Below are positions 1 to 64,000 of a DNA stretch of 64,000 nt, one piece after another. This stretch comes from Celeribacter baekdonensis (GTDB lineage: Bacteria; Pseudomonadota; Alphaproteobacteria; Rhodobacterales; Rhodobacteraceae). Every line of letters begins with the position of its first letter. Within the stretch, counting starts at the first letter, position 1. The stretch covers positions 1 through 64,000 of the forward strand of contig NZ_FNBL01000014.1 of NCBI RefSeq assembly GCF_900102315.1, written 5' to 3'. Under the pieces are notes generated by a model. It did no database searches, was not told the origin of the DNA, and worked only from the letters and a program-made list of their open reading frames with translations. A program made the position numbers and the translations under genes.

Positions 1-1
1 G

Positions 2-30
2 GTGGATTCACAAACGAAGTGCAAATTCTT
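2..30. repeat. Left terminal inverted repeat of the IS30 element
   Basis: GTGGATTCACA followed by a GAAGTGCA block matches the right end (1086-1112) in inverted orientation, with several mismatches and two small length differences. Confidence 0.75.
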
Positions 31-63
31 TACTAAAACAGAGAGTTGCACGGAGGATGAAGA

Positions 64-1074
64 ATGGAACCCCACTACTGTCACCTGAAGCTGGACGAAC
101 GTCGCAAGCTTGCAAAGTGGCTTGAAGCCAAAATGCCGATTTCAGAGATCGCGGATCGACTGGGTCGCGACCCGTCCACGATCTACCGAGACATTAAGCG
201 TAATCGGTACACGGACGACGAACTGCCTGAGCTAAATGGGTATCACGCGCTCGTCGCTCAGGACAAATATGAGCAGCGCCGCGCGATCCATCGCAAGATG
301 ATCATTCACCCTGATTTGAAAGCCGCCATCGAAGACCGCCTGAAGGCTGGCTGGTCGCCCGAACAGATAGCCGGCCGGATGCGGATCGAACGGCACCCGA
401 TCCGCGTGAGCCACGAGACGATCTATCGCTTTGCCTATTCCAAAGACGGTCGCAAGGAACAGTTCTACCGCCATCTCCCTGAGCATCGCCGCCGCCGCCG
501 GCCGCGTGGTTACCGCAGGCACAACAGAACCCACATATTCGACGTTCAAAGCCTGTCACACAGGCCTGAGCGCGTCTCAGAACGCTTAGAATTCGGTCAT
601 TGGGAGTGCGACTTGGTGATGTTCCGCAAGGAGCATGGGAAGGTAAACGTGACGTCACTGGTTGAGCGCGTCAGCCGCTATGCCGTCGTGATGCGTAATG
701 AAGATCGCCAATCCAAACCGATCATGGAGTCCCTGATCAACGGGTTGGCTCCCCTGCCCGCCGACGCGCGCCAGTCGATCACCTTCGACCGCGGCACCGA
801 GTTCTCGGCCTGGAAACTTCTCAAGGCCGGGATCGGTGCGGATGCCTGGTTCTGTGACCCGCAAGCGCCCTATCAGAAAGGCACTGTTGAGAATACGAAC
901 AACAGGCTGCGCCGATACCTGCCAAGATCAACCGCACCGACGGCGCTGACAAATCGATATTTGAGGTCGATTTGCCACCGCCTCAACGCAACGCCGCGCA
1001 AGTGCCTTGGCTACCGGACGCCCGCTGAGGTCTTTGAAAGCAACCTGATGGAAATACAGAACCGGTTGGAGTAA
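64..1074 (+). CDS. IS30-family transposase
   Basis: DDE transposase of 336 aa that cuts and joins the ends of its own element. An N-terminal helix-turn-helix (about residues 13-48, with SEIADRLGRDPSTIYRDIKR) binds the terminal repeats. The catalytic triad is visible as D183 (HWECDL), D242 (TFDRGTEF) and E276 (KGTVENTN). The last two are separated by 33 residues, the DD(33)E spacing typical of IS30. A GGAGGATG ribosome-binding site precedes the ATG. The frame is intact and full length, so the copy may be active. Nothing else is encoded between the repeats. Confidence 0.95.
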   Translation: MEPHYCHLKLDERRKLAKWLEAKMPISEIADRLGRDPSTIYRDIKRNRYTDDELPELNGYHALVAQDKYEQRRAIHRKMIIHPDLKAAIEDRLKAGWSPEQIAGRMRIERHPIRVSHETIYRFAYSKDGRKEQFYRHLPEHRRRRRPRGYRRHNRTHIFDVQSLSHRPERVSERLEFGHWECDLVMFRKEHGKVNVTSLVERVSRYAVVMRNEDRQSKPIMESLINGLAPLPADARQSITFDRGTEFSAWKLLKAGIGADAWFCDPQAPYQKGTVENTNNRLRRYLPRSTAPTALTNRYLRSICHRLNATPRKCLGYRTPAEVFESNLMEIQNRLE

Positions 1075-1085
1075 AACGAGATATC

Positions 1086-1112
1086 AAGAACTGCACTTCA
1101 CTGTGAGTTCAC
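1086..1112. repeat. Right terminal inverted repeat of the IS30 element
   Basis: Reverse complement of the left end with mismatches. It contains the stop codon (1098-1100) of the minus-strand gene that runs into the element. Confidence 0.75.
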
Positions 1113-1919
1113 ATCATGAATGTTATACTGCGTCAGCCAATGCCGTGTGATGTCGCACAGATGAGCCAGCACGGCTTCCGACCCCTCTGCAGACCTCATG
1201 GGCACCTCAAGCGACAAAGGCAGATCGTCAGGCAAAGCCGCCACGAAACCACGTAGATCAATCTGGCCCTCACCCGGCGCAAGCCGCGCTTCACGCGCGG
1301 TGAACAGCAACTCATCGGTTGTATAATGCGCGGCCATAGGCGCGTCACACAGATGCGCAAAGGGAAGACGATCGGGCGCGACCGTCGCAAGCTGGGCGAG
1401 CGAGGAGCCGGAGCGGTCAAAATGCAAACTATCAACCAAGAGATGCACCTCAGGTCCGGCGGCCTCGACAACCTGTAGCGCCGTGTCGAGATCGGGCACA
1501 TTGGTCCAAGGGAAAAACTCGTGAATGATCGCCACGCCGCGCGATTTACCCGCCTCCGCCAGCGCAGACAGCGTGTCGGACAGTCGCGACAGATCAGGGT
1601 CATAAGGGGCGGTGATCAGGTGATGCGCCCCAAGCTCCGCACCCATGTCGAACAGCCATTCATAGTCCGCAACCCGCGTATCGGGCGTCACCTTGAGAAA
1701 CTCGATGTCACCAACGGCGATCCCGGTGGCGGCCATCGCCGTTTTGGTGGCGCGTAGCATCGCGGGGTCGTCATAAAGCGGGTAGCCGGGGGAGGTGTCG
1801 GTCACGCGCAAAAGCCGCAGTCCGACGCCATCAAACCCGGCTTTGGCGGCGGCTTCGATGAAACGCGGCGGGTCAAGGTCGATGGCGGTGAGATGGGCGG
1901 CACTCAAGCGGCGGGGCAT
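1098..1919 (-). CDS. Sugar phosphate isomerase/epimerase-like TIM-barrel protein, 3' end altered by the IS
   Basis: A 273-aa protein of the xylose-isomerase-like / AP-endonuclease-2 TIM-barrel superfamily, whose members are metal-dependent isomerases, epimerases or dehydratases. Likely metal-ligand strands are visible: HEFFPWT, DSLHFDR, HLCDA and LSLEVP. It is a paralogue of the protein at 30709-31521. The ATG at 1919 has a GGAG site 8 bases upstream; a GTG at 1925 is too close to that site. It follows the FAD enzyme gene with a 2-base gap, so the two are co-transcribed. The last residues VNSQ and the stop are encoded by the IS30 right end, so the native C-terminus is lost, though the barrel appears complete. 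The substrate is unknown; a role in cyclic polyol or ring-acid rearrangement is inference from context. Confidence 0.82.
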   Translation of the reverse strand: MPRRLSAAHLTAIDLDPPRFIEAAAKAGFDGVGLRLLRVTDTSPGYPLYDDPAMLRATKTAMAATGIAVGDIEFLKVTPDTRVADYEWLFDMGAELGAHHLITAPYDPDLSRLSDTLSALAEAGKSRGVAIIHEFFPWTNVPDLDTALQVVEAAGPEVHLLVDSLHFDRSGSSLAQLATVAPDRLPFAHLCDAPMAAHYTTDELLFTAREARLAPGEGQIDLRGFVAALPDDLPLSLEVPMRSAEGSEAVLAHLCDITRHWLTQYNIHDVNSQ

Positions 1920-1921
1920 GA

Positions 1922-3616
1922 TCACATCTCCTGTGTGGCGGCATGACGTCCGGCCACAAACCCAAAGGTCATGGCAGGACCAAGGTTGATCCCACCCGCT
2001 GGATAAAACCCACCAAACACATTCGCATTGTCCGTGCCCGCGGCGTAAAGCCCCGTGATGACCTGACCCTGCGCGTCCAACACCCGCGCCGAACCATCGG
2101 TGCTCAGGCCCGCAAAGGTGCCAAAGCTGCCCGGCACAACCTCAACCGCATAAAACGGCCCCCGCTCGATCGGCGCGACGTTCGGATTTGGGGTGTATTC
2201 GGGATCGCCTTGCAACCGCATATAGGCGGTGCTGCCGCGTCCAAAGGCCGGATCTTCACCCCGCTGCGCACCCTCATTCCACTCTGCCACCGTTGTCTGC
2301 AACCCGGACGGATCAATACCACAGGCTTTGGCCAGCGCCGCAATCGTCTTGCCCGTTTTGAGATACCCGGATGTGATCCAATAGCCAAAGGGCACCGGCG
2401 CGGGGCGCACAATGCCAAGCCCGAAACGCCGCAAGAAACGATGATCACAGACCAGCCAGGAGCGCGCCGGGGCATCGGCGTCGACCGCATCCATCATGGA
2501 TGTCACATAATCATGATAGCCAAGCCCCTCATTGCAGAACCGTTTGCCATCCGAAAGCACCCCGATCACACCGGGTTTGCCGCGGTCAATGATATGCGGG
2601 AACGGGCCTTTGGACCCATCCGGCCACACAACATGCGAGACCGGACAATAGGCGCTGGCACTGGCCAGATCGAGATCCATCACGGCACCAACAGTTTCGC
2701 CAAGCCGAAGCCCGTCGCCCGTTGCCGAGGGCACGGCGAGGGTCAGGTTTTCGTCATTGCGTTCAAAGGTTTCCGCGCGACGCGCGAGGTCATGACCATA
2801 GCCGCCACAAGCCAGAACGACACCACATTTGCTGATCAGTGTTGGCCCATCCTTCAGACGCACCCCCGTGATGCGGCCATCCTCAAAGATCAAATCAGAG
2901 ACGGATTGCGACACTCTCAGATCAACCCCCGCATCCTTGGCCGATTTCATCAAGCGTCCAATCAAAGCCGCCCCATTGCGCAGCTCCATGCCCCGTTTGT
3001 GAAACGCAAGATCGCGGAAATGCCGCAACACGCGGCGGGTCACATAGGCAAAGGATTTGACGGAGCGCGTCATGGTCATAAAGGCCTTGAGATCAGCGCC
3101 GGATTGAATCGTCATGCCCTTGAACGAAGTCTCTTTAAGAGGCTTGCGCAGGATGTTCACGCTCGCGCCCAACGCCCGCGCATCAAAGGGTTTGGCAATC
3201 ACCGATCGCCCTCCCATGCCCGCACCCGGCTGATGGCCATAAGTGTCTGGGATGACCAAACCGCCATCAAATTGCAGGGCGGTGTTGTTTTCGAAAAAGG
3301 CGACCATTTTCGGCGCGGCATCAAGAAAGGCTTCAACCTTTTCCTCTTTGTAATAGTTGCCCGTGACCGCCTTAATATACTGGCGCGGCGCGTCTATGTC
3401 CTCGACAATGCCCGCGCGCTGCGCCACCGGATTGCGGGGCGCAAAAATCCATCCGCCAGACCAGGCCGAGGTCCCGCCCATCACCGGCTCTTTCTCAAGC
3501 ACGACAACAGAGCGCCCCAGATGCGCGGCGGTCACGGCGGCACTCAGCCCGCCCGCACCAGACCCGATCACGATCAGATCAAAGGTCTCTTGAGAAGGGG
3601 TCGCGTGAGCAGTCAT
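1922..3616 (-). CDS. FAD-dependent oxidoreductase, 3-ketosteroid delta1-dehydrogenase (KstD) type
   Basis: A flavoprotein of 564 aa, one of four paralogues in the window. The dinucleotide motif GSGAGG (residues 18-23) is followed by MGGTSAWSGGW, which is characteristic of the FAD_binding_2 family. The KstD-like features are a Tyr in NEGLGYHDY and the C-terminal FYPAGGINLGPAMTFG (Tyr-Pro-x-x-Gly), in place of the His/Arg pair of fumarate reductases. Such enzymes remove hydrogens next to a ring ketone. The start at 3616 was chosen because GGAGG lies 8 bases upstream; an upstream in-frame start adds 18 residues with no similarity. It is divergent from a LysR gene, and a perfect inverted repeat (3648-3674) lies between them. 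Action on a 4-oxocyclohexane-type acid is inference. Confidence 0.87.
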   Translation of the reverse strand: MTAHATPSQETFDLIVIGSGAGGLSAAVTAAHLGRSVVVLEKEPVMGGTSAWSGGWIFAPRNPVAQRAGIVEDIDAPRQYIKAVTGNYYKEEKVEAFLDAAPKMVAFFENNTALQFDGGLVIPDTYGHQPGAGMGGRSVIAKPFDARALGASVNILRKPLKETSFKGMTIQSGADLKAFMTMTRSVKSFAYVTRRVLRHFRDLAFHKRGMELRNGAALIGRLMKSAKDAGVDLRVSQSVSDLIFEDGRITGVRLKDGPTLISKCGVVLACGGYGHDLARRAETFERNDENLTLAVPSATGDGLRLGETVGAVMDLDLASASAYCPVSHVVWPDGSKGPFPHIIDRGKPGVIGVLSDGKRFCNEGLGYHDYVTSMMDAVDADAPARSWLVCDHRFLRRFGLGIVRPAPVPFGYWITSGYLKTGKTIAALAKACGIDPSGLQTTVAEWNEGAQRGEDPAFGRGSTAYMRLQGDPEYTPNPNVAPIERGPFYAVEVVPGSFGTFAGLSTDGSARVLDAQGQVITGLYAAGTDNANVFGGFYPAGGINLGPAMTFGFVAGRHAATQEM

Positions 3617-3647
3617 GATATTTTCCTCCAAATTGGAAAGACTTTTC

Positions 3648-3674
3648 ATACTTGCATGAATTAACGTCAAGTAT
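3648..3674. promoter_or_regulatory. Candidate LysR operator between divergent genes
   Basis: ATACTTG (3648-3654) and CAAGTAT (3668-3674) form a perfect inverted repeat with a 13-base spacer. It lies 31 bases upstream of the FAD enzyme start and 68 bases upstream of the LysR start, the usual place for an autoregulatory LysR site. Confidence 0.6.
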
Positions 3675-3742
3675 CATGTATATTTCCACATTAACATTGT
3701 GTTATTCATGGCCGAGCGTCAGTGCCCGATGAGGACCCATCC

Positions 3743-4657
3743 ATGCGTGATATCACCCTGAGACAAATCGAAGTCATTCGCGCCGTCATGCTGCGCGGCA
3801 CGATCATGGGCGCGGCGGAGTATCTTGGCGTGTCTGCGCCGGGTGTCAGCCGGTTGATCAAACACACCGAGGAGACGCTGAACCTGCGGCTGTTTGAACG
3901 CCGCTCCGGGCTCTTTGTCCCCTCCGTCGAGGCGCAAACCGTGTTCGACCAAATCCGCGCCGTTTATAAGGGGGTTGAAAACCTCCAACTGTCTCTTGAG
4001 AGCCTGCAAAAAGGCGAAAACGTCCAACTTGCCTTTGCCTCTGCCCCCTCTGTCGCGCAATTCATCGCCGCCCGTGCCCTGCGCAATGTCCGCTCCCGTT
4101 TCCCCGATCTGTATATCGACCTGAACATTCTCAAGATCGAAGAGACCGTCGACTACCTTTTGTTGGAACGGGGCGAATTTGTGATCATGAGTTCCAAAGT
4201 CGACAACCCCGGCATCGAAACCGAAGAGATCGCCGCGACCACCTTGGTCTGTGTGTTGCCAGAGGGGCATCCTTTGGCGGAGAAAGACGAAATATCGGTT
4301 CACGATCTGGTCAATGAACCTCTAGTCGGGGTCGATCCCGATGATCCCTATGGCGCTTTGCTGGTCAAACCGTTTCTGGATCACGGCATAGACATGCAGC
4401 ACAGTATGCGCGGGCGCTTCGCCCAGACCGTTGTCAGCCTCGTGCGTCATGGTCTTGGCGTTGCGTTGATCGACCGCTTTTCCGTTGCCGAAGTATACAT
4501 GCCCGGAATCGTGCGTCGTCCCCTGAAAGAGGCCAGTTGCATCCGCAGCTACGTGGTCAAAAAGCAGGGGCGCGTCTTATCCAGCTTTGCCGAATACGCG
4601 ATAACGCAGTTTCGCAAAGAACTGGTGCTTGCATCGACTGAGCCGTTAAGCTCCTAA
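3743..4657 (+). CDS. LysR-family transcriptional regulator
   Basis: A regulator of 304 aa. The N-terminal winged helix-turn-helix spans about residues 3-62 (LRQIEVIRAVMLRGTIMGAA, then SAPGVSRLIKHTEETLNLRLFER). A periplasmic-binding-like effector domain follows from about residue 90. The ATG at 3743 has GAGGA 7 bases upstream; a GTG at 3722 is in frame but lacks a site. It is transcribed away from the FAD enzyme gene and sits in front of tctCBA, so it probably controls one or both in response to the imported acid. The effector cannot be read from sequence. Confidence 0.9.
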   Translation: MRDITLRQIEVIRAVMLRGTIMGAAEYLGVSAPGVSRLIKHTEETLNLRLFERRSGLFVPSVEAQTVFDQIRAVYKGVENLQLSLESLQKGENVQLAFASAPSVAQFIAARALRNVRSRFPDLYIDLNILKIEETVDYLLLERGEFVIMSSKVDNPGIETEEIAATTLVCVLPEGHPLAEKDEISVHDLVNEPLVGVDPDDPYGALLVKPFLDHGIDMQHSMRGRFAQTVVSLVRHGLGVALIDRFSVAEVYMPGIVRRPLKEASCIRSYVVKKQGRVLSSFAEYAITQFRKELVLASTEPLSS

Positions 4658-4825
4658 AATAGCACCGCTTTTACACGCAAGACCGTGTGGTGGCAGATGA
4701 TAAAATAACACTAGGTTAATAATATCAAAGTTTCGGTATTTGACGTTATTCACAATTTGCATATCTGTTATGCACAGGCGAGCCAAGGACCAAAGGCTCT
4801 GCACAACATTGATGGGAGGACATCT

Positions 4826-5830
4826 ATGAAACGTTTCTTGATCGGCGCAGTCTCTGCACTGAGCCTTATGTCGGCTGCGGCCGTAGCACAAGAGTACCCA
4901 ACCAAGGAAATCCAAGGGATCATCCAATGGGGGGCCGGTGGTTCGACAGACACCGTGATGCGCGCCGTGACGCCCCATGCCGAAGAGATCCTGGATGGCA
5001 CGATTGTGTTGCAAAACATGACCGGCGGCGTTGGCGCCATCGCGTTGAACCATGTCGCAAACGAGGATGCTGACGGCTACAAAATCTTGATGGGTGCGGA
5101 GAACCCGCTGTTGTACAAAGTCATGGGCTTTGGCGACAAAGACTACTCTGACTTCACCCCGATCAACATTCTGGCCCGCGGCACGCCCATTCTTGTGGCC
5201 GGTGCGGACGCTCCGTTTGACGATTACGCTGGCATGATCGCATATATCAAAGAGCATCCGGGTGAAGTGCGCCTTGGTTCCACAGGTCCGGGCGGCGTGC
5301 CCTCGGTTGTCACCGCGATGATCGAAACGGTCGAAGGCGATCTTGACGTGATTTCCGTGCCTTACGATGGCGACGGCCCGGCATTGACCGCCCTGCAAGG
5401 GGGCGCAATCGACGTCATGCCCGCCGTTTTGGGGGCTGCGATTGAAAGCGTGCGTGCGGGTAAAATCAAAGCCCTCGCCGTGGTGGACGTCGAAGAAAAC
5501 GAATATCTTCCGGGCGTTGCCCCGGTGACAGCAACCAACGAAGGGTTTGCGACCTATCTGCCCTGGGGTCCGTTCTTTGGCGTTTTCGTCAAAAAAGGCA
5601 CACCGGATGATGTCGTCAAAAAACTCGAAGGCGCTTTTGCCGTGGCCGCGACCAATCCGGGCTTTACCGACCTGATGGAAACCCGTGGCTTCACCTTGAT
5701 GAGCATTTCGGGCGACGAAGCCGAGGCCTTCCTGACCAAATGGCAGCAAGGCACCACCTGGTTGCTCCAAGACGCTGGCATGACCAAATCTTCGCCTGAA
5801 GAGTTCGGCATAGCCCGTCCCGGCGAATAA
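4826..5830 (+). CDS. tctC: Tripartite tricarboxylate transporter substrate-binding protein TctC
   Basis: Periplasmic binding protein of 334 aa. The signal peptide MKRFLIGAVSALSLMSAAAVA ends at about residue 21-22, before QEYPTKEIQGII. The Bug/TctC fold is supported by WGAGGSTDT near the N-terminus and GSTGPGGVPSV in the middle. The ATG at 4826 has GGGAGGA upstream and opens directly into the signal peptide; the longer frame from 4757 does not. It is followed by TctB and TctA genes, so it delivers a carboxylate to that permease. Two stem-loops downstream (5851-5900) probably set higher expression of this gene than of the membrane parts. The ligand is unknown; a ring carboxylate fits the neighbours. 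Confidence 0.93.
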   Translation: MKRFLIGAVSALSLMSAAAVAQEYPTKEIQGIIQWGAGGSTDTVMRAVTPHAEEILDGTIVLQNMTGGVGAIALNHVANEDADGYKILMGAENPLLYKVMGFGDKDYSDFTPINILARGTPILVAGADAPFDDYAGMIAYIKEHPGEVRLGSTGPGGVPSVVTAMIETVEGDLDVISVPYDGDGPALTALQGGAIDVMPAVLGAAIESVRAGKIKALAVVDVEENEYLPGVAPVTATNEGFATYLPWGPFFGVFVKKGTPDDVVKKLEGAFAVAATNPGFTDLMETRGFTLMSISGDEAEAFLTKWQQGTTWLLQDAGMTKSSPEEFGIARPGE

Positions 5831-5850
5831 GCACCAGACGTCCAAAACGC

Positions 5851-5900
5851 GTTCGGCTTTGGCCGAACACTGGCACCGCCCTTTCCGGTAAGGGGCGGTG
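5851..5900 (+). terminator. Tandem stem-loops between tctC and tctB (attenuator)
   Basis: The first hairpin is GTTCGGC (5851-5857) with GCCGAAC (5862-5868). The second has an 11-bp stem (5874-5884 with 5890-5900, one G-T pair), loop ccggt, and is followed by TTT. The position after the binding-protein gene fits partial termination or mRNA protection. Confidence 0.65.
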
Positions 5901-5935
5901 TTTCAATTCACAGCAGACAAACTCTTGGAGGAGAG

Positions 5936-6508
5936 ATGCAAGATCACGTTCATCACCATGACTCGACGCGGGACGGCTCGTCGGACGCCACCCCTGGTGG
6001 CATCGTCGACAAACGTCGTCCTGGCGAGCTTGTCTTTACCGCATGTCTCGTGATCTTCAGCGGTGTTCTGCTGTGGAACGCCTATGGGATTTCCGGGTTT
6101 GAGGCACTGTCCGGCGCGGGATCTGTCCCCATGGCCACAGCGGCCGTGATGCTGATCAGCGTGACGATTGTCTTTTGGCGTACTGTGAAACTGTCGAAAA
6201 CAGAAGACGAAACCGTGATGGAAGACATCACGCCACCGCTCGTTATTATCCTTGCCCTGTTTCTCGTCGCCTATGGCATCCTTTTGAAACCCCTTGGATT
6301 TTTACCAACATCCGCGCTTTTCCTGATCGCGTCGATCAAACTTCTCTCCAAACGCAATTGGGGATTCACCCTGCTCGTCTCGCTGGGCAGTCTGCTCGCG
6401 ATCTATCTGGTGTTCCGCATCGTGTTCACTGTCTTGATGCCCGCAGGCATCGTTCCCGAGGCTGAGGCCCTTCAGCTGTTGCGCAATCTTTTTAAAGGAG
6501 GTGCATGA
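5936..6508 (+). CDS. tctB: Tripartite tricarboxylate transporter small membrane subunit TctB
   Basis: Small inner-membrane subunit of 190 aa. After a His/Asp-rich cytoplasmic start (MQDHVHHHDSTRDG) there are about four hydrophobic segments: around residues 32-50, 58-80, 100-135 (LVIILALFLVAYGILLKPLG) and 150-172. Topology and length match TctB. GGAGGAGAG stands just before the ATG. Its stop overlaps the tctA start (ATGA), so the two are translationally coupled. Confidence 0.9.
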   Translation: MQDHVHHHDSTRDGSSDATPGGIVDKRRPGELVFTACLVIFSGVLLWNAYGISGFEALSGAGSVPMATAAVMLISVTIVFWRTVKLSKTEDETVMEDITPPLVIILALFLVAYGILLKPLGFLPTSALFLIASIKLLSKRNWGFTLLVSLGSLLAIYLVFRIVFTVLMPAGIVPEAEALQLLRNLFKGGA

Positions 6509-8010
6509 TGGACGCGTTCATGGCATTTCTGACGATTTTCACCCATCCTGAGTTGTTGTTGCTGGTCGGCGTGGGCACATTTGCGGGCGTTTACGTCGGC
6601 GCGATCCCCGGCCTGTCTGTGACCATGGCGGTGTCGATCCTCATCTCTTTCACCTTCTCCTGGGACGTGCTGCCCGCGATCTCGCTGATGATCGGCATCT
6701 ATATGGGCGGCGTGTACGGCGGCTCGCGCACGGCGATCCTCTTGAACATCCCCGGCGCGCCCTCTGCCATCGCCACCGCGATGGACGGTTATCCCATGGC
6801 ACAGCGCGGCGAAGCCGGTGAAGCCATCGGCACCACCACCGTCATGTCGTTTTTCGGCGGTCTGGTCGGGATCGTTGTGCTGGCCGTTCTGGCCCCGGTT
6901 GTCTCGGATTTTGCGCTTAAATTCCAACCGCGTGACTATATGCTCTTGGCCGTTCTCGGCATTCTGCTTGTCGGTTCTTTGTCCTCTGGGTCGTTGGTCA
7001 AAGGCATTTTTGCGGGCGCTCTTGGGATTGCCATTGGCGCAGTCGGCATGGACCCGTTGACCTTTACCGAACGCTTCACCTTTGACATCCCCTTGATGCG
7101 CGGCGGTATCAATTTTATCGCCGTGATGATCGGCATGTTTGGCGTCTCAGAGGCGCTGATGCAGTTGCATCATGTCGATACCCCCGCGATCCGCCAGAAA
7201 ATCAACCGCATCGTTCCCTCCTTTGGCACGATCCGCAAACACTTGCCGCTGTCGCTTCAGACCTCGACCATCGGGGTTCTGATCGGCGCCCTCCCCGGCA
7301 CCGGCGGCGATATCGCGGCGTTGATGGCCTATGATCACGCCAAACGCGTCACCAAAAACCCGTCGCGTCCCTTTGGTGAAGGCGCGATTGAGGGCCTTGT
7401 GGCACCGGAAACCGCCAACAATGCCGCCGTGGGCGGGGCCTTTATCCCGATGATGACGCTGGGCATTCCGGGCGACGCGGTGACCGCGATCATGATCGGC
7501 GCGCTGTTCATTCACGGGCTGAATCCCGGCCCGATGTTGATGGTCGAGCAACCCGATATGTTCTGGTTCATCGTCGGCGCTTTGGTCATGGCCAACTTCT
7601 TTATGCTGCTGTTTGGCCTCACCGGCATCAAACTGTTCACCAAGATCGTCGAAATGCCGCGCGCTGTGTTGATCCCGCTGATCCTGCTCTTGTCCATCGT
7701 CGGGGCCTATGCGGTGAACAATTCGATCACCGATGTCTATTGGATGCTCGGCTTTGGCGTCTTTGGCTATTTCATGCGCCATTATGGCTATCCGCTTGGT
7801 CCCGTGATCCTTGGTGTGATCCTGTCACGCCTTTTGGATGACAACTGGCGGCGCGCCATCATTTCTGAACGCGAAGATTTGGGCCGGTTTTTCCATGGCA
7901 TCGTGACCAGCCCGCTGTCGCTCGTGCTGTTTGTCGCCGTGATCCTGATCTTTGTGTCGCAAACCCCGCTCTGGACCAAATTCCGCAAGAAAGAGACCGC
8001 TTCAAAATGA
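6505..8010 (+). CDS. tctA: Tripartite tricarboxylate transporter large permease TctA
   Basis: Large permease of 501 aa with roughly a dozen membrane segments. Family motifs are visible: GAIPGLSVTMAVSILISFTF near the N-terminus, MGGVYGGSRTAILLNIPG, and PGTGGDIAALMAYDHAKR in the middle. It moves the carboxylate captured by TctC across the inner membrane using an ion gradient. An AAAGGAGG site lies inside the end of tctB, and the gene overlaps tctB and the following dehydrogenase gene by ATGA, so import and first oxidation are one transcript. Confidence 0.95.
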   Translation: MMDAFMAFLTIFTHPELLLLVGVGTFAGVYVGAIPGLSVTMAVSILISFTFSWDVLPAISLMIGIYMGGVYGGSRTAILLNIPGAPSAIATAMDGYPMAQRGEAGEAIGTTTVMSFFGGLVGIVVLAVLAPVVSDFALKFQPRDYMLLAVLGILLVGSLSSGSLVKGIFAGALGIAIGAVGMDPLTFTERFTFDIPLMRGGINFIAVMIGMFGVSEALMQLHHVDTPAIRQKINRIVPSFGTIRKHLPLSLQTSTIGVLIGALPGTGGDIAALMAYDHAKRVTKNPSRPFGEGAIEGLVAPETANNAAVGGAFIPMMTLGIPGDAVTAIMIGALFIHGLNPGPMLMVEQPDMFWFIVGALVMANFFMLLFGLTGIKLFTKIVEMPRAVLIPLILLLSIVGAYAVNNSITDVYWMLGFGVFGYFMRHYGYPLGPVILGVILSRLLDDNWRRAIISEREDLGRFFHGIVTSPLSLVLFVAVILIFVSQTPLWTKFRKKETASK

Positions 8011-8840
8011 GTGCTCCCGACCTTCTCCTCGGCCTGATCGGCGACAATATCGCCGCCTCCCGCTCCCCGCGTCTGCATGAGCTGTGCGGCGCGCAAAACG
8101 GCAAACATGTCCGCTATGACCGCCTTGTCCCGCATGACATCGGTGCAAGCTGGGACACGATTTTTGCGGGGCTGGCGGCCAAGGGCTATCGCGGCACCAA
8201 TGTGACCTATCCGTACAAGGAAAAGGTCGTGGCAAAGGTCGAGATTGATGATCCTCTGGTGCGGGCGATCGGCGCGGTCAACACCGTGATCTTCGAGAAC
8301 GGCCACGCCAAGGGCTTTAACACTGACTATTCCGGCTTTGTCGCCGCCTACACCCGCGAGCGCGCCGCGATGCCCACGGGTGTCACCTTGATGATCGGCA
8401 CTGGCGGTGTGGGCCGGGCTGTGGCCTTTGGCCTCATTGCCCTTGGTGCGGCTGAAATTCGTCTGGTCGATATGGACCGCGCCAAAGCCGAGGCCCTTGC
8501 CGCCGATCTGCGCAACGCCGCCCCCGACACGACGGTCACGGTATTTGACAGCGCCGTCGAGGCCGCCAAGGGGGCCGTCGGTTTGATCAATTGCACACCC
8601 GTTGGTATGGTTGGCAAAGAGGGAACCCCCCTGCCCGTCACAGCGATGAAGGGGGCCGAATGGGCCTTTGATGCGGTTTACACACCCGTCGAGACCGAAT
8701 TTTTGACCGGTGCCGCGGCCCATGGCCTCGACATCATCTCGGGCTGGGAATTGTTCTTTTTCCAAGGCGTTCACGCTTGGGGCCTGTTCACCGACCTGCC
8801 GCTTGACCAAGACCGCCTGCGCCAAGATCTTTTGTCCTAA
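8007..8840 (+). CDS. aroE: Shikimate dehydrogenase family protein (catabolic context)
   Basis: A 277-aa NAD(P)-dependent oxidoreductase that interconverts shikimate (or quinate) and the 3-dehydro acid. The substrate site is visible as SRS (residues 18-20), NVTYPYK with catalytic Lys71, and GFNTD with Asp107. The nucleotide motif GTGGVGRAV lies near residue 131. It overlaps tctA by 4 bases and is followed 29 bases later by a 3-dehydroshikimate dehydratase gene. This argues for degradation of imported shikimate or quinate rather than aromatic amino-acid synthesis. A second, divergent member lies at 22559-23356. Cofactor choice and preference for quinate cannot be decided here. Confidence 0.88.
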   Translation: MSAPDLLLGLIGDNIAASRSPRLHELCGAQNGKHVRYDRLVPHDIGASWDTIFAGLAAKGYRGTNVTYPYKEKVVAKVEIDDPLVRAIGAVNTVIFENGHAKGFNTDYSGFVAAYTRERAAMPTGVTLMIGTGGVGRAVAFGLIALGAAEIRLVDMDRAKAEALAADLRNAAPDTTVTVFDSAVEAAKGAVGLINCTPVGMVGKEGTPLPVTAMKGAEWAFDAVYTPVETEFLTGAAAHGLDIISGWELFFFQGVHAWGLFTDLPLDQDRLRQDLLS

Positions 8841-8869
8841 GCTCTCTTAAGCTGTCCAAGGAGCCTGCC

Positions 8870-10756
8870 ATGAAAACCTCGATTGCGACCGTTTCTGTTT
8901 CCGGCGATCTGCGCGAAAAACTCGACGCCATTGCGGCGGCCGGGTTTGATGGGATCGAGATTTTCGAACAAGACTTCATCGCCTTTGACGGTAGCCCACG
9001 TGATGTGGGCAACATGATCCGCGATCACGGGTTGGAAATTTCGCTGTTCCAACCCTTCCGCGATTTCGAAGGCCTGCCCGAACCCCTGCGCGCCAAGGCC
9101 TTTGACCGGGCCGAGCGCAAATTCGATCTCATGCAGGAACTTGGCACCGATTTGGTGTTGGTCTGTTCGTCGTGCCATCCACAGGCTTTGGGCGGGATTG
9201 ACCGCGCCGCCGCCGATTTTCGCGAGCTGGGCGAACGGGCCGCCAAACGCGGTTTGCGTGTGGGTTATGAGGCGCTGTGCTGGGGCAAACATGTGAACGA
9301 TCACCGCGACGCTTGGGAAATCGTGCGCCGGGCCGATCATCCGAACATCGGCATCATCCTTGACAGTTTTCACACGCTGGCGCGCAAAACCGCACCCGAC
9401 AGCATCCGCTCGATCCCCGGCGACAAAATCTTTTTCGTTCAGATGGCCGATGCGCCGATGATCGACATGGACCTGCTCTATTGGTCGCGCCACTTTCGCA
9501 ATATGCCCGGCGAGGGCGATCTTGACGTGACGGGATTCACCCGCGCCGTCATGGCGGCGGGCTATACGGGGCCGATTTCGTTGGAGATTTTCAACGACCA
9601 TTTCCGTGGCTCCAACACCAAACAAGTGGCCAATGATGGCTATCGCTCCCTCATCGCCTTGATGGATGATGTGCATCGTGCCGAACCCGGTCTCAAACTC
9701 GACCTGCCCACCCTGCCCCAGCGCGTCAAGCCCGAAGGCGTGTCCTTCGTCGAATTTGCCACCCGCGGCAAAGAGGCCGAAACCCTGAGCGAGCTGCTCA
9801 AAACCCTCGGGTTTGCCCGCGCCGCCACCCATCGCAACAAAGCCGTCACACTGTGGCAACAGGGCGACATCCGCCTTGTCATCAATGAGGCAACCGACGG
9901 CCACGCCGCCCATGCCTACAACGCGCGGGGCACGACCGTTTGCGATCTTGGCATCCTGGTCAACTCCGCGCAGGACGTGATCACCCGCGCCACAGCCACG
10001 GGGGCACAGAGTTTTTCCCAAGACCTCGACATTGGCGAATTGGACATTCCGGCGATCCGGGGCCTTGGCGGCTCTGTGATGCATTTCATCGACAAAGAGA
10101 CGGGTCTGGATCGGGTCTGGGAGGTGGAATTCAAGGTCGAAGATGCACCCGATTTGATCGGGGTCGGTCTGATGCATATCGACCATATCGCCCAGACGAT
10201 GAGCTATGAGGATATGCTGAGTTGGACCCTGTTCTACACCGCCATTTTCGACGTCAATAAAAGCCCGATGGTCGATGTGATCGACCCTGACGGGTTGGTG
10301 CGCTCGCAAGTGATCGAAACCCGCGATGGGGCGTTTCGCATCACCCTCAACGGCGCGGACACGCATCGCACCTTGGCGGGACAGTTTCTGGCCGACACCT
10401 TTGGCGCTTCGGTGCAACACATCGCGCTGGCTACGGCTGATATTTTTGACACCGCCGCAAAATTGGCAGAGCGCGGCTTTGCGCCCCTGCCGATTTCCCC
10501 CAACTATTACGACGATCTCGCAGCACGGTTCGATTTCCCGCCGGGTCTTCTTGAGAAAATGAAAGCCGCGCATGTGCTCTATGATCGCGATGAGAAGGGT
10601 GAGTTTTTTCAACTCTATTCCGGCAGCTTCGCCGGTGGGCTGTTCTTTGAAATCCTTCAGCGTGGAAGCTACACGGGGTTTGGCGCGCCGAACGCACCGT
10701 TCCGTATTGCCGCCCAAAAACGCCGCCTCCGCCCCAAAGGCATGCCGTTGCGCTGA
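8870..10756 (+). CDS. quiC: 3-dehydroshikimate dehydratase, QuiC1-type two-domain fusion
   Basis: A protein of 628 aa with an N-terminal TIM barrel (about residues 1-280) fused to a C-terminal 4-hydroxyphenylpyruvate-dioxygenase-like (VOC) domain (about 295-628). This architecture is known from Pseudomonas QuiC1, where the barrel dehydrates 3-dehydroshikimate to protocatechuate. Barrel features include GFDGIEIFEQD, YEALCWGKHVND, ILDSFH and ISLEIFNDHF. The C-terminal half keeps the HPPD metal triad as His in MHIDHIA (about 435), His in VQHIAL (about 515) and Glu in FFEILQR (about 593). GGAG precedes the ATG. It lies just after the shikimate dehydrogenase gene, giving a two-step route to protocatechuate. 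Its stop is only 4 bases from that of the convergent SDR gene. Confidence 0.9.
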   Translation: MKTSIATVSVSGDLREKLDAIAAAGFDGIEIFEQDFIAFDGSPRDVGNMIRDHGLEISLFQPFRDFEGLPEPLRAKAFDRAERKFDLMQELGTDLVLVCSSCHPQALGGIDRAAADFRELGERAAKRGLRVGYEALCWGKHVNDHRDAWEIVRRADHPNIGIILDSFHTLARKTAPDSIRSIPGDKIFFVQMADAPMIDMDLLYWSRHFRNMPGEGDLDVTGFTRAVMAAGYTGPISLEIFNDHFRGSNTKQVANDGYRSLIALMDDVHRAEPGLKLDLPTLPQRVKPEGVSFVEFATRGKEAETLSELLKTLGFARAATHRNKAVTLWQQGDIRLVINEATDGHAAHAYNARGTTVCDLGILVNSAQDVITRATATGAQSFSQDLDIGELDIPAIRGLGGSVMHFIDKETGLDRVWEVEFKVEDAPDLIGVGLMHIDHIAQTMSYEDMLSWTLFYTAIFDVNKSPMVDVIDPDGLVRSQVIETRDGAFRITLNGADTHRTLAGQFLADTFGASVQHIALATADIFDTAAKLAERGFAPLPISPNYYDDLAARFDFPPGLLEKMKAAHVLYDRDEKGEFFQLYSGSFAGGLFFEILQRGSYTGFGAPNAPFRIAAQKRRLRPKGMPLR

Positions 10757-10760
10757 GCGA

Positions 10761-11534
10761 TCAGCTTGGCAGATTGTTCAGCCCTGTGGCCGACACACCG
10801 CCATCGGCCAAAAGGGTTTGCCCGGTGACATAGGCCGCACCCTCCCCGGCCAAGAAGGCGATGATGGCGGCAATGTCCTCGGGCCGTCCGACGCGGCCCA
10901 AAGGCACTCTTTGCGCGCGGGCGTGCTCCAACCCTTCCTTGGCATAGATCGCCGCCGTCAGTGGCGTGCGGATCATCCCCGGCGCGACGGCATTGACCCG
11001 AATACCATCCGCGGCCCATTCCATCGCCAGATTTTCCACCAATGAAATCACCGCCGCTTTGGCGGGGGCATAGGCCGCCTGCCCCAGATGCGCCTGCATC
11101 CCCGACATCGACGCGACCACCACGATTGTGCCCTTGGACGCCTTGAGCGCGGGATAAAACGCCTGTGCCAAAACGAAAGTCGAGCGCACATTGAGATTGA
11201 ACATACGGTCCCATTCCTCAAGCGATTGCTCGGCCAAGGGCGCGGGCTTGCCCGCCCCGGCGTTTGAGACAAACACATCCAGCCCGCCCAGAAACCCAAG
11301 CGCCTTTGCCGCGATATCGCGCGCGACAGTGGCGTCGCCCAAATCTCCCGTCAAAAACAAGACCTCGGCCCCGTAGCGTTCAAGATCGGCAATCAGTGCG
11401 GCGGGGGCCGGATTGCGCCCCGATGCGGTGGTCACAATTTTTGCAGGGCGGCCCGCAGCCTGTGCCTCTCGTGCCATCTGGCGCAATGTCGCACCACCAA
11501 TGCCTTCGCTTCCACCCGTCAACATAATCCGCAT
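10761..11534 (-). CDS. SDR-family oxidoreductase
   Basis: Classical short-chain dehydrogenase of 257 aa. The NAD(P) motif TGGSEGIGG is at residues 6-14, SNAG near 93, catalytic Ser in VASMSG, and Tyr/Lys in AYAPAK. The C-terminal VTGQTLLADGG is typical. A GGGAGGA site lies upstream of the ATG. It is convergent with quiC and divergent from another SDR gene across about 180 bases. It probably oxidises a hydroxyl on the ring acid; the exact alcohol is unknown. Confidence 0.87.
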   Translation of the reverse strand: MRIMLTGGSEGIGGATLRQMAREAQAAGRPAKIVTTASGRNPAPAALIADLERYGAEVLFLTGDLGDATVARDIAAKALGFLGGLDVFVSNAGAGKPAPLAEQSLEEWDRMFNLNVRSTFVLAQAFYPALKASKGTIVVVASMSGMQAHLGQAAYAPAKAAVISLVENLAMEWAADGIRVNAVAPGMIRTPLTAAIYAKEGLEHARAQRVPLGRVGRPEDIAAIIAFLAGEGAAYVTGQTLLADGGVSATGLNNLPS

Positions 11535-11714
11535 GATCGTCCTCCCTTTCGCGCGTTGGAGGACAGAATTTCAAACCACATGAGGGGCAACAATGGACAT
11601 TTCCCTAAGAGCCTTAAACCTTTCGTAAATATCCAAGATTTTTCACGCCTCGTGCATCGCGCCACCCGTCAAATTCTCTCAACCTGTCGCGATCATATAG
11701 GGGAGGCATGGCTG

Positions 11715-12470
11715 ATGAATTTCACAGGCAAGACGGTTGTCATCACCGGCGGCGCGGCAGGCATTGGATGGGCCTGCGCCGAGATTTTTGCCGCGCGTGG
11801 TGCCCATGTCGCACTGCTTGATCTGAACGGTGATCTGGCCCGACACCGCGCGGCCGAACTGGGGGCGGATCATCTTGGCCTTGCGGTCGATGTGACCGAC
11901 GAGCAAGCGGTGATCTCTGCCTTGGGTGAGATTGGCCCGGTCGACATTTTGATCAACAACGCAGGTCTCGGCGACGTCAACACGCCGACAGTCGATCAAT
12001 CCCTCGCCCATGTCCGGCGTTTGCTCGACATCCATCTTGTGGGCAGCTTTTTGATGAGCCGCGAAGTGGCACGCGGCATGATCGACAGCGGGCGCGGCGG
12101 GGCCATTGTCAACCTCGCCTCCATCGCCGCCCTCACCGGCCTGCCCCGGCGCAATGCCTATGGCGCGGCCAAGGCGGGACTTGTGGCGATGACAAAATCC
12201 ATGGCCGCCGAATGGGGTCGTCAAGGCATTCGGGTGAATGCGGTGGCCCCCGGCTATGTCGCCACCGACCTCGTGCGCGGATTGATCCGGGATGGGCTTT
12301 TGGCGGAAGACAAAATCCTCAAGCGCACCCCTTTGGGACGGATGATCGACCCGTCTGAAATTGGCGAAGCGATTGCCTTTCTCGCCTCTCATGCGGCCTC
12401 CGCCATCACCGGCACCGTGCTTTCGGTCGATGCCGGTTGGATGGCCTATGGGGCCGCAGATGATCTTTAG
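11715..12470 (+). CDS. SDR-family oxidoreductase
   Basis: Classical SDR of 251 aa. It has TGGAAGIGWA near residue 10, NNAGLGD, catalytic Ser in LASIAAL and YGAAK as the Tyr/Lys pair, then a regular C-terminus (ITGTVLSVDAGW). The start at 11715 was chosen because GGGAGG lies 8 bases upstream and MNFTGKTVVITGG is the normal N-terminus. A longer frame from 11556 adds 53 residues unlike an SDR. The divergent region to the previous SDR gene shows no clear operator. It is one of three SDRs in this island. Confidence 0.88.
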   Translation: MNFTGKTVVITGGAAGIGWACAEIFAARGAHVALLDLNGDLARHRAAELGADHLGLAVDVTDEQAVISALGEIGPVDILINNAGLGDVNTPTVDQSLAHVRRLLDIHLVGSFLMSREVARGMIDSGRGGAIVNLASIAALTGLPRRNAYGAAKAGLVAMTKSMAAEWGRQGIRVNAVAPGYVATDLVRGLIRDGLLAEDKILKRTPLGRMIDPSEIGEAIAFLASHAASAITGTVLSVDAGWMAYGAADDL

Positions 12471-12481
12471 CGCAATGATCT

Positions 12482-13048
12482 TTAACGCAGCAGGGAAACC
12501 GCAATCGGGCGCAGGATTTCGTGGCGCGTCGCGCCTTGTGATGTGGCCATCGGATCGCCGCCCCACAGCGTGACAGTTTCGCCCGGTGTTTCACCGGAAA
12601 TCACCCGCCAACGGGCGACCAAGGGCTGATCGCTTTGCACCTCATTGCCAAAGGTCAGACTTTGAAGACCGGGCGCAAACAGCGGCCCAACCGTGTCATT
12701 CGGGTGCTGGGTTTTGCGTCCCGCCTCCGCCGCATCCAAGGCTGCGCTGCCTTGCAGTCGGGTCATCATCATATTGCGCTGCGCGACGATGAGCGGAAAA
12801 CCATATGGCACGAACCCCTCGGTCCAGTCACGGTTCGCCACAAACCCGACCCGCGCTGCGGCGCGCTCTTCAAGGCTTTCGTAAATCCACAAATGGTAGA
12901 GCCGGTTGAGCGCACCAGTGTCGGTCAACCAATATCCCGCCATCGGCAAATGAGAGGTCAGCGCCTTCATCCCCGTGCGCATCAACAGCGCCAGATACTC
13001 TGGCCCGGTTCCGGGTTTGAGGTCATAGACCCGCAATTCGTAAATCAT
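12482..13048 (-). CDS. NIPSNAP-family protein
   Basis: A protein of 188 aa with a NIPSNAP (dimeric alpha/beta barrel) domain at the N-terminus: MIYELRVYDLKPG, then LWIYESLEERAAAR. Family members often sit in catabolic clusters, but no common reaction is established. GGAGGATGAT lies just before the ATG at 13048; an upstream in-frame start gives 19 extra residues without similarity. It ends 11 bases from the convergent SDR gene and is preceded by the AraC gene, with which it may be co-transcribed. A paralogue is at 30092-30703. Confidence 0.78.
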   Translation of the reverse strand: MIYELRVYDLKPGTGPEYLALLMRTGMKALTSHLPMAGYWLTDTGALNRLYHLWIYESLEERAAARVGFVANRDWTEGFVPYGFPLIVAQRNMMMTRLQGSAALDAAEAGRKTQHPNDTVGPLFAPGLQSLTFGNEVQSDQPLVARWRVISGETPGETVTLWGGDPMATSQGATRHEILRPIAVSLLR

Positions 13049-13129
13049 ATCATCCTCCACGTAGCGCTTGGACAATTCCACGGCTGGCACCGGGAAAACA
13101 TGCAAAGTGCGCGGTTTGACTTGGACGAT

Positions 13130-14035
13130 TCACGCCTTTTGCCGCTCTGTTTGATAGGTCTCGCGATAGGCACCGGGCGGTTGACCCACACGTTGCGAAA
13201 AGAAGCGCGAAAAATAGGCCGGGTCTTCGAACCCAAGATCATATCCCACCTCGGCCACGGTCATCGTCATATAGATCAAACACCGCTTGGCCTCGATCAC
13301 CACCCGTTCATGCAAAAGCTGTGAGGCGGTCTTGCCCACCCGCGCCTTGCAGGCCAGATTGAGCCTTTGGATGGAAACGCCCAGTTTGGAGGCATAAAAT
13401 TCAAGCCCTTTTTCGGATTTGAAATGGATCTCCAAGATTTCGCGGTATCGGCACAGGAGGTCATAATCGCGGTCCACGCGCTGGGTTTCCTCGGCCCCAA
13501 CTTCAAGCCGCAACCGCATCAGCGCCACGAGAATACGCTCAAACTGCGCCTTGATCGCCAAGCGCCGCCCCGGTGCATTCCACGTATATTCACGCCGCAT
13601 CCACTCAAAACTCTCGCGCAAGGTGCCGCAATTTGGGTCACCCTCAATCAGGGCATAGGCCGCAGGATGCTCCAAAGCGTCGGCAAAGCGCGCGTCGCCT
13701 TGGGTCGTTGCCTTGGCGTAGGTGCAGGCGGCAGTGATCACAAAGCCATCCGTGCCCGGCAAAAACCGGATTTCATGCACCATCGCCACCGGGATGACCA
13801 CCATCGCAGGCACGGGGATTGCATAGGTCCGGGCTTCAATCTGGATCTCCCCACCGCCGCGTTCCACGAACAAAAGCTGGACGTGATCCGGATGCGCATG
13901 GGCGCGAATTGTCCAATCATTGGCCCCGGACCGATCCCGGATCGGTTCAACGTGAATGAAGTCAAGCTCCACCTCCGCAAGGGTGTCACCATAGAGATAG
14001 TAGCGCGGAATCGGTTGCTCTGCTGAGATCAGCAT
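13130..14035 (-). CDS. AraC-family regulator, PobR-like
   Basis: A regulator of 301 aa. The N-terminal cupin-like effector domain begins IPRYYLYGD and contains HVEPIRDRSG, DWTIRAHAHPDHVQLLFVE and GGGEIQIE, a pattern I associate with PobR, the 4-hydroxybenzoate-responsive activator. The C-terminal AraC domain covers about residues 205-298 (LGVSIQRLNLACKARVGKTA, VAEVGYDLGFEDPAYFSRFF). The ATG at 14035 has GAGGAGG 9 bases upstream. A 7-bp inverted repeat (14054-14060 with 14073-14079) lies in its leader. It is divergent from an FAD desaturase and SDR pair. If the effector really is 4-hydroxybenzoate, that would identify the product of the neighbouring desaturases; this is inference. Confidence 0.8.
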   Translation of the reverse strand: MLISAEQPIPRYYLYGDTLAEVELDFIHVEPIRDRSGANDWTIRAHAHPDHVQLLFVERGGGEIQIEARTYAIPVPAMVVIPVAMVHEIRFLPGTDGFVITAACTYAKATTQGDARFADALEHPAAYALIEGDPNCGTLRESFEWMRREYTWNAPGRRLAIKAQFERILVALMRLRLEVGAEETQRVDRDYDLLCRYREILEIHFKSEKGLEFYASKLGVSIQRLNLACKARVGKTASQLLHERVVIEAKRCLIYMTMTVAEVGYDLGFEDPAYFSRFFSQRVGQPPGAYRETYQTERQKA

Positions 14036-14193
14036 GGGGTGTATCCTCCTCTTTGCTCCCAGTTCCTCCTCCGGGAGCACCTGTGAATAGTGCAATGAAT
14101 ATCGGCGTCCGTCCATTCGCGTGACACAGGGCATTTGCCATATCTCAACCATGGGAGGCGGCTGATCCGCGCCGCACAATAGGAGGAGATATC

Positions 14194-15885
14194 ATGCAAA
14201 CGCGTCTCAGGGATGGCACGGAATGCGATGTACTTGTCATCGGGTCGGGGGCGGGTGGGATGGCCACCGCCATCACCGCCGCCAAACAGGGGCTTGATGT
14301 CATCATCATCGAAAAAGCCCCGGTCTTTGGTGGGACAACCGCCTTTTCCGGTGGCGTTGTTTGGATACCCGGCAATCCCAATTGCCCGCCGGACGACATC
14401 GCGCGGGCGCGCGAATATATGAAACACGAGACCGGAAATTTTTATGATGAGAGCGCGGTGAACGCCTATCTCGACACCGGGGCCGAAATGCTTGCGTTTT
14501 TCGAACGCGAAACCGAGGTCAAATTCAGCCCCTCGCTTTATCCCGACTATCACCCGGATGCGCCGGGAGGGGCCGACGTGGGTCGTTCGCTGACGGCAAC
14601 GCCCTATGACACCAGCGCGTTGGGGGACAACCTCAAACGCCTGCGCCCGCCGCTGTCGACGATCACCTTCATGGGGATGATGTTCAATTCCTCGAATGCC
14701 GACATCAAACATTTCTTTAACGCGACCAAAAGCGTGCGCTCTTTCGCCTATGTCGCCAAACGCCTTGCCGCCCATGCCGCCGAAGTGGTCCGCTATGGTC
14801 GCGGCACGCATGTGACCTCGGGCAATGCCTTGGCCGCGCGGCTGGCGAAAAGCTGTTTTGATCTGAACATTCCGATCTACACCGACAGCCCCGCGCGGGA
14901 CCTTTTGACCGAACGCGGGGCGGTTGTTGGTGCCAAGATCAAAGGTCAGATGGGCGATGTGAGTGTGCGGGCACGCAAAGGCGTGGTCTTGGCCGCAGGG
15001 GGCTTTGCCCATGACATGGCAAAAATCCGCGAGGCCTATCCGCATCTCAAACGCGGCGGCGAACATCTCTCGCCCGTGCCCAAAGACAACACCGGTGACG
15101 GCATTGATCTTGGCCGCACGGTCGGCGGCCAGTTCGAGGTGCGGTTCCCGGAAACCTCCGCCTGGATGCCCGTCTCGAAAGTGCCCACAAAAACCGGGTT
15201 CAAACCCTTTCCGCATCTGATTGATCGCTACAAACCGGGCATCATCGGCGTGTTGAAATCCGGCAAACGCTTTACCAATGAAAGTGCCAGCTATCACGAT
15301 GTCGGTGCCGCGATGATCAAGGCCTGCGAGGGCGAGACAGAGACCGCCTGTTGGCTGATTGCGGACCGTCCGACGATCCGCAAATACGGTCTTGGCTTTG
15401 CCAAACCCGCCCCGGTGCCACTCGCGCCCTATCTGAAAAATGGCTATCTTGTTTCCGGCAAGACGCTTGCCGATTTGGCGCGAAACGCAGGGATAGACGC
15501 CAAAGGGTTGGCGGAGACGATTGCCGCCTACAACAAGGACGCCGTGCGCGGCGCGGACCCCGAATTTGGCCGTGGGGCCACCAGTTTCAACCGCTATCTT
15601 GCAGACCCCGACGTGGGTCCGAACCCCTGCGTTGCGCCCATCACCGAGGGGCCATTTTATGCGCTCAAACTCGTTATGGGCGATCTGGGCACGTTTGACG
15701 GGCTGGCCACGACGGTCGAGGGCCAAGTGCTCGACACAGAAGGCACGCCGATTGGCGGGCTTTACGCAGTGGGCAATGACCGCGCCTCGATCATGGGCGG
15801 CAACTACCCCGGTGCGGGGATCACGCTCGGCCCGGCGCTGACCTTTGGCTACATCACAGGCCGTCATCTGGCGGGAGTGGCATAA
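14194..15885 (+). CDS. FAD-dependent oxidoreductase, KstD type
   Basis: The second KstD-like flavoprotein, 563 aa. GSGAGG is at residues 17-22, followed by FGGTTAFSGGVVWIPGNP. The family Tyr is in NESASYHDV (about residue 370), and the C-terminal motif is NYPGAGITLGPALTFG. GGAGGAG lies just upstream of the ATG. The SDR gene starts on the base after its stop, so a ring alcohol dehydrogenase and a ring desaturase are made together. Known relatives include KstD and the 4-oxocyclohexanecarboxylate desaturases of cyclohexanecarboxylate degraders; substrate assignment here is inference. Confidence 0.87.
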   Translation: MQTRLRDGTECDVLVIGSGAGGMATAITAAKQGLDVIIIEKAPVFGGTTAFSGGVVWIPGNPNCPPDDIARAREYMKHETGNFYDESAVNAYLDTGAEMLAFFERETEVKFSPSLYPDYHPDAPGGADVGRSLTATPYDTSALGDNLKRLRPPLSTITFMGMMFNSSNADIKHFFNATKSVRSFAYVAKRLAAHAAEVVRYGRGTHVTSGNALAARLAKSCFDLNIPIYTDSPARDLLTERGAVVGAKIKGQMGDVSVRARKGVVLAAGGFAHDMAKIREAYPHLKRGGEHLSPVPKDNTGDGIDLGRTVGGQFEVRFPETSAWMPVSKVPTKTGFKPFPHLIDRYKPGIIGVLKSGKRFTNESASYHDVGAAMIKACEGETETACWLIADRPTIRKYGLGFAKPAPVPLAPYLKNGYLVSGKTLADLARNAGIDAKGLAETIAAYNKDAVRGADPEFGRGATSFNRYLADPDVGPNPCVAPITEGPFYALKLVMGDLGTFDGLATTVEGQVLDTEGTPIGGLYAVGNDRASIMGGNYPGAGITLGPALTFGYITGRHLAGVA

Positions 15886-16662
15886 ATGAGCTGGATTGAT
15901 TTTACAGGCAAAATCGTCGTCGTCACCGGCGGCTCGGGCGGGATCGGCCGGGCCATGCTGGACGCGTTCAAAGCCTTGGGGGCCACGGTGGTGGCCCTCG
16001 ATTACCGCGCAGAGGACGCCGAAGCGGCGGCCCATGCGGTCGGCGGATATGGCTTTGGCTGTGACGTGTCCGACCTGCGCTCTGTTGAGGCGGCGGCGGG
16101 TCACATCGCCAAACTTGGCGGTGCGGATGTGTTGGTGAACAATGCTGGCATCCTGCGACCCGGTCCGCTTGAGGACCTGGCGATTGAGGATTGGCAAGCC
16201 ATGCTCAAGGTCAACTTGGATGGCTGTTTCGTCACCGCTCAGAGCTTTGGCAAACAGATGATCGCCAAAGGGGCCGGGGCTTTGGTCCATGTCGCCTCGA
16301 TTTCTGCCAGTCAGCCGCAGCCCTTTTCGGGCGCTTATTCGCCCGGCAAGGCCGGTGTGGCGATGTTGTCGCGGGCGCTGGCCTATGAATGGGGACCAAA
16401 GGGCGTGCGCTCGAACGTGGTCTCGCCCGGTCTGGTGCTGACCCCGATGTCCGAGCCGTTCTATGCCAATCTTGCGGTCAAAGCCGCACGCGAGCGCCGT
16501 GTGCCCACCGGGCGCATCGGCACCGCACAAGACATGGCCAATACGGCCGTCTTCCTCGCCTCGGCGCGGGCGTCCTATATCAATGGTCAGGAGATTGTGG
16601 TGGACGGGGGGCTGAGTCAAACCTTGATGGGGAGCGTCCCCCGTCCGGGATATACGGAATAA
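15886..16662 (+). CDS. SDR-family oxidoreductase
   Basis: SDR of 258 aa with TGGSGGIGRA near residue 13, NNAG near 85, catalytic Ser in VASISA and YSPGK as the Tyr/Lys pair. It ends with INGQEIVVDGG. It is directly joined to the preceding FAD desaturase gene (no gap between stop and ATG). The simplest role is oxidation of the ring hydroxyl that activates the substrate for desaturation. It is convergent with livF. Confidence 0.87.
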   Translation: MSWIDFTGKIVVVTGGSGGIGRAMLDAFKALGATVVALDYRAEDAEAAAHAVGGYGFGCDVSDLRSVEAAAGHIAKLGGADVLVNNAGILRPGPLEDLAIEDWQAMLKVNLDGCFVTAQSFGKQMIAKGAGALVHVASISASQPQPFSGAYSPGKAGVAMLSRALAYEWGPKGVRSNVVSPGLVLTPMSEPFYANLAVKAARERRVPTGRIGTAQDMANTAVFLASARASYINGQEIVVDGGLSQTLMGSVPRPGYTE

Positions 16663-16666
16663 TCTC

Positions 16667-16695
16667 AAAAAGGTGGGGGTGGCGATTACGCCACC
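16667..16695 (-). terminator. Intrinsic terminator of the liv operon
   Basis: On the minus strand, GGTGGCG (16695-16689) pairs with CGCCACC (16684-16678) around the livF stop codon. Five T residues follow (complement of 16667-16671). Confidence 0.65.
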
Positions 16696-17417
16696 TCCTC
16701 CATGTGACCACCAAGGAAAAGCTGGCCCACTCTGGGATCGCCCAGCAAAACATCGGCCCGCTCGTGCATCCGCATTTGTCCCAGTTCCAACACGATCCCA
16801 TCATCCGACATCGCAAGTGCGGCTTTGGCGTTCTGTTCGACCATCAGGATCGTCACACCCTCGTCGCGCAGGGTTTTCAGGGTTTCAAACACCTCCTGCA
16901 CCAGATTGGGCGACAGGCCGATCGACGGTTCATCAATCAACACAAGTTTCGGATCAAGAAGCAGCGAGCGCGCGATTTCGAGCTGTTTTTGCTGCCCGCC
17001 CGACAATTCAATCGCCTTGCGGTCCTTGAATTTGCGCAGCATCGGGAACTGATCCATGACCAGTTCCATCCGCCGTTTCACGCTGGGTTGATCGGATGAG
17101 GTGATCCCGCCCATTTCCAGATTGTGCCACACAGAAAGCTGCGGGATGACATTGCGGCCCTGCGGCACATAGGTGACGCCATGACCGATCATCTGTTTCG
17201 GCGTCGAACGCGTCACGTCTTCGCCATCAAACATGATGGAGCCCGATTGAATATCCAGCATCCCAAAAATGGCTTTGAACACCGTCGATTTTCCCGCCCC
17301 GTTCGGACCGATCACCGTGGTGATCGTGCCGCGCGGGATGGAAAATGTGGTGCCATTGAGAATGGTGATTTTGCCATAGCCCCCGTAGAGGTTTTTCAGT
17401 TCCAACATTGCCGACAT
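16686..17417 (-). CDS. livF: Branched-chain-amino-acid-type ABC transporter ATPase LivF
   Basis: ATPase of 243 aa. It has Walker A GPNGAGKST (about residues 38-46), signature LSGGQQKQ and Walker B LVLIDEPSIGLSP. The ATG at 17417 lies one base after the livG stop and has GGGAGG upstream; a longer in-frame start inside livG is unlikely. It energises import by LivHM. Liv-type systems also take up aromatic and alicyclic acids, which suits this cluster better than amino acids. Confidence 0.92.
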   Translation of the reverse strand: MSAMLELKNLYGGYGKITILNGTTFSIPRGTITTVIGPNGAGKSTVFKAIFGMLDIQSGSIMFDGEDVTRSTPKQMIGHGVTYVPQGRNVIPQLSVWHNLEMGGITSSDQPSVKRRMELVMDQFPMLRKFKDRKAIELSGGQQKQLEIARSLLLDPKLVLIDEPSIGLSPNLVQEVFETLKTLRDEGVTILMVEQNAKAALAMSDDGIVLELGQMRMHERADVLLGDPRVGQLFLGGHMEEVA

Positions 17418-17418
17418 G

Positions 17419-18171
17419 TCAGCCTCCCAGATATGCGTCGATGACGTTTTGGTTTGCACGGATGTCCTCGGGCGCGCCTTCGGCAATGATTTCGCCTTCG
17501 GCCAACACGATGATCCGCGTGCACAGCGACATCACGAATTCCATGTTGTGCTCGATGACCACAAAGGTCGTGCCATGTTCGCGGTTGTAGGTGATCAAGC
17601 GCTCTTTGAGATATTGCAGCATGGTCAGGTTGACCCCGCCCGCCGGCTCATCAAGCAACACCAACCCCGGCCCCGCCATAAACGCCATGGCCGCATCCAA
17701 CAGCTTTTGTTGGCCATAGGACAAAGACCCCGCCATCTCGTCGCGCAGATGCCCGAGACGGAAGAATTCGATCATATCCTCGGCAGCGCTGGTCAGTCCC
17801 GCATCCGATTTGCCGAACAGGCGGGTGAACATCGTGCCTTGGTGCTCTTGACCCGCCATGATGATGTTCTCGATCACCGACATTTGCGGAAACACCGAAA
17901 GCTGTTGGAAGGTGCGGCCAACGCCAAGCCGGTTGAGATCATGCGCCTGTGCGCCTGCGACAGACTTACCATTGATCTGCACCGTGCCCGAACTCGGCGC
18001 CAGTTGTCCGAGAATACAGTTGAACAGCGTCGATTTGCCGGAGCCATTCGGACCAATAAGGCCCAGAATTTCGCCCTTTTGCACCTCGAATGAGACACCA
18101 TTGACGGCTTTGATCGGTCCGAAATGCTTGGTCATGTCTTTGACCGATAGAACGGTTTCAGTTTGCATCAC
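17419..18171 (-). CDS. livG: Branched-chain-amino-acid-type ABC transporter ATPase LivG
   Basis: ATPase of 250 aa. It has Walker A GPNGSGKST (about residues 38-46), LivG-type signature LSYGQQK, Walker B LVLLDEPAGGVNL and switch His in VIEHNMEFV. The start overlaps the livM stop region by 4 bases. It partners LivF. Confidence 0.92.
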   Translation of the reverse strand: MMQTETVLSVKDMTKHFGPIKAVNGVSFEVQKGEILGLIGPNGSGKSTLFNCILGQLAPSSGTVQINGKSVAGAQAHDLNRLGVGRTFQQLSVFPQMSVIENIIMAGQEHQGTMFTRLFGKSDAGLTSAAEDMIEFFRLGHLRDEMAGSLSYGQQKLLDAAMAFMAGPGLVLLDEPAGGVNLTMLQYLKERLITYNREHGTTFVVIEHNMEFVMSLCTRIIVLAEGEIIAEGAPEDIRANQNVIDAYLGG

Positions 18172-19139
18172 AACTGTGCTCCCTGTTTGAGATCGCCGCG
18201 CTCTTTGCGAGGTTTCATCGCGATCAGGAGTTTACGCCCAAGCCCTAAAAGCCCCTGCGGTGAGAAGATCATGACCACAAGCACCAGAAGCGCGTAGATG
18301 ATGAGGTAATAGCCATCGGTAAAGCGCAGCATTTCCGGCAACAGCACGACAAGAGCCGCGCCAAGGATAGGACCGAAGAAATAGCCAGAGCCGCCGACAA
18401 TCACCATGAGCAGGATTTTAAGCGACAGGATCAACGTGAACGAGCCGGGTTCGATGAACTGCACCAAGGGCGCTTGCAGCGCCCCGGCCAGACCGGCCAT
18501 GGACGAACCGATGGCAAAGGCCAAAAGCGTCATGCGGGTTGTGTTGAGACCCAAGGAATTGGCCCGGATCGGGTTTTCGCGCAGGGCTTTGAACGCGCGA
18601 CCCCAAGGCGAACGCAACATCCATGCCATCGCTCCCGCTGTCACCAGGAAACACACAACCGTAAAGTAATAGAACGGCAGTTGCTTCATGGTGTCGAACG
18701 GCCCGAACACCGGGCGCGGGATGCCGACAAGGCCAAGTGAGCCGCCTGTGAGCCATTCCTCGTTGCGCAAGACCAGAAAGACGAGCGCATTGAAGGCGAG
18801 TGTGACGAAGGCCAGAAAATGGTGTTGGACCCGAAGCGCCGGGTAGCCCAAAGCCAAGCCGATCAAGAAGGTCGCGGAGATCGAGCAAAACACCGCGACG
18901 AGCCAATGTACGCCCGCCATGGTCAAAAGTGCCGTGACATAGGCCCCGATCCCCATGAATGCGGCCTGCGCCAAACTGATTTGACCCGCGTAGCCGAGCG
19001 TCAGGTTCAGCCCCATGGCGGAGATCGAAAAGATCAGCCAGGAACACAGAATGTAGATGATATAGTTGCTCTGCCCTATCGGCGCGAGCAGGAGAGCCAC
19101 ACTAAAAGTGATCAGGAAAAGAATGCGAAAAGCGGTCAT
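18168..19139 (-). CDS. livM: Branched-chain-amino-acid-type ABC transporter permease LivM
   Basis: Permease of 323 aa with about eight to ten hydrophobic segments, the LivM signature GLNLTLGYAGQISLAQAAFMG near residues 42-62, and GSGYFFGPILGA in the C-terminal half. It overlaps livH by 4 bases (ATGA), showing translational coupling. Confidence 0.92.
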   Translation of the reverse strand: MTAFRILFLITFSVALLLAPIGQSNYIIYILCSWLIFSISAMGLNLTLGYAGQISLAQAAFMGIGAYVTALLTMAGVHWLVAVFCSISATFLIGLALGYPALRVQHHFLAFVTLAFNALVFLVLRNEEWLTGGSLGLVGIPRPVFGPFDTMKQLPFYYFTVVCFLVTAGAMAWMLRSPWGRAFKALRENPIRANSLGLNTTRMTLLAFAIGSSMAGLAGALQAPLVQFIEPGSFTLILSLKILLMVIVGGSGYFFGPILGAALVVLLPEMLRFTDGYYLIIYALLVLVVMIFSPQGLLGLGRKLLIAMKPRKERGDLKQGAQL

Positions 19140-20014
19140 ACGGTCCTCCCTTCGGACGTGCCCATGATGCCTTGTGGGCGCACCATGATGATGACGATGA
19201 GCAGGATAAGCGGGATCGCCGTGCGATATTCGGCAGAGATGTAAACGGCGGCCAGATTGTCCAGAACGCCGATCAAAAGCCCGCCGACCAGCGCGCCACG
19301 GATTTGGTTAAACCCGCCGACGATGGCCGCGATAAAGGCAATCATACCAAGCGTTTCGCCGTTGGAGAATTTGGCCAGATAGACCGGTGAAATCAGGATC
19401 GATGCGATGGCGGCCAAGGCACCGTTGATCAAAAACGTGTACATCACCATCCGTTTCACATCGACGCCAAGGATTTCGGCCACACGCGGATCTTGCGCGG
19501 TGGCTTGCATGGCGCGGCCCGTGCGGGTGCGTTGCAAAAACAATTGCAGGGCGATGATCGCGGCAAAAGCCACGGCAAGGTTACAGAGATCCTGAACCGA
19601 CACCGACGCACCAAAAAAGTCCATCACATGCTGCGGAAACAGCGACGGAAAGGGCTGACCTTGGGCGGAATAAAATTCCTTGACGCTTTCTTTCATCAAA
19701 AGCCCCAGTGCAATGGTGGCGATCACCAAAGGCATCGTGCCATGCGGCAGCATCGGTTCAACCACCAGCTTTTTGAACATCGCGCCAAGGATCACGATCG
19801 ACAGCACAAAGGCGGTCAGGATTGCCGCCCAAAGCGGCAGTCCAAACAAGGTCATCCCCGCCAACACGAAAAAGGCAGGCAACATGACAAATTCGCCCTG
19901 CGCGAAGTTGATGGTTTGCGAGGCCTGCCACAACAGGGTGAACCCCACGGCGGCCAAGGCATAGATCGCACCGGACGACAGGCCCGATATGAGGATTTGC
20001 AGGAGTTCGGCCAT
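19136..20014 (-). CDS. livH: Branched-chain-amino-acid-type ABC transporter permease LivH
   Basis: Permease of 292 aa, highly hydrophobic, with GLSSGAIYALAAVGFTLLW at the N-terminus and INFAQGEFVML, typical of LivH. The second ATG (20014) is preferred because AAGGA lies 6 bases upstream; the first ATG (20020) abuts that site. The gene follows a stem-loop after the binding-protein gene. Confidence 0.92.
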   Translation of the reverse strand: MAELLQILISGLSSGAIYALAAVGFTLLWQASQTINFAQGEFVMLPAFFVLAGMTLFGLPLWAAILTAFVLSIVILGAMFKKLVVEPMLPHGTMPLVIATIALGLLMKESVKEFYSAQGQPFPSLFPQHVMDFFGASVSVQDLCNLAVAFAAIIALQLFLQRTRTGRAMQATAQDPRVAEILGVDVKRMVMYTFLINGALAAIASILISPVYLAKFSNGETLGMIAFIAAIVGGFNQIRGALVGGLLIGVLDNLAAVYISAEYRTAIPLILLIVIIMVRPQGIMGTSEGRTV

Positions 20015-20045
20015 CGCCATTCCTTCCCGTTTTAGTGTTAAAAGA

Positions 20046-20068
20046 TCCTCTGCTCCGATGGAACAGAG
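20046..20068 (-). terminator. Stem-loop between the second liv binding-protein gene and livH
   Basis: CCTCTGCTCC (20046-20055) and GGAACAGAGG (20059-20068) form a 10-bp stem with one G-T pair and a 3-base loop. On the minus strand it is followed by a short T run. It probably lowers permease expression relative to the binding proteins. Confidence 0.6.
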
Positions 20069-20100
20069 GTCGCGGAGCGGTGCCGCATGTGTTGCGAAAC

Positions 20101-21231
20101 TCAGTTGGCGGGGAGAACTTCGGAGACCGTTTCGCGGCCATCCTTGACTTCCACCATATAGCTTTGGCGCGACACCTCACCGACGTCGTCCCAGCACATG
20201 TCGATCAAAACGCCGGGGTAGGTGTTGGCATCAAGACACAGCCCGTGCACAACATCGGCAAGTTTTTGACTGTTCACTTCGCCGACCATTTCCGTGCCGT
20301 ATTTGATCGTATACGCGCCGATATAGCCCTTCATCCCGTTGTAATCGGGGCTATAACCGAAGCGCTTAGAAAACTTTGCCGCGAATTCTTGCACCAAAGG
20401 ATCATCGGCGGCGATGGTGAGGGCGGCGTGGCTTTTGGCGCCATTGGCCGCCGGACCCGCCAGATCAATGACCTTCTCAGAGGTCAAAACACTGTCGCCA
20501 ATGCGCGGAATGTCGAGACCCTGTTTGACAGCTTCCATCAGGAACCGTGCTGCTTCTTCTTGGGTGAGGTAGATGAAAACCGCCTCAGCGCCGGAGTTTT
20601 TGATCTTCAAAACATCGGCGGAAAAATCCGCTTGGCCCTGTTCAGAGGGCACATCCGCCACAACGTCCAAACCGGCCGCTTTGACGTTTTCAACGAAACT
20701 GTCATGGCCGCCTTTGCCAAATTCCGTATTGGCCCAAGCAACGGCCACTTTGCTCACCCCAAGCTGATCCTTGAGATAGGTCGCGATTTTGGGCATGCCC
20801 TTTTGCGCGCCCCAATTGGTGCGGAAAATATAGGGGTTGCCCTTTTGTGTGATCGACGGCGCCTCTGAGGCGGTGAATTGCGGGATGCCGTTTTGCTGAG
20901 CGACCAACATGTTCACCACAGTCGAAGACGAATACACCGTCCCCAACAGCGCAAAAGCACCCTCATCAATGGCCTTTTGCACCAAGGCGCGGCTCACCTG
21001 TGGGTCGGTTTGTGTGTCGTATTTTGACATATCGACCTGCATCCCGAGGATTCCACCCTGTGCATTGATCTCATCAATCGCAAGATCCACGCCATCGGAC
21101 CACACCGACCCTGCGGCAGCCCCAGGTCCCGACAGTTCCGCAATATTGGCGATTTTCACCGTCTCAGCATGTGCGGACATCGCCATCATCATGACGCTCA
21201 GGCTCACACCCGCAAAAACTCTACGTTTCAT
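20101..21231 (-). CDS. Liv-type ABC transporter substrate-binding protein (copy 1)
   Basis: Periplasmic binding protein of 376 aa with signal peptide MKRRVFAGVSLSVMMMAMSAHA and mature start ETVKIANIAELSG. The type I binding fold shows AGSVWSDGVDLAIDEINAQG and YSSSTVVNMLVAQQNGIPQF. GGAGGA with proper spacing supports the ATG at 21231. It is very similar to the next gene over its whole length, a recent tandem duplication. The two may bind different but related acids and share one permease. Confidence 0.92.
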   Translation of the reverse strand: MKRRVFAGVSLSVMMMAMSAHAETVKIANIAELSGPGAAAGSVWSDGVDLAIDEINAQGGILGMQVDMSKYDTQTDPQVSRALVQKAIDEGAFALLGTVYSSSTVVNMLVAQQNGIPQFTASEAPSITQKGNPYIFRTNWGAQKGMPKIATYLKDQLGVSKVAVAWANTEFGKGGHDSFVENVKAAGLDVVADVPSEQGQADFSADVLKIKNSGAEAVFIYLTQEEAARFLMEAVKQGLDIPRIGDSVLTSEKVIDLAGPAANGAKSHAALTIAADDPLVQEFAAKFSKRFGYSPDYNGMKGYIGAYTIKYGTEMVGEVNSQKLADVVHGLCLDANTYPGVLIDMCWDDVGEVSRQSYMVEVKDGRETVSEVLPAN

Positions 21232-21318
21232 ATCCATTCCTCCCATGTGTTCCCCCGATGATTTGGATCATCAGAGCTGTGCAATCGGCTGGCGTCATAG
21301 CGCGCCTTTGCCGGATCA

Positions 21319-21347
21319 CCCCGCGCCCCATCATATGAGGCGCAGGG
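21319..21347 (-). terminator. Stem-loop between the two liv binding-protein genes
   Basis: CCCCGCGCC (21319-21327) and GGCGCAGGG (21339-21347) form a 9-bp stem with one wobble pair and an 11-base loop. There is no strong T run, so mRNA protection is as likely as termination. Confidence 0.5.
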
Positions 21348-21360
21348 CGGGCAGCCTGTC

Positions 21361-22488
21361 TCAGTTCGGCGGCAAAATGGTTGTGATGTCCTGTGCGCCA
21401 TTTTTGACTTCAACCATGAAACTTTCGCGCGACACTTCGCCGGTTTCATCCCAGCAAATGTCCATCAAAACGCCGGGATAGGTGGCAGCATCCAGACAGG
21501 TGCCATGCAGCGCATCCGTCAGTTTTTGGCTGTTCGCCTCGCCAACGATCTCCGTGCCGTATTTGATCGCATAGGCACCGATATAGCCTTTGATCGCGTT
21601 GTGATCGGGGCGATAGCCAAACCGCTCGGTGAACTTCGCGCTCATTGCCTGCAACAGCGGCACGGGGGCGTCCGCCGAAAGTGCGACATGACCCAAGGCA
21701 CCCTCGGCGGCTCCCCCGGACAGGTCGATGACCTTTTGCGACGCCAAAACCGTGTCGCCCACCATCGGAATGTTGAGACCTTGCTTCTTGGCCTCAATCA
21801 AAAACCGCGCGCTTTCCTCTTCGGTCAGATAAATAAACACGGCTTCGGCGCCAGTGTTTTTGATCTTGAGAATATCGGCGGAAAAATCCGCCTGGCCCTG
21901 CTCGGAGGGCACATCAGACACGACCTCAAGCCCCATCTCTTTGGCCACATCGACAAAGGCATCATGGCCGCCCTTGCCATATTCCGTATTGGCCCAAGCG
22001 ATGGCCACTTTGCTCACCCCCAGACCGTCTTTGAGATAGGTGCCGATTTTGGGCATGCCCTTTTGCGCGCCAAAGGTGGTGCGAAAAATATAGGGGTTGC
22101 CTTTTTGGGTGATCGAAGGGGCCTCGGAGCCGGTGAATTGCGGGATGCCGTTTTGCTGGGCGACCAACATGTTCACCACGGTCGAGGACGAATACACCGT
22201 GCCCAACAGCGCAAATGCGCCCTCATCAATGGCTTTTTGCACCAAGGCGCGGCTTTGCAGCGGGTCGGTTTGACTGTCGTATTCCGACATATCGACCTGC
22301 ATCCCAAGGATGCCGCCAGTCTCATTGATCTCATCAATCGCCAAATGCACCCCATCGGCCCAGACCGACCCAGCGGCGGCCCCGGCACCCGAAAGTTCGG
22401 CGATGTTGGCAATTTTAAGTGTGTCCGCCTGCGCGGCCCATCCCAGACCTGCGGCAAGCGCGGTCCCTGTCAGAAGTGTTTTCAGCAT
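21361..22488 (-). CDS. Liv-type ABC transporter substrate-binding protein (copy 2)
   Basis: Periplasmic binding protein of 375 aa. The signal peptide MLKTLLTGTALAAGLGWAAQA differs from that of copy 1, while the mature part is nearly the same (IANIAELSGAGAAAGSVW, DEGAFALLGTVYSSSTVVNM). GGGAGGA precedes the ATG. It is the promoter-proximal copy. Differences concentrate in the middle and C-terminal lobes (for example VGDTVLASQ against IGDSVLTSE), which could change ligand choice. Confidence 0.92.
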   Translation of the reverse strand: MLKTLLTGTALAAGLGWAAQADTLKIANIAELSGAGAAAGSVWADGVHLAIDEINETGGILGMQVDMSEYDSQTDPLQSRALVQKAIDEGAFALLGTVYSSSTVVNMLVAQQNGIPQFTGSEAPSITQKGNPYIFRTTFGAQKGMPKIGTYLKDGLGVSKVAIAWANTEYGKGGHDAFVDVAKEMGLEVVSDVPSEQGQADFSADILKIKNTGAEAVFIYLTEEESARFLIEAKKQGLNIPMVGDTVLASQKVIDLSGGAAEGALGHVALSADAPVPLLQAMSAKFTERFGYRPDHNAIKGYIGAYAIKYGTEIVGEANSQKLTDALHGTCLDAATYPGVLMDICWDETGEVSRESFMVEVKNGAQDITTILPPN

Positions 22489-22558
22489 AGTATCCTCCCT
22501 GATTGATGCTGGTCGTTGAAACGGGGCTATGTGTTTTGTTTTCCCGCTTTCATTGCTG

Positions 22559-23356
22559 TCATGGTGTTCCTGTCATGGCGTTCACCAAAAGATCCGCTTG
22601 CGCGTTGAACATGCCAAGCCCGGGCATGGTGGCGCAGCCTTTGGCCTGCGCAATCGCAAGCTGCGGCGTGATCTCTGGCTTGGTGATGCAGTCGGCCACG
22701 AATTGGTGACTTTGATAGTTGTCGGCCTCAATCGGCAGCGGATCGCCTTCGCGCATCCCCACGGGCGTGGCATTGCCGATGAAATCATACCCTGTTGGGT
22801 CTGCCGATCCGGCCCCCACCTGTCCGGGAAACCGCGCATCAAGCCGTGCAATCGCGGCGTCGCGGCGCGCCTCATCCGCATCGTGAATCGCCAGATAAGC
22901 GGCACCGCGCGCGAGGATTTCATATGCAATCGCAGCGCCCGCGCCGCCGACACCAACCAAAAGCGCGCGTTTGCCCGCAACCTCATAGCCACAGGCCGCA
23001 ACGCCGTTCAGATAGCCCTGACCATCGGTGTTATCGCCCTCCCAAGTGCCGTCCTCACGCTTGTGCATCACGTTGACGGAACCTGCGAATTGCGCGCGTT
23101 CGGAGGGGTGGTCGCATAGCGCGAGCGTCGCTTGTTTATGGGGCACGGTCGCGATCAAGCCGCGCACATTATGTGTCGTTTTCATCGCCGCCACAAAGGC
23201 CGGATACGCCGCCGCCGTCACATGCGTCGGAATGACAAGCCCATTGATCCCGCGCGCCACAAGGATTTCCGTCAACAGGCCCGGCGATTTCACCTGAGCA
23301 ATCGGATCCCCGGCGATCGGAAACAACACGGTCTCCCCCGTAAGTGTCACGTCCAT
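22559..23356 (-). CDS. Shikimate dehydrogenase family protein (second type)
   Basis: A 265-aa relative of AroE with VKSP near residue 22, TVPHK with catalytic Lys74 and GDNTDG with Asp111. The nucleotide motif is GVGGAGAA. It is clearly divergent from the protein at 8007-8840 and belongs to an AroE-like subgroup. GGGAGGAGG precedes the ATG at 23356. It lies 70 bases downstream of the liv binding-protein start on the same strand, so it heads the liv operon. It probably oxidises or reduces a shikimate-like hydroxy acid in the catabolic route. Confidence 0.83.
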   Translation of the reverse strand: MDVTLTGETVLFPIAGDPIAQVKSPGLLTEILVARGINGLVIPTHVTAAAYPAFVAAMKTTHNVRGLIATVPHKQATLALCDHPSERAQFAGSVNVMHKREDGTWEGDNTDGQGYLNGVAACGYEVAGKRALLVGVGGAGAAIAYEILARGAAYLAIHDADEARRDAAIARLDARFPGQVGAGSADPTGYDFIGNATPVGMREGDPLPIEADNYQSHQFVADCITKPEITPQLAIAQAKGCATMPGLGMFNAQADLLVNAMTGTP

Positions 23357-23493
23357 CCCGTCCTCCTCCCTGACGCGCCTCACGCAACGTCACCTCGCCC
23401 TCAAAATTGCAATCCTTCGCCGATTTAAGAATGGACGGCGCTCCATATAAATTGGACAATTCGCTAGACCCCAAAGTCGGGGCCGTCGCCCGT

Positions 23494-24426
23494 TCACAGA
23501 CACGCAGCCTGTATGTCAGAAGTCGTGCGCCAATGGGTCAAAGTAGTGGCAATCCCCTCCTCCAAAGAGGTCACACGCAGCGCATCAAACCAATCAGAAT
23601 GGCCCCCTCCTTGGAGCAATGCGGGTGTTTTAAGCCTTGGCCCCTCGCCCGAAACCGTGGCATCCGGCACCGCCCGCTTGAGCGCTGAGATAAAGTCATC
23701 AACCGTGGCCGAGACCCCATGCAGGTCATAGACCTGTGCCCCCTCCCAAGCGTCAAAAAGCCCGGCCACAAAGGCCCGTGCAACGTCTGAGACATGGACA
23801 AATCCCACGGGGCCGGAAAAATGAATTGTGGCAGATTGTCCAAGAGCCGCCGCCCGCAATGCAATCGACGGCCCGGCTGCAATGCCCCTGCTCTCACCGG
23901 GGCCATAGACGATATAGGGGCGAAATCCGACGCTTGGCAGGCCGTGATCCAGCCACGCACAGCGCGCCATGCCCTCAATCGCCAGTTTGTGCACGCCATA
24001 AAGGGTCTCAGGATTTGGCAAGATGCCCTCCCCCGATCCGTAGACCGCCGAACTCGACGCGTAGGTCAATCGCTCCACGCCGTTCTTGATCGCCAAATCC
24101 ATCACCGTTTGACTGCCGATGAGATTCACCTGAGCGGCGCGCAGTGGATCGGCCTTGCAATCGACGGTCATCAGCCCAGCCAGATGGACAACCGCACCAC
24201 AACCTTCCATCCCCCGTGCCACGTCTTCGCGCCGGGTCACATCGCCCGCAACGATCTCACAGCTCTGCGACAGGCCGCCCCGCACGAAATCAAGCGTCTC
24301 GGCGTTGGGATGTCGATCAAACACCCGTGGGCGCAACCCTTGGGCCGCGAGGTCTCGCGCGACGAAAGCCCCAAGAAATCCGGTCCCGCCAGTCACCAAA
24401 ACTGGCTTGTCTTGCCAGCGGCTCAT
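23494..24426 (-). CDS. NAD-dependent epimerase/dehydratase
   Basis: Extended SDR of 310 aa with TGGTGFLGA at residues 13-21, the catalytic pair in YGVHK and Ser in ASSSAVYG. A nucleotide-sugar role is usual for the family, but here no sugar genes are nearby and the gene overlaps the KstD-type FAD gene by ATGA. Oxidation or epimerisation of a ring hydroxyl is therefore more likely. About 140 bases separate it from the AroE-like gene downstream. Confidence 0.82.
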   Translation of the reverse strand: MSRWQDKPVLVTGGTGFLGAFVARDLAAQGLRPRVFDRHPNAETLDFVRGGLSQSCEIVAGDVTRREDVARGMEGCGAVVHLAGLMTVDCKADPLRAAQVNLIGSQTVMDLAIKNGVERLTYASSSAVYGSGEGILPNPETLYGVHKLAIEGMARCAWLDHGLPSVGFRPYIVYGPGESRGIAAGPSIALRAAALGQSATIHFSGPVGFVHVSDVARAFVAGLFDAWEGAQVYDLHGVSATVDDFISALKRAVPDATVSGEGPRLKTPALLQGGGHSDWFDALRVTSLEEGIATTLTHWRTTSDIQAACL

Positions 24427-26171
24427 GATGCCATCCGATCAGTGTGGGCGGTCTTGCGCTGCGCCGCATGGGTCGCCGCGATCGAGCCAAAAACAATACC
24501 CGGACCAATGGTGATGCCGGGGCCGGGATAGACCCCGCCCATGATCGAATTCATATCCGCCCCAGCGGCATAGAGCCCGTCGATTACGGCGCCATTTTCC
24601 GTCAGCAAACGGGCGTTTTCATCGGTGACAAGACCCTGAGCCGCGCCAATATCGCCCGGATACAGTTTGACCGCATAATACGGCCCCTTGCCAATCGGGC
24701 GCAGGGTTGGGTTCGGCCCGCCATGGGTGGCGTCGCCATTGGCGCGCTCATAGACGGTTTCACCGCGGTGAAAATCCTGATCCACGCCCTGCTTTGCCAT
24801 CTCATTAAACCGCGCCACGGTGGCGCTCAGGTTTGTGCCATCTATGCCAAGCTGCGCGGCAAGATCGCTCAGATCACGCCCCTCGGTCAGATAGTCCTCG
24901 GCGATGAACGGCCCAAAATCCTTGGTCCCCGGATGGATCATGCCCATGCCGTATTTGCGCGCCGCTGCCGCGTCGGCAATGAGGAACGTCGGAATATGCG
25001 ACCCGTCCTTATCGGCGGCATACATGGCAGAGACGAATTCGTGATAGCTACGGCTTTCGTTGACGAACCGCTTGCCGTCGCGCCCAACCGAAATGATCCC
25101 CGGTTTGGAGCGGTCCAACACGAAATGCGGAAACGCGGCTTCTGTGCCGTCTGCCCGTTTGCGGATCGACACCGGCGCCCAGTAACATGGCTGTGCCGCA
25201 CTATCAGAATAATGCGCACCAAGCCCGAGAACGATGTCATGCAACTCCCCGGTGTGACCGGGGGCGGCGGGCGACACGCGCGGCGTCGGCGCGGGCATCA
25301 TGGTCTGACGTTTGACTGGGTGACGGGCAAAACCGCCGGAGGCCAGCACCACCCCTTTGGTCGCTGTGATGTCGAAAGACTGCCCGCCTTGCTCCAAAGT
25401 AAGCCGATACGCCCCCTCTCCGAGCGGCGTCAATCCCGTGGTTTTGGTCTGGGTGACAATCTCAACCCCGCGCTTTCGCGCCTCATAGAGAAACCGCCCG
25501 ATCAAGGCATTGCCCATCAACAGACGCGTGTCGCGACCATGCGCCCATTTGCGCAAACAATAGCGTGCGACGATGCGAATCGAATAGGCCAGCGAGCGCA
25601 GGCTTTTCTTCATCTTGAGCAAATGCGCGATGTCATCCCGGTCGATCTGCATCCCGCCCAAAATAGTGAATTCCGGGATCGGTGGACGCACGAGCTTTAG
25701 GTCATCGCCCAGCAGCGCGCCATCAAAGGGCACAGGCTCAAGCGCGCGACCAAAGGCGGTCGAGCCTTCGAGTTCAAACAAGTAATCGGGATGGAAAGGA
25801 CGGCCCCGGAACCGGACGTTTGTCTCATCCTCAAGGCGATGGATCGCGCCGGGGCCGCGTTTGACAAAGGCCTCGCGCAGGGCACGCGGCGCGCGGTTCC
25901 CAACAGCACGATCCAGGAACGCCAGAACCGTCTCTTCGCTGTCTTTCGCCCCCAATTCATCACGAAACCGGGTGTTCGGCACCCATGTGGTTGCCGCCGA
26001 CAAAGCCGAGGTGCCACCAAGAAATTCTGTGCGTTCCACCAGCAAAACGCGCGCGCCTTCAAGAGCCGCAAACACGGCAGCAGACAGGCCCGCCGCCCCT
26101 GCCCCAAGAACGACCACATCGTAGCTGGCGCCATTTTCGAGCTGTGCGCCAGAGCGCGATTCTTTTGACAT
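24423..26171 (-). CDS. FAD-dependent oxidoreductase, KstD type
   Basis: The third KstD-like flavoprotein, 582 aa. It has GAGAAG (residues 23-28), LGGTSALSAATTWVPNT, Tyr in NESRSYHEF and C-terminal VYPGPGITIGPGIVFG. It is the most divergent of the four: SAATT replaces the SGGxx that follows the FAD loop in the others. GGGAGGG precedes the ATG. It is coupled to the epimerase gene downstream and divergent from the Gfo/Idh/MocA and IclR genes. Confidence 0.86.
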   Translation of the reverse strand: MSKESRSGAQLENGASYDVVVLGAGAAGLSAAVFAALEGARVLLVERTEFLGGTSALSAATTWVPNTRFRDELGAKDSEETVLAFLDRAVGNRAPRALREAFVKRGPGAIHRLEDETNVRFRGRPFHPDYLFELEGSTAFGRALEPVPFDGALLGDDLKLVRPPIPEFTILGGMQIDRDDIAHLLKMKKSLRSLAYSIRIVARYCLRKWAHGRDTRLLMGNALIGRFLYEARKRGVEIVTQTKTTGLTPLGEGAYRLTLEQGGQSFDITATKGVVLASGGFARHPVKRQTMMPAPTPRVSPAAPGHTGELHDIVLGLGAHYSDSAAQPCYWAPVSIRKRADGTEAAFPHFVLDRSKPGIISVGRDGKRFVNESRSYHEFVSAMYAADKDGSHIPTFLIADAAAARKYGMGMIHPGTKDFGPFIAEDYLTEGRDLSDLAAQLGIDGTNLSATVARFNEMAKQGVDQDFHRGETVYERANGDATHGGPNPTLRPIGKGPYYAVKLYPGDIGAAQGLVTDENARLLTENGAVIDGLYAAGADMNSIMGGVYPGPGITIGPGIVFGSIAATHAAQRKTAHTDRMAS

Positions 26172-26204
26172 AGATCCCTCCCTGAGCGCTCAAGTCTCTC
26201 ATTT

Positions 26205-26286
26205 AACAAGACTTTTATAACAAACGCCCTCGTTCTTTCATCAGCATGTCTTAAATTAGAAACTCTTTCAACTTTTAAATCTTGTT
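26205..26286. promoter_or_regulatory. Divergent regulatory region with AT-rich inverted elements
   Basis: AACAAGACTTTTA (26205-26217) recurs in inverted form as ACTTTTAAATCTTGTT (26271-26286). The stretch is far richer in A and T than its surroundings and lies between the divergent KstD-type and Gfo/Idh/MocA genes. It is a candidate site for the IclR regulator encoded downstream. Confidence 0.45.
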
Positions 26287-26360
26287 TTATTTTTAGCTTT
26301 GGCTGATATAGTTCTGGAAAGCACAGGCGCTCCGAAACGCCCGCCTGAGGGAGGACACGC

Positions 26361-27443
26361 ATGACACAGACACGATTGGCCATTGTGGGGGGCGGCATCA
26401 TTGGGCGCACCCATGCCGATGCGATCCGCGCCTGTCCCGGCACCGATCTCGTCGCCATTGTCGATCCGTTTGAATCGGGTAAATCCCTTGCCCAAGATTT
26501 GGAGTGCCCCCATCTGGAAACGCTCGCGGCCCTGATTGAGTTGCGTCCAGACGGGGTGATCATAGCCACGCCAAACGCGCTTCATGTGCCTCAGGCGATG
26601 ACATTGATCCGCGCGGGGATTCCTGTGCTGGTCGAAAAACCCTTGGGCGACACGGCCCATAGCTGTGCGGCTTTGGTGGCCCTGTCAGATCGCACAGGGG
26701 TGCAGGGGCTTGTCGGTCACCACCGTCGCCACAACCCCATCGTTCAAGCCGCCAAAACGGCCATCACCGAGGGTCGATTCGGCACATTGGTCAGCGGCAC
26801 AATCTCCGCCACGCTCTACAAGGATGCCCGCTATTTCGATGTTGCCTGGCGGCGGGAACCGGGCGCGGGCGGGCCGATCCTGATCAACTTGATCCATGAA
26901 ATCGACCTTGTGCGGCATTTGTTTGGCGAAATCACAGAGGTCACGGCCCTCACCTCAAATACCCAACGCGGCTTTGACGTCGAAGACACCGCCGCCGTGA
27001 TCCTGCGCCTTGAAACCGGCGGGTTGATCACAATTTCTCTGACCGATGCGGGTGTGGGACCATGGTGTTGGGACACGACCGCAGGCGAAAATCCGGCGCG
27101 GTTTCCGGCGATGCCCGCCGTCTCGCATGTGTTTGCCGGGACACAGGCCGGGATGAGCCTGCCGGATCTGTCGCTTTGGACCCATGAGGGTCCGCGCGAT
27201 TGGACCATGCCTCAGATCAATCGGCCGCTCGATCTGGTCACAACCGACAGCTATGTCGAACAAATTCGTCATTTTTCCGCCGTGATCAAAGGCGATGAAA
27301 CCCCGCGCATCACCTTGTCCGATGGCGCCCGCAACATAGCGGTGATCGAGGCGATCCATGGGTCCATCACACAAAGACGCCCTGTTCCGCTTGGCACACA
27401 CAGGATAAACACGTCGTCAAAGCCAAAAGCGATGATGGAGTAA
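26361..27443 (+). CDS. Gfo/Idh/MocA-family oxidoreductase
   Basis: A 360-aa NAD(P)-dependent oxidoreductase. The N-terminal Rossmann motif is GGGIIGRTHADAI (about residues 10-22) and the family motif EKPLGDT is near residue 95. A second Lys/His-containing segment (HHRRHNP, LIHEIDL) follows. Members oxidise inositol, sugars and other polyols. GGGAGGA lies upstream. It is followed 3 bases later by the IclR gene and is divergent from a KstD-type gene, so it probably acts on a cyclic hydroxy acid of this pathway. Confidence 0.87.
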   Translation: MTQTRLAIVGGGIIGRTHADAIRACPGTDLVAIVDPFESGKSLAQDLECPHLETLAALIELRPDGVIIATPNALHVPQAMTLIRAGIPVLVEKPLGDTAHSCAALVALSDRTGVQGLVGHHRRHNPIVQAAKTAITEGRFGTLVSGTISATLYKDARYFDVAWRREPGAGGPILINLIHEIDLVRHLFGEITEVTALTSNTQRGFDVEDTAAVILRLETGGLITISLTDAGVGPWCWDTTAGENPARFPAMPAVSHVFAGTQAGMSLPDLSLWTHEGPRDWTMPQINRPLDLVTTDSYVEQIRHFSAVIKGDETPRITLSDGARNIAVIEAIHGSITQRRPVPLGTHRINTSSKPKAMME

Positions 27444-27446
27444 GCG

Positions 27447-28274
27447 ATGTCCGGTGTGATGGAGAGAACCCTTTCGATCCTTGAATTTCTTGGGAAACAT
27501 CCCGAAGGCGTTCAAGTGAGCGCGATCGCGAGCGAGCTGGATATGCCCGCCTCGGCAGCGCATCGGTTGCTCAAAGAACTGTCGCAATACGGCTATGTGC
27601 GACAACTCAGGACCCAAGGCGATTACGCTCTCACCATCAAACTCGCAGGCATCGGGTTGGCGTTTTTGGCCCGCACCGGCGTGCCCGATATTGCACAGCC
27701 CATCCTTGATCGCTTGGCGGCGGATTCGCGCGAACTTGTGCGCCTGTCCGTGATTGATGGCGAGGATCTTGTCTGGGTCGGCGTGGCACAGGGCGCGGTG
27801 GCGGGCCTGCGCTATGACCCCGGTCGCGAACAGGGGATCAAGGTGCATTTGGCCGGCTCGGCGGGTGGACATGCCTGGCTGTCAACACTGACGGATGAAC
27901 AAGCACTTGAGAAAATTGGTGCCCAAGGGCTGCGGGCGGATTTTGCCATGGGGCCGGGCGCGCCTACGTCGATTCCAGAGGTGCTGGCCTCGCTGGCTGA
28001 CACCCGCAAACGTGGCTATGCCACCATGTCCGACAGCTATCATGCCGGGATGGCGGCGATGGCTGTTCCCATTTTTCGCAGCGAAGACCATGCTGTGATC
28101 GGCTGTCTGTCCATCGCCGGTCCGGGTGTGCGTGTGACGCCCGAATTGATGGACCAATTCCACCCGCTTCTGCGTGAAGCCGCCGATGAAATTGGCGGTG
28201 CGTCAGAGGCCTCCTTCTTTTTCAACCGCAATCGGGCCCTGCCCGCAGAGACCGAAACCCGTCAGGCTGGCTGA
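27447..28274 (+). CDS. IclR-family transcriptional regulator
   Basis: A regulator of 275 aa. The N-terminal winged helix-turn-helix (about residues 3-60: ERTLSILEFLGKHPEGVQVS, DMPASAAHRLLKELSQYG) is followed by an IclR GAF-like effector domain (AGSAGGHAWLSTL, GYATMSDSYHAGMAAMAVPIF). IclR proteins commonly govern quinate, shikimate and protocatechuate genes, which fits. It is co-transcribed with the preceding oxidoreductase and followed by a KstD-type gene. Confidence 0.9.
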   Translation: MSGVMERTLSILEFLGKHPEGVQVSAIASELDMPASAAHRLLKELSQYGYVRQLRTQGDYALTIKLAGIGLAFLARTGVPDIAQPILDRLAADSRELVRLSVIDGEDLVWVGVAQGAVAGLRYDPGREQGIKVHLAGSAGGHAWLSTLTDEQALEKIGAQGLRADFAMGPGAPTSIPEVLASLADTRKRGYATMSDSYHAGMAAMAVPIFRSEDHAVIGCLSIAGPGVRVTPELMDQFHPLLREAADEIGGASEASFFFNRNRALPAETETRQAG

Positions 28275-28341
28275 CCGCAAGGTCCTGTCATCTGACCCGA
28301 ATGCGCGGACGTCTTTCGCGCTGTGAAACGAAAGCAGGACA

Positions 28342-30090
28342 ATGGACAGCGAAACGGCGGGCGTCACCGCCTGCGACGTTCTGATCGTTGGATCAGGCGC
28401 AGCGGGATTGTGTGCCGCGATCACGGCAGCAAAAGCAGGGCTTGATGTCATTGTGGCCGAGAAAACCGGGGTTTTCGGCGGCACCTCTGCATGGTCCGGC
28501 GGCTGGCTTTGGATTCCACAGAACCCACAGGCGATCCGCGCCGGGATCACTGAGCCCGACACCAAACCCCGCCGCTATCTGCGCGCGATTTTGGGCCATC
28601 GCGCCAATGATCCGCGCCTAGAGACGTTCTTGCAAAACGGTCCCGACATGCTGCGCTTTCTCGAAGAGATCGGCGTCATGACCTGGGTTGATGGCAATCA
28701 TGTGCCTGATTTTTACGCTCATAATGGTGCCGCCGAAGGCGGGCGCTCTGTGACCACCGCGGCCTATGATGGGCGTCAACTTGGACCTTTGATGGCGCGG
28801 CTGCGTCCGCCACTCGATGTCGTGTCGCTTTGGGGCATGGGCATCGGCAGCGGTGCGGATATGGCGCATTTTTTCAATGCGACCCGGTCCCCAAGCGCGC
28901 TGTGGCATGTCACCAAACGGCTGGCCAAACATCTCTATGATCTGGCGCGTTACCGGCGTTCGATGCAGCTTGTGGGCGGCAATGCCCTTGTGGCGCAGCT
29001 TTTGAAAGGGGCAGCGGACAGCGGGGTTCAGCTTTGGCATGACAGTCCGGTGACCAGCCTACGCCATGATAAGGGTCGGATCGTGGGTGCATCCGTGATC
29101 AGACAAGGGACGCCAATCCGCATCACCGCCCGCAAAGGCGTGGTGCTTGCGGCGGGCGGCTATCCGCATGATGCCCTGCGGCAAACACACAGCTTTGCCC
29201 ATACAGACACTATTGCGCATGCCTCTGCTGCGCCCAAATCAAACACCGGCGACGGCTTGCGTTTGGCTGAAACGGTTGGTGCAGCGCTTGACATGAACAT
29301 TGCTGAACCCGCCGCATGGGCGCCCGTGTCCCGCGTCCCGGATGGTGAGGGCGGGTTCAAAAATTTCCCCCATCTCATTGATCGCGCCAAACCCGGATTT
29401 ATCGCGGTGGATATCAGAGGGCAGAGGTTTGTTAATGAGGCCGACAGCTATCATGAGTTCATGAAAGCCCTGTTTGCGGTGACGCCAAAGGGGCACGCGC
29501 CGGAGGCTTGGCTGATCTGCGATCACCGGGCGCAGAGGCAATTTGGCATCGGCTGGGCCAAACCCTTTCCCTTCCCGCTCACCCGCTATCTGCGCACGGG
29601 CTACCTCAAACGCGGGCGGCGGATCACAGATTTGGCGGCGCAGTGCGGCCTGCCCACCGAGGCGCTTGCACAGACCATCGCGCGGTTCAATGACAGCGCG
29701 CAGGCTGGCCACGACCCGGCGTTTCACCGCGGCGCATCGCTTTACAACCGCGCCCAAGGTTGGGCCAAACACAAAGGTCCAAACCCGGCCTTGGGGCCAT
29801 TGGAGCGCAGGCCGTTTTATGCGGTCAAACTCGTGCCCGGCAGCCTTGGTACATTTGCCGGGATCAAAACCGCCGCCGACGGGCAGGTGCTTGGGCAAGA
29901 CGGAGCGCCGATGCCCGGGCTCTATGCCATCGGCAATGACGCCGCCTCGATCATGGGCGGGCATTACCCGTCTGGCGGCATCACCCTCGGGCCGGGCATG
30001 ACGTTTGGCTACATCGTCGGTCGCCGAGTTTCAGGTCAACCAATCAAAGGCCTAACCCCTCCCATTTCACACCACACAAAGGATGCATGA
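28342..30090 (+). CDS. FAD-dependent oxidoreductase, KstD type
   Basis: The fourth KstD-like flavoprotein, 582 aa. It has GSGAAG (residues 17-22), FGGTSAWSGGWLWIPQNP, Tyr in NEADSYHEF and C-terminal HYPSGGITLGPGMTFG. It resembles the enzymes at 1922 and 14194 more than the one at 24423. It is followed by a NIPSNAP gene and a TIM-barrel gene, and both types recur elsewhere in this island, so this looks like a repeated module. Confidence 0.87.
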   Translation: MDSETAGVTACDVLIVGSGAAGLCAAITAAKAGLDVIVAEKTGVFGGTSAWSGGWLWIPQNPQAIRAGITEPDTKPRRYLRAILGHRANDPRLETFLQNGPDMLRFLEEIGVMTWVDGNHVPDFYAHNGAAEGGRSVTTAAYDGRQLGPLMARLRPPLDVVSLWGMGIGSGADMAHFFNATRSPSALWHVTKRLAKHLYDLARYRRSMQLVGGNALVAQLLKGAADSGVQLWHDSPVTSLRHDKGRIVGASVIRQGTPIRITARKGVVLAAGGYPHDALRQTHSFAHTDTIAHASAAPKSNTGDGLRLAETVGAALDMNIAEPAAWAPVSRVPDGEGGFKNFPHLIDRAKPGFIAVDIRGQRFVNEADSYHEFMKALFAVTPKGHAPEAWLICDHRAQRQFGIGWAKPFPFPLTRYLRTGYLKRGRRITDLAAQCGLPTEALAQTIARFNDSAQAGHDPAFHRGASLYNRAQGWAKHKGPNPALGPLERRPFYAVKLVPGSLGTFAGIKTAADGQVLGQDGAPMPGLYAIGNDAASIMGGHYPSGGITLGPGMTFGYIVGRRVSGQPIKGLTPPISHHTKDA

Positions 30091-30091
30091 C

Positions 30092-30703
30092 ATGACCTAT
30101 TACGAAATCACAACGCTCAAGACCGTGATCTTTGGCGCAGGAAAGGCCTCGGACGGGCTGCAAAACTGGCTCGCGGCGGGCAAAGGCACGCTGCTCGGGG
30201 CGTTTGCCACCGACATTGGCACCCTCAACGAAGTCTATGTTTTGCGCGGCTTCGAGACGCTGGACGAGATGATGGACGAACGCGAACGCGCGGTGATGTC
30301 CGACAATCCGATGGGCTGTATGGAGCATTTGGTCGACCTGCGGTTTGACAGCTACAAACCCTTTGATTTCATGGCCCCGATCACCCCCGGCACCTATGGG
30401 CCGATCTACGAATTTCGCACCTATAAGGCCAAGCTGAACGGCGTGTCTGTCACCCAAGACAAATGGCGCGACGCCATCCCGGCGCGTTCGGAATATTCGC
30501 CGCTGACCATGGCGATGTGGGGCCTTGATGGTGCGCCGCGTATCACGCAAATCTGGCCCTATAGCTCACTTGACGCCCGCACCAAGGCGCGCAGCCAATC
30601 GGTCGCGGACGGCAAATGGCCGGCCAAAGGCGGCCCGGACTGGCTCACCCCACAGATGACCAGCGCCATCGCCCTTCCCTTGCCATTTTCCCCGCTGAAG
30701 TGA
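30092..30703 (+). CDS. NIPSNAP-family protein
   Basis: A protein of 203 aa with MTYYEITTLKTV at the N-terminus and a second NIPSNAP-like half starting YEFRTYKAKLNG near residue 108. The ATG at 30092 is preferred because AAAGG lies 9-10 bases upstream; the ATG at 30083 touches that site and would overlap the FAD gene by 8 bases. It is a paralogue of the protein at 12482-13048. The reaction, if any, is unknown; the same association with KstD-type and SDR genes occurs twice. Confidence 0.78.
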   Translation: MTYYEITTLKTVIFGAGKASDGLQNWLAAGKGTLLGAFATDIGTLNEVYVLRGFETLDEMMDERERAVMSDNPMGCMEHLVDLRFDSYKPFDFMAPITPGTYGPIYEFRTYKAKLNGVSVTQDKWRDAIPARSEYSPLTMAMWGLDGAPRITQIWPYSSLDARTKARSQSVADGKWPAKGGPDWLTPQMTSAIALPLPFSPLK

Positions 30704-30708
30704 GTGCC

Positions 30709-31521
30709 ATGCCCCATAAATTCTCTCTTGCCTTTTTGACCACACATGAGGTTCCGCCACATGAGGCGGTGCGCATTGCGGCGGCCACCGGGTATGACCT
30801 TGTGGGGCTACGGTTTTTACCCGCCGCCCCAACCGAGGCCCCCTATCCGATCCTGTCTGATCCGACAGTTGAAACTTTGGTGAAAGCGGCGCTTGAGGAG
30901 ACCGGAATCGGCATTGCCGATATTGAAATCGCCCGGCTCAAACCGGACACCAATGTCGAAGACTTTCGTGATTTTCTGGCGCTCGGCCAACGGCTTGGCG
31001 CGCGCAACGTGCTTGTTGCGGGCGATGATGCAAACCATGATCGTCTGACCGAAACCTTTGCCGCCTTTTGCGATCTCGCAGCCGAATATGGCCTGACCGG
31101 GGATTTGGAGTTCATGCCCTGGACCGGGGTCAAAACCCTACCCGAGGCACAGCGCATCGTGGAAACGGCGGGGTGCGCCAATGGCGGCGTTCTGATCGAC
31201 GCGCTGCATTGGGACCGGGCGGGCGGGACGGTCGCGCAGATTCAAAACCTGCCCCCCGCGCTCATTCACTACGCCCAGCTTTGTGATGGTCCAAAGCCAT
31301 ATGACCCTTCCGATGCCGGGATGATCGAGATCGCCCGAGGCGCACGGCTTTTGCCCGGAGACGGCGGGATTGATCTGATCGCCATGGTGTGCGCCTTGCC
31401 GCGTGATCTGGTTCTGAGCGTCGAGGTGGCCCAGATCGACAAGGCCAAAACCGTGGATGCCCAGAGCCGTGCCGCCGAAGCGCTCGCACGGTCCAAGGCA
31501 CTGGTGACCAAGGCCACCTGA
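30709..31521 (+). CDS. Sugar phosphate isomerase/epimerase-like TIM-barrel protein
   Basis: A 270-aa TIM-barrel protein and paralogue of the one at 1098-1919. Shared motifs are LEFMPWTGV, LIDALHWDR, YAQLCD and LSVEVAQ. The ATG at 30709 begins MPHKFSLAFLTTHEV, matching the paralogue's N-terminus; a frame open from 30616 adds residues from the NIPSNAP gene region. It ends the operon and is followed by a terminator. Its intact C-terminus shows what the IS-altered copy may have lost. Confidence 0.83.
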   Translation: MPHKFSLAFLTTHEVPPHEAVRIAAATGYDLVGLRFLPAAPTEAPYPILSDPTVETLVKAALEETGIGIADIEIARLKPDTNVEDFRDFLALGQRLGARNVLVAGDDANHDRLTETFAAFCDLAAEYGLTGDLEFMPWTGVKTLPEAQRIVETAGCANGGVLIDALHWDRAGGTVAQIQNLPPALIHYAQLCDGPKPYDPSDAGMIEIARGARLLPGDGGIDLIAMVCALPRDLVLSVEVAQIDKAKTVDAQSRAAEALARSKALVTKAT

Positions 31522-31545
31522 ACGATAAAGGTCGGATCAACGCTT

Positions 31546-31588
31546 CGATGCAGGGCTGCGAAGCCCTCGCATCGGGGCCCGCGTTTTT
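31546..31588 (+). terminator. Intrinsic terminator after the FAD/NIPSNAP/TIM-barrel operon
   Basis: CGATGCAGGGCT (31546-31557) pairs with the segment at 31562-31574 with one bulged base and loop gcga. Five T residues end at 31588. Confidence 0.75.
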
Positions 31589-31615
31589 GTGAGACATCGC
31601 GATGGGGTAGGATCA

Positions 31616-32225
31616 CTACAGCTCATCAGCGAGATGACGGCCCACCATCGCCATCCGGTCGCCCATCACCGTTGAAATCAGCCATGGCATCCGCGCGGCG
31701 GAATCATCAGAGACACGCCATTTGGCGAAAACACCGGCTTTTTATCGACCATTTTGTAATACATGACCCCCTGCCACGGCCATGGCCCCCGCAGCCCCAC
31801 AAGGAATTCTTCATCACCATCTCCATCAAAATCCCCGCAGAGGATTTGATGGCCCGGACCTTCGCCATTTTCATTGGGGTCGCCGTAAACATCCAGAACC
31901 TGCCGGGACCAACGGGCGGTGGCCGGATCGCTTTCGGGATCACGGGTATAGATGGCGACCGTATTGCCATGAAACGGCTCGATGGCGGCGACACAGCTCA
32001 TCGGAACGCCATCAATGCGCCCCGCATCAAGGTCGCCACTGCCCTTAAACCCGGTTTCCTCGAACTGCGAGGTCTCGCCTGTGCCGATCCGCACATGCTG
32101 CCAAGCGGCTGTGTTCGTATCATAGTAAATCCACGTCACCCCTTCGTCCGAGGCGACCAAGACAGAGTCACGATCCGAGCCGGGAATAAGGCCGCGCTTT
32201 TTCTCCGCACCGGAACTGCCGAAAC
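31616..32225 (-). pseudogene. FG-GAP/VCBS-type beta-propeller protein fragment, frameshifted
   Basis: Minus-strand remnant. Residues such as SVLVASDEGVTWIYYD and CGDFDGDGDEEFLVG are FG-GAP repeat units. The first frame stops at 31678, but ADFNGDGRPD, another FG-GAP unit, continues in a different frame (about 31660-31690). A third frame then ends RHLADEL and stops at 31616-31618. At least two frameshifts are therefore needed to read it, and the 5' part is missing, replaced by a WecB fragment. Confidence 0.75.
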
Positions 32226-32400
32226 GATCAGATGGGCCTTGATCATCAGGCGGCAAAACTGGCGATAGGGCAGCGGCTCGATCGGGTAAATATTGTCTTC
32301 GCCCGCCACAATCGGCAGGATCGCCTCACGCACCACCGGGTTGAGATGCAGCGGCATCACGATGCGCAGCCCCGCTTCGAGGTGGATCAGCGGCACGTCG
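32225..32400 (-). pseudogene. WecB (UDP-GlcNAc 2-epimerase)-like fragment with internal deletion
   Basis: Within one open frame, VPLIHLEAGLR is followed directly by VMPLHLNPVVREAILPIV and IEPLPYRQFCRLMIKAHLIVS. In WecB proteins these two segments are far apart, so more than 100 residues appear deleted. The fragment is joined to ThiO sequence on one side and to FG-GAP sequence on the other. Confidence 0.6.
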
Positions 32401-32412
32401 CCCGCCGCGCGT

Positions 32413-32865
32413 TTCCACCGCGTCACAAGATCAAGGGCGAGCGCCGGGGCCATCAAAAACCCGTGGCGGTACATGCCATTGACGTGGATCACATCGCCGA
32501 CATGCCGGATGGCGGGCAGATTGTTTGGAAAGGACGGGCGCAGCCCCGCCGCCGTTGTGATGACCTCGCCCTCCGCGAAACCGGGGTGAACGGTATAGGC
32601 CGCCGACAGCAATTCCATCACTGCCCGCGCCGTGATGCCGCCCGCATCATCGCTTTCGATCATCGTGGCCCCGACCATGTAACGCCCCGCGCCGCGTGGC
32701 ACGATATAGACCGGAAAGCGCGGATGCAGCAGGCGGATGGACCGCGTGAGTGCCACATCCGGGGCATGCAGTTCCAACATCTCACCACGGACTGCACGCA
32801 GATCGCGCAAAGCCGCGCGGGCCGAGATTCCTGTGCAATCCACCACGGGATGGCAAGCGTCATGC
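32413..32865 (-). pseudogene. ThiO (glycine oxidase) fragment, 5' truncated
   Basis: HPVVDCTGISAR, LRAVRGEML, RHGFLMAPALAL and YIVPRGAGRYMVGATMI are the C-terminal half of a ThiO-type FAD oxidase. The N-terminal FAD-binding part is absent; upstream sequence in the same frame (to about 33080) shows no recognisable ThiO sequence. No thiS or thiG lies beside it. The open frame continues into the WecB fragment. Confidence 0.75.
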
Positions 32866-33130
32866 GTGACCCGGAATATCAAGCCACGCTTCGCACGACC
32901 TGAAACAGCGGAATCGTGAGGTCCGATGCACAGGACATCACCCCCCTTTCCGACCCCGTGCGCGACCGCTTGGAGCCGCGCTGCTGTGGTCGCGATCTGC
33001 GGCCCATGTGGAGATTCCACACCCCCAAAACATCGCCCTTGCGCAGGGCTTTGAGACGGACCTCCATATCCGAAGCCCACATCGCCGCCCTTGCGGTCTG
33101 ATCCCGACCAATGATCTTGCGGTGCGGCAA
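32866..33130. other. Non-coding remainder of the scar region
   Basis: Short frames exist on both strands, but none has a recognisable domain or a plausible ribosome-binding site. The stretch probably belongs to the same decayed segment as the ThiO, WecB and FG-GAP fragments. Confidence 0.4.
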
Positions 33131-33137
33131 CTATGGC

Positions 33138-33165
33138 TTGACAGAAATAGTTTTATATATAAACT
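33138..33165 (+). promoter_or_regulatory. Promoter with AT palindrome ahead of the acyl-CoA ligase operon
   Basis: TTGACA (33138-33143) and TAAACT (33160-33165) are 16 bases apart. The perfect palindrome TTTATATATAAA (33152-33163) fills the right part of the spacer and overlaps the -10. The same 12 bases occur in the ior promoter (47318-47329). A repressor bound here would block polymerase. Confidence 0.6.
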
Positions 33166-33201
33166 TATGTTGTAACATATAGTATAATCAAAGGGGTTGG
33201 C

Positions 33202-33372
33202 ATGCCGTTGACAGGGTATGAGGATGTCGCTTTTGCGCGCGACACCAAAAACAACAAACGGATCGAAGCGCACCCTTTGGCATCACCGCCTGTATGCTGG
33301 TCCGCAGACCCCCATGGCGGCGCGACACCCACAGAAGACCGGGCGTTCAGCAACTTTCAGCTTTGGGTCTGA
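33202..33372 (+). CDS. Small open frame (56 aa) just upstream of the ligase gene
   Basis: Begins MPLTGYEDVAFARDTKN and ends AFSNFQLWV. AAGGGG lies 6 bases before the ATG and the frame lies just after the operator-bearing promoter. It stops 6 bases before the ligase ATG, whose own ribosome-binding site is weak, so it may couple translation of the ligase. No family was recognised. It could also be an N-terminal remnant of a lost gene. Confidence 0.4.
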   Translation: MPLTGYEDVAFARDTKNNKRIEAHPLASPPVCWSADPHGGATPTEDRAFSNFQLWV

Positions 33373-33378
33373 CGCAGC

Positions 33379-34992
33379 ATGGACACGGAAACAGTATACA
33401 CCCGCTTCATGGATATTGCTGCAAGACGCGGCGAAGCCCCGTTTTTGCACGTGCTAAAAGAAACCGCAGAGATCTATGACATCCCCGCTGGCGACATCAG
33501 CTATGCGCAAATGGCCGAACGGACAGAGGAATGGCGCAGAAAATTCGCGGCAGCAGGCTATGGCGCTGGCCACCGGATCGGCCTGTTGTTGCAGAACAGA
33601 CCGGTCTTTTTGGAAATATGGCTGGCCCTGAACGCGCTTGGTGCGTCGGTTGTCCCCATCAACCCGGATTTGCGTCTGGCAGAGTTGGAATACCTTGCCG
33701 AACATTCTGAAATGGTGCTGGCCATCGTGCTGGCCGAACGGCTGGACGAAATGAAAACCGCCGTGGAAAATGCCGGGCTGTCCGCCCGGATCACCACACC
33801 GGATGGCGAACTGCCCACCGCCGTGACGACAGCGGCCTCTGATGCTGCGCTGACCACGCTGACCGAATGCGCCTTGCTTTACACGTCGGGCACGACCGGC
33901 AAACCCAAGGGCTGCATCCTATCCAACCAGTATTATCTTTACTCCGGGGATTGGTATGCTCAGGCTGGCGGACACATCAGTCTGCAACGCGATTGCGAAC
34001 GCATGCTGACGCCCCTGCCCGTCTTTCACATGAACGCCATGGCGGTGTCGACAATGGCCATGATCACCGTGGGCGGCTGTCTTATCATGCTTGATCGCTT
34101 CCATCCGCGCACCTGGTGGGACTCGGTGCGCAAAAGTGGCGCGACCGTGGTACATTATCTGGGGGTTATGCCGCCCATGCTGATGCGCGCCGAACCTTCG
34201 GTTGATGACCGCAATCATAACCTGCGTTTCGGGTTTGGCGCGGGCGTCGACCCGAAGCTGCACGCAGCTTTCGAAGACCGCTATGGATTTCCTCTGATCG
34301 AAGCCTGGGCCTGTACCGAAACCGGTTCGGGTGGCGTCATCTGCGCCAACGAGGACCCCCGCAAGGTGGGCACGGCCTGCTTTGGCCGCAGCGGCAAGGA
34401 CGTGGACGTGCGCGTGGTTGACGATGCTGGCAACGACGTCCCCACAGGTGCGCCCGGCGAAATGCTGGTGCGCCGGGCCGGGGACGATCCCCGCTACGGG
34501 TTCTTTTCCGGTTACCTGAAGAACCAAAAGGCCACGGATGAGCTGTGGCAGGGCGGATGGCTGCACACCGGCGATGTGGTCCAACAGGATGAAGACGGGT
34601 CACTGCATTTCGTTGATCGCAAGAAGAACGTGATCCGCCGATCAGGTGAAAACATCTCGGCCGTCGAGGTGGAATCGATCCTCAACCGGCATCCGCAAAT
34701 CAGCATTTCTGCCGCCATCGCTGCACCCGATGACATACGCGGCGATGAAGTCGCGGTGTTCGTGATCCTTGAAGATGCCACAGGCGACGCGGCCAAGGCG
34801 CAAGAGATCGTAACCTGGGCGCTGGACCAGATGGCCTATTACAAGGCCCCCGGATGGATCTGCTTTGTCGATGAACTGCCCCTGACCGCAACGCAGAAAA
34901 TTCTGCGGGGACAACTGAAAGACCTGATGGTCGCGACCTTTGCCGCAGAGGGGTTCATCGACACCAGGCCTCTGAAGAAACGAAAAGTCTGA
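33379..34992 (+). CDS. Acyl-CoA synthetase / AMP-dependent ligase
   Basis: ANL-superfamily enzyme of 537 aa that activates a carboxylic acid to its CoA thioester through an acyl-adenylate. The P-loop-like motif YTSGTTGKPKG is near residue 170, EAWACTETG near 310, GWLHTGDVV near 395, RKKNVIRRSGENIS near 418 and the catalytic Lys in TATQKILRGQ near 505. It begins an operon with overlapping starts (its stop shares bases with the next ATG). Neighbouring genes for a thiolase-like protein and a thioesterase suggest an aryl or aryl-alkanoic acid. The substrate is unassigned. Confidence 0.9.
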   Translation: MDTETVYTRFMDIAARRGEAPFLHVLKETAEIYDIPAGDISYAQMAERTEEWRRKFAAAGYGAGHRIGLLLQNRPVFLEIWLALNALGASVVPINPDLRLAELEYLAEHSEMVLAIVLAERLDEMKTAVENAGLSARITTPDGELPTAVTTAASDAALTTLTECALLYTSGTTGKPKGCILSNQYYLYSGDWYAQAGGHISLQRDCERMLTPLPVFHMNAMAVSTMAMITVGGCLIMLDRFHPRTWWDSVRKSGATVVHYLGVMPPMLMRAEPSVDDRNHNLRFGFGAGVDPKLHAAFEDRYGFPLIEAWACTETGSGGVICANEDPRKVGTACFGRSGKDVDVRVVDDAGNDVPTGAPGEMLVRRAGDDPRYGFFSGYLKNQKATDELWQGGWLHTGDVVQQDEDGSLHFVDRKKNVIRRSGENISAVEVESILNRHPQISISAAIAAPDDIRGDEVAVFVILEDATGDAAKAQEIVTWALDQMAYYKAPGWICFVDELPLTATQKILRGQLKDLMVATFAAEGFIDTRPLKKRKV

Positions 34993-36167
34993 TGGCACAA
35001 CAGCAACCCTATGACGGCGTTGTGGTCTGTGCGCCCGTCACCGTGCCCTATACGCGCTATTCCGACAAGACAGCGCATTGGTGGGCGGGCAGTGCCCTGA
35101 AAGAGCTGTCGCGCCAAACGGGGCTGGGGCCTGCCGATTTCGACGGGTTCTGCTTTTCAAGTTTTTCGGCGGCCCCGGACACGGTCGTCGGCATGGTCCA
35201 GCATCTTGGCCTCAGCCCGCGCTGGATGGATCATATCCCCACCGGCGGCGCAAGCGGTGTCATGGCGCTGCGACGTGCCGCGCGCGGCGTTCAGGCTGGT
35301 GACGTCGACCTTGTTGCCTGTGTGGCCGCCGACACCAACCAGATCGACAGCTTTCGGCAGACCCTCGCGGGGTTCTCGCGGTGCTCGCAGGATGCCTCGT
35401 ATCCTTACGGGTTCGGCGGGCCGAACGCGACCTTTGCACTGATCACTGATGCATTCATGCGGGATTATGGCGTGACCCGCGATGACTTTGCCAAACTCTG
35501 CGTGGCACAGCGGTCGAACGCATTGTCAAATCCACATGCGCTGATGAAAAAACCTTTGACCCACGATGCCTATATGGCGGCCCGTCCCATCGCGGACCCT
35601 GTGCATCTTTTCGATTGTGTCATGCCCTGCGCCGGAGCCGAGGCCTTTGTCGTGACAACCCCCGAAAAAGCGCAAGAGCTGGGCCTGTCCACGGCACGTC
35701 TGTCGGCGACAATCGAACGTCACAACGCCTTTGCCGAAGATCCGGTTCAGACCCGCGGGGGCTGGGCGCGCGACATTGATGCCCTGTGGTCGGCTGCTGG
35801 CTGCACGCCACAGGATGTGGATATGGTTCAGCTTTATGACGATTATCCGGTGATCGTGGCCATGCAACTGGCGGATCTGGGTTTGTGCGACAAGGCAGAG
35901 CTGTCACAGTTCATCGCCGCACATGATTTCACAATCACCGGCTCGATGCCGCTGAACACCAATGGCGGGCAACTTTCCGCAGGGCAGGCCGGCGCGGCGG
36001 GCGGGTTCCAGAATGTGACCGAAGGCTTGCGACAGGTTCTGCATTGTCCGCTGGGTGATCAGGTGCCTGACGCCAAGCGTGCGCTGATCTCGGGCTTCGG
36101 ACTGGTGAATTATGATCGCGGGGTCTGCACCGGAGCCGCCATTCTTGAGCAGGACGTGCTGCGATGA
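34992..36167 (+). CDS. Thiolase-like protein lacking the nucleophilic cysteine
   Basis: Thiolase-fold protein of 391 aa resembling the SCP2-thiolase / lipid-transfer group. Where thiolases carry Cys-x-Ser-Gly, it has GASG (residues 86-89), so Claisen-type cleavage through a Cys acyl intermediate is not expected. LYDDYPV near residue 280 and MPLNTNGGQLSAGQ near residue 318 fit the group that includes Ltp2. Ltp2 works with a zinc-ribbon/OB-fold partner as an acyl-CoA retro-aldolase. The next gene encodes such a partner and overlaps by ATGA, so a retro-aldolase complex is the best inference. Confidence 0.8.
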   Translation: MAQQQPYDGVVVCAPVTVPYTRYSDKTAHWWAGSALKELSRQTGLGPADFDGFCFSSFSAAPDTVVGMVQHLGLSPRWMDHIPTGGASGVMALRRAARGVQAGDVDLVACVAADTNQIDSFRQTLAGFSRCSQDASYPYGFGGPNATFALITDAFMRDYGVTRDDFAKLCVAQRSNALSNPHALMKKPLTHDAYMAARPIADPVHLFDCVMPCAGAEAFVVTTPEKAQELGLSTARLSATIERHNAFAEDPVQTRGGWARDIDALWSAAGCTPQDVDMVQLYDDYPVIVAMQLADLGLCDKAELSQFIAAHDFTITGSMPLNTNGGQLSAGQAGAAGGFQNVTEGLRQVLHCPLGDQVPDAKRALISGFGLVNYDRGVCTGAAILEQDVLR

Positions 36168-37402
36168 CCAATCCGTTGACGCCTCCGAAACGCAAGGACC
36201 CGCTGCTGAGAACCCACGTTGGCCATGTGTCGCCAAACCTGCGCAGCCGCGCAGCAACGGCGATGGCGGCACGGGCCGGTCAGGGCCGCTTTGTGCTGCA
36301 GGTCTGCCACGACTGTCGCCGCGCGACTTACCCGCCGCGCGACCGCTGCCCGGTCTGCTGGGGCGAACTGGATTGGCAGGATCAGCCAAGGGGGGCAGTG
36401 ATTGAGGCCGAGACGACAGTGCGCAGCAGCGTCGATCTGTTCTTTCGCGACCATCTGCCCTGGCGCATCGGCTCTGCCCGTCTGGATGCCGGACCGATGG
36501 CAATTGTGCACCTGCACGGCGACGTGAAACAAGGCGACCGCGTACGCATGGAGCTGAAGCTCGACCGGGGGGGCAATCCGGCGCTCTTTGCGCTGCCAGA
36601 AAAGGAGACATCGCATATGGCTGACGATCCACAATTGCGCCTGTTCACGGCAGACCCAAAGGTCCGCCGCATCCTGGTGACTGACGGCAGGGAGGCGACC
36701 GGACAGGCCGTTGCCAGCGCATTGCTGGACGCGGGGGCGACAACCGTGTTTCTGGGGAACGCCGATCCGTTGATGCGCTATCCGGGACAGGACCGGATCG
36801 AAGCCATCGACGGGATCGAACCCGTTGCCCTGAACCTGACGGACACCGGCAGCATCGAAAAGCTTGCCGCCCAATTGGGCGGGCGTGTCGACATTGTTGT
36901 CAACACGGCCAGATTCACCCGGTCCGGCGGCGTCGGCTTTGGCGGCAAACTGAGCGACCTGCAATCCAGTCTGGACCTTGAGGTCACTGGGCTGATGCGC
37001 CTGGCCCAGGCCTTTGCTCCTGCCCTGTCGGCCCGGTCCGATGACGGGGTCAACGCGGCTGCGGCTTTCGTCGATGTCGCGTCGATCCACGGCCTGACGG
37101 GCAACGCGGGTTTTGCCGGGTCTTCGGCGGCCGCGGCGGCGCGTCTTGCGCTTGTCGCCAGCCTGCGGGGGGAAATGGCACAGACGGGCATTCGTGTCAT
37201 GTCGGTCCTGACCGGCCCGGTCGACGACAGATGGCACCAGTCAGTGCCCCCGCCGAAAGTCACGCCAACACAAATTGCGCGCGCGGTTGTCACCGCCCTT
37301 CAGAGCGGGCAGGAAACCATCTGTGCGGACGATGTGGCACAAGACGTTATGGCCCGCTGGCAGGCCGATCCCGCCCTGACAATTCGTGAGGAAAACAAAT
37401 GA
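36164..37402 (+). CDS. Zinc-ribbon/OB-fold (DUF35) protein fused to a degenerate SDR domain
   Basis: Fusion of 412 aa. Residues about 40-145 are a DUF35-type zinc ribbon (Cys48, Cys51, Cys62, Cys65) and OB fold, the kind that binds acyl-CoA beside SCP2-type thiolases. Residues about 168-400 form a Rossmann/SDR domain, but it is degenerate. The glycine motif reads TDGREATGQ, and where Tyr-x-x-x-Lys belongs after the Ser of VASIHG there is GSSAAAAARL, without Tyr or Lys. The SDR half is probably structural or binds a ligand rather than catalysing redox chemistry. It overlaps both neighbouring genes by ATGA. Confidence 0.8.
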   Translation: MTNPLTPPKRKDPLLRTHVGHVSPNLRSRAATAMAARAGQGRFVLQVCHDCRRATYPPRDRCPVCWGELDWQDQPRGAVIEAETTVRSSVDLFFRDHLPWRIGSARLDAGPMAIVHLHGDVKQGDRVRMELKLDRGGNPALFALPEKETSHMADDPQLRLFTADPKVRRILVTDGREATGQAVASALLDAGATTVFLGNADPLMRYPGQDRIEAIDGIEPVALNLTDTGSIEKLAAQLGGRVDIVVNTARFTRSGGVGFGGKLSDLQSSLDLEVTGLMRLAQAFAPALSARSDDGVNAAAAFVDVASIHGLTGNAGFAGSSAAAAARLALVASLRGEMAQTGIRVMSVLTGPVDDRWHQSVPPPKVTPTQIARAVVTALQSGQETICADDVAQDVMARWQADPALTIREENK

Positions 37403-38190
37403 GCCAATCGTTGCTTTCGGATCTGGCCGTGGCACTGGCCTCCGGTGCGGTACGTGTCATCGACCTGACCAATACGCTAAGCCCGGATTTCCCGGTGATC
37501 GTACTGCCCGCTGAATTCGGCCAATGCGCGCCGTTTCGGATGGAAAAACTGTCGCGTTATGACGACAACGGACCGGCCTGGTACTGGAACAACATCTCGA
37601 TGAATGAGCACTCGGGCACCCATTTCGACGCCCCCGCGCACTGGGTGACGGGCAAGGACTTGCCGTCAAACACGGTTGATGCCATTCCGGCGCAGGATTT
37701 CATGGCCCCCGTTGTGGTGATTGATATATCCGCCGAGGCCGCCGCAGACGCCGATTTCGTGCTGACCCGCACCTTCCTCGAAACGTGGGAAAGGGAAAAT
37801 GGCCGCATCCCGCCAAGGCACTGGATTGCGCTGCGCACCGACTGGTACAAACGCGTGGGCACGCCGGAATACCTGAACCTGCTGGAAGACGGCGCCCATT
37901 CGCCCGGACCGGACGCGGGCGCCGTGGAGTTCATGGTGCATGAGCGCAACTGTATCGGTCTGGCGGTGGAAACCGTTGGCACCGATGCCGGTCAGGCAAG
38001 CACCTTTACGCCCCCCTTGCCCGCGCATTCGATCCTGCACGGCAATGGCAGGTTCGGCCTGCAATGTCTCACCAATCTGGACAAGCTGCCGACCTTCGGC
38101 GCGCTCATCGTCGCCTGCCCGCTCAAGATCGAAGGTGGCTCGGGCAGCCCGCTTCGCGTGGTCGCATTGGTGGGAGAGACGAACGCCTGA
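37399..38190 (+). CDS. Cyclase family protein (kynurenine-formamidase-like hydrolase)
   Basis: A 263-aa metal-dependent hydrolase. The signature HSGTHFDAPAH gives metal ligands His71, His75, Asp77 and His81. Family members hydrolyse N-formylkynurenine, cyclic amides or lactone-like substrates. It is translationally coupled to the preceding fusion gene. No kynurenine-pathway gene is nearby, so formamidase activity is not assumed. Confidence 0.85.
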   Translation: MSQSLLSDLAVALASGAVRVIDLTNTLSPDFPVIVLPAEFGQCAPFRMEKLSRYDDNGPAWYWNNISMNEHSGTHFDAPAHWVTGKDLPSNTVDAIPAQDFMAPVVVIDISAEAAADADFVLTRTFLETWERENGRIPPRHWIALRTDWYKRVGTPEYLNLLEDGAHSPGPDAGAVEFMVHERNCIGLAVETVGTDAGQASTFTPPLPAHSILHGNGRFGLQCLTNLDKLPTFGALIVACPLKIEGGSGSPLRVVALVGETNA

Positions 38191-38241
38191 CGGCACAGGA
38201 TCGGCCAAGACCCCAGTCTGTTACATCAACGGAGAAACAGA

Positions 38242-39015
38242 ATGAAGATTTGGTATCAAAGCTATGTCGATTACGAAAATGGCGCGACCTATTGGGAGGC
38301 ACTCAGGCCACATCTGCAAGCCTGCGTTTCGCCGGGGACGGAAATCGAGATTCACGGCATCACACCCTATGACAGCTACGCCCACCCTCTGGTTGAATTC
38401 CGCTGCGCCCGCGAGATGATCTGTCATGCGGTCCAGGCTGAGCGCGAGGGCTACGACGCTTTTGTTGTGGGGCATTTTCAGGATGCAGGGCTGTATGAAG
38501 CACGCAGCGCCGTTGATATCCCCGTCATCGGATTGGGTGAGGCGACGATGCTTTGGTGTTGCCAACTGGGCCAGCGCCTTGGGATCGTGACCATCAACAC
38601 CCGGTTCATCCCCTGGTTCCATCAACAGATTGGCAAATATGGGCTGCGCGATCGTGTGTCGGGCGTTCATGCCATGAGCTTTGAACCCGGCCAGATCCTT
38701 GGGGCCTATGGGACCGAAGACAAGGCGCGCGAGGTCAAGGACCTGTTCGACAAGCAGGCGCTGCCGCTGGTTGCCAGCGGGACAGATGTGGTGATCCCTG
38801 GTGGCGGCATTCCGATGCTGCTGTTCTCCCGGTTCCAGAACCATCAGGTCAACGGCGCGCCGGTCATCAATGGTATCCCGATCGCGGTGAAGATGGCGGA
38901 AATGGCCGTGAGCCTGCGACACCTGAACGGACAGGGGGCAAGCCGCACCGGCGACTTTGTGAAAGCCCCGCCACAGGTGATCGAAGAGTTCCTGAGCCAC
39001 CCGAAAGGGCTGTAG
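38242..39015 (+). CDS. Asp/Glu/hydantoin racemase family protein without catalytic cysteines
   Basis: A 257-aa protein with the overall fold and end motifs of hydantoin racemases. The two cysteines that act as acid/base in the family are missing: VVGHFQDAGL has His78 in place of the first, and VIPGGGIPML has Gly at about 187-188 in place of the second. Racemisation by the usual two-base mechanism is therefore unlikely. GGAG precedes the ATG. It ends the ligase operon, 51 bases after the cyclase gene. Confidence 0.8.
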   Translation: MKIWYQSYVDYENGATYWEALRPHLQACVSPGTEIEIHGITPYDSYAHPLVEFRCAREMICHAVQAEREGYDAFVVGHFQDAGLYEARSAVDIPVIGLGEATMLWCCQLGQRLGIVTINTRFIPWFHQQIGKYGLRDRVSGVHAMSFEPGQILGAYGTEDKAREVKDLFDKQALPLVASGTDVVIPGGGIPMLLFSRFQNHQVNGAPVINGIPIAVKMAEMAVSLRHLNGQGASRTGDFVKAPPQVIEEFLSHPKGL

Positions 39016-39043
39016 GCATCGCCCTCAGATCATATCGCCCGCC

Positions 39044-39601
39044 CTAAAACGCCGATCGCGACGCATCGTCGATAATGAACCGCCAACCCGCATCACCCTG
39101 ATGGCGCAGCACTTCGATACCGCCCCCGGTCAGATTCTGCAGCTTCCCGTCGGGATCGGTAAGCTCAAGCGTCCAATGATTGGTCGAAAGCGCGATATCG
39201 TTGTGAACGACATGAATGCGGTCGCCGATTTCGATTTTCGGCTTCAGCGCCAACAGCCCTTGATAATCAGCACGGGTCGCCGCATTTCCAAGCAGTTCAA
39301 CCCCGTCAGGATTGATATAGGTGACATCCTCGGCATAAAGGGCCACAAGCCCGTCCAGATCACCCGCATTGAAGCGATCCTGCCAGGCATCATAGACCTT
39401 GTCCAGATCGGTGACTGGCGCCGTATCGCTGGATGTTTGTGCAAACATGCCGCTGGCGGACAGTCCGACACCCGACGCAACCAGCCCGGTGCCAACCAAC
39501 CGCAAGAACTGCGCGCGGCTTAGATCGACTGACTGTTTCGCACCGGCACCAGACCTGTCGGAAGGCAACGTGCATAAGGCGTTGTAGATTGAACTGAACA
39601 T
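39044..39601 (-). CDS. Exported SnoaL/NTF2-like protein
   Basis: A 185-aa protein. A long N-terminal leader contains SRAQFLRLVGTGLVASGVGL, which resembles a twin-arginine signal but has only one Arg, so Sec export is also possible. Residues about 60-185 form an NTF2-like domain (VYDAWQDRFNAGDLDGLVALYAED, then HVVHNDIALS). Such domains serve as small isomerases, hydrolases or binding proteins. The ATG at 39601 is preferred over a GTG 36 bases upstream. It is convergent with the racemase-like gene, 28 bases apart. Confidence 0.75.
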   Translation of the reverse strand: MFSSIYNALCTLPSDRSGAGAKQSVDLSRAQFLRLVGTGLVASGVGLSASGMFAQTSSDTAPVTDLDKVYDAWQDRFNAGDLDGLVALYAEDVTYINPDGVELLGNAATRADYQGLLALKPKIEIGDRIHVVHNDIALSTNHWTLELTDPDGKLQNLTGGGIEVLRHQGDAGWRFIIDDASRSAF

Positions 39602-40048
39602 TGGTTTGGCCTTTCCCAAATCACTGATCTGAAACACGCTAATGGCGGCGAAACGGGCCGTCTATTTCCGTTCAGGTTAATTCTTGTGCCGTTTCGGCCA
39701 AAACCAACGATGCCGACCCGGGCATCCGGTCTACACCCTGCCCCTGTCGGCCCAACCAACCACCAAAATCCGCGCGCCGTTTTCGCCAAAACTGCATTGG
39801 TCGGGCGATGGTCTGTGCCCGACAGATCGCTGCAATCACAGGAAAAACCGTGGAAAATGGTCTGTCCGTGGCAGCCACGCTGCGGTGACAGGCGGCACGT
39901 ATTAATATGCTGGTAAATAATTTTACTTGTAAAATACATTGAAGCAATCTTTACTGATGGCCAAGGATTCGCCCAAAGAACGCGAAATTGCGGCTGGAGC
40001 GACACGCGCAACAAGCAGCCCACATTCAACACTCAAGGGGAGTTAATC
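39602..40048. other. Intergenic region ahead of the TRAP operon
   Basis: No convincing gene was seen on either strand. It contains a pair of similar direct repeats (GCCGTTTCGGCCAAAAC near 39688 and GCCGTTTTCGCCAAAAC near 39777), an inverted repeat GTCGGGC/GCCCGAC (39800-39806 with 39817-39823) and an AT-rich palindrome (39920-39935). It probably holds promoters for the divergent genes. Confidence 0.5.
39920..39935. promoter_or_regulatory. AT-rich palindrome upstream of the TRAP operon
   Basis: ATTTTAC-TT-GTAAAAT is a 16-base inverted repeat, 113 bases before dctP. Its outer TTTTA...TAAAA arms resemble the TTTATATATAAA sites of the ligase and ior promoters, so the same regulator could bind. 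Confidence 0.5.
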
Positions 40049-41047
40049 ATGCAATCCAAGATCACGCTTATCAAACGGCTGGCCGCATGCGTCGCGGCGG
40101 CCACGTTGCTGGCCGCACCAATGGACGCCGAAGAAGTCACCCTGCGCGGCGTCACCTGCTTTCCCATCGGCGCCCCTCCGGGCGTTCCGTTCGAGGAAAT
40201 GGTCAAAGAGATCAATGAAAAGGGCAAAGGGGTTGTCCAGATCAACCTGCTGGGCGGCGCACCTGCCATCGGCAGCCCGTTTCAGGTTGCCGAGCGTATG
40301 GCGCAAGGGGCCTATGACATAGCGGGTTGCCCCGAAGCCTTCTTTGGCAACCTCGTTCCAGAAGCACCCGTGCTGCGCCTTCAGGAAAAAACCTTTGCCG
40401 AACTGCGCGAAAACGGCGGTATTGACTATTTTCAGGAGCTGATGAACGCAAAAGGCGCCTATTTCGTTGGCCGCCACCATGACGATGGTCCGTTCAACCT
40501 GTTTCTTGGCGAAGGCAAAGCCATCGACAAGGCCGATCTGACCGGTCTGAACCTACGCGTTTCGCCGGTCTATACGGCATTCTTCAAGGCCCTTGGCGCA
40601 ACGGTCCAGCGGTCTTCGATGCCCGAAGTCTATACGTTGATGGAAAGCGGCGCGGTCGACGGCTACGGCTGGTCGGTGCGCGGTGTTTCTCCGTCATGGT
40701 ATCCGGTCACGAAATACCGGGTCGAACCGGGCGTCTATCGCGCGTCGATCCACACCATCGCGAACCTGAACCGCTGGAACGCGCTGAGTGACGACGCCCG
40801 CGCGATCATCAACGACGTGGTAATCGGTGCCGAAACGCGGATGGAAGGTTCGGGCGAATATGCCCAGAAGCTTGACGAGGAAACACGCAAGTCGCTTGAG
40901 GAAAATGGCATCGAGACCATTACCCTTGAAGGTGCGGAAGCCGAAAAGTGGATCATGATCGCACGCGACTCTGCCTGGGACGAGTTCATTGAGCAGAACC
41001 CCGAGACCGGACCAAAGCTGAAAGAGCTTTTCACAAACGGTCAATAA
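40049..41047 (+). CDS. dctP: TRAP transporter substrate-binding protein DctP
   Basis: Periplasmic binding protein of 332 aa. The N-terminal signal segment (MQSKITLIKRLAACVAAATLLAAPMDA) is followed by EEVTLRGVT. The DctP fold is supported by LTGLNLRVSPVYTAFFKALGATV with the ligand-binding Arg region. GGGGAG precedes the ATG. It binds an organic acid and hands it to DctQM. A stem-loop follows the gene (41064-41099). Confidence 0.9.
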   Translation: MQSKITLIKRLAACVAAATLLAAPMDAEEVTLRGVTCFPIGAPPGVPFEEMVKEINEKGKGVVQINLLGGAPAIGSPFQVAERMAQGAYDIAGCPEAFFGNLVPEAPVLRLQEKTFAELRENGGIDYFQELMNAKGAYFVGRHHDDGPFNLFLGEGKAIDKADLTGLNLRVSPVYTAFFKALGATVQRSSMPEVYTLMESGAVDGYGWSVRGVSPSWYPVTKYRVEPGVYRASIHTIANLNRWNALSDDARAIINDVVIGAETRMEGSGEYAQKLDEETRKSLEENGIETITLEGAEAEKWIMIARDSAWDEFIEQNPETGPKLKELFTNGQ

Positions 41048-41063
41048 CAAAAACAGGTGCAAA

Positions 41064-41099
41064 GGGCCGGCACATCATCACGCGGTGATCTGCCGACCC
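41064..41099 (+). terminator. Stem-loop between dctP and dctQ
   Basis: The outer stem GGGCCGGCA (41064-41072) pairs with TGCCGACCC (41091-41099) with one mismatch. The inner stem is ATCAC/GTGAT (41077-41081 with 41085-41089). There is no T run, so mRNA protection or partial termination after the binding-protein gene is likely. Confidence 0.55.
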
Positions 41100-41125
41100 G
41101 ACCTCAATACCAACCGGAGACGTTG

Positions 41126-41647
41126 ATGACGCCCCTTATTGACAAATTCGAAGTCCTTTTCGAGAAATTCAACATTTGGATCGCCATATGTGTGGCCGGA
41201 TCAATCGGACTTTTTGCAACACTCGTTCCCTTCGACTTCTTCTCGCGCAAGCTGGGCGGGCGGGGTCTGGAGTGGTTGAACGAAGGCGCGGAATACGGCC
41301 TGTATGCTGGCGTTTTCCTGTCATCCGCATGGGTTCTGTACAAGGGCGCGCATGTCCGTGTCGATATCATTCTGACCGCGCTCCCGGCCCGCATTGGCGC
41401 CAAGGTAGAACGCGCGATTGACCTGTCCGGTGCCCTGCTATGCCTTCTCATGGCGTATTTTGGCGCAAAAGGGACCTTTAGCAGCTACATCTTCTGGTCC
41501 TTGCCGGACAAGGACCTGCAAGTGCCCAATTGGATCGTGCTTGGGGTTTTCACAGTCTCGTTTGTCATGTTGGCAATCGAATTCCTGTTTCGCTATCGCC
41601 GCGCAGGCCGCCCCGACCACGAAATTTCGACGGACATAGGATTTTGA
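41126..41647 (+). CDS. dctQ: TRAP transporter small permease DctQ
   Basis: Membrane protein of 173 aa with four hydrophobic segments (about residues 17-37, 55-75, 98-115 and 133-155), matching DctQ. The ATG at 41126 starts MTPLIDKFEVLFEKFNIW; a longer frame from 41057 lacks a site. Its stop overlaps the dctM start (ATGA). Confidence 0.87.
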   Translation: MTPLIDKFEVLFEKFNIWIAICVAGSIGLFATLVPFDFFSRKLGGRGLEWLNEGAEYGLYAGVFLSSAWVLYKGAHVRVDIILTALPARIGAKVERAIDLSGALLCLLMAYFGAKGTFSSYIFWSLPDKDLQVPNWIVLGVFTVSFVMLAIEFLFRYRRAGRPDHEISTDIGF

Positions 41648-43125
41648 TGATGGAATGGTATTCAGCCATGATCCTGCTTTTGGGGATCGTCTGCTTCTTC
41701 CTGTTCTTGGGATTACCGGTCGCCTTTGCCTTTATGGCGGCAAACCTGTTCGGAACGGTCCTGTTCATCGGAGGGCTCGCATCCATCGGGGACTGGACCA
41801 TCGCATCCCTGTCACTTCAAAGCATGCCAATGGAGTTCCACGAGGCAATTTCATATTCGTTATCGACCATAGCGCTCTTTCTTCTCATGGGGGAAATCCT
41901 GCTTGAAACCGGAGTCGCGTTCAAAGCCATCGGGGCAATCGAGCGCATGATCTCACGCGTACCGGGCCGCCTGTCCATTGTGGCAATTGTGGGCGGTACG
42001 GTGTTTTCGTCCCTGTCCGGCTCGACCGTGGCGAACACCGCGATCCTTGGTAAGGTGCTTTTGCCCGATATGCTGCGGCGCGGTTACAAACCTGCTATCG
42101 CGATGGGGCCGATCATGGCCGTGGGGGGCATTGCCATGCTGATCCCGCCATCCTCGCTGGCGGTGTTGCTGGCAAGCATTGCACAAAAATCCGTGGCCCT
42201 GCTGTTGGTGGCGGGCATTATTCCCGGATTCCTGATGGCGCTGTGTTTCTTTGCCTACATCATCATCCGGTGCACCCTGAACCCCGACCTGGCCCCTGCC
42301 TATGATCCTGACATCAGCTATCTTGACCGCCCGCTGACCTTTGCGATCAACACCCGCCGCGGTACGGTCTGGTCACGGACCTATACCGGAAAATGGCTGC
42401 GGATGGCGAACAGGCTGCTGCCAACGGTTGTCTATATCCTCCCGCTGTTCAGCATCTTTGTCGTTGTCGTGGGCAGCATTTTCACAAACTTCGCCTCACC
42501 AACCGAAGCCGCGGCCATGGGGTGTCTGGCGGCGCTGGGGGCCTGTCTGTTCTTCCGGCTCTTCAAGAACAAGTTCACGATCACCGGCATCGAAGGCGCC
42601 GATTTCGGCTACGCCGAGATTGGCAAGGCCCTGATGGAAACCGCCAAGGTCAACACGATGATCATCTTCATCATCGCGGGATCGCTGGTGTTCACTCAGG
42701 CAATGGCCGTCTCCGGTGCCACTCAGGGCCTGTTGCAAGCCCTGACCGCGCTTGATCTGTCGCCACTGTCAGTGGTGCTGTTCATGATCCTGATCCTGTT
42801 GTTCCTTGGCGCATTCATGGATCAGGTCAGTATGCTTCTGCTGACGCTGCCGTTCTTTTTGCTGGGGCCAAGCTCATTGCAGGCAATCTATGGCATTGAT
42901 CCGATCTGGCTGATGGTGCTGATCCTCATCACGATGGAAATCGGGCTTTTGACGCCGCCGTTCGGTCTATTGCTGTTCGTGATGCGCGGTGTCGCCCCGG
43001 ACGGGATCACCATCGGCCAGATCATCCGCTCTGCCCTGCCGTTCATCCTGATCGAGTTGGCGGTGCTTGCGCTGCTGATCTTCGTGCCGGGCGTCGCCAC
43101 CTGGCTGCCCAACCTGATCAAATAG
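41647..43125 (+). CDS. dctM: TRAP transporter large permease DctM
   Basis: Permease of 492 aa with about twelve membrane segments. It has GSTVANTAILGKVLLPDMLR and AVGGIAMLIPPSSLAVLLAS near residues 120-175 and MEIGLLTPPFGLLLFVMRG near the C-terminus, as in DctM/SiaM. The start at 41647 (ATGATG) gives MMEWYSAMILLLG; upstream in-frame codons lie inside dctQ. It imports the acid bound by DctP with sodium or proton symport. Confidence 0.93.
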   Translation: MMEWYSAMILLLGIVCFFLFLGLPVAFAFMAANLFGTVLFIGGLASIGDWTIASLSLQSMPMEFHEAISYSLSTIALFLLMGEILLETGVAFKAIGAIERMISRVPGRLSIVAIVGGTVFSSLSGSTVANTAILGKVLLPDMLRRGYKPAIAMGPIMAVGGIAMLIPPSSLAVLLASIAQKSVALLLVAGIIPGFLMALCFFAYIIIRCTLNPDLAPAYDPDISYLDRPLTFAINTRRGTVWSRTYTGKWLRMANRLLPTVVYILPLFSIFVVVVGSIFTNFASPTEAAAMGCLAALGACLFFRLFKNKFTITGIEGADFGYAEIGKALMETAKVNTMIIFIIAGSLVFTQAMAVSGATQGLLQALTALDLSPLSVVLFMILILLFLGAFMDQVSMLLLTLPFFLLGPSSLQAIYGIDPIWLMVLILITMEIGLLTPPFGLLLFVMRGVAPDGITIGQIIRSALPFILIELAVLALLIFVPGVATWLPNLIK

Positions 43126-43141
43126 TCAAACCGACTGGCAT

Positions 43142-43175
43142 CGAACGCGGCCATGGCATCCCAGGGCCGCGTTCG
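43142..43175. terminator. Bidirectional hairpin between convergent operons
   Basis: CGAACGCGGCC (43142-43152) and GGCCGCGTTCG (43165-43175) form a perfect 11-bp stem with a 12-base loop, between the stops of dctM and the maleate-isomerase-family gene. Confidence 0.7.
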
Positions 43176-43181
43176 CTCAGT

Positions 43182-43946
43182 TCAAAGGTAACGTCCCGAC
43201 AACAACGCACCGCAATCTGGAACGTGGGGTTTCAGACCCAGTTTCGTCAGCATCTGGTGAGTTGTCGCCACCGCGGCCGAAACAACGGGAATGCCACATT
43301 CGTCCTCGACCTTCTGGATCGCGGCAAGTGACGGCATCTGGACACAGGCGGACAACACAAGCGCGTCGATGTTCTTGAGGTTCGCACGTTTGTAGATCTC
43401 GGTCAGGTTCATCGGGTCCTGCGCGGCCACCTCAAGGTTGTCGGGGATTTCCAGCGCGATGCTGTCGGTCACCTCGATCCCTTCCGACGTGATATAGTCG
43501 GCCACCATGTCGGTCAGAGGGCGCATATAGGGCGTCACGATGGAGACCCTTTTGGCCCCCATCAGGTGCAAACCGTCGACCAGCGCACCGGCAGAGCTGA
43601 CCACCGGCGCGGGGTGACCGTTGTCCACGGTCACCTGGTGCAGGCGCTTCTGGCTTTCCCGGTGATAGCCCCGGCCCATGGACATGATGGCGACCAGACA
43701 GGCATAGCCCATCACATCGACCGATGCATCGCTCAGCTCCATCGCGCAGCGGTCGCTGTCCGCGTCCATTGCCTTAAGCTCTTCCGCAGTCACCTTTTTC
43801 ATCCGCATACGGCTGGAATGAAAGGAAAAGCGGTCCCGGTAGATGGATTCGCGCGCCCGCAACATCGCCGGAATCTCGCGTTCCATCGTCAGGTTCGACG
43901 ACGGAACGATCTGACCAATCTTCAGGGTCTTATGCATGTTTTCCAT
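43182..43946 (-). CDS. Maleate isomerase / arylmalonate decarboxylase family protein
   Basis: A 254-aa protein of the Asp/Glu racemase superfamily with both active-site cysteines: Cys83 in GYACLVA and Cys201 in LSACVQMPSL. PSSNLTMERE near the N-terminus matches maleate cis-trans isomerases. The ATG at 43946 lies one base after the preceding stop. It ends the operon nitrilase - gentisate dioxygenase - FAH-family hydrolase. If the FAH protein hydrolyses maleylpyruvate to maleate and pyruvate, this enzyme would turn maleate into fumarate. That coherence supports the call, but the family is mixed. Confidence 0.82.
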   Translation of the reverse strand: MENMHKTLKIGQIVPSSNLTMEREIPAMLRARESIYRDRFSFHSSRMRMKKVTAEELKAMDADSDRCAMELSDASVDVMGYACLVAIMSMGRGYHRESQKRLHQVTVDNGHPAPVVSSAGALVDGLHLMGAKRVSIVTPYMRPLTDMVADYITSEGIEVTDSIALEIPDNLEVAAQDPMNLTEIYKRANLKNIDALVLSACVQMPSLAAIQKVEDECGIPVVSAAVATTHQMLTKLGLKPHVPDCGALLSGRYL

Positions 43947-43947
43947 G

Positions 43948-44865
43948 TCAGTCTCCGATCTTGACGACGGGGTTGCGCAAGACGCCAATGCCATCGACAC
44001 CGCATTCGATCACATCACCGGGCCACATCCATTCCTGCGGATCACGCCCCGCACCAACCCCCGCCGGGGTGCCCGTGGCGATGATGTCGCCGGGTTCAAG
44101 CGTGATCCCCGAAGAGATGTCAGCAATCAGCGTCGGGATGTCGAACAACAGGTGCTTGGTATTGGACCGCTGTTTTTCCTCGCCGTTCTTTTTCAGCCAA
44201 AGCACCAGATCATGCGGGTCCGCAATATCGTCGGCGGTCACAATGGCCGGGCCAAAGGGGCAATAGCTGTCCTGCCCCTTCGAGAATATCCACTGTCCCG
44301 CGCGACGGTTGTCGCGGGCCGATACATCGTTGATCACCGAATAGCCAAACACATGGCTCATCGCTGTGTCCTTGGAAATCCGCGTGGCACGCTTGCCGAT
44401 GATCACTGCCAGTTCGACCTCCCAGTCGAGCATCTGCGTCATGGACGCGTTGTGCTGGATCGGCTCGCCAGTTGCGATCACGCTTGTCGGCGGTTTGGAA
44501 AAAACCACCGGTTCCTTGGGCAGCTCCTTTGACGTGTCCAGCGACTTGGCGCTTTCGGCGACATGTTCAACATAGTTCAAACCAATGCCGAAGATGTTCT
44601 TACGCGGTCGCGGGATTGGCGCCAGCAGGCGTATGTTTTCCTCGGGCACCGCGATCCCGGCAGGCCGCGCGCTTTTGGTTTCGGACAAGGCGCGGCTGAT
44701 GGCGGCCAAGGCATCGGGGCCCAGGTCGATCAGCGTAAGCATATCCGATGGCAACGCGGCACCAACGGCCTCGCCCAGGTATTCGACGTCAATCACAAGG
44801 CCGTCCTGAACGACCCCAAGGCGACCTTCGGCTGCGACACCGTCTTTGTAAGTTACGAGTTTCAT
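43948..44865 (-). CDS. Fumarylacetoacetate hydrolase family protein (candidate maleylpyruvate hydrolase)
   Basis: A 305-aa member of the FAH family. Metal ligands are visible as Glu149 and Glu151 (LDWEVELAV) and Asp180 (VINDVSARD); GLNYVEHVAES carries the other conserved residues. Enzymes of this family hydrolyse C-C bonds of ring-cleavage products. It lies 19 bases downstream of the gentisate dioxygenase gene, which makes maleylpyruvate, and before a maleate-isomerase-family gene. Direct hydrolysis of maleylpyruvate is thus the likeliest role; no glutathione-dependent isomerase is present. Confidence 0.85.
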   Translation of the reverse strand: MKLVTYKDGVAAEGRLGVVQDGLVIDVEYLGEAVGAALPSDMLTLIDLGPDALAAISRALSETKSARPAGIAVPEENIRLLAPIPRPRKNIFGIGLNYVEHVAESAKSLDTSKELPKEPVVFSKPPTSVIATGEPIQHNASMTQMLDWEVELAVIIGKRATRISKDTAMSHVFGYSVINDVSARDNRRAGQWIFSKGQDSYCPFGPAIVTADDIADPHDLVLWLKKNGEEKQRSNTKHLLFDIPTLIADISSGITLEPGDIIATGTPAGVGAGRDPQEWMWPGDVIECGVDGIGVLRNPVVKIGD

Positions 44866-44884
44866 CTTTGGGAATCCTGATACA

Positions 44885-46003
44885 TTATGCGCTGACGACC
44901 TGATGGCCGTCGTTGTCTTGCAAAGCCTGCTCGGCGTAAAAGCCCAGCTTTCTCATGGTCGGCAGGTCATGGAACGAGAACAGGCAGGCATCATCGCCGC
45001 TTTGCGTGTTGCAATGTTCGTGCCACATCCACGGCGGCACGCAGAAGATGTCCTTTTCCTTCCAGTCGAAGCGCTGCCCGTTGATCACCGAATAGCCTTC
45101 ACCCTTGGCCACCTGATAAATGATGTTGCCGGTGTGGCGATGCGCCTTGGTGTGTTCGGACGGGCGCAAGAGCTGCATGTTCGCGCCCATGGTCAGCATC
45201 GGATCGGCACCGGTCTTGGGGTTGATATAACGCATGATCACCCCGTCATAAGGCGACCCATCTGTGACCTTGGCGTAGGTTTGCAGCGCCTCATAGGTCT
45301 GGTCCCAGCGGAATTTGAGCAAAGGCGAATAGGATTTGTCCCACTTGTCCAGTTCGGGCATCAGTGCAGGTGCCCCATAGGTTGCAGGGCTGTCATCCAG
45401 CGGCAAATTGCTGGCCTGATAATCGTCGGGATGCACTTCGTAAAAATTCGCCTCAAGCGCGTTGGTCAGCGGAATGTCCAGCCCATCCTGCCACAGACAG
45501 GTGCTGCCATCCTCTTCGATCCCGTGCTCGTGCCATGTGCCGTTGGGGGTCAGCACGAAATCCTTGGCGCCAAGGCTCATCTTGTGGCCCTCGACAATCG
45601 TATAGGCACCCGTGCCTTCCATAATGAACCGCAAGGCAGAGGCCGCATGGCGGTGCGCCCCGGCGCGTTCGCCCGCCTTCATGGTCTGGATCCCCGAGAA
45701 CAACCATCCGCAGGCGGCACTTACATCCTGACGTTTCGGGTTGCGCAGGTAGACCACCCGTCGGCCCGCATCCTCGGGGCGGACCAGGTCAATGGCGCGC
45801 AAAACCTGCGGGCGCAGGTCTTTCCACCGCCACAGGACGGGATCGGATTTCGGCGTCGGCTCCCAGGGCTCGATCGTATTTGCAACGGTCCACAGTGCGC
45901 CTGTATCCTGCTTCGCAAGATCCTTGTAGTAAGCCTCCAGCTCTGGCGTGTCGCGCACCCGCGCGCGCCCCAGAATATCATCGTCCTTGGCAATATCAGT
46001 CAT
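44885..46003 (-). CDS. Gentisate 1,2-dioxygenase
   Basis: A bicupin protein of 372 aa. It opens the gentisate ring with O2 to give maleylpyruvate, using Fe(II). In the first cupin HRHAASALRFIMEG supplies His117 and His119, and TWHEHG supplies His158 or His160, as in known gentisate dioxygenases. The second cupin (AHRHTGNIIYQVAKGEG, MWHEH) also keeps a His set. GGAGGAAATC precedes the ATG, which overlaps the nitrilase stop. 1-Hydroxy-2-naphthoate or salicylate dioxygenase relatives are an alternative. Confidence 0.88.
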   Translation of the reverse strand: MTDIAKDDDILGRARVRDTPELEAYYKDLAKQDTGALWTVANTIEPWEPTPKSDPVLWRWKDLRPQVLRAIDLVRPEDAGRRVVYLRNPKRQDVSAACGWLFSGIQTMKAGERAGAHRHAASALRFIMEGTGAYTIVEGHKMSLGAKDFVLTPNGTWHEHGIEEDGSTCLWQDGLDIPLTNALEANFYEVHPDDYQASNLPLDDSPATYGAPALMPELDKWDKSYSPLLKFRWDQTYEALQTYAKVTDGSPYDGVIMRYINPKTGADPMLTMGANMQLLRPSEHTKAHRHTGNIIYQVAKGEGYSVINGQRFDWKEKDIFCVPPWMWHEHCNTQSGDDACLFSFHDLPTMRKLGFYAEQALQDNDGHQVVSA

Positions 46004-47058
46004 GATTTCCTCCAGTCTTGATTGGATTGCGGTTGTTCACTGTCGCTCGGCATCGGCTCAGCAGTGAGATCCGGCTCGGCTGCCGGACCGGTTTTCAGGG
46101 TGACCGCCGTCTGCGGCACCTGATTGACCCTCAGGTCAAAGACATCGAACCGGTTGTAGTGGCCCGTGATGTCATGCATCTGCTTGGGTTGGATGCATTT
46201 ACCCAGGTCGATTTCGGCGTAGACGATGCCTTCATCGTCAATCAGGCCCTCCCCGATCGCACGCCCATCAGGCCCGATAATCCCCGAATAGGCGCTTGAT
46301 TTGCGTTCAAGCATTGCGCGCGCATCGGGGCGGATTTTCTCCATCTCGGTGATGATTTCATCCGACACCGTCGACGTGGCAATGACGGTAAACACCTTGC
46401 CTTCAAAACTGTGCGACATGCCGCGCAGCTTGATCGCCTCGGCCATGTCATAATTGGGCGGCGCGACCGGCAGCGAGATATAGCTGGCGGCATGCACCAG
46501 TTCGCCCTGCGCCAGTAAGGTGAACCGCGCCAGCGTGTTGGTGTTCTCGCCACAGGCCAAACCACCCAGCGGGCCGATTTCGGTGTCATAGACCTTCAGG
46601 CTGGAACCATCCCCGCCCGTCCATGTCAGTTTCTCGGCCCAGGTCGGCACCAGCTTGCGGTGCTTGCCAAGAATCGCGCCGTTCGGACCGATGAACAGCA
46701 ACGTGTTGTAAAGCGCGCCCAGCGACACCGGGCTACGTTCGTTCAGCCCGATCACGACATGGCATTTGTTGGCCCTTGCCGCCGCCTGAACGACTGCGAC
46801 CTCGGGCCCATCGGCAAAGACCGATGCCCGCACAAGCTTTTCGAACCAGGCACCGCCCGTCACCGGATCGGTGATCCAGTTCCAATACGGGTATCCGGGA
46901 ATAAAGACCTCGGGGAACACCACCAGGGATGCGCCGTTGCCAGCCGCCTCGGCAATCAGTCGCGCCGCTTTGTCCACCGTGCGTTTGGCGTCCAGAAACA
47001 CGGGGCTCGCCTGTACCGCCGCAGCCGTAAACCTGGGAAAATCATCCAGAGGAAGCAT
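46000..47058 (-). CDS. Nitrilase-family carbon-nitrogen hydrolase
   Basis: A 352-aa protein with the catalytic set Glu50 (FPEVFIPGYP), Lys135 (KHRKLVPTW) and Cys169 (LACGENTN), plus Glu142. Length and motifs match true nitrilases (aliphatic or arylacetonitrilase) rather than amidases. It would convert a nitrile to a carboxylic acid and ammonia. AAGGATAGAG lies upstream of the ATG. It is first in the operon with gentisate dioxygenase, so an aromatic nitrile may feed the pathway. The Pro/Glu-rich last 25 residues look disordered. Confidence 0.9.
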   Translation of the reverse strand: MLPLDDFPRFTAAAVQASPVFLDAKRTVDKAARLIAEAAGNGASLVVFPEVFIPGYPYWNWITDPVTGGAWFEKLVRASVFADGPEVAVVQAAARANKCHVVIGLNERSPVSLGALYNTLLFIGPNGAILGKHRKLVPTWAEKLTWTGGDGSSLKVYDTEIGPLGGLACGENTNTLARFTLLAQGELVHAASYISLPVAPPNYDMAEAIKLRGMSHSFEGKVFTVIATSTVSDEIITEMEKIRPDARAMLERKSSAYSGIIGPDGRAIGEGLIDDEGIVYAEIDLGKCIQPKQMHDITGHYNRFDVFDLRVNQVPQTAVTLKTGPAAEPDLTAEPMPSDSEQPQSNQDWRKS

Positions 47059-47106
47059 GATTACTCTATCCTTTTCATATTGTGCGGCTTCATGCGCGAA
47101 GGCCGG

Positions 47107-47120
47107 AAAACCGCGGTTTT
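47107..47120. promoter_or_regulatory. Perfect palindrome upstream of the nitrilase gene
   Basis: AAAACCGCGGTTTT is a perfect 14-base palindrome starting 48 bases upstream of the nitrilase ATG. It is a candidate operator in the leader of that operon. Confidence 0.45.
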
Positions 47121-47256
47121 ACCGCCGCAGGGGAACGACCACCCGCCCTGCTCGCACGCCACTTCTCCGACAAATTTGCCGAAAGCATATAGTGTGCTCT
47201 GACGGATTCTGTCTGCGACAGACATTGGGTCTTCTTTATTTAACATCATGTTTTTT

Positions 47257-47271
47257 CATCATATTCTGATG
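47257..47271. promoter_or_regulatory. Inverted repeat CATCA-N5-TGATG
   Basis: CATCA (47257-47261) and TGATG (47267-47271) are perfect arms. A further AACATCA at 47243-47249 pairs with TGATGTT at 47267-47273. The site lies between the two divergent promoters and is a candidate operator for the nitrilase operon. Confidence 0.4.
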
Positions 47272-47308
47272 TTTTTCCGCGTATTTTTCCGAAGTCAAAA
47301 ACTGGCCG

Positions 47309-47337
47309 TTGACTTATTTTATATATAAATCTATTTA
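47309..47337 (+). promoter_or_regulatory. Promoter with AT palindrome ahead of the ior operon
   Basis: TTGACT (47309-47314) and TATTTA (47332-47337) are 17 bases apart. The perfect palindrome TTTATATATAAA (47318-47329) sits wholly in the spacer and is identical to the one at 33152-33163. Two MarR genes at the end of this operon encode the likeliest binders. Confidence 0.65.
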
Positions 47338-47367
47338 TTAACATACTTTTTTTTCAGGGAGACACCA

Positions 47368-49542
47368 ATGGCAGAACGATCCTTTGCGAAAGAAGTCCAA
47401 GACCTGAAGCTCGGAGAGGGCGATCAGTTCCGGGGTGAGGGCATCTTGGCCATTACCAAGGCCCTGTTGCAGTCAGGCGTCGCCTATGTCGGGGGGTATC
47501 AGGGTTCGCCGATTTCACACCTGATGGACGTGCTGGCAGACGCCAACGATATCCTCGATGACCTCGGCGTGATCTTCCAAAGCTCGGCCAGCGAAGCCAC
47601 GGCGGGCGCGATGCTGTCGGCCTCGGTCATGTATCCGCTGCGTGGTGCGGTGGCATGGAAATCAACCGTCGGAACCAACGTGGCTTCTGACGCGTTGTCG
47701 AACCTTGCGTCGGGCGGCGTCACTGGCGGCGCGATGGTGATCGTCGGCGAAGACTACGGCGAAGGATCGTCGATCATGCAAGAACGCACCCATGCCTTTG
47801 CGATGAAGTCGCAGATGTGGCTGCTGGACCCGCGCCCGGATCAGGAATGTCTGGTCAATCTGATCGAAAAGGGTTTTGAGCTGTCCGAGGCGTCCAACAC
47901 GCCCGTCATGTTGCAGGTGCGCGTGCGGTCATGTCACATGACCGGCGAATTCACCTGCAAGGACAACAAGCGCCCCGCATTCACCCTGCAAGACGCGATG
48001 AACAACCCCAAACGCGATCTGGGGCGCATCGTGTTGCCCCCGGCCGCTTACGACCACGAAGTCGAGAAGATCAAGGTGCGGATGCCCACCGCCATCGACT
48101 TTATCCGCGATCAGAACCTGAACGAAGTCTTTGGCCCCACCGGGACAGACAAGACCGGCAAGACCGGGCTGATCGTTCTGGGTGGCATGTACAACAGCAC
48201 CATTCGCGCGCTGCAATTCCTGGGGCTATGCGATGCCTACGGCAATTCGCGGGTGCCGATCTACGTGATGAATGTGGCCTATCCGACGATCAAGTCCGAG
48301 GTCGATACATTCTGCGAGGGGCTGGATGCGGTGCTGGTGGTGGAAGAAGGCCAGCCGGAATATATCGAACAGTCTGTCACGACCGTTCTGGCGCGCGAAA
48401 AGCGCCCCACCATGGTGCACGGCAAGGACTATCTGCCAATGGGTGGCGATTATACCGCTGCCGTGCTCACCGACGGGATTGGCCGCTTTCTTGAGGATCA
48501 CGAACCAAAGCAGCTTGGCAATCGCGCCCCCGTCCCCGATCCGGTGCCGACCCTGACCAGCCCGGTGATCGACAGGCTCAGGGACGTCGTGCCCGCCCGT
48601 CCGCCCGGCCTGTGTACCGGATGCCCCGAACGCCCCATCTTCGCGGCAATGAAGATGGTGTTCGAGGAAACCGGCACCCATCACGTGTCGGCTGACATCG
48701 GCTGTCACCTATTTTCGATCCTGCCGCCTTTCAACATCGGGGCGACGACCATGGGCTTCGGTCTTGGGCCTGCCTCGGCTGCGGCTTTCAACGTCAAGGG
48801 CGCGAAACGCTCTATCTCGATCATGGGCGACGGCGGGTTCTGGCACAACGGGCTGACCAGCGGCATTGGCAATGCGGTGTTCAACAAGCATGACGGCGTT
48901 TTTGTCATTGTCGACAACTTCTATTCATCGGCCACGGGCGGTCAGGATATTCTGTCGTCCCGCGCCCAGAACAAGCGCCGCAAAACCAACAATTCCATCG
49001 TGGACGCGGTCAGGGGCATCGGCGTGACATGGGTGCGCCAGGTTGACCACACCTATGACGTCACCCGGATGCGGGAGGTCCTGAACGAGGCGCTGACCAC
49101 CGATGCCGAAGGCCCCAAGATCATCGTGGCCTCCTCCGAATGCATGCTGAACAAGCAACGGCGTGAAAAGCCGAAGGTGGCCAAGGCGATCAAAGGCGGC
49201 AAGCGTGTGGTGAAGGAGAAATTCGGCGTCGACGAGGATGTCTGCACCGGCGATCACGCCTGCATGCGGCTGTCGGGTTGCCCCTCACTGTCGATCAAGG
49301 AACTGGATGATCCGCTGCGCGATGATCCGGTGGCCTCAATCGACGACACCTGCGTCGCCTGTGGCAATTGCGGCGAAGTTGCCGACGCAGCCGTGCTGTG
49401 CCCCTCCTTCTTCCGCGCCGAGGTCATCCATAACCCGACGGGCTGGGACCGGTTCAGAGCCAATCTGTCAGGGTCCGTCATCCGATATCTGCAAAGCCTG
49501 CGCGAAAATCGTGCGGTCCGTTTCGAGGATCAAACGACATGA
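47368..49542 (+). CDS. iorA: Indolepyruvate ferredoxin oxidoreductase-type large subunit IorA
   Basis: A 724-aa thiamine-diphosphate enzyme subunit that oxidatively decarboxylates an aryl-type 2-oxoacid to its acyl-CoA, passing electrons to ferredoxin. The pyrimidine-binding domain is N-terminal (GYQGSPISHLMD). The TPP pyrophosphate motif GDGGFWHNGLTSGIGN is near residue 487. A C-terminal ferredoxin-like domain has the Cys sets CTGDHACMRLSGCP and CVACGNCGEVADAAVLCP. A CAGGGAGA site precedes the ATG. It overlaps iorB by ATGA. The substrate could be indole-, phenyl- or hydroxyphenylpyruvate; this cannot be decided. Confidence 0.9.
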   Translation: MAERSFAKEVQDLKLGEGDQFRGEGILAITKALLQSGVAYVGGYQGSPISHLMDVLADANDILDDLGVIFQSSASEATAGAMLSASVMYPLRGAVAWKSTVGTNVASDALSNLASGGVTGGAMVIVGEDYGEGSSIMQERTHAFAMKSQMWLLDPRPDQECLVNLIEKGFELSEASNTPVMLQVRVRSCHMTGEFTCKDNKRPAFTLQDAMNNPKRDLGRIVLPPAAYDHEVEKIKVRMPTAIDFIRDQNLNEVFGPTGTDKTGKTGLIVLGGMYNSTIRALQFLGLCDAYGNSRVPIYVMNVAYPTIKSEVDTFCEGLDAVLVVEEGQPEYIEQSVTTVLAREKRPTMVHGKDYLPMGGDYTAAVLTDGIGRFLEDHEPKQLGNRAPVPDPVPTLTSPVIDRLRDVVPARPPGLCTGCPERPIFAAMKMVFEETGTHHVSADIGCHLFSILPPFNIGATTMGFGLGPASAAAFNVKGAKRSISIMGDGGFWHNGLTSGIGNAVFNKHDGVFVIVDNFYSSATGGQDILSSRAQNKRRKTNNSIVDAVRGIGVTWVRQVDHTYDVTRMREVLNEALTTDAEGPKIIVASSECMLNKQRREKPKVAKAIKGGKRVVKEKFGVDEDVCTGDHACMRLSGCPSLSIKELDDPLRDDPVASIDDTCVACGNCGEVADAAVLCPSFFRAEVIHNPTGWDRFRANLSGSVIRYLQSLRENRAVRFEDQTT

Positions 49543-51116
49543 AAGACGACACAGTCAAACTGGATCTGAAACCCGGCGGACCGGCCACCGAGCGCCCGAT
49601 CTCCATTGCGATTGTCGCCATGGGTGGTCAGGGTGGCGGCGTGCTGACCGGATGGATCGTGGATTTGGCCGAAACCCACGGATGGGTGGCACAGTCAACC
49701 TCGGTTCCCGGCGTCGCCCAACGCACCGGCGCCACCATCTATTACCTGGAAATGATGCGCCCCGGAGAGGGTGGTCAGAAACCCGTGCTTGCGCAGATGC
49801 CCACCCCCGGCGATGTCGACGTGGTGATCGCCTCGGAATTCATGGAAGCCGGCCGGTCGATCCTGCGCGGGATCGTGACACCGGACCGCACCACGCTGAT
49901 CGCCTCAAGCCACCGGTCGCTGTCGATCAGCGAAAAAACCGCCCCCGGCGACAGCATCGCCGACAGCAGTGCCGTCACCGACGCCATCGGCGTTGTTGCC
50001 CGCCACGAGATCGTTTTCGACATGAACGCGATGGCAGTGCAAAACGGATCAGTGATCTCTTCTGCAATGTTCGGCGGCCTTGCGGCATCAGGTGCCCTGC
50101 CGTTCGCGCGCGACGCCTATTACGATGTGATCCGCAAAGGCGGCAAAGGCATCGAGGCCAGCATTCGCACCTTTGACGCCGCGTTCGAGCGCGCGGTGAA
50201 AGGGGACGAAACACCGCCTGTCGCATCATCGGATACACCTCTACCCGTCGCCATTCTGCCCGAGCGTCTGCGCGATCGGCGCGCCGACGCCATGCTGACG
50301 CGCCTGCGCACCGAACTTCCCGCGCAGGCCCATGGCTTTGCCTATCTGGGTCTGCAAAAGGTCGTCGACTTTCAGGACCCGGCCTATGGCGACGAATATC
50401 TTGACCTTCTGTGCGATCTGGCCCGGCGGGATCACGCCGCAAACGGCGATGCACATGGCTTTGAATTCACTGCCATGGCGGCCAAATACCTTGCGAATGC
50501 CATGACCTATGATGACGTGATCCGCGTCGCGCGCCTCAAGACACAAAGCACCCGCCGTCAGCGGGTGGCGGATGAAGTGGGCCTGAAGGACGGGCAAATC
50601 CTCAACACAACCGAATTCATGCATCCGCGTATCGAAGAGGTCGCCTCGGTCCTGCCGGTGGGTTTGGCAAACTGGTTGAAATCACGCGAAAGTCTATATG
50701 CATGGCTGAACCGCCGCATCGACAAGGGACGCCGTGTCCATACCTACAGCCTGGTGTGGTTCCTTGCGCTGTACTTTGTCGGCGGCTTGAAAGGCATGCG
50801 CCGCAAATCGCTGCGCCACCAGACCGAGGTCGCCCACCGTGACGCATGGCTGGCCGACGCGTCACAGGCTCTTGTGAAAAACTACGCCCTTGGCGTCGCC
50901 ATGCTGACCTTTCGCCGCCTGATCAAAGGCTATTCCGACACCCATATCCGCGGCCAGTCAAAGTTCGAAAAGGTCATGCAGGCTACAAAATCCATCGCCG
51001 AGCGTGACGACGCGCCAGAATGGGCGCAGCGGCTTTTGACCTCTGCCATCAAGGACGCGTCAAGCGACGATATTGACGGCACAATCAAGACAATTGAAAG
51101 CTTCACGCGCGCATGA
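49539..51116 (+). CDS. iorB: Indolepyruvate oxidoreductase-type subunit IorB, long form
   Basis: A 525-aa partner of IorA. The N-terminal gamma-type catalytic domain (about residues 20-210: AIVAMGGQGGGVLTGWIV, VPGVAQRTGAT, PTPGDVDVVIASEFMEAGR) is followed by a roughly 300-residue extension. That extension corresponds to the C-terminal part of the long fused aerobic-type enzymes, and archaeal IorB is only about 200 aa. It is translationally coupled to iorA and to the thioesterase gene. Confidence 0.87.
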   Translation: MKDDTVKLDLKPGGPATERPISIAIVAMGGQGGGVLTGWIVDLAETHGWVAQSTSVPGVAQRTGATIYYLEMMRPGEGGQKPVLAQMPTPGDVDVVIASEFMEAGRSILRGIVTPDRTTLIASSHRSLSISEKTAPGDSIADSSAVTDAIGVVARHEIVFDMNAMAVQNGSVISSAMFGGLAASGALPFARDAYYDVIRKGGKGIEASIRTFDAAFERAVKGDETPPVASSDTPLPVAILPERLRDRRADAMLTRLRTELPAQAHGFAYLGLQKVVDFQDPAYGDEYLDLLCDLARRDHAANGDAHGFEFTAMAAKYLANAMTYDDVIRVARLKTQSTRRQRVADEVGLKDGQILNTTEFMHPRIEEVASVLPVGLANWLKSRESLYAWLNRRIDKGRRVHTYSLVWFLALYFVGGLKGMRRKSLRHQTEVAHRDAWLADASQALVKNYALGVAMLTFRRLIKGYSDTHIRGQSKFEKVMQATKSIAERDDAPEWAQRLLTSAIKDASSDDIDGTIKTIESFTRA

Positions 51117-51610
51117 ACCAGATAGACATGAACCAGATCAACACCACGACGTCACGGCCCAAACCGATCCGGCTGGCCGACCTGCCATCCCGCGACTGGA
51201 GCTACCGCCACATCTTCAGACACGGTCAGTGCGACCCGGCGGGCATTGTCTATACACCTGAATTCTTTAACGTTTTTAACCATACCGTCGAAGCCTGGTT
51301 TTGCGAACATCTGGGGATATCCTATTACGACCTCATCGGCCCCCGACGTATCGGGCTGGGCTATGCCAACGCCCACGCCGAATTCTTTGCCCCCGTCAGA
51401 ATGGGTGATCAGATCGACATTTTCATCCGCATCACCCGGATCGGCGGCAAATCCTATACCCTTGAGCTGAACGCCATGAGCGGCGAGGTTGAAAGCCTGC
51501 GTGGGTATTTCACGACGGTCACGACCGATCTGAACACACACACTACGATTTCGATCCCCGTCGAGGTCAGAGACGCATTGAACCGGTACGGCATCTCCGA
51601 TAAAAGTTAG
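51113..51610 (+). CDS. Hotdog thioesterase, 4-hydroxybenzoyl-CoA thioesterase type
   Basis: A 165-aa hotdog-fold protein. HGQCDPAGIVYTPEFF carries the catalytic Asp41 in the exact context of the Pseudomonas-type 4-hydroxybenzoyl-CoA thioesterase. It would release an aryl acid from CoA. Its ATG overlaps the iorB stop; a second ATG 15 bases on is possible. Position behind ior and upstream of the MarR genes suggests it frees an aromatic acid made as a CoA ester, perhaps gentisate from gentisyl-CoA (inference). Confidence 0.87.
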   Translation: MNQIDMNQINTTTSRPKPIRLADLPSRDWSYRHIFRHGQCDPAGIVYTPEFFNVFNHTVEAWFCEHLGISYYDLIGPRRIGLGYANAHAEFFAPVRMGDQIDIFIRITRIGGKSYTLELNAMSGEVESLRGYFTTVTTDLNTHTTISIPVEVRDALNRYGISDKS

Positions 51611-51641
51611 CATGTAAACATTTGGAGCCGCAGATAGAACG

Positions 51642-52130
51642 ATGGCAGAAGATACCCCGGCTCAGACTCACACTGACCGCCGCAAGAACGAAACGCGGCT
51701 GTGGCTTGGCATCTTGGATGTTCACAGCTTTATTTACCCCGAACTGAACAAACGGCTCAAGGAACTGACCGCCATAAGCGTGTCCAAGTTTGATGTTCTG
51801 GCACAGCTGAATCGCTATCCAGAGGGCCTGAGCATGGGCGACCTTTCGGCGAGGCTGAAGGTCAGCAATGGCAATGTCTCGGGACTGGTGAACCGTCTGC
51901 GCAAGGACGGGCTGGTGGACAAGACGATGTCTACGGATGACCGCCGATCCTTTGTCGCCGTCTTGACCCCGGCAGGACAACAACGGTTCGCCGAAGCGGC
52001 CCGTGTTCACACGGAAGTGCTGGGAAAATGCCTGTCGCATCTGGATACGCAAACCCTAGAAGACACCACCGCCATGCTGAAATCAATCGTCAACATGCCC
52101 GACAACAAGGTTCCCTCTCAGGATGAGTGA
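51642..52130 (+). CDS. MarR-family transcriptional regulator
   Basis: A 162-aa regulator with a winged helix-turn-helix at about residues 45-110 (KFDVLAQLNRYPEGLSMG, LKVSNGNVSGLVNRLRKDGL, wing STDDRRSFVAVLTPAG). It lies 31 bases after the thioesterase gene, so it probably belongs to the ior operon and controls it. Repressors of aromatic CoA-ester pathways are often MarR proteins responding to the CoA ester. It overlaps the next MarR gene by 8 bases. Confidence 0.88.
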   Translation: MAEDTPAQTHTDRRKNETRLWLGILDVHSFIYPELNKRLKELTAISVSKFDVLAQLNRYPEGLSMGDLSARLKVSNGNVSGLVNRLRKDGLVDKTMSTDDRRSFVAVLTPAGQQRFAEAARVHTEVLGKCLSHLDTQTLEDTTAMLKSIVNMPDNKVPSQDE

Positions 52131-52599
52131 ACACCAGAAAACAGAGGATTTCCCGTTTAATTCACCAGAGCAGCTTGCGCGCTACCTTCCCTATCTCATC
52201 ACGCGGCTCAGCAATCGGTGGCGTACCGGACAAGACGCAGAACTGAAAACCCTTGGCATTCAGGGCGCGTCCATGCGGATCATGTCCTGTCTTGCCGCCT
52301 ACAACCAGCTTACGGTTAACGAGGTGTCGGTGCTTTCGGTGACCGAACAGTCCACTGTCAGCCGGTTGGTGGAACAGCTTGTCTCACAGGGTCTGGCTCG
52401 ACGAAAGATAGACGAGATCGACCAGCGCGTCCGCCGCGTTTCCCTGACGGCCAAAGGGCGCAAAAAACTGGCCGAGACGGCGCCGATCGTGAACGCAGGC
52501 TATCAAAACATGATCGAAGGCATCGACCCCGACGATCTGGCGGTGTGTATAGATGCCCTTCAGGCGATGTTGAAAAAAGTGCGTGTTCACGACCTTTGA
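52123..52599 (+). CDS. MarR-family transcriptional regulator
   Basis: A 158-aa regulator with a winged helix-turn-helix at about residues 45-108 (QGASMRIMSCLAAYNQLTVN, EQSTVSRLVEQLVSQGLA, DQRVRRVSLTAKG). It overlaps the previous MarR gene by 8 bases but is not a close copy, so the two may form a heterodimer or control different operators. It is convergent with the ABC transporter operon, 8 bases apart. Confidence 0.88.
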   Translation: MSEHQKTEDFPFNSPEQLARYLPYLITRLSNRWRTGQDAELKTLGIQGASMRIMSCLAAYNQLTVNEVSVLSVTEQSTVSRLVEQLVSQGLARRKIDEIDQRVRRVSLTAKGRKKLAETAPIVNAGYQNMIEGIDPDDLAVCIDALQAMLKKVRVHDL

Positions 52600-52607
52600 C
52601 CGCACTG

Positions 52608-54419
52608 TCAGATGGACGACACCGTCGGCCCCTGCGCTGCGGCGACAAGGTCTCGGGTGTAGGGATGCTGCGGATTGCCAAAGACCTCTTCGACCGGACC
52701 CTGTTCGACAATCTCGCCTTTGCACATCACCAGCGTCCGATCACAGACATGGCGCACAACCGCAAGGTCATGCGAGACAAGCAACAGCGAAAACGCCGCC
52801 TCCTTGCGCAACGCGCTCAGCAGTTCGAGAATCTGCGCCTGAACCGAAACATCCAGCCCCGAGACGATCTCGTCAGCAATCAAAAGCTGCGGATTGGAAC
52901 ACAGCGCCCGCGCGATATTCACCCGCTGTTTCTGCCCGCCGGAAAGTTGATCGGGAAAGCGGTCGGCCACCTCTGGCGGCAACATGACCTTGGCCAGCAG
53001 GGTCTTGACCAACTCCGCACGGGTTGCCGCCGAATACGCCCCGCCCCGCCCCTCAAGGGCCTGGGTCACCAGCCTGCCGATCTTGCGACGCGGGTTCAGC
53101 GCCGATTGCGGATCTTGAAACACCAGTTGGACCTTGTCGAAAAAGTCCGCGCGCGGCGCGGTGGCGCGGTCCAGCCCCACCAGCTCAAGCACACCCGTGC
53201 TCACGTCCTCAAGGCCGACAATCAACTTGGTCAGGCTGCTTTTGCCCGATCCGCTTTCCCCTACGATGCCGACGAATTCGCCTTCACGCACGTCAAAATC
53301 CAACCCGCGCAGCGCATGAACCTCGCGCACGCGCCCAAGCCAGTCGTGCTGGCGATAGGCTTTGCCCAGCCCCGTCGCCCGCAGCACAAGCTTTTCGCCC
53401 AGCCTTCCCGCCGCCGTCCCGGTTGGGGCCTCGACAGCGGTGATCAACCCGGTGCGCTCGGGCCAGTGACAGGCACTTTTGTGCTCTGTCCCGACACCAT
53501 CCAGCGCCGGTCTGGTGCTGTGACACTGATCCTCTGCCAGCGGACAGCGCAGCGCAAATTCACAGCCCGGCATTTGCATGCGATCCACCGGCCCCGGCAT
53601 CGTTCCGGGCAGGATCATCAACTGTGCCTTCGGCCCCGACAGGTTCGGCGTCGCAAGATTGAGACATCTGGAATACGGGTGCATCGGCGCATGAATGATG
53701 CGCTCCGCCGCACCCGTTTCAACAATCCGCCCCGCATATAGCACCGATACATCGTCGCAGACATCGGCGGCGAGTTGCAGATCATGGGTGATGAAAAGCA
53801 CTGCGGTGTTGTGGGCCGCGCGGGTGCGGGCGATCAACTCGACCACCTTTTTCTGGATCGTGACATCCAGTGCCGTCGTCGGCTCATCGGCAATCACCAG
53901 CCGCGGATTTGACGCAAAGGCCATCGCGATCAGGACCCTTTGCAACATGCCGCCCGACAACTGGTGCGGATAGCTTTGCAGCAAGTCCCAAGGTCGATCC
54001 AGCCCGACCTCGGTGAACAATTCGACCGCACGCTCCTGACGTGTCTTGGCGGTCCGCAACCCGATTCTGGCAAGGTGGTGACAGACCTGATGGCCAATGG
54101 TCAGACTGGGGTTCAGCGCGCTCATCGGTTCCTGCGGAATAAAACCGATATCGCGCCCAAGCAGGTCGCGGCGTGTTCTGGCGTTCATATCCGTCAGCGT
54201 CAGCCCGTCGAATTCAATCGCACCGCGTGAAATCTCCAGCCCCTGCGGCAGGGTGTCGGCGATGGCGCTGCCGATCATCGACTTGCCCGCCCCGGATTCT
54301 CCGATCACGCCGTGAATCCGCCCCGCACGGATTGTCAGATCAATCCCGTTCAGAATATTGTGCCCCGTCATCAGCGAAATTTCGAGGCTCTTGATACGAA
54401 GGATGTCATGCTCGGTCAT
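52608..54419 (-). CDS. Dipeptide/oligopeptide-type ABC transporter double ATPase (DppD-DppF fusion)
   Basis: A single 603-aa protein with two complete ATPase domains. The first (about 1-260) has Walker A GESGAGKS, signature LSGGMLQR and Walker B LVIADEPTTALDV. Next comes the oligopeptide-type C-terminal segment with Cys residues (CEFALRCPLAEDQC). The second ATPase domain (about 335-600) has GESGSGKSS, LSGGQKQR and LLIADEIVSGLDV. It replaces separate DppD and DppF and energises DppBC. It follows dppC by 3 bases. Confidence 0.92.
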   Translation of the reverse strand: MTEHDILRIKSLEISLMTGHNILNGIDLTIRAGRIHGVIGESGAGKSMIGSAIADTLPQGLEISRGAIEFDGLTLTDMNARTRRDLLGRDIGFIPQEPMSALNPSLTIGHQVCHHLARIGLRTAKTRQERAVELFTEVGLDRPWDLLQSYPHQLSGGMLQRVLIAMAFASNPRLVIADEPTTALDVTIQKKVVELIARTRAAHNTAVLFITHDLQLAADVCDDVSVLYAGRIVETGAAERIIHAPMHPYSRCLNLATPNLSGPKAQLMILPGTMPGPVDRMQMPGCEFALRCPLAEDQCHSTRPALDGVGTEHKSACHWPERTGLITAVEAPTGTAAGRLGEKLVLRATGLGKAYRQHDWLGRVREVHALRGLDFDVREGEFVGIVGESGSGKSSLTKLIVGLEDVSTGVLELVGLDRATAPRADFFDKVQLVFQDPQSALNPRRKIGRLVTQALEGRGGAYSAATRAELVKTLLAKVMLPPEVADRFPDQLSGGQKQRVNIARALCSNPQLLIADEIVSGLDVSVQAQILELLSALRKEAAFSLLLVSHDLAVVRHVCDRTLVMCKGEIVEQGPVEEVFGNPQHPYTRDLVAAAQGPTVSSI

Positions 54420-54422
54420 GCC

Positions 54423-55280
54423 TCAGGCGCTCCGCTGTGCTGTGTGGCGCGGATCAAGCGTGCGCCGCAGCCCGTCGCCGAAAAGGTTAAAGCTCAGAAC
54501 CGTCAGGAAAATCGCAAAGATCGGCAGCGCAAGCCCCCAGGGCGCGTAATACATGTCAATCCGAGCATCCGCGATCATCTGGCCCCAGGCCGGCACATCC
54601 GATGGCACCCCCATCGCCACGAAGGACAGGATTGCCTCGACCACAACCGAGATTCCCATTTGCAGGCTCAACAGCGTAATCAGCATCGGCAGGGTCGCCG
54701 GAAAAATCTCTCTTATGATGACGCGGAAATGGGAAAACCCGATCAGTCGCGCAAAGGCCACGTAATCCTGCCCCCGTGCCACCTGCACCTCGCTGCGCAG
54801 GACACGGCAGAACCGCGTCCAGTCGACCAGAACAATTGCCAGGATCACCTTGTCGATACCGATGCCAAGCCCGGTGATCAGCAACATCGACAACACGACC
54901 GGCGGGAACGACAACCAGATCTCGACCGTGCGGCTGATGATCCAGTCGACCCAGCCGCCGAAATAACCCGCCAGATGGGCAAAGAACGCCCCCAGCAACA
55001 TTGCGCCAAACGACGCCGCCGCAGCCACGGTAACCGCCGTGCGCGCGCCATAGATCAGCCGCGACAGCGTATCACGTCCCAGACTATCCGTGCCCAACGG
55101 ATGCGCCATGGAACCTCCATCCGCCCAGACCGGCGGCGCAAGAATGAACAGCAACTCCTGATCATTGGGATGATAGGGCGCAATCCATGGCGCGAAAATG
55201 CCACAGACCAAAACCAGCAGTGCAACACTGCCACCAATCAAAAGCCCAGGATCAGGCAGGCGATACATTTTTCCCATCAT
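54423..55280 (-). CDS. dppC: Dpp-type ABC transporter permease DppC
   Basis: Permease of 285 aa with an N-terminal membrane helix, the sequence HPLGTDSLGRDTLSRLIYGARTAV cut short here to its key part LGTDSLGRD, and about five further helices. The start at 55280 (ATGATG) overlaps the dppB stop; a longer frame from 55355 lies inside dppB. Confidence 0.9.
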   Translation of the reverse strand: MMGKMYRLPDPGLLIGGSVALLVLVCGIFAPWIAPYHPNDQELLFILAPPVWADGGSMAHPLGTDSLGRDTLSRLIYGARTAVTVAAAASFGAMLLGAFFAHLAGYFGGWVDWIISRTVEIWLSFPPVVLSMLLITGLGIGIDKVILAIVLVDWTRFCRVLRSEVQVARGQDYVAFARLIGFSHFRVIIREIFPATLPMLITLLSLQMGISVVVEAILSFVAMGVPSDVPAWGQMIADARIDMYYAPWGLALPIFAIFLTVLSFNLFGDGLRRTLDPRHTAQRSA

Positions 55281-56293
55281 CCGTTCCTCAGCCGTGGGTT
55301 CAGCAGATAGGCCAACGCATCCGCAATCGAATTGAAGATCAGTGTGGTGGCACAATAGATCAGCGAAATCGCCATGATCACTGATAGGTCCGCCGTCTGC
55401 ATCGCCTTGACCATCAGGTTGCCCAGCCCCGGGAAGGAAAAGATCATCTCGACCAGCAGTGTGCCGCCGAACAGCCCGCCGAACTGCGTGCCCACAAGGA
55501 TGACAACCGGCACAATCGCGTTCTTCAGCGCCTGACCAAACAAGATTTCCCGATCACTCAACCCGCGCAGCCGCGCCTGTTGGATATAGCTTTGCTGATA
55601 GGTATTGATCAGGCTGGCGTGCAGCACCCGCACAATTGTCGGGGAAAAGGCCAGACCCAGCGCCATCACTGGCAGGGCAATATGTTCAAACGCGCTGACG
55701 ATGACCCGGAAATCCCCGGTCAGCACCGCGTCGATCAGCAAAAATCCCGTGTACGACGGCACCTGCATGCCGGGGTCAAGCCGCCCGTTGACCGGAAAGA
55801 TCGGTATCAAGACCCCCAGCAGCAGGATGAAAAGCAGCGCCAACAGGAAATCCGGCAGCGCCATCACCGCCGATGTCACCACCAGCCCGACCGACTCCAG
55901 CGCTGTGCCCCGTACAGCAAAGATCAACAGTCCGCCGGTCATCCCGACGCAAACCGCAAAGATCAGCGCACAGATCACCAGTTCGATCGTCGCGGGCAGG
56001 CGATCCAGAACCACCGCGGCAGTCGACGTGCGATATTGCGCGGATTCACCCAGATCCCCCGTTATCGCCGCCTGTGCCCACATCGAATACTGCGTCCAGA
56101 TCGGCCGGTTCAGCCCCATCGCTTCACGCTTGGCCTCGACCTGCTCGATTGTCGCGGAGGGCGGCAGCGACATCTGCGCCGGATCGACGGGCAGAATGCG
56201 CAACGCACCAAAAACCAGCACCGTCACCACCGCGAAAACCGGCACAATCGCCAGAAGCCTGCGGACAATGACGCGCAGAATAGCAATAAACAA
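55277..56293 (-). CDS. dppB: Dpp-type ABC transporter permease DppB
   Basis: Permease of 338 aa with six expected membrane helices and the family motif RGLSDREILFGQALKNAIVP in the C-terminal half. The proposed start is a TTG at 56293, because AAGGAGG lies 7 bases upstream and the helix begins directly after; a GTG at 56311 would include that site in the coding region. It follows a strong hairpin after dppA. Confidence 0.88.
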   Translation of the reverse strand: MFIAILRVIVRRLLAIVPVFAVVTVLVFGALRILPVDPAQMSLPPSATIEQVEAKREAMGLNRPIWTQYSMWAQAAITGDLGESAQYRTSTAAVVLDRLPATIELVICALIFAVCVGMTGGLLIFAVRGTALESVGLVVTSAVMALPDFLLALLFILLLGVLIPIFPVNGRLDPGMQVPSYTGFLLIDAVLTGDFRVIVSAFEHIALPVMALGLAFSPTIVRVLHASLINTYQQSYIQQARLRGLSDREILFGQALKNAIVPVVILVGTQFGGLFGGTLLVEMIFSFPGLGNLMVKAMQTADLSVIMAISLIYCATTLIFNSIADALAYLLNPRLRNG

Positions 56294-56319
56294 AGCCGCA
56301 CCTCCTTGCACATAAAAGA

Positions 56320-56349
56320 CACGCCATGGCCGATCACGGCCATGGCGTG
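56320..56349 (-). terminator. Stem-loop between dppA and dppB
   Basis: CACGCCATGGCCG (56320-56332) and CGGCCATGGCGTG (56337-56349) form a perfect 13-bp stem with loop ATCA. There is no long T run. It probably protects the dppA message or reduces read-through to the permease genes. Confidence 0.7.
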
Positions 56350-56366
56350 CGGATGATCGACTTGGC

Positions 56367-57893
56367 CTAGCTGATCGTGATGGCCTCTGGCCGGATCAGA
56401 CCGTTGGCCCAGGGCTTGATCTCAATCCCGTTGCGATAGCCAATCGTCTGGATGGCCTGCAAAAGCGGGATCATGGCACCTTCTTCGATCAGGTACTGGT
56501 TGAACTCTTCATAGCCCTTGATGCGCGTATCATAGTCCGGCTCTTTCAGCAGCGGCTTGATCATCGCCGTCACCTCATCCGTGCGATAGGTGGCAAACGG
56601 CAGGTCGGCGTCAAACATGTTCCCGGCAAAAAGCTCGGGATCGCCGGTGCCGTTTTCCCAGACAAACAGCGAGGCGGGGGGCAACTTGCCCGAGGCATTC
56701 AGCTCGTACCACTGCGACTCGGTGATCACAGTCAGATTGGCCTTGATCCCGACCTTTTCCCACATCGTCACAACGGCGCGGGCAATGTCATAATCACCGG
56801 GGAACTGACCGTTTGTGGTGGCAAAATCAAGCGTGACAGGATTGTCCGGGCCAAAGCCCGACGCCGCCAACAGCTCCTGTGCCTTTGCCACGTCATAATC
56901 GAAATGGAAATCGGGCAGAAAACTCGGCATGCCCGGAATGGTGGGTTGGTTGATGGTCACCGCATCCCCGCCGAAAAACGCCTTGGACAGCAGGTCTTTG
57001 TCGACGGCATGATGCGCCGCCAACCGGACGTTGCGATCCGCAAAAACACCATCGGCGCGGATCGTGACATAGATGATCCGTGCAATCGGATTGGTGACCG
57101 CATTCAGGGTGCCGCCCTGTTCCAACCGCTTGACATCACGGATCGAAAGCTCGGTTGCAATGTCCACGGTGCCGGATTCCAACGCGGCCAGCCGGGCCGT
57201 CGGATCGGGAATGATTTCAATGGTGATCTGCTTGGCCGACGGCAGGTCGCCCCAGTAATCATCGCGCCGGGTCAGCACGATACGGCTGTCACGCTGGTAT
57301 TCCGTGAGCACGTAGGGGCCAGTTCCCATTGGGCTGGTCTTCATCTTCTCGGGGCCGACCTTTTCGGCATAGGCTTTGGAAACAACATAGCTTGCGCTGA
57401 AGCTCAGCCATTGCGCCACAATCGGAGAGGGCTTTGAAAACTGCATGACCGCTTCGGTCGGTGAGAGGATCTCAATGTCCGAAACCGTGCCGAATCCCAC
57501 CGCAATATCAAGCTCCTCGCCCTGATTGACCCGCTCGAAAAAGGTATAACGGAAATCTTCGGTGGTCAGCTTCGATCCATCCGAAAAGGTCACGTCGTCG
57601 CGCAGCGTCACGTGCATGCTCATCGCGTCATCTGCCAGAGTCCACTCGGTCAGCAGACCGGGGGTAAGCTTCAAATCGCTAGTCATGTCGATGGGCTGGT
57701 CAAAGACCATCTTCAGAATTGTCTGCGGATCCGGGGACAACCGCTGATTGGGGTCCCAGCTTGCCGTGTCTGTTGTCCACGCAATGGACAGGTTATCGAC
57801 CTCACCCGCAAAGGCAAAATTCGGGCTGACCAGCAAAGTGCCGCCAGCCGCCGCTGCGAGCTTCATGAAAAGACGTCTATCCACACTGTTCAT
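56367..57893 (-). CDS. dppA: Dpp-type ABC transporter substrate-binding protein
   Basis: SBP family 5 protein of 508 aa. A twin-arginine signal (DRRLFMKLAAAAGGTLL) opens the protein, so folded export through Tat is likely. Domain motifs include TDTASWDPNQRLSPDP, LLTEWTLADD, GTGPYVLTEYQRD and GIKANLTV. The ATG at 57893 has AGGGA 8 bases upstream; an ATG 27 bases earlier is possible. The ligand may be a peptide, opine or amine; the adjacent amine-type catabolic genes favour a nitrogen compound. Confidence 0.9.
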   Translation of the reverse strand: MNSVDRRLFMKLAAAAGGTLLVSPNFAFAGEVDNLSIAWTTDTASWDPNQRLSPDPQTILKMVFDQPIDMTSDLKLTPGLLTEWTLADDAMSMHVTLRDDVTFSDGSKLTTEDFRYTFFERVNQGEELDIAVGFGTVSDIEILSPTEAVMQFSKPSPIVAQWLSFSASYVVSKAYAEKVGPEKMKTSPMGTGPYVLTEYQRDSRIVLTRRDDYWGDLPSAKQITIEIIPDPTARLAALESGTVDIATELSIRDVKRLEQGGTLNAVTNPIARIIYVTIRADGVFADRNVRLAAHHAVDKDLLSKAFFGGDAVTINQPTIPGMPSFLPDFHFDYDVAKAQELLAASGFGPDNPVTLDFATTNGQFPGDYDIARAVVTMWEKVGIKANLTVITESQWYELNASGKLPPASLFVWENGTGDPELFAGNMFDADLPFATYRTDEVTAMIKPLLKEPDYDTRIKGYEEFNQYLIEEGAMIPLLQAIQTIGYRNGIEIKPWANGLIRPEAITIS

Positions 57894-58067
57894 CTGATAT
57901 TTCCCTATTGATGCATTCATTTTCTTTTTGCTGCCAGTGGCAGATCGTCTTGGGTTTCACCCTGACCCGGACCGGTCGGGAAGATTGCCGGACGCGGGCC
58001 CGGCGCAACTGGTCAAGAACGGTCAGCGGCAATCCGGTCGCCCCCGGTTCTGGCGTCTTGCCTCAAG

Positions 58068-58084
58068 ATTAGGGGCCCCCTAAT
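58068..58084. promoter_or_regulatory. Perfect 17-base palindrome between dppA and the AraC gene
   Basis: ATTAGGGG-C-CCCCTAAT lies between the divergent genes, 174 bases from dppA and 139 bases from the AraC gene. It is a candidate operator for the ABC operon. No T run follows, so a terminator is less likely. Confidence 0.5.
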
Positions 58085-58103
58085 GTGCGGTCTATACCAG
58101 TTG

Positions 58104-58132
58104 AGGCCATTAATTTTGCGAATCAGGCCATT
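58104..58132. promoter_or_regulatory. Direct repeats upstream of the AraC gene
   Basis: AGGCCATT occurs at 58104-58111 and 58125-58132, exactly 21 bases apart (two helical turns). That is the spacing expected of AraC half-sites. A perfect palindrome ATGCTATAGCAT lies just downstream at 58172-58183. No coding sequence is seen between 57921 and 58223. Confidence 0.5.
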
Positions 58133-58223
58133 TCAACACGGTTTAACGCATTCGGTAAAAACACCAAAAACATGCTATAGCATTATTTCACATACAAAGC
58201 AGATTCGAAACAGGACGAATTCG

Positions 58224-59342
58224 ATGCATGCCCAAGACCCAGACCACAACACACACCCCCCGAAGCGCCGCAAGCATCCGGCACCGCAAGAGGCCACCTT
58301 GCGACAGTTCTTTCTGGATCCGATCATCAACGAAATGCGCGGCCCGTCGCTCAAGTGTCGGCATGCCCTGGCCCGGTTCAACCTGAAGCCCGGCAAATCC
58401 CTGAACCCCTACGCGCCCTTTCCGCTGAAATCCTACGTCGCCTTTTTCGAAGAGGCCGCAAAGGCACTGGATCGTCCTTTCCTGGGCCTCGAACTTGGCC
58501 AGAACTTCCGCCTGTGGGAAGTCGGGCCGGTCTATCCGCTGCTGGCCACCGCCCCGACCCTGCGCGAAGCGCTCGCCGTTTTCCTGCGCTTTCAGGCAAG
58601 CTGGCAAAGCCACACAACCAATGACGTCCGTCAGGAGTTCGGAGAAACCAGCTACGGCTATTCCATTGATGACATGACCATTTGGCCGCGCCTTCAGGAT
58701 TCCGAGAATTCCATAGCGGGGTTATGCGCGCTGATCCGCCAGCTTTTTTCCGAACGCTGGAGCCCGGTCGAACTTTGCTTTGAACATGACATCACCGGGC
58801 GTGAGGCCACGTTGGAACGATATTTTCGCTGTCCGGTCAAAGGCAACGCCGCCACCAACAGCATTCTGTTGCGCGACACCGATCTTGATCGCCCCATGCA
58901 AGCCTGGATCAATTCGAACGCGTCAGCACGGGCGATTGTCGAAATGCATCTTTTCGATCTTCTGCGCTCGCCCGAGGGCAGCTTTCGCCCAATCCACGAA
59001 CGCCTGTCACAGCTGATTGATCAGCGTTTGGGGCGCGAAAGCGTCGATTTGGAAACATTGGCAGAGATACTCGGCGTTGCGCCGCGCACCTTGCGCCGAC
59101 AGCTTGGCACCTTTGGGACCAGTTTCAGCGAAATTCTCAACCGCGAGCGCCGCAAAAAAGCCGAGATGCTGCTCAGCACGGGAACAATCAAACTCAGCCA
59201 GCTTGCGGCGCATCTGGGCTATGTCAATCAATCCGCCTTTTCGCGCGCCTTCCGGGACTGGACTGGAGAATCCCCCATCGTCGCCCTGCGCCGCGCGCGG
59301 CGTATCGCCGGAATGACCGAAGACGACGGTCCCGCGTCCTGA
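58224..59342 (+). CDS. AraC-family transcriptional regulator with arabinose-binding-type N-terminal domain
   Basis: A regulator of 372 aa. The N-terminal ligand domain (about residues 40-220: LLATAPTLREALAVFLRFQ, ELCFEHDITGREATLERYF) is of the kind found in OruR-like AraC proteins. The C-terminal AraC helix-turn-helix pair covers about 275-360 (LAEILGVAPRTLRRQLGTFG, LAAHLGYVNQSAFSRAFRDW). The ATG at 58224 has AGGA upstream; the frame open from 58083 would cover the repeats described above. It is divergent from the ABC operon and convergent with the aldehyde dehydrogenase operon, and probably activates one or both. Confidence 0.88.
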   Translation: MHAQDPDHNTHPPKRRKHPAPQEATLRQFFLDPIINEMRGPSLKCRHALARFNLKPGKSLNPYAPFPLKSYVAFFEEAAKALDRPFLGLELGQNFRLWEVGPVYPLLATAPTLREALAVFLRFQASWQSHTTNDVRQEFGETSYGYSIDDMTIWPRLQDSENSIAGLCALIRQLFSERWSPVELCFEHDITGREATLERYFRCPVKGNAATNSILLRDTDLDRPMQAWINSNASARAIVEMHLFDLLRSPEGSFRPIHERLSQLIDQRLGRESVDLETLAEILGVAPRTLRRQLGTFGTSFSEILNRERRKKAEMLLSTGTIKLSQLAAHLGYVNQSAFSRAFRDWTGESPIVALRRARRIAGMTEDDGPAS

Positions 59343-59349
59343 TCCGATT

Positions 59350-60861
59350 TCAGTCGAAAGCCGATGTTTCCAGCCGCATACACACCGCGCGGGGCTCGGT
59401 ATAGGCGTGGATCACTTCGGTCCCGAACTCGCGGCCAAGACCCGACAGTTTGGTGCCTCCGAAAGGCATGGCCAAGTCCAGCACGTTATGGGTATTGATC
59501 CAAACCGTTCCGCAATCGAGCTGTGCAGCCAGAAGATGCGCCTTGTTGATGTCGCGGGTCCAGATGCTTGCGCCCAGCCCATAGGCCGTGTCGTTCGCCA
59601 GCGCCTTGATGTCGCGCGGATCCTGAACGGGCATCGCCAGAACCACCGGCCCAAAGACCTCTTCATGCGCAATCTGCATGTCTGGCCGCCCGCCGCTCAA
59701 CACGGTCGGGCGATAGAAATACCCCCTGCCCGCATCGCGTGCCCCACCGCACAATGGCTCCGCCCCCTCTTCGATTCCTTTGGCCACCAGCGCCGAAACC
59801 CGATCCAGTTGGCGGGCGGAAACCAGCGGCCCAAGCTGAACCAAAGGGTCAAATCCGCTGCCCAGTTTCAAGTCCTGCGCGAGTCGTGCCACGCCCTGCG
59901 TCACCTCGTCAAAGATCGACGCCTCGACCAACAGCCGCGAACCGGCGGTGCAGACCTGTCCCGAGTTCGGGAAAATCGCATTGGCGGCACCGGGTATCGC
60001 CTGATCCAGATCCGCATCGGCCAGCACAATGGTCGGGGATTTCCCACCCAATTCAAGCGTCACCCGCTTCATCGTCCGCGCCGAGGCGGCAAGGATCTTT
60101 TGCCCCGTCAGCGTCGATCCGGTAAAGGCGATCTTGCGCACCAGCGGGTGATCAACCAACGCCTGCCCCGCCTCGTGACCATAGCCGGTGACAATATTGA
60201 CCGTCCCCTCGGGAAACCCGGCTTCAAGGATCAGTTCGCCCAGCCGCAGGGTTGTCAATGACGCCTCTTCCGAGGGTTTCAACACCACGGTGCAACCAAA
60301 AGCAATCGCAGGTGCCAGCTTTTGCACCGCCTGCCCCAGCGGAAAATTCCACGGCGTGATGCCACCCACAACCCCCACAGGCCTGCGCTCGGTATAGGCG
60401 CGATAGGTGCCGCCATCGTCAAAGAACGGGGAAAGCTGAATGTATTCCCCCGCCATTTTGGAACTCCACCCGCCGTAATAGCGCAAGGCATCCATAGCAA
60501 ATTTCATGTCCACATTGCGCGAAACGCCATAGGGCTTGCCGTTGTCCAGCGTCTCCAGCCGCGCCAGATCGTCGGCATCCCGCTCGATCAGCAACGCCAG
60601 CCGTTCCAACAAACGACCCCGGTCCAGCGGGCGCATCTTTTGCCATGACGGGCTTTCATAGGCGCGGTGCGCCGCTTGCACGGCCCGGTCCACATCGGCC
60701 GCCGTCGCCGCAACGACTTCGGCGATCTTTTCTTCCGTCGCCGGATCATGGACCGCGATCAAGCGCCCCTCGATCCCGTCACACCATTGCCCGTCGATCA
60801 GCATCCTGGCCGCGGGGATGCGTACAGCCGACCCGCCCGCTCTCTCGATCATTACATTCAT
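59350..60861 (-). CDS. Aldehyde dehydrogenase family protein
   Basis: NAD(P)-dependent ALDH of 503 aa. Catalytic Glu in LELGGKSP is near residue 270 and catalytic Cys in SGQVCTAGSR near residue 303. The NAD motif is FTGSTLTGQ near 245 and the C-terminal motif PFGGTKLSGLGREFG. It is closest to betaine-aldehyde / gamma-aminobutyraldehyde-type enzymes in general pattern, though the substrate is not readable. It is the last gene of an operon with a DAO-type oxidoreductase, a Rid protein and an OCD protein, and would oxidise an aldehyde made by amine oxidation. Confidence 0.92.
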   Translation of the reverse strand: MNVMIERAGGSAVRIPAARMLIDGQWCDGIEGRLIAVHDPATEEKIAEVVAATAADVDRAVQAAHRAYESPSWQKMRPLDRGRLLERLALLIERDADDLARLETLDNGKPYGVSRNVDMKFAMDALRYYGGWSSKMAGEYIQLSPFFDDGGTYRAYTERRPVGVVGGITPWNFPLGQAVQKLAPAIAFGCTVVLKPSEEASLTTLRLGELILEAGFPEGTVNIVTGYGHEAGQALVDHPLVRKIAFTGSTLTGQKILAASARTMKRVTLELGGKSPTIVLADADLDQAIPGAANAIFPNSGQVCTAGSRLLVEASIFDEVTQGVARLAQDLKLGSGFDPLVQLGPLVSARQLDRVSALVAKGIEEGAEPLCGGARDAGRGYFYRPTVLSGGRPDMQIAHEEVFGPVVLAMPVQDPRDIKALANDTAYGLGASIWTRDINKAHLLAAQLDCGTVWINTHNVLDLAMPFGGTKLSGLGREFGTEVIHAYTEPRAVCMRLETSAFD

Positions 60862-60925
60862 TGTCCGTTACTCCCGCTTTGGACCGGCCCAGGGCGCGAT
60901 CCCTGATTACTGATGCCGAGCGACC

Positions 60926-62218
60926 TTACAGTCGGTCAAACCGATAGGGTGTGGGGTCGACGACCGGCGTACCGCCAGTGATCAGATCGGCCGCCAATTG
61001 CCCCGCCGCCGGAGCGGTGCCAAAGCCATGGCCCGAAAAACCCGAGGCCAGCGTCAGCCCCGGCAGCTTTTCCACCGGTGAGATCACCGGCATCGAATCC
61101 GGCGTCACGTCGATCATCCCCGCCCAGCTTTGCTTGACCACCGCCGCGTTGAACACCGGCCAGGCCTTGCAAAGGTTGCGCATTGCATCGGCGTTCAGCC
61201 CGTGATGAACCGCAGGGTCCATTGTGCGCAGTTGCTCCATCGGCGAACGTGCGTCCCCCGACCAGCGCCGCGCCAGCGCAAGGTCACGCAGGAAATCCCC
61301 GCCCAGCGACACGCGCACATTCTTCCATTCCGCTTTCAAAACCGGCAGATAACGATGCCCGATCATCAGGTGATCCAACATCAAGGGTGCAAAAAGCGCA
61401 CCCCGCTGGGTGATGGTGTAGCCGCCATCGTGCCGCTTGCGGAACGAGAAATCCGCAGCCCCGACGGCAATGTCCGTCGGCCCCTCCATCGCACCGGTGC
61501 GAAACACCGAAGCGACAAGCGGCAGGATCGGCAAGGCCACGCCATGGTTGGCCAGAAAGCGCCGTGACCAAATGCCCCCGGCCAGCAACACCTGATCGCA
61601 CCGAATTTCGCCCCGCTCGGTCATCACACCGCTAATGGGCCCCGCCTGGGTGACAAGCCTGCGCACCGCGCAGTTTTCAACGATCACCGCCCCCTTGACG
61701 ATGGCCGCTGCCGCAATCGCACTGCTGGCCAGCGTTGGTTCTGCCCGACCATCCGAAGGCGTATGAATGCCGCCGTACCAGTTTTCCACACCGCCCGGCA
61801 CCAGCGTGTTGATCTGAGCGGGGCTCAGCAGCCGCGAATCCAGCGACCGCCCCCCCGCTGATCCAAGCCAGCTTTGATGCTTTTCCATCTCGGCTTCTGT
61901 GCGCGCGACATACATGATGCCCGCCTGCCGATATCCCACATCCGCGCCAACCCGTTCCGACATCGCGGCCCACAGCCTGTCCGACTCCACCGACAGCGGC
62001 AGATCGGAAATGTCCCGCCCGGTCTTGCGGACCCAGCCAAGGTTGCGCGAAGACTGCTCTGCGGCAAGACGCCCCTTTTCCAGGACGACAACCGGAATCC
62101 CCCGCTCTGCAAGGCTCAACGCTGCGGTCAAGCCAACAATACCCCCGCCGATCACGACAACGCAGGTCGCCTCGGGGGTATCAAGTGATGTCTGAACAGG
62201 CGCGATAACCGGGGCCAC
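60926..62218 (-). CDS. FAD-dependent oxidoreductase, DAO family
   Basis: A 430-aa flavoprotein with the FAD motif VVIGGGIVGLTAALSLAERG (about residues 21-40) and the DAO-type C-terminus (ASGFSGHGFGTAPAAGQLAADLI). It resembles putrescine/glutamylputrescine- and sarcosine-type oxidases that convert an amine to an imine. The proposed start is GTG at 62218, with AAGGA 8 bases upstream. It lies 29 bases after the Rid gene, which fits imine handling. Confidence 0.87.
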   Translation of the reverse strand: MAPVIAPVQTSLDTPEATCVVVIGGGIVGLTAALSLAERGIPVVVLEKGRLAAEQSSRNLGWVRKTGRDISDLPLSVESDRLWAAMSERVGADVGYRQAGIMYVARTEAEMEKHQSWLGSAGGRSLDSRLLSPAQINTLVPGGVENWYGGIHTPSDGRAEPTLASSAIAAAAIVKGAVIVENCAVRRLVTQAGPISGVMTERGEIRCDQVLLAGGIWSRRFLANHGVALPILPLVASVFRTGAMEGPTDIAVGAADFSFRKRHDGGYTITQRGALFAPLMLDHLMIGHRYLPVLKAEWKNVRVSLGGDFLRDLALARRWSGDARSPMEQLRTMDPAVHHGLNADAMRNLCKAWPVFNAAVVKQSWAGMIDVTPDSMPVISPVEKLPGLTLASGFSGHGFGTAPAAGQLAADLITGGTPVVDPTPYRFDRL

Positions 62219-62247
62219 AATCCTAATCCTTGAATACTTGCATCTGG

Positions 62248-62676
62248 TTACTGCGCGTCGGTCAGCAGGATGTCCCGGACCTCTACCTTCGACGCCCCGC
62301 GATAGGCGGTGACATCAATCTCGACCTTATATTCGGTCGATCCCAGCGGCGGGCAGGTCATGGTCAGCGTCGGGTTGATCCCGCGCATCCTTTCCCCGTA
62401 GGCAGTCATAATCGTGTCGATATCCTTGGTGAACTGTACATAGACCCGCGCCGAAACAACATCTTCGAGACAGGACCCCACCGCACTCAGCGCACGTTCG
62501 ATATTGGCAAGAACCTGCTGGGTCTGCTCGGTCAGGTCCTCGGGGATCAGCTTGGTCCGGGGATTGCGCCCGGCGGTGTTGGACACGAAAATCAGGTTGT
62601 CCACCGCGACAAGACGCGAATAGCTGCCGTGTTCTTCAAAACGCGAGCCGGTTTTCAGTTTTACAATCTCGGTCAT
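62248..62676 (-). CDS. RidA/YjgF/YER057c/UK114 (Rid) family protein, atypical
   Basis: A 142-aa Rid-fold protein. Typical RidA proteins hydrolyse reactive imines through an Arg in a P-x-R-S/T motif. Here the corresponding segment reads NPTLTMTCPP, with Leu in place of Arg, so it belongs to a non-RidA subgroup. EYKVEIDVTAY is a normal C-terminal strand. The ATG at 62676 is preferred over a GTG 9 bases upstream. Its place between OCD and an amine-oxidase-like gene suggests a role with an unstable nitrogen intermediate. Confidence 0.83.
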   Translation of the reverse strand: MTEIVKLKTGSRFEEHGSYSRLVAVDNLIFVSNTAGRNPRTKLIPEDLTEQTQQVLANIERALSAVGSCLEDVVSARVYVQFTKDIDTIMTAYGERMRGINPTLTMTCPPLGSTEYKVEIDVTAYRGASKVEVRDILLTDAQ

Positions 62677-62728
62677 GGTCTTCACTTCTTTCAGGAAAAT
62701 TAACAGCGGTCTCTGGAGGCGGCAGGAG

Positions 62729-63904
62729 TCAGCGCAGTGCCGGGCTGTCCCAAAGGTTCAGCGGCACGCCAATGCCCTTCTCGACAGCATTGCGATAAAC
62801 CACCGTGCCCCAGGCCACGTCCTCAACCGGCATCCCGCCGACCGACATCATGATGATCTCGTCCTCGTCCCGCCGTGCGGGTGCCTCTCCCGCAACGATC
62901 TTGCCAAAGTCTTCCAACTGGTCGGGCGCAATCCGGCCCTCGTCCACAAGGTCCAGCCAGCGGATACCGACCGCAGGGATGTGCCGGTGCACCGGCTTGG
63001 AGTTCTCCTCGAACCACGCGTGATACAGGCCCGGATTGTCCAGAACCTTGCGGATCTCCGGTGCCTCCATCCCAGCGTCGATGTTGCACAATGCCGGCAT
63101 CGCCAGAAATGTGCCGGGGCTCACCCAGTCCCGTTTGACCGTCGGATAGGTCGAAGGATCACCCGTCGCCCCCGACCCGCAGAAGGTGACAATGTCGCAA
63201 TCGCGCACCACCTGTTCAACACTGTCGACAACGGTGACCGTGGTGATCTGCGGAAACGTCTCGGCAATCCACGTCAAAAACGCATCAAGGTTCTTCTGTC
63301 CGCGCCCCTTGATCTTGACCGTGTCAATCAATGGGCAGACCGCCATGAATGCCGAAAGCGAGGTCTTGGCCATTACCCCAGGCCCCAGGATCCCCACCGT
63401 TCTGGAATTCCTGCGCGCCAGATGGCGCGCGCCGACGCCGGGGATCGCGCCCGTGCGATAGGCCGACAGCAGGTTGGCCGACATAAAGGCCAGCGGCGCG
63501 CCAGTGTCGGCATTACTCAGAATGAACATCAGGATCGACCGTGGCAGCCCCTTGTCGCGGTTCTCGATGTTCGATCCGTACCATTTCATCCCGGCGGTCC
63601 CGAAGCGACCGCCCAGATAGGCGGGCATCGCCATGAACCGCCGATCCGGCGTTGGCCGCGGCATGTTAGGAAAGGGCGAGGTTTCAGGAAAAACCACCAC
63701 TGATCCATGCGAATTGTTGTTCACGCCCGCCATGCGATAATCGCCGCTGTACAGCAGGCCGAACATTTCTTCCATCGTGTCGACACAGGCCGCCATATCG
63801 GTCACGCCTGCGCGGATCATGTCCGGCTCAGACAGGTAAAGAAAATCAATCCGTGTCGACGTTTTGTCCCCGTCAGGGCTGTGATCACGATTTTTCTGAA
63901 GCAT
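62729..63904 (-). CDS. Ornithine cyclodeaminase / mu-crystallin family protein
   Basis: A 391-aa NAD(P)-binding protein. The dinucleotide motif VGILGPGVMAKTSL is near residue 168, and LSAYRTGAIPGVGARHLARR just before it is the family signature. FLYLSEPDMIRAGV and MAGMKWYGSN-type segments (here TAGMKWYGSN) form the substrate domain. It is longer than typical OCD (about 320-350 aa), with an N-terminal extension. The ATG at 63904 has GAAGAG upstream. It is first in the operon OCD - Rid - DAO - ALDH. Similar proteins are sometimes labelled tyramine oxidase subunit B; I cannot confirm that here. Confidence 0.82.
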   Translation of the reverse strand: MLQKNRDHSPDGDKTSTRIDFLYLSEPDMIRAGVTDMAACVDTMEEMFGLLYSGDYRMAGVNNNSHGSVVVFPETSPFPNMPRPTPDRRFMAMPAYLGGRFGTAGMKWYGSNIENRDKGLPRSILMFILSNADTGAPLAFMSANLLSAYRTGAIPGVGARHLARRNSRTVGILGPGVMAKTSLSAFMAVCPLIDTVKIKGRGQKNLDAFLTWIAETFPQITTVTVVDSVEQVVRDCDIVTFCGSGATGDPSTYPTVKRDWVSPGTFLAMPALCNIDAGMEAPEIRKVLDNPGLYHAWFEENSKPVHRHIPAVGIRWLDLVDEGRIAPDQLEDFGKIVAGEAPARRDEDEIIMMSVGGMPVEDVAWGTVVYRNAVEKGIGVPLNLWDSPALR

Positions 63905-64000
63905 CGAAACTACTCTTCTTACTCTTTGATCTGCTGAAGCTGTCATGAAGACACCGAACAAGACATGACAATAACGGCCAAATATTGTGCAAATCGGGCC

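Follow-up and report, generated by a model that had tools for sequence, protein, structure and literature searches.

Two neighbouring gene modules with four KstD-like FAD enzymes in Celeribacter baekdonensis: a candidate route for the aromatisation of hydroxylated cyclohexanecarboxylic acids

What do four KstD-like FAD enzymes do in 28 kb of a Celeribacter baekdonensis genome that also holds two AroE-type dehydrogenases, a QuiC-type dehydratase and three SDRs? The window analyzed here is a stretch of 64,000 nucleotides of contig NZ_FNBL01000014.1, and all positions refer to it. A sequence-only reading had assigned the genes to one pathway that oxidizes a ring hydroxyl and then desaturates the ring stepwise. 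Here we present the gene layout, the placement and active-site residues of the FAD enzymes and the occurrence of the genes in other genomes, together with a proposed function.

The four FAD genes lie where they had been reported, and the three SDRs, two AroE-type proteins and two-domain QuiC-type protein named as their companions were also found. Instead of one pathway, however, the island consists of two separable modules, A and B, each with its own transporter and its own regulator and each also present without the other elsewhere. Module A has the arrangement FADa-TIM barrel / LysR-TctCBA-AroE-QuiC. On the minus strand, the xylose-isomerase-like TIM barrel TIM_a (1098-1925; PF01261) overlaps FADa (1922-3670) by 4 bases; on the plus strand follow a LysR-family regulator (3722-4657; annotated as such in the similar loci L033 and L184), the TctC-like binding protein of a tripartite tricarboxylate-type transporter (4757-5830; from synteny and annotation), a TctB-like membrane protein (5936-6508) and a TctA-like permease (6505-8010; both from ORF and synteny), the quinate/shikimate-dehydrogenase-type AroEa (8007-8840) and the QuiC-type two-domain 3-dehydroshikimate dehydratase (8870-10756). 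Then come SDRa (10761-11534, minus; Pfam), SDRb (11715-12470, plus; the longest ORF starts at 11556, the homologous part near 11715), the NIPSNAP protein NIPa (12482-13105, minus; Pfam) and a regulator (13130-14179, minus) that had been called PobR-like and proved to be of the AraC family, its best NCBIfam model being HpaA, at 139.1 bits against a cut-off of 274.65. FADb (14194-15885, plus) is directly followed at its 3' end by SDRc (15886-16662, plus; Pfam).

Module B comprises AroE, FADc, Gfo, IclR, FADd, NIPSNAP, a TIM barrel and an ABC transporter. The last is of the branched-chain-amino-acid type (16686-22488, minus; LivF, LivG, LivM, LivH and two LivK-type binding proteins that are 77% identical; so annotated in locus L030). 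On the minus strand it is followed by AroEb (22559-23383), the NAD-dependent epimerase/dehydratase Epim (23494-24426) and FADc (24423-26171), the last two overlapping by 4 bases, and on the plus strand by a Gfo/Idh/MocA-type oxidoreductase (26361-27443; so annotated in L030), an IclR-family regulator (27447-28274; Pfam), FADd (28342-30090), the NIPSNAP protein NIPb (30083-30703), which overlaps FADd, and the xylose-isomerase-like TIM barrel TIM_b (30709-31521; longest ORF from 30616). Three of the four FAD genes thus overlap a partner gene, and FADb directly abuts one.

Profile, sequence and fold comparisons agree with the earlier assignment of the four FAD proteins (35-46% pairwise identity) to the KstD type rather than the fumarate/urocanate reductase type, and group them with 3-ketosteroid dehydrogenase, ChcC2 and cyclohexanone dehydrogenase (CDH). 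Placement among fumarate or urocanate reductases had been named beforehand as the result that would speak against the proposal; it was assessed by scores and not by phylogeny, because the tree holds no rows of these reductases, and the scores point elsewhere. Against TIGR01813 (flavocytochrome c type fumarate/urocanate reductase) the four proteins reached 145-164 bits, below the cut-off of 285.45, and in phmmer FADd matched KstD 7p18 at 1.1e-83, the best fumarate reductase at 4.1e-20 and urocanate reductase at 4.6e-16. Structure models of FADc and FADd (pLDDT 92.6 and 92.7), which predict a KstD fold, had KstD 7p18 (TM 0.87-0.88) and 4c3x (TM 0.79-0.81) as top Foldseek matches, with CDH next and the urocanate and fumarate reductases ranked lower. 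Identity as a fumarate or urocanate reductase was rejected on the profile scores, phmmer and the Foldseek ranking.

The best functionally named model was that of the 4-oxo-ring-acid desaturase ChcC2 (FADa 495, FADb 549, FADd 503 bits), which outscored every steroid KstD model for these three proteins and lay 3 bits behind one such model for FADc. All four proteins missed the cut-offs of ChcC2 (NF053677, 900; 410-549 bits) and ChcC1 (NF053676, 1000; 284-334 bits), as well as the NCBIfam KstD cut-offs (PRK12844, 789; PRK07843, 788; PRK12845, 793), the best score being 463.6 bits for FADd against PRK12844. The cut-off of PRK06134 (747) was passed by FADa (794.5) and FADd (764.2), that of PRK12843 (758) by FADc (776.3). 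None of 398 sampled Pseudomonadota genomes passed the ChcC2 cut-off. A search of the organism's own genome (4.44 Mb) with the ChcC1 model (E <= 1e-40) returned four matches, which are the window FADs, all within 28 kb; this clustering is more than chance. Besides these four, the genome has three strong PF00890 proteins, which are SdhA, NadB and TcuA, each above an NCBIfam cut-off. The tree (151 rows, thinned at 72% identity to 88; ChcC1 and ChcC2 rows also absent) has two KstD rows beside the FADc side; because their support is open and long branches were flagged, it was used only for separating the window clades. One tree row, L183_8023, is unrelated: its branch length is 10 and it matches none of the four FADs, and it was left out of the residue alignment.

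In KstD1, Tyr119, Tyr318, Tyr487 and Gly491 have active-site roles (PMC5348764). The motifs NExxxYH and C-terminal Tyr-Pro-x-x-Gly, previously pointed out as KstD marks, are present in all four FADs (YPAGG, YPGAG, YPGPG, YPSGG) and align on Tyr318, Tyr487 and Gly491 of KstD1 (4c3x). The resemblance is therefore complete for three residues of the tetrad, whereas Tyr119 and with it the full tetrad is found only in FADb and FADc; the position is occupied by Thr in FADa, within PD-T-Y, and by Phe in FADd, within PD-F-Y, where it is Phe124. FADa and FADd also carry Trp, Trp55 in FADd, at the position of CDH Trp113, which is the Ser52 position of KstD. This Trp is present in 86 of the 87 non-Tyr-class rows, the remaining row being gapped, of a set of 145 rows, made up of the 4 window rows, 2 plasmid rows and the 139 clustered ORFs, out of 145, that exceed 450 aa. 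According to PMC10966990, Trp113 shrinks the CDH pocket and W113A admits a bulkier substrate, Y195F abolishes activity, and F352 is a pocket wall residue. Because Tyr119 is missing, matching the inactive CDH Y195F, the chemistry of FADa and FADd may differ from that of KstD. A loop, H-x(2,3)-[D/E]-R-x-K-P-G, occurs in 144 of the 145 relatives, and both KstD rows lack it (His kept in 145 of 145 and Lys in 144 of 145, both missing from the KstD rows; the Glu/Asp and Arg also occur in KstD 7p18, where the alignment is gapped). In FADd the loop His and Lys are His344 and Lys350. The start of the loop adjoins F294 of KstD1, an active-site residue (PMC5348764), and aligns with CDH F352; judged by sequence, the His/Lys pocket loop may bind the substrate carboxylate. 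The idea that four enzymes mean four ring positions or stereoisomers gives way to two structural classes; 54 of 82 loci have both and the other 28 only one, counts from the 145-row set, which under-represents loci whose FADs are in short fragments. Mixed-class pairs lie within 3 kb of each other in 55 of 59 cases in this set.

In the AroE family a Lys/Asp pair is catalytic and a Ser-x-Ser motif is the carboxylate site. Both are kept in AroEa, whose nearest PDB entry is the quinate/shikimate dehydrogenase 3jyo. AroEb (nearest entry 4k28) has lost one Ser of the motif (Gln-Val-Lys-Ser); in its group Lys, Asp, Thr and Asn are conserved in 62 of 62 rows, Gln262 in only 31 of 62. Both proteins score below every AroE model cut-off shown. 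The QuiC-type protein has the QuiC architecture, in which an HPPD-like domain is joined to a TIM barrel, and matches 5hmq over residues 1-618 (3.1e-173), with 662.4 bits against NF042435, below the cut-off of 1200. TIM_a and TIM_b are 39% identical; the metal-site pattern is Glu/Asp/His/Glu in TIM_a and, as in QuiC, Glu/Asp/Gln/Glu in TIM_b, in whose family the Gln is kept in 57 of 58 members.

Many other bacteria carry the same core genes. Counts refer to the best 80 of 562 confirmed loci, picked by similarity to FADd, of which 18 are not over 21 kb, and are counts of sequences and not of independent events. Of these best 80, 70 have an AroE-type dehydrogenase alongside the FAD genes and 10 have none; in 57 the AroE occurs with one FAD of each class. 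QuiC is near an FAD in 14 of the best 80 and adjoins module A in six genomes of the family Rhodobacteraceae; it was found in 9 of 22 loci without a Tyr-class FAD versus 5 of 58 others (p = 0.0017, kinship ignored), and all nine are from Pseudomonas. Among 20 genomes of the genus, own included, the congeners G012 (across two contigs), G013 and G018 (FADa in pieces) also have all four FADs. A Rhodococcus copy has a single KstD-like FAD beside AroE, and a Kluyvera copy carries a PcaK-like transporter.

We consider it slightly more probable than its negation, on sequence evidence, that the two modules aromatize saturated or partly saturated hydroxylated cyclohexanecarboxylic acids by forming a ring ketone and then desaturating the ring; direction, order and substrates of the steps are inferred. 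In module A, TctABC would import the ring acid, AroEa would oxidize a C3-type ring hydroxyl to the ketone, FADa would take two hydrogens adjacent to it, and the TIM-barrel enzyme and/or QuiC would dehydrate the product to protocatechuate. The most economical substrate would be dihydroshikimate (3,4,5-trihydroxycyclohexanecarboxylate), which FADa would convert to 3-dehydroshikimate for QuiC; this substrate is a guess. In module B, the Liv-type transporter would import a related acid and AroEb would make the ring ketone, while Gfo, the SDRs or Epim may serve other hydroxyls or epimers. FADc, with its full tetrad, and FADd, with its Trp-lined pocket and no Tyr119, would then remove two hydrogen pairs successively, by analogy with the two consecutive desaturases of cyclohexanecarboxylate degraders, and TIM_b and the NIPSNAP protein may aid isomerization or dehydration. 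The products, 4-hydroxybenzoate and/or protocatechuate, would be passed to pobA and the pca operon, which are encoded in the same genome on another contig than the island. Of the stepwise oxidation and desaturation suggested before, the KstD-type FADs, the AroE companions and the encoded sinks thus stand, whereas the single pathway does not and the ChcC1 and ChcC2 cut-offs are missed.

Four other explanations were weighed. Degradation of cyclitols or aminocyclitols without a carboxylate (inositol-like), in which the Gfo and TIM-barrel proteins oxidize or isomerize and the FADs yield polyhydroxybenzenes, is improbable. IolG is the closest model for the Gfo protein (124 bits, short of the cut-off of 355), TIM_b weakly matches IolI (1.3e-4), the Gfo, TIM-barrel and FADc-overlapping epimerase genes would suit a cyclitol, and two further intradiol-type dioxygenases of the genome, which match no NCBIfam model at E <= 1e-60, leave room for a polyhydroxybenzene exit; the AroE-type enzymes, QuiC, the Tct-type and PcaK-like transporters of copies elsewhere and the His/Lys loop, however, point to a ring carboxylate. 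Gallate formation by C4-C5 desaturation of 3-dehydroshikimate or 3-dehydroquinate would be chemically direct, and tannase/feruloyl-esterase genes stand beside module A in Sagittula and Alloyangia. Yet QuiC, whose family makes protocatechuate, accompanies module A, and the only LigB-family protein found in the genome is a 4,5-DOPA dioxygenase (NCBIfam, 291.8 over 233), so that the search yielded no gallate dioxygenase of the LigB family; gallate was rejected as the main exit, and its formation by the FADs is quite unlikely.

No more credence is given to plain use of quinate or shikimate by AroEa and QuiC with the FADs as chance neighbours: the two enzymes do resemble known quinate-route enzymes and quinate requires no desaturase, but the FAD-AroE pairing in 70 of the best 80 of 562 loci and the overlapping or abutting FAD genes of the window argue against coincidence. 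Least probable are true steroid or terpenoid KstD enzymes. The fold and three catalytic residues are those of KstD, but the scores fall under the KstD cut-offs, Trp replaces Ser52 in FADa and FADd, the His/Lys loop is present, and no steroid-pathway gene was found among 15 conserved neighbour ORFs scanned (clusters without a window match); steroid KstD identity was rejected on the profile scores and pocket residues.

The two modules are best read as a variant of the known cyclohexanecarboxylate aromatization route. In the chc route of Sinomonas cyclohexanicum (ChcC1/ChcC2; Yamamoto 2021, as cited in PMC9795900), a ketone-forming dehydrogenation is followed by two consecutive desaturases, with exits at 4-hydroxybenzoate and protocatechuate, as described in PMC9795900. 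The proposed route would share ketone formation, two desaturases and exits, and ChcC2 is the best named model for three of the four FADs; it differs in the AroE-type dehydrogenase, the TIM barrel, NIPSNAP, Gfo and QuiC, and in FAD scores below the ChcC cut-offs. From KstD the island enzymes differ, despite the fold of the FADc and FADd models and the shared catalytic residues, in the lack of Tyr119 in FADa and FADd and in the loop His and Lys. CDH of Alicycliphilus denitrificans (8AM3, 8AM6, 8AM8) is described in PMC10966990 as a single-ring ketone desaturase with a neutral substrate. It shares the Trp113 position with FADa and FADd, but is only 23-24% identical to FADc and FADd in Foldseek alignments, lacks the His/Lys loop in the alignment and has Tyr195 where FADa has Thr and FADd has Phe. 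Module A resembles quinate/shikimate catabolism in AroEa, QuiC and the protocatechuate exit, and differs in its linked FAD desaturase, for which the standard route, to our knowledge, has no counterpart.

Quinate-type acids are abundant in plants. Lactic acid bacteria convert quinate to dihydroshikimate by reduction; reduced hydroaromatic acids of this kind arise when fermenting bacteria reduce quinate. It is a tentative possibility that the modules belong to a widespread, undescribed aerobic pathway that re-aromatizes such acids (dihydroshikimate, dihydroxycyclohexanecarboxylates) with two paired desaturases of the KstD superfamily whose active sites differ in type, one lacking Tyr119 and having a Trp-lined, carboxylate-binding pocket. 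No published description of the module was found in the open-licence PMC literature, which does not prove its absence from print. The Tyr119-type residue has been lost naturally throughout one class, which puts the KstD mechanism directly to the test. If the proposal is true, a conserved gene set that feeds these rings back into aromatic metabolism would close a gap in the turnover of carbon, functions could be assigned to protein families that now bear only the labels 'FAD-dependent oxidoreductase', 'NIPSNAP' and 'sugar phosphate isomerase/epimerase', and new small-ring desaturases would become available for biocatalysis.

The four KstD-like FAD enzymes FADa, FADb, FADc and FADd (genes starting at 1922, 14194, 24423 and 28342) were found where the sequence-only reading had placed them, in a window covering the opening 64 kb of a contig of 113,650 bases, from a genome of 4.44 Mb. 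Pairwise identity among them is 35-46%. Three of the four genes overlap a partner (FADa with TIM_a, FADc with the NAD-dependent epimerase/dehydratase Epim, FADd with NIPSNAP), and FADb abuts SDRc, the SDR downstream of it. The four enzymes were the only matches to the ChcC1 model in the organism's own genome (E <= 1e-40), and the remaining three strong PF00890 proteins are SdhA, NadB and TcuA, each above an NCBIfam cut-off. The four-FAD cluster is real, conserved and well beyond chance.

FADa and FADd exceed the NCBIfam cut-off of PRK06134 and FADc that of PRK12843; FADb is slightly under PRK06134 (714.7 vs the cut-off of 747). Neither model specifies a function past 'FAD-dependent oxidoreductase'. 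The Corynebacterium glutamicum control genome contains a PRK06134 member above cut-off. The top functionally named NCBIfam model was ChcC2 for FADa (494.8 bits), FADb (549.0 bits) and FADd (502.6 bits), and FADc scored 410.3 bits with ChcC2 vs 413.6 bits with a KstD model; all four are far below the ChcC2 (900) and ChcC1 (1000) cut-offs. The flavocytochrome c model gave 145-164 bits. In the PDB sequence search, the match of FADd and FADc to KstD 7p18 reached ~1e-83, against ~1e-15 to 1e-22 for fumarate or urocanate reductases. Foldseek ranked the FADc and FADd models closest to KstD, followed by CDH (cyclohexanone dehydrogenase of Alicycliphilus denitrificans). Urocanate and fumarate reductases came after these two, at TM (query) values of ~0.57-0.66.

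Across 145 relatives (the four window rows, 139 clustered ORFs >450 aa and two plasmid rows), the equivalents of Tyr318 and Tyr487 are present in 145/145 and that of Gly491 in 144/145. The Tyr119 position is Tyr in 58/58 rows assigned to FADb/FADc and in 0/87 assigned to FADa/FADd. The position of KstD1 Ser52 and CDH Trp113 divides in the same way: non-Tyr rows have Trp in 86/87 (one gap), and Tyr rows have Thr, Ala or Val in 56/58 (one Trp, one gap). This division is a single clade-level split, not many independent changes. According to PMC10966990, Trp113 helps to close a CDH pocket whose size barely exceeds that of cyclohexanone; a bulkier ring fits once this Trp is replaced (W113A), and the Y195F variant showed no activity. 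CDH Y195 was equated with Tyr119 on the basis of its Asp-Tyr motif and of the four residues that those authors name as catalytic. From the Trp113-type residue, the FADa/FADd class would therefore have a small-ring pocket; at the Tyr119 position it is missing a residue required by CDH. His follows the changed position in 74/87 rows of this class and might stand in for the lost Tyr; the two window members of the class, FADa and FADd, carry Tyr at this site instead.

A loop of the form H-x(2,3)-[D/E]-R-x-K-P-G occurs in 144/145 relatives and in 0/2 KstD rows (7p18, 4c3x). Its His (145/145) and Lys (144/145) are in neither KstD row; its acidic residue and Arg are in 7p18, not in 4c3x. In gapped parts of the alignment, the loop start adjoins KstD1 F294, given with V296 as a pocket residue in PMC5348764, and the loop lines up with F352 in the pocket wall of CDH (PMC10966990). 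We infer that the loop binds a carboxylate.

The genes fall into module A (TIM_a, FADa, LysR, TctCBA, AroEa, QuiC) and module B (AroEb, FADc, Gfo, IclR, FADd, NIPSNAP, TIM_b and a Liv-type ABC transporter). A transposase ORF at the contig start (64-1074), which we take to be IS30-type, adjoins module A. Two adjacent LivK-type binding proteins (20101-22488) are 77% identical, a recent-looking duplication. The nearest structure to AroEa is the quinate/shikimate dehydrogenase 3jyo, and to AroEb 4k28, a 'shikimate dehydrogenase family protein'. Of 72 rows, 62 were assigned to AroEb; among these, Val replaces the leading Ser of the Ser-x-Ser motif in 61/62, the Thr, Lys, Asn and Asp residues are invariant (62/62), and Gln262 is present in 31/62. 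QuiC matches 5hmq at 3.1e-173 across residues 1-618. TIM_a has a Glu-Asp-His-Glu pattern and the TIM_b group Glu-Asp-Gln-Glu, the same as QuiC; both are probably isomerases or dehydratases. The Kluyvera copy has an aromatic-acid MFS transporter (PcaK 488.7 of 770 bits, TIGR00895 410.1 of 418.55 bits).

Of the related genomes in the family, G008, G024 and G036 carry module A (TIM_a-FADa / LysR-TctCBA-AroEa-QuiC) and lack module B, the same-genus G001 has module B without FADa, and complete islands occur in the congeners G012 (over two contigs), G013 and G018. In G018 the FADa gene lies in three short ORFs (L050 1177-2631), and module A may be decaying there; loci L050 and L066 carry the same genes at both ends of the 420-kb contig C1, as in a circular replicon with overlapping ends. 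Sagittula and Alloyangia plasmids carry module A without nearby QuiC, both near a tannase/feruloyl-esterase gene; a Paracoccus plasmid has module B without FADa and FADc, and a Rhodococcus plasmid one KstD-like FAD gene with AroE, Gfo and a TIM barrel. A close FAD relative (E <= 1e-150) was present in 29/398 sampled Pseudomonadota genomes, own genome counted. In 80 named loci, the best 80 of 562 confirmed ones by similarity to FADd, the FAD gene is near AroE (70), IclR (65), a TIM barrel (56), NIPSNAP (43), Gfo (39) and QuiC (14), and AroE accompanies one FAD of each class in 57. Both pocket classes occur in 54/82 loci and a single class in 28/82, with mixed FAD pairs within 3 kb at 55/59. Modules A and B each occur without the other. 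Neither the one pathway proposed earlier nor a role of the four desaturases at four ring positions or isomers was supported.

Contig C15 of the same genome groups pcaJ, pcaF, pcaH, pcaB, pobA and a PcaQ-like regulator (slightly under cut-off). The sole LigB-family protein in the genome by NCBIfam is a 4,5-DOPA dioxygenase. Two more intradiol-type dioxygenases of the genome (L187 5214-6083, L186 6542-7402) matched no NCBIfam model at E <= 1e-60, and exits other than pca/pobA are therefore possible. Confidence was lowered slightly by these two dioxygenases and by the loop Arg shared with one KstD. Beyond module B, overlapping minus-strand ORFs (31678-33080), which by eye resemble remnants of other genes, precede a cluster (33379-39015) with, by eye, an acyl-CoA ligase, a thiolase-like protein, a zinc-ribbon/SDR fusion, a cyclase and an Asp/Glu racemase. 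At 43182-47058, a cupin dioxygenase that falls between the gentisate (287.1 of 442.1 bits) and the 5-aminosalicylate dioxygenase (276 of 650 bits) models, under the cut-off of each, lies beside, by eye, a FAH-type hydrolase, a nitrilase and a maleate-isomerase-like protein.

In aerobic cyclohexanecarboxylate degradation, as outlined in PMC9795900, 4-hydroxylation, oxidation to the 4-oxo acid and two consecutive desaturases lead to 4-hydroxybenzoate and then protocatechuate. Module B encodes enzyme types suited to the last two stages of this route; its ketone-forming dehydrogenase is of another kind. For module A, dihydroshikimate would be a fitting candidate substrate: AroEa would oxidize it to the 3-ketone, FADa would convert this to 3-dehydroshikimate, and QuiC would yield protocatechuate. 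Quinic acid is reportedly reduced to dihydroshikimic acid by certain lactic acid bacteria, as the title of a 1957 paper by Carr and others, cited in PMC10558750, has it. The substrates of both modules are proposals from sequence. Without its single-pathway and four-isomer readings, the chemistry suggested earlier, oxidation of a ring hydroxyl and stepwise desaturation in parallel with dehydration to protocatechuate, is plausible in outline.
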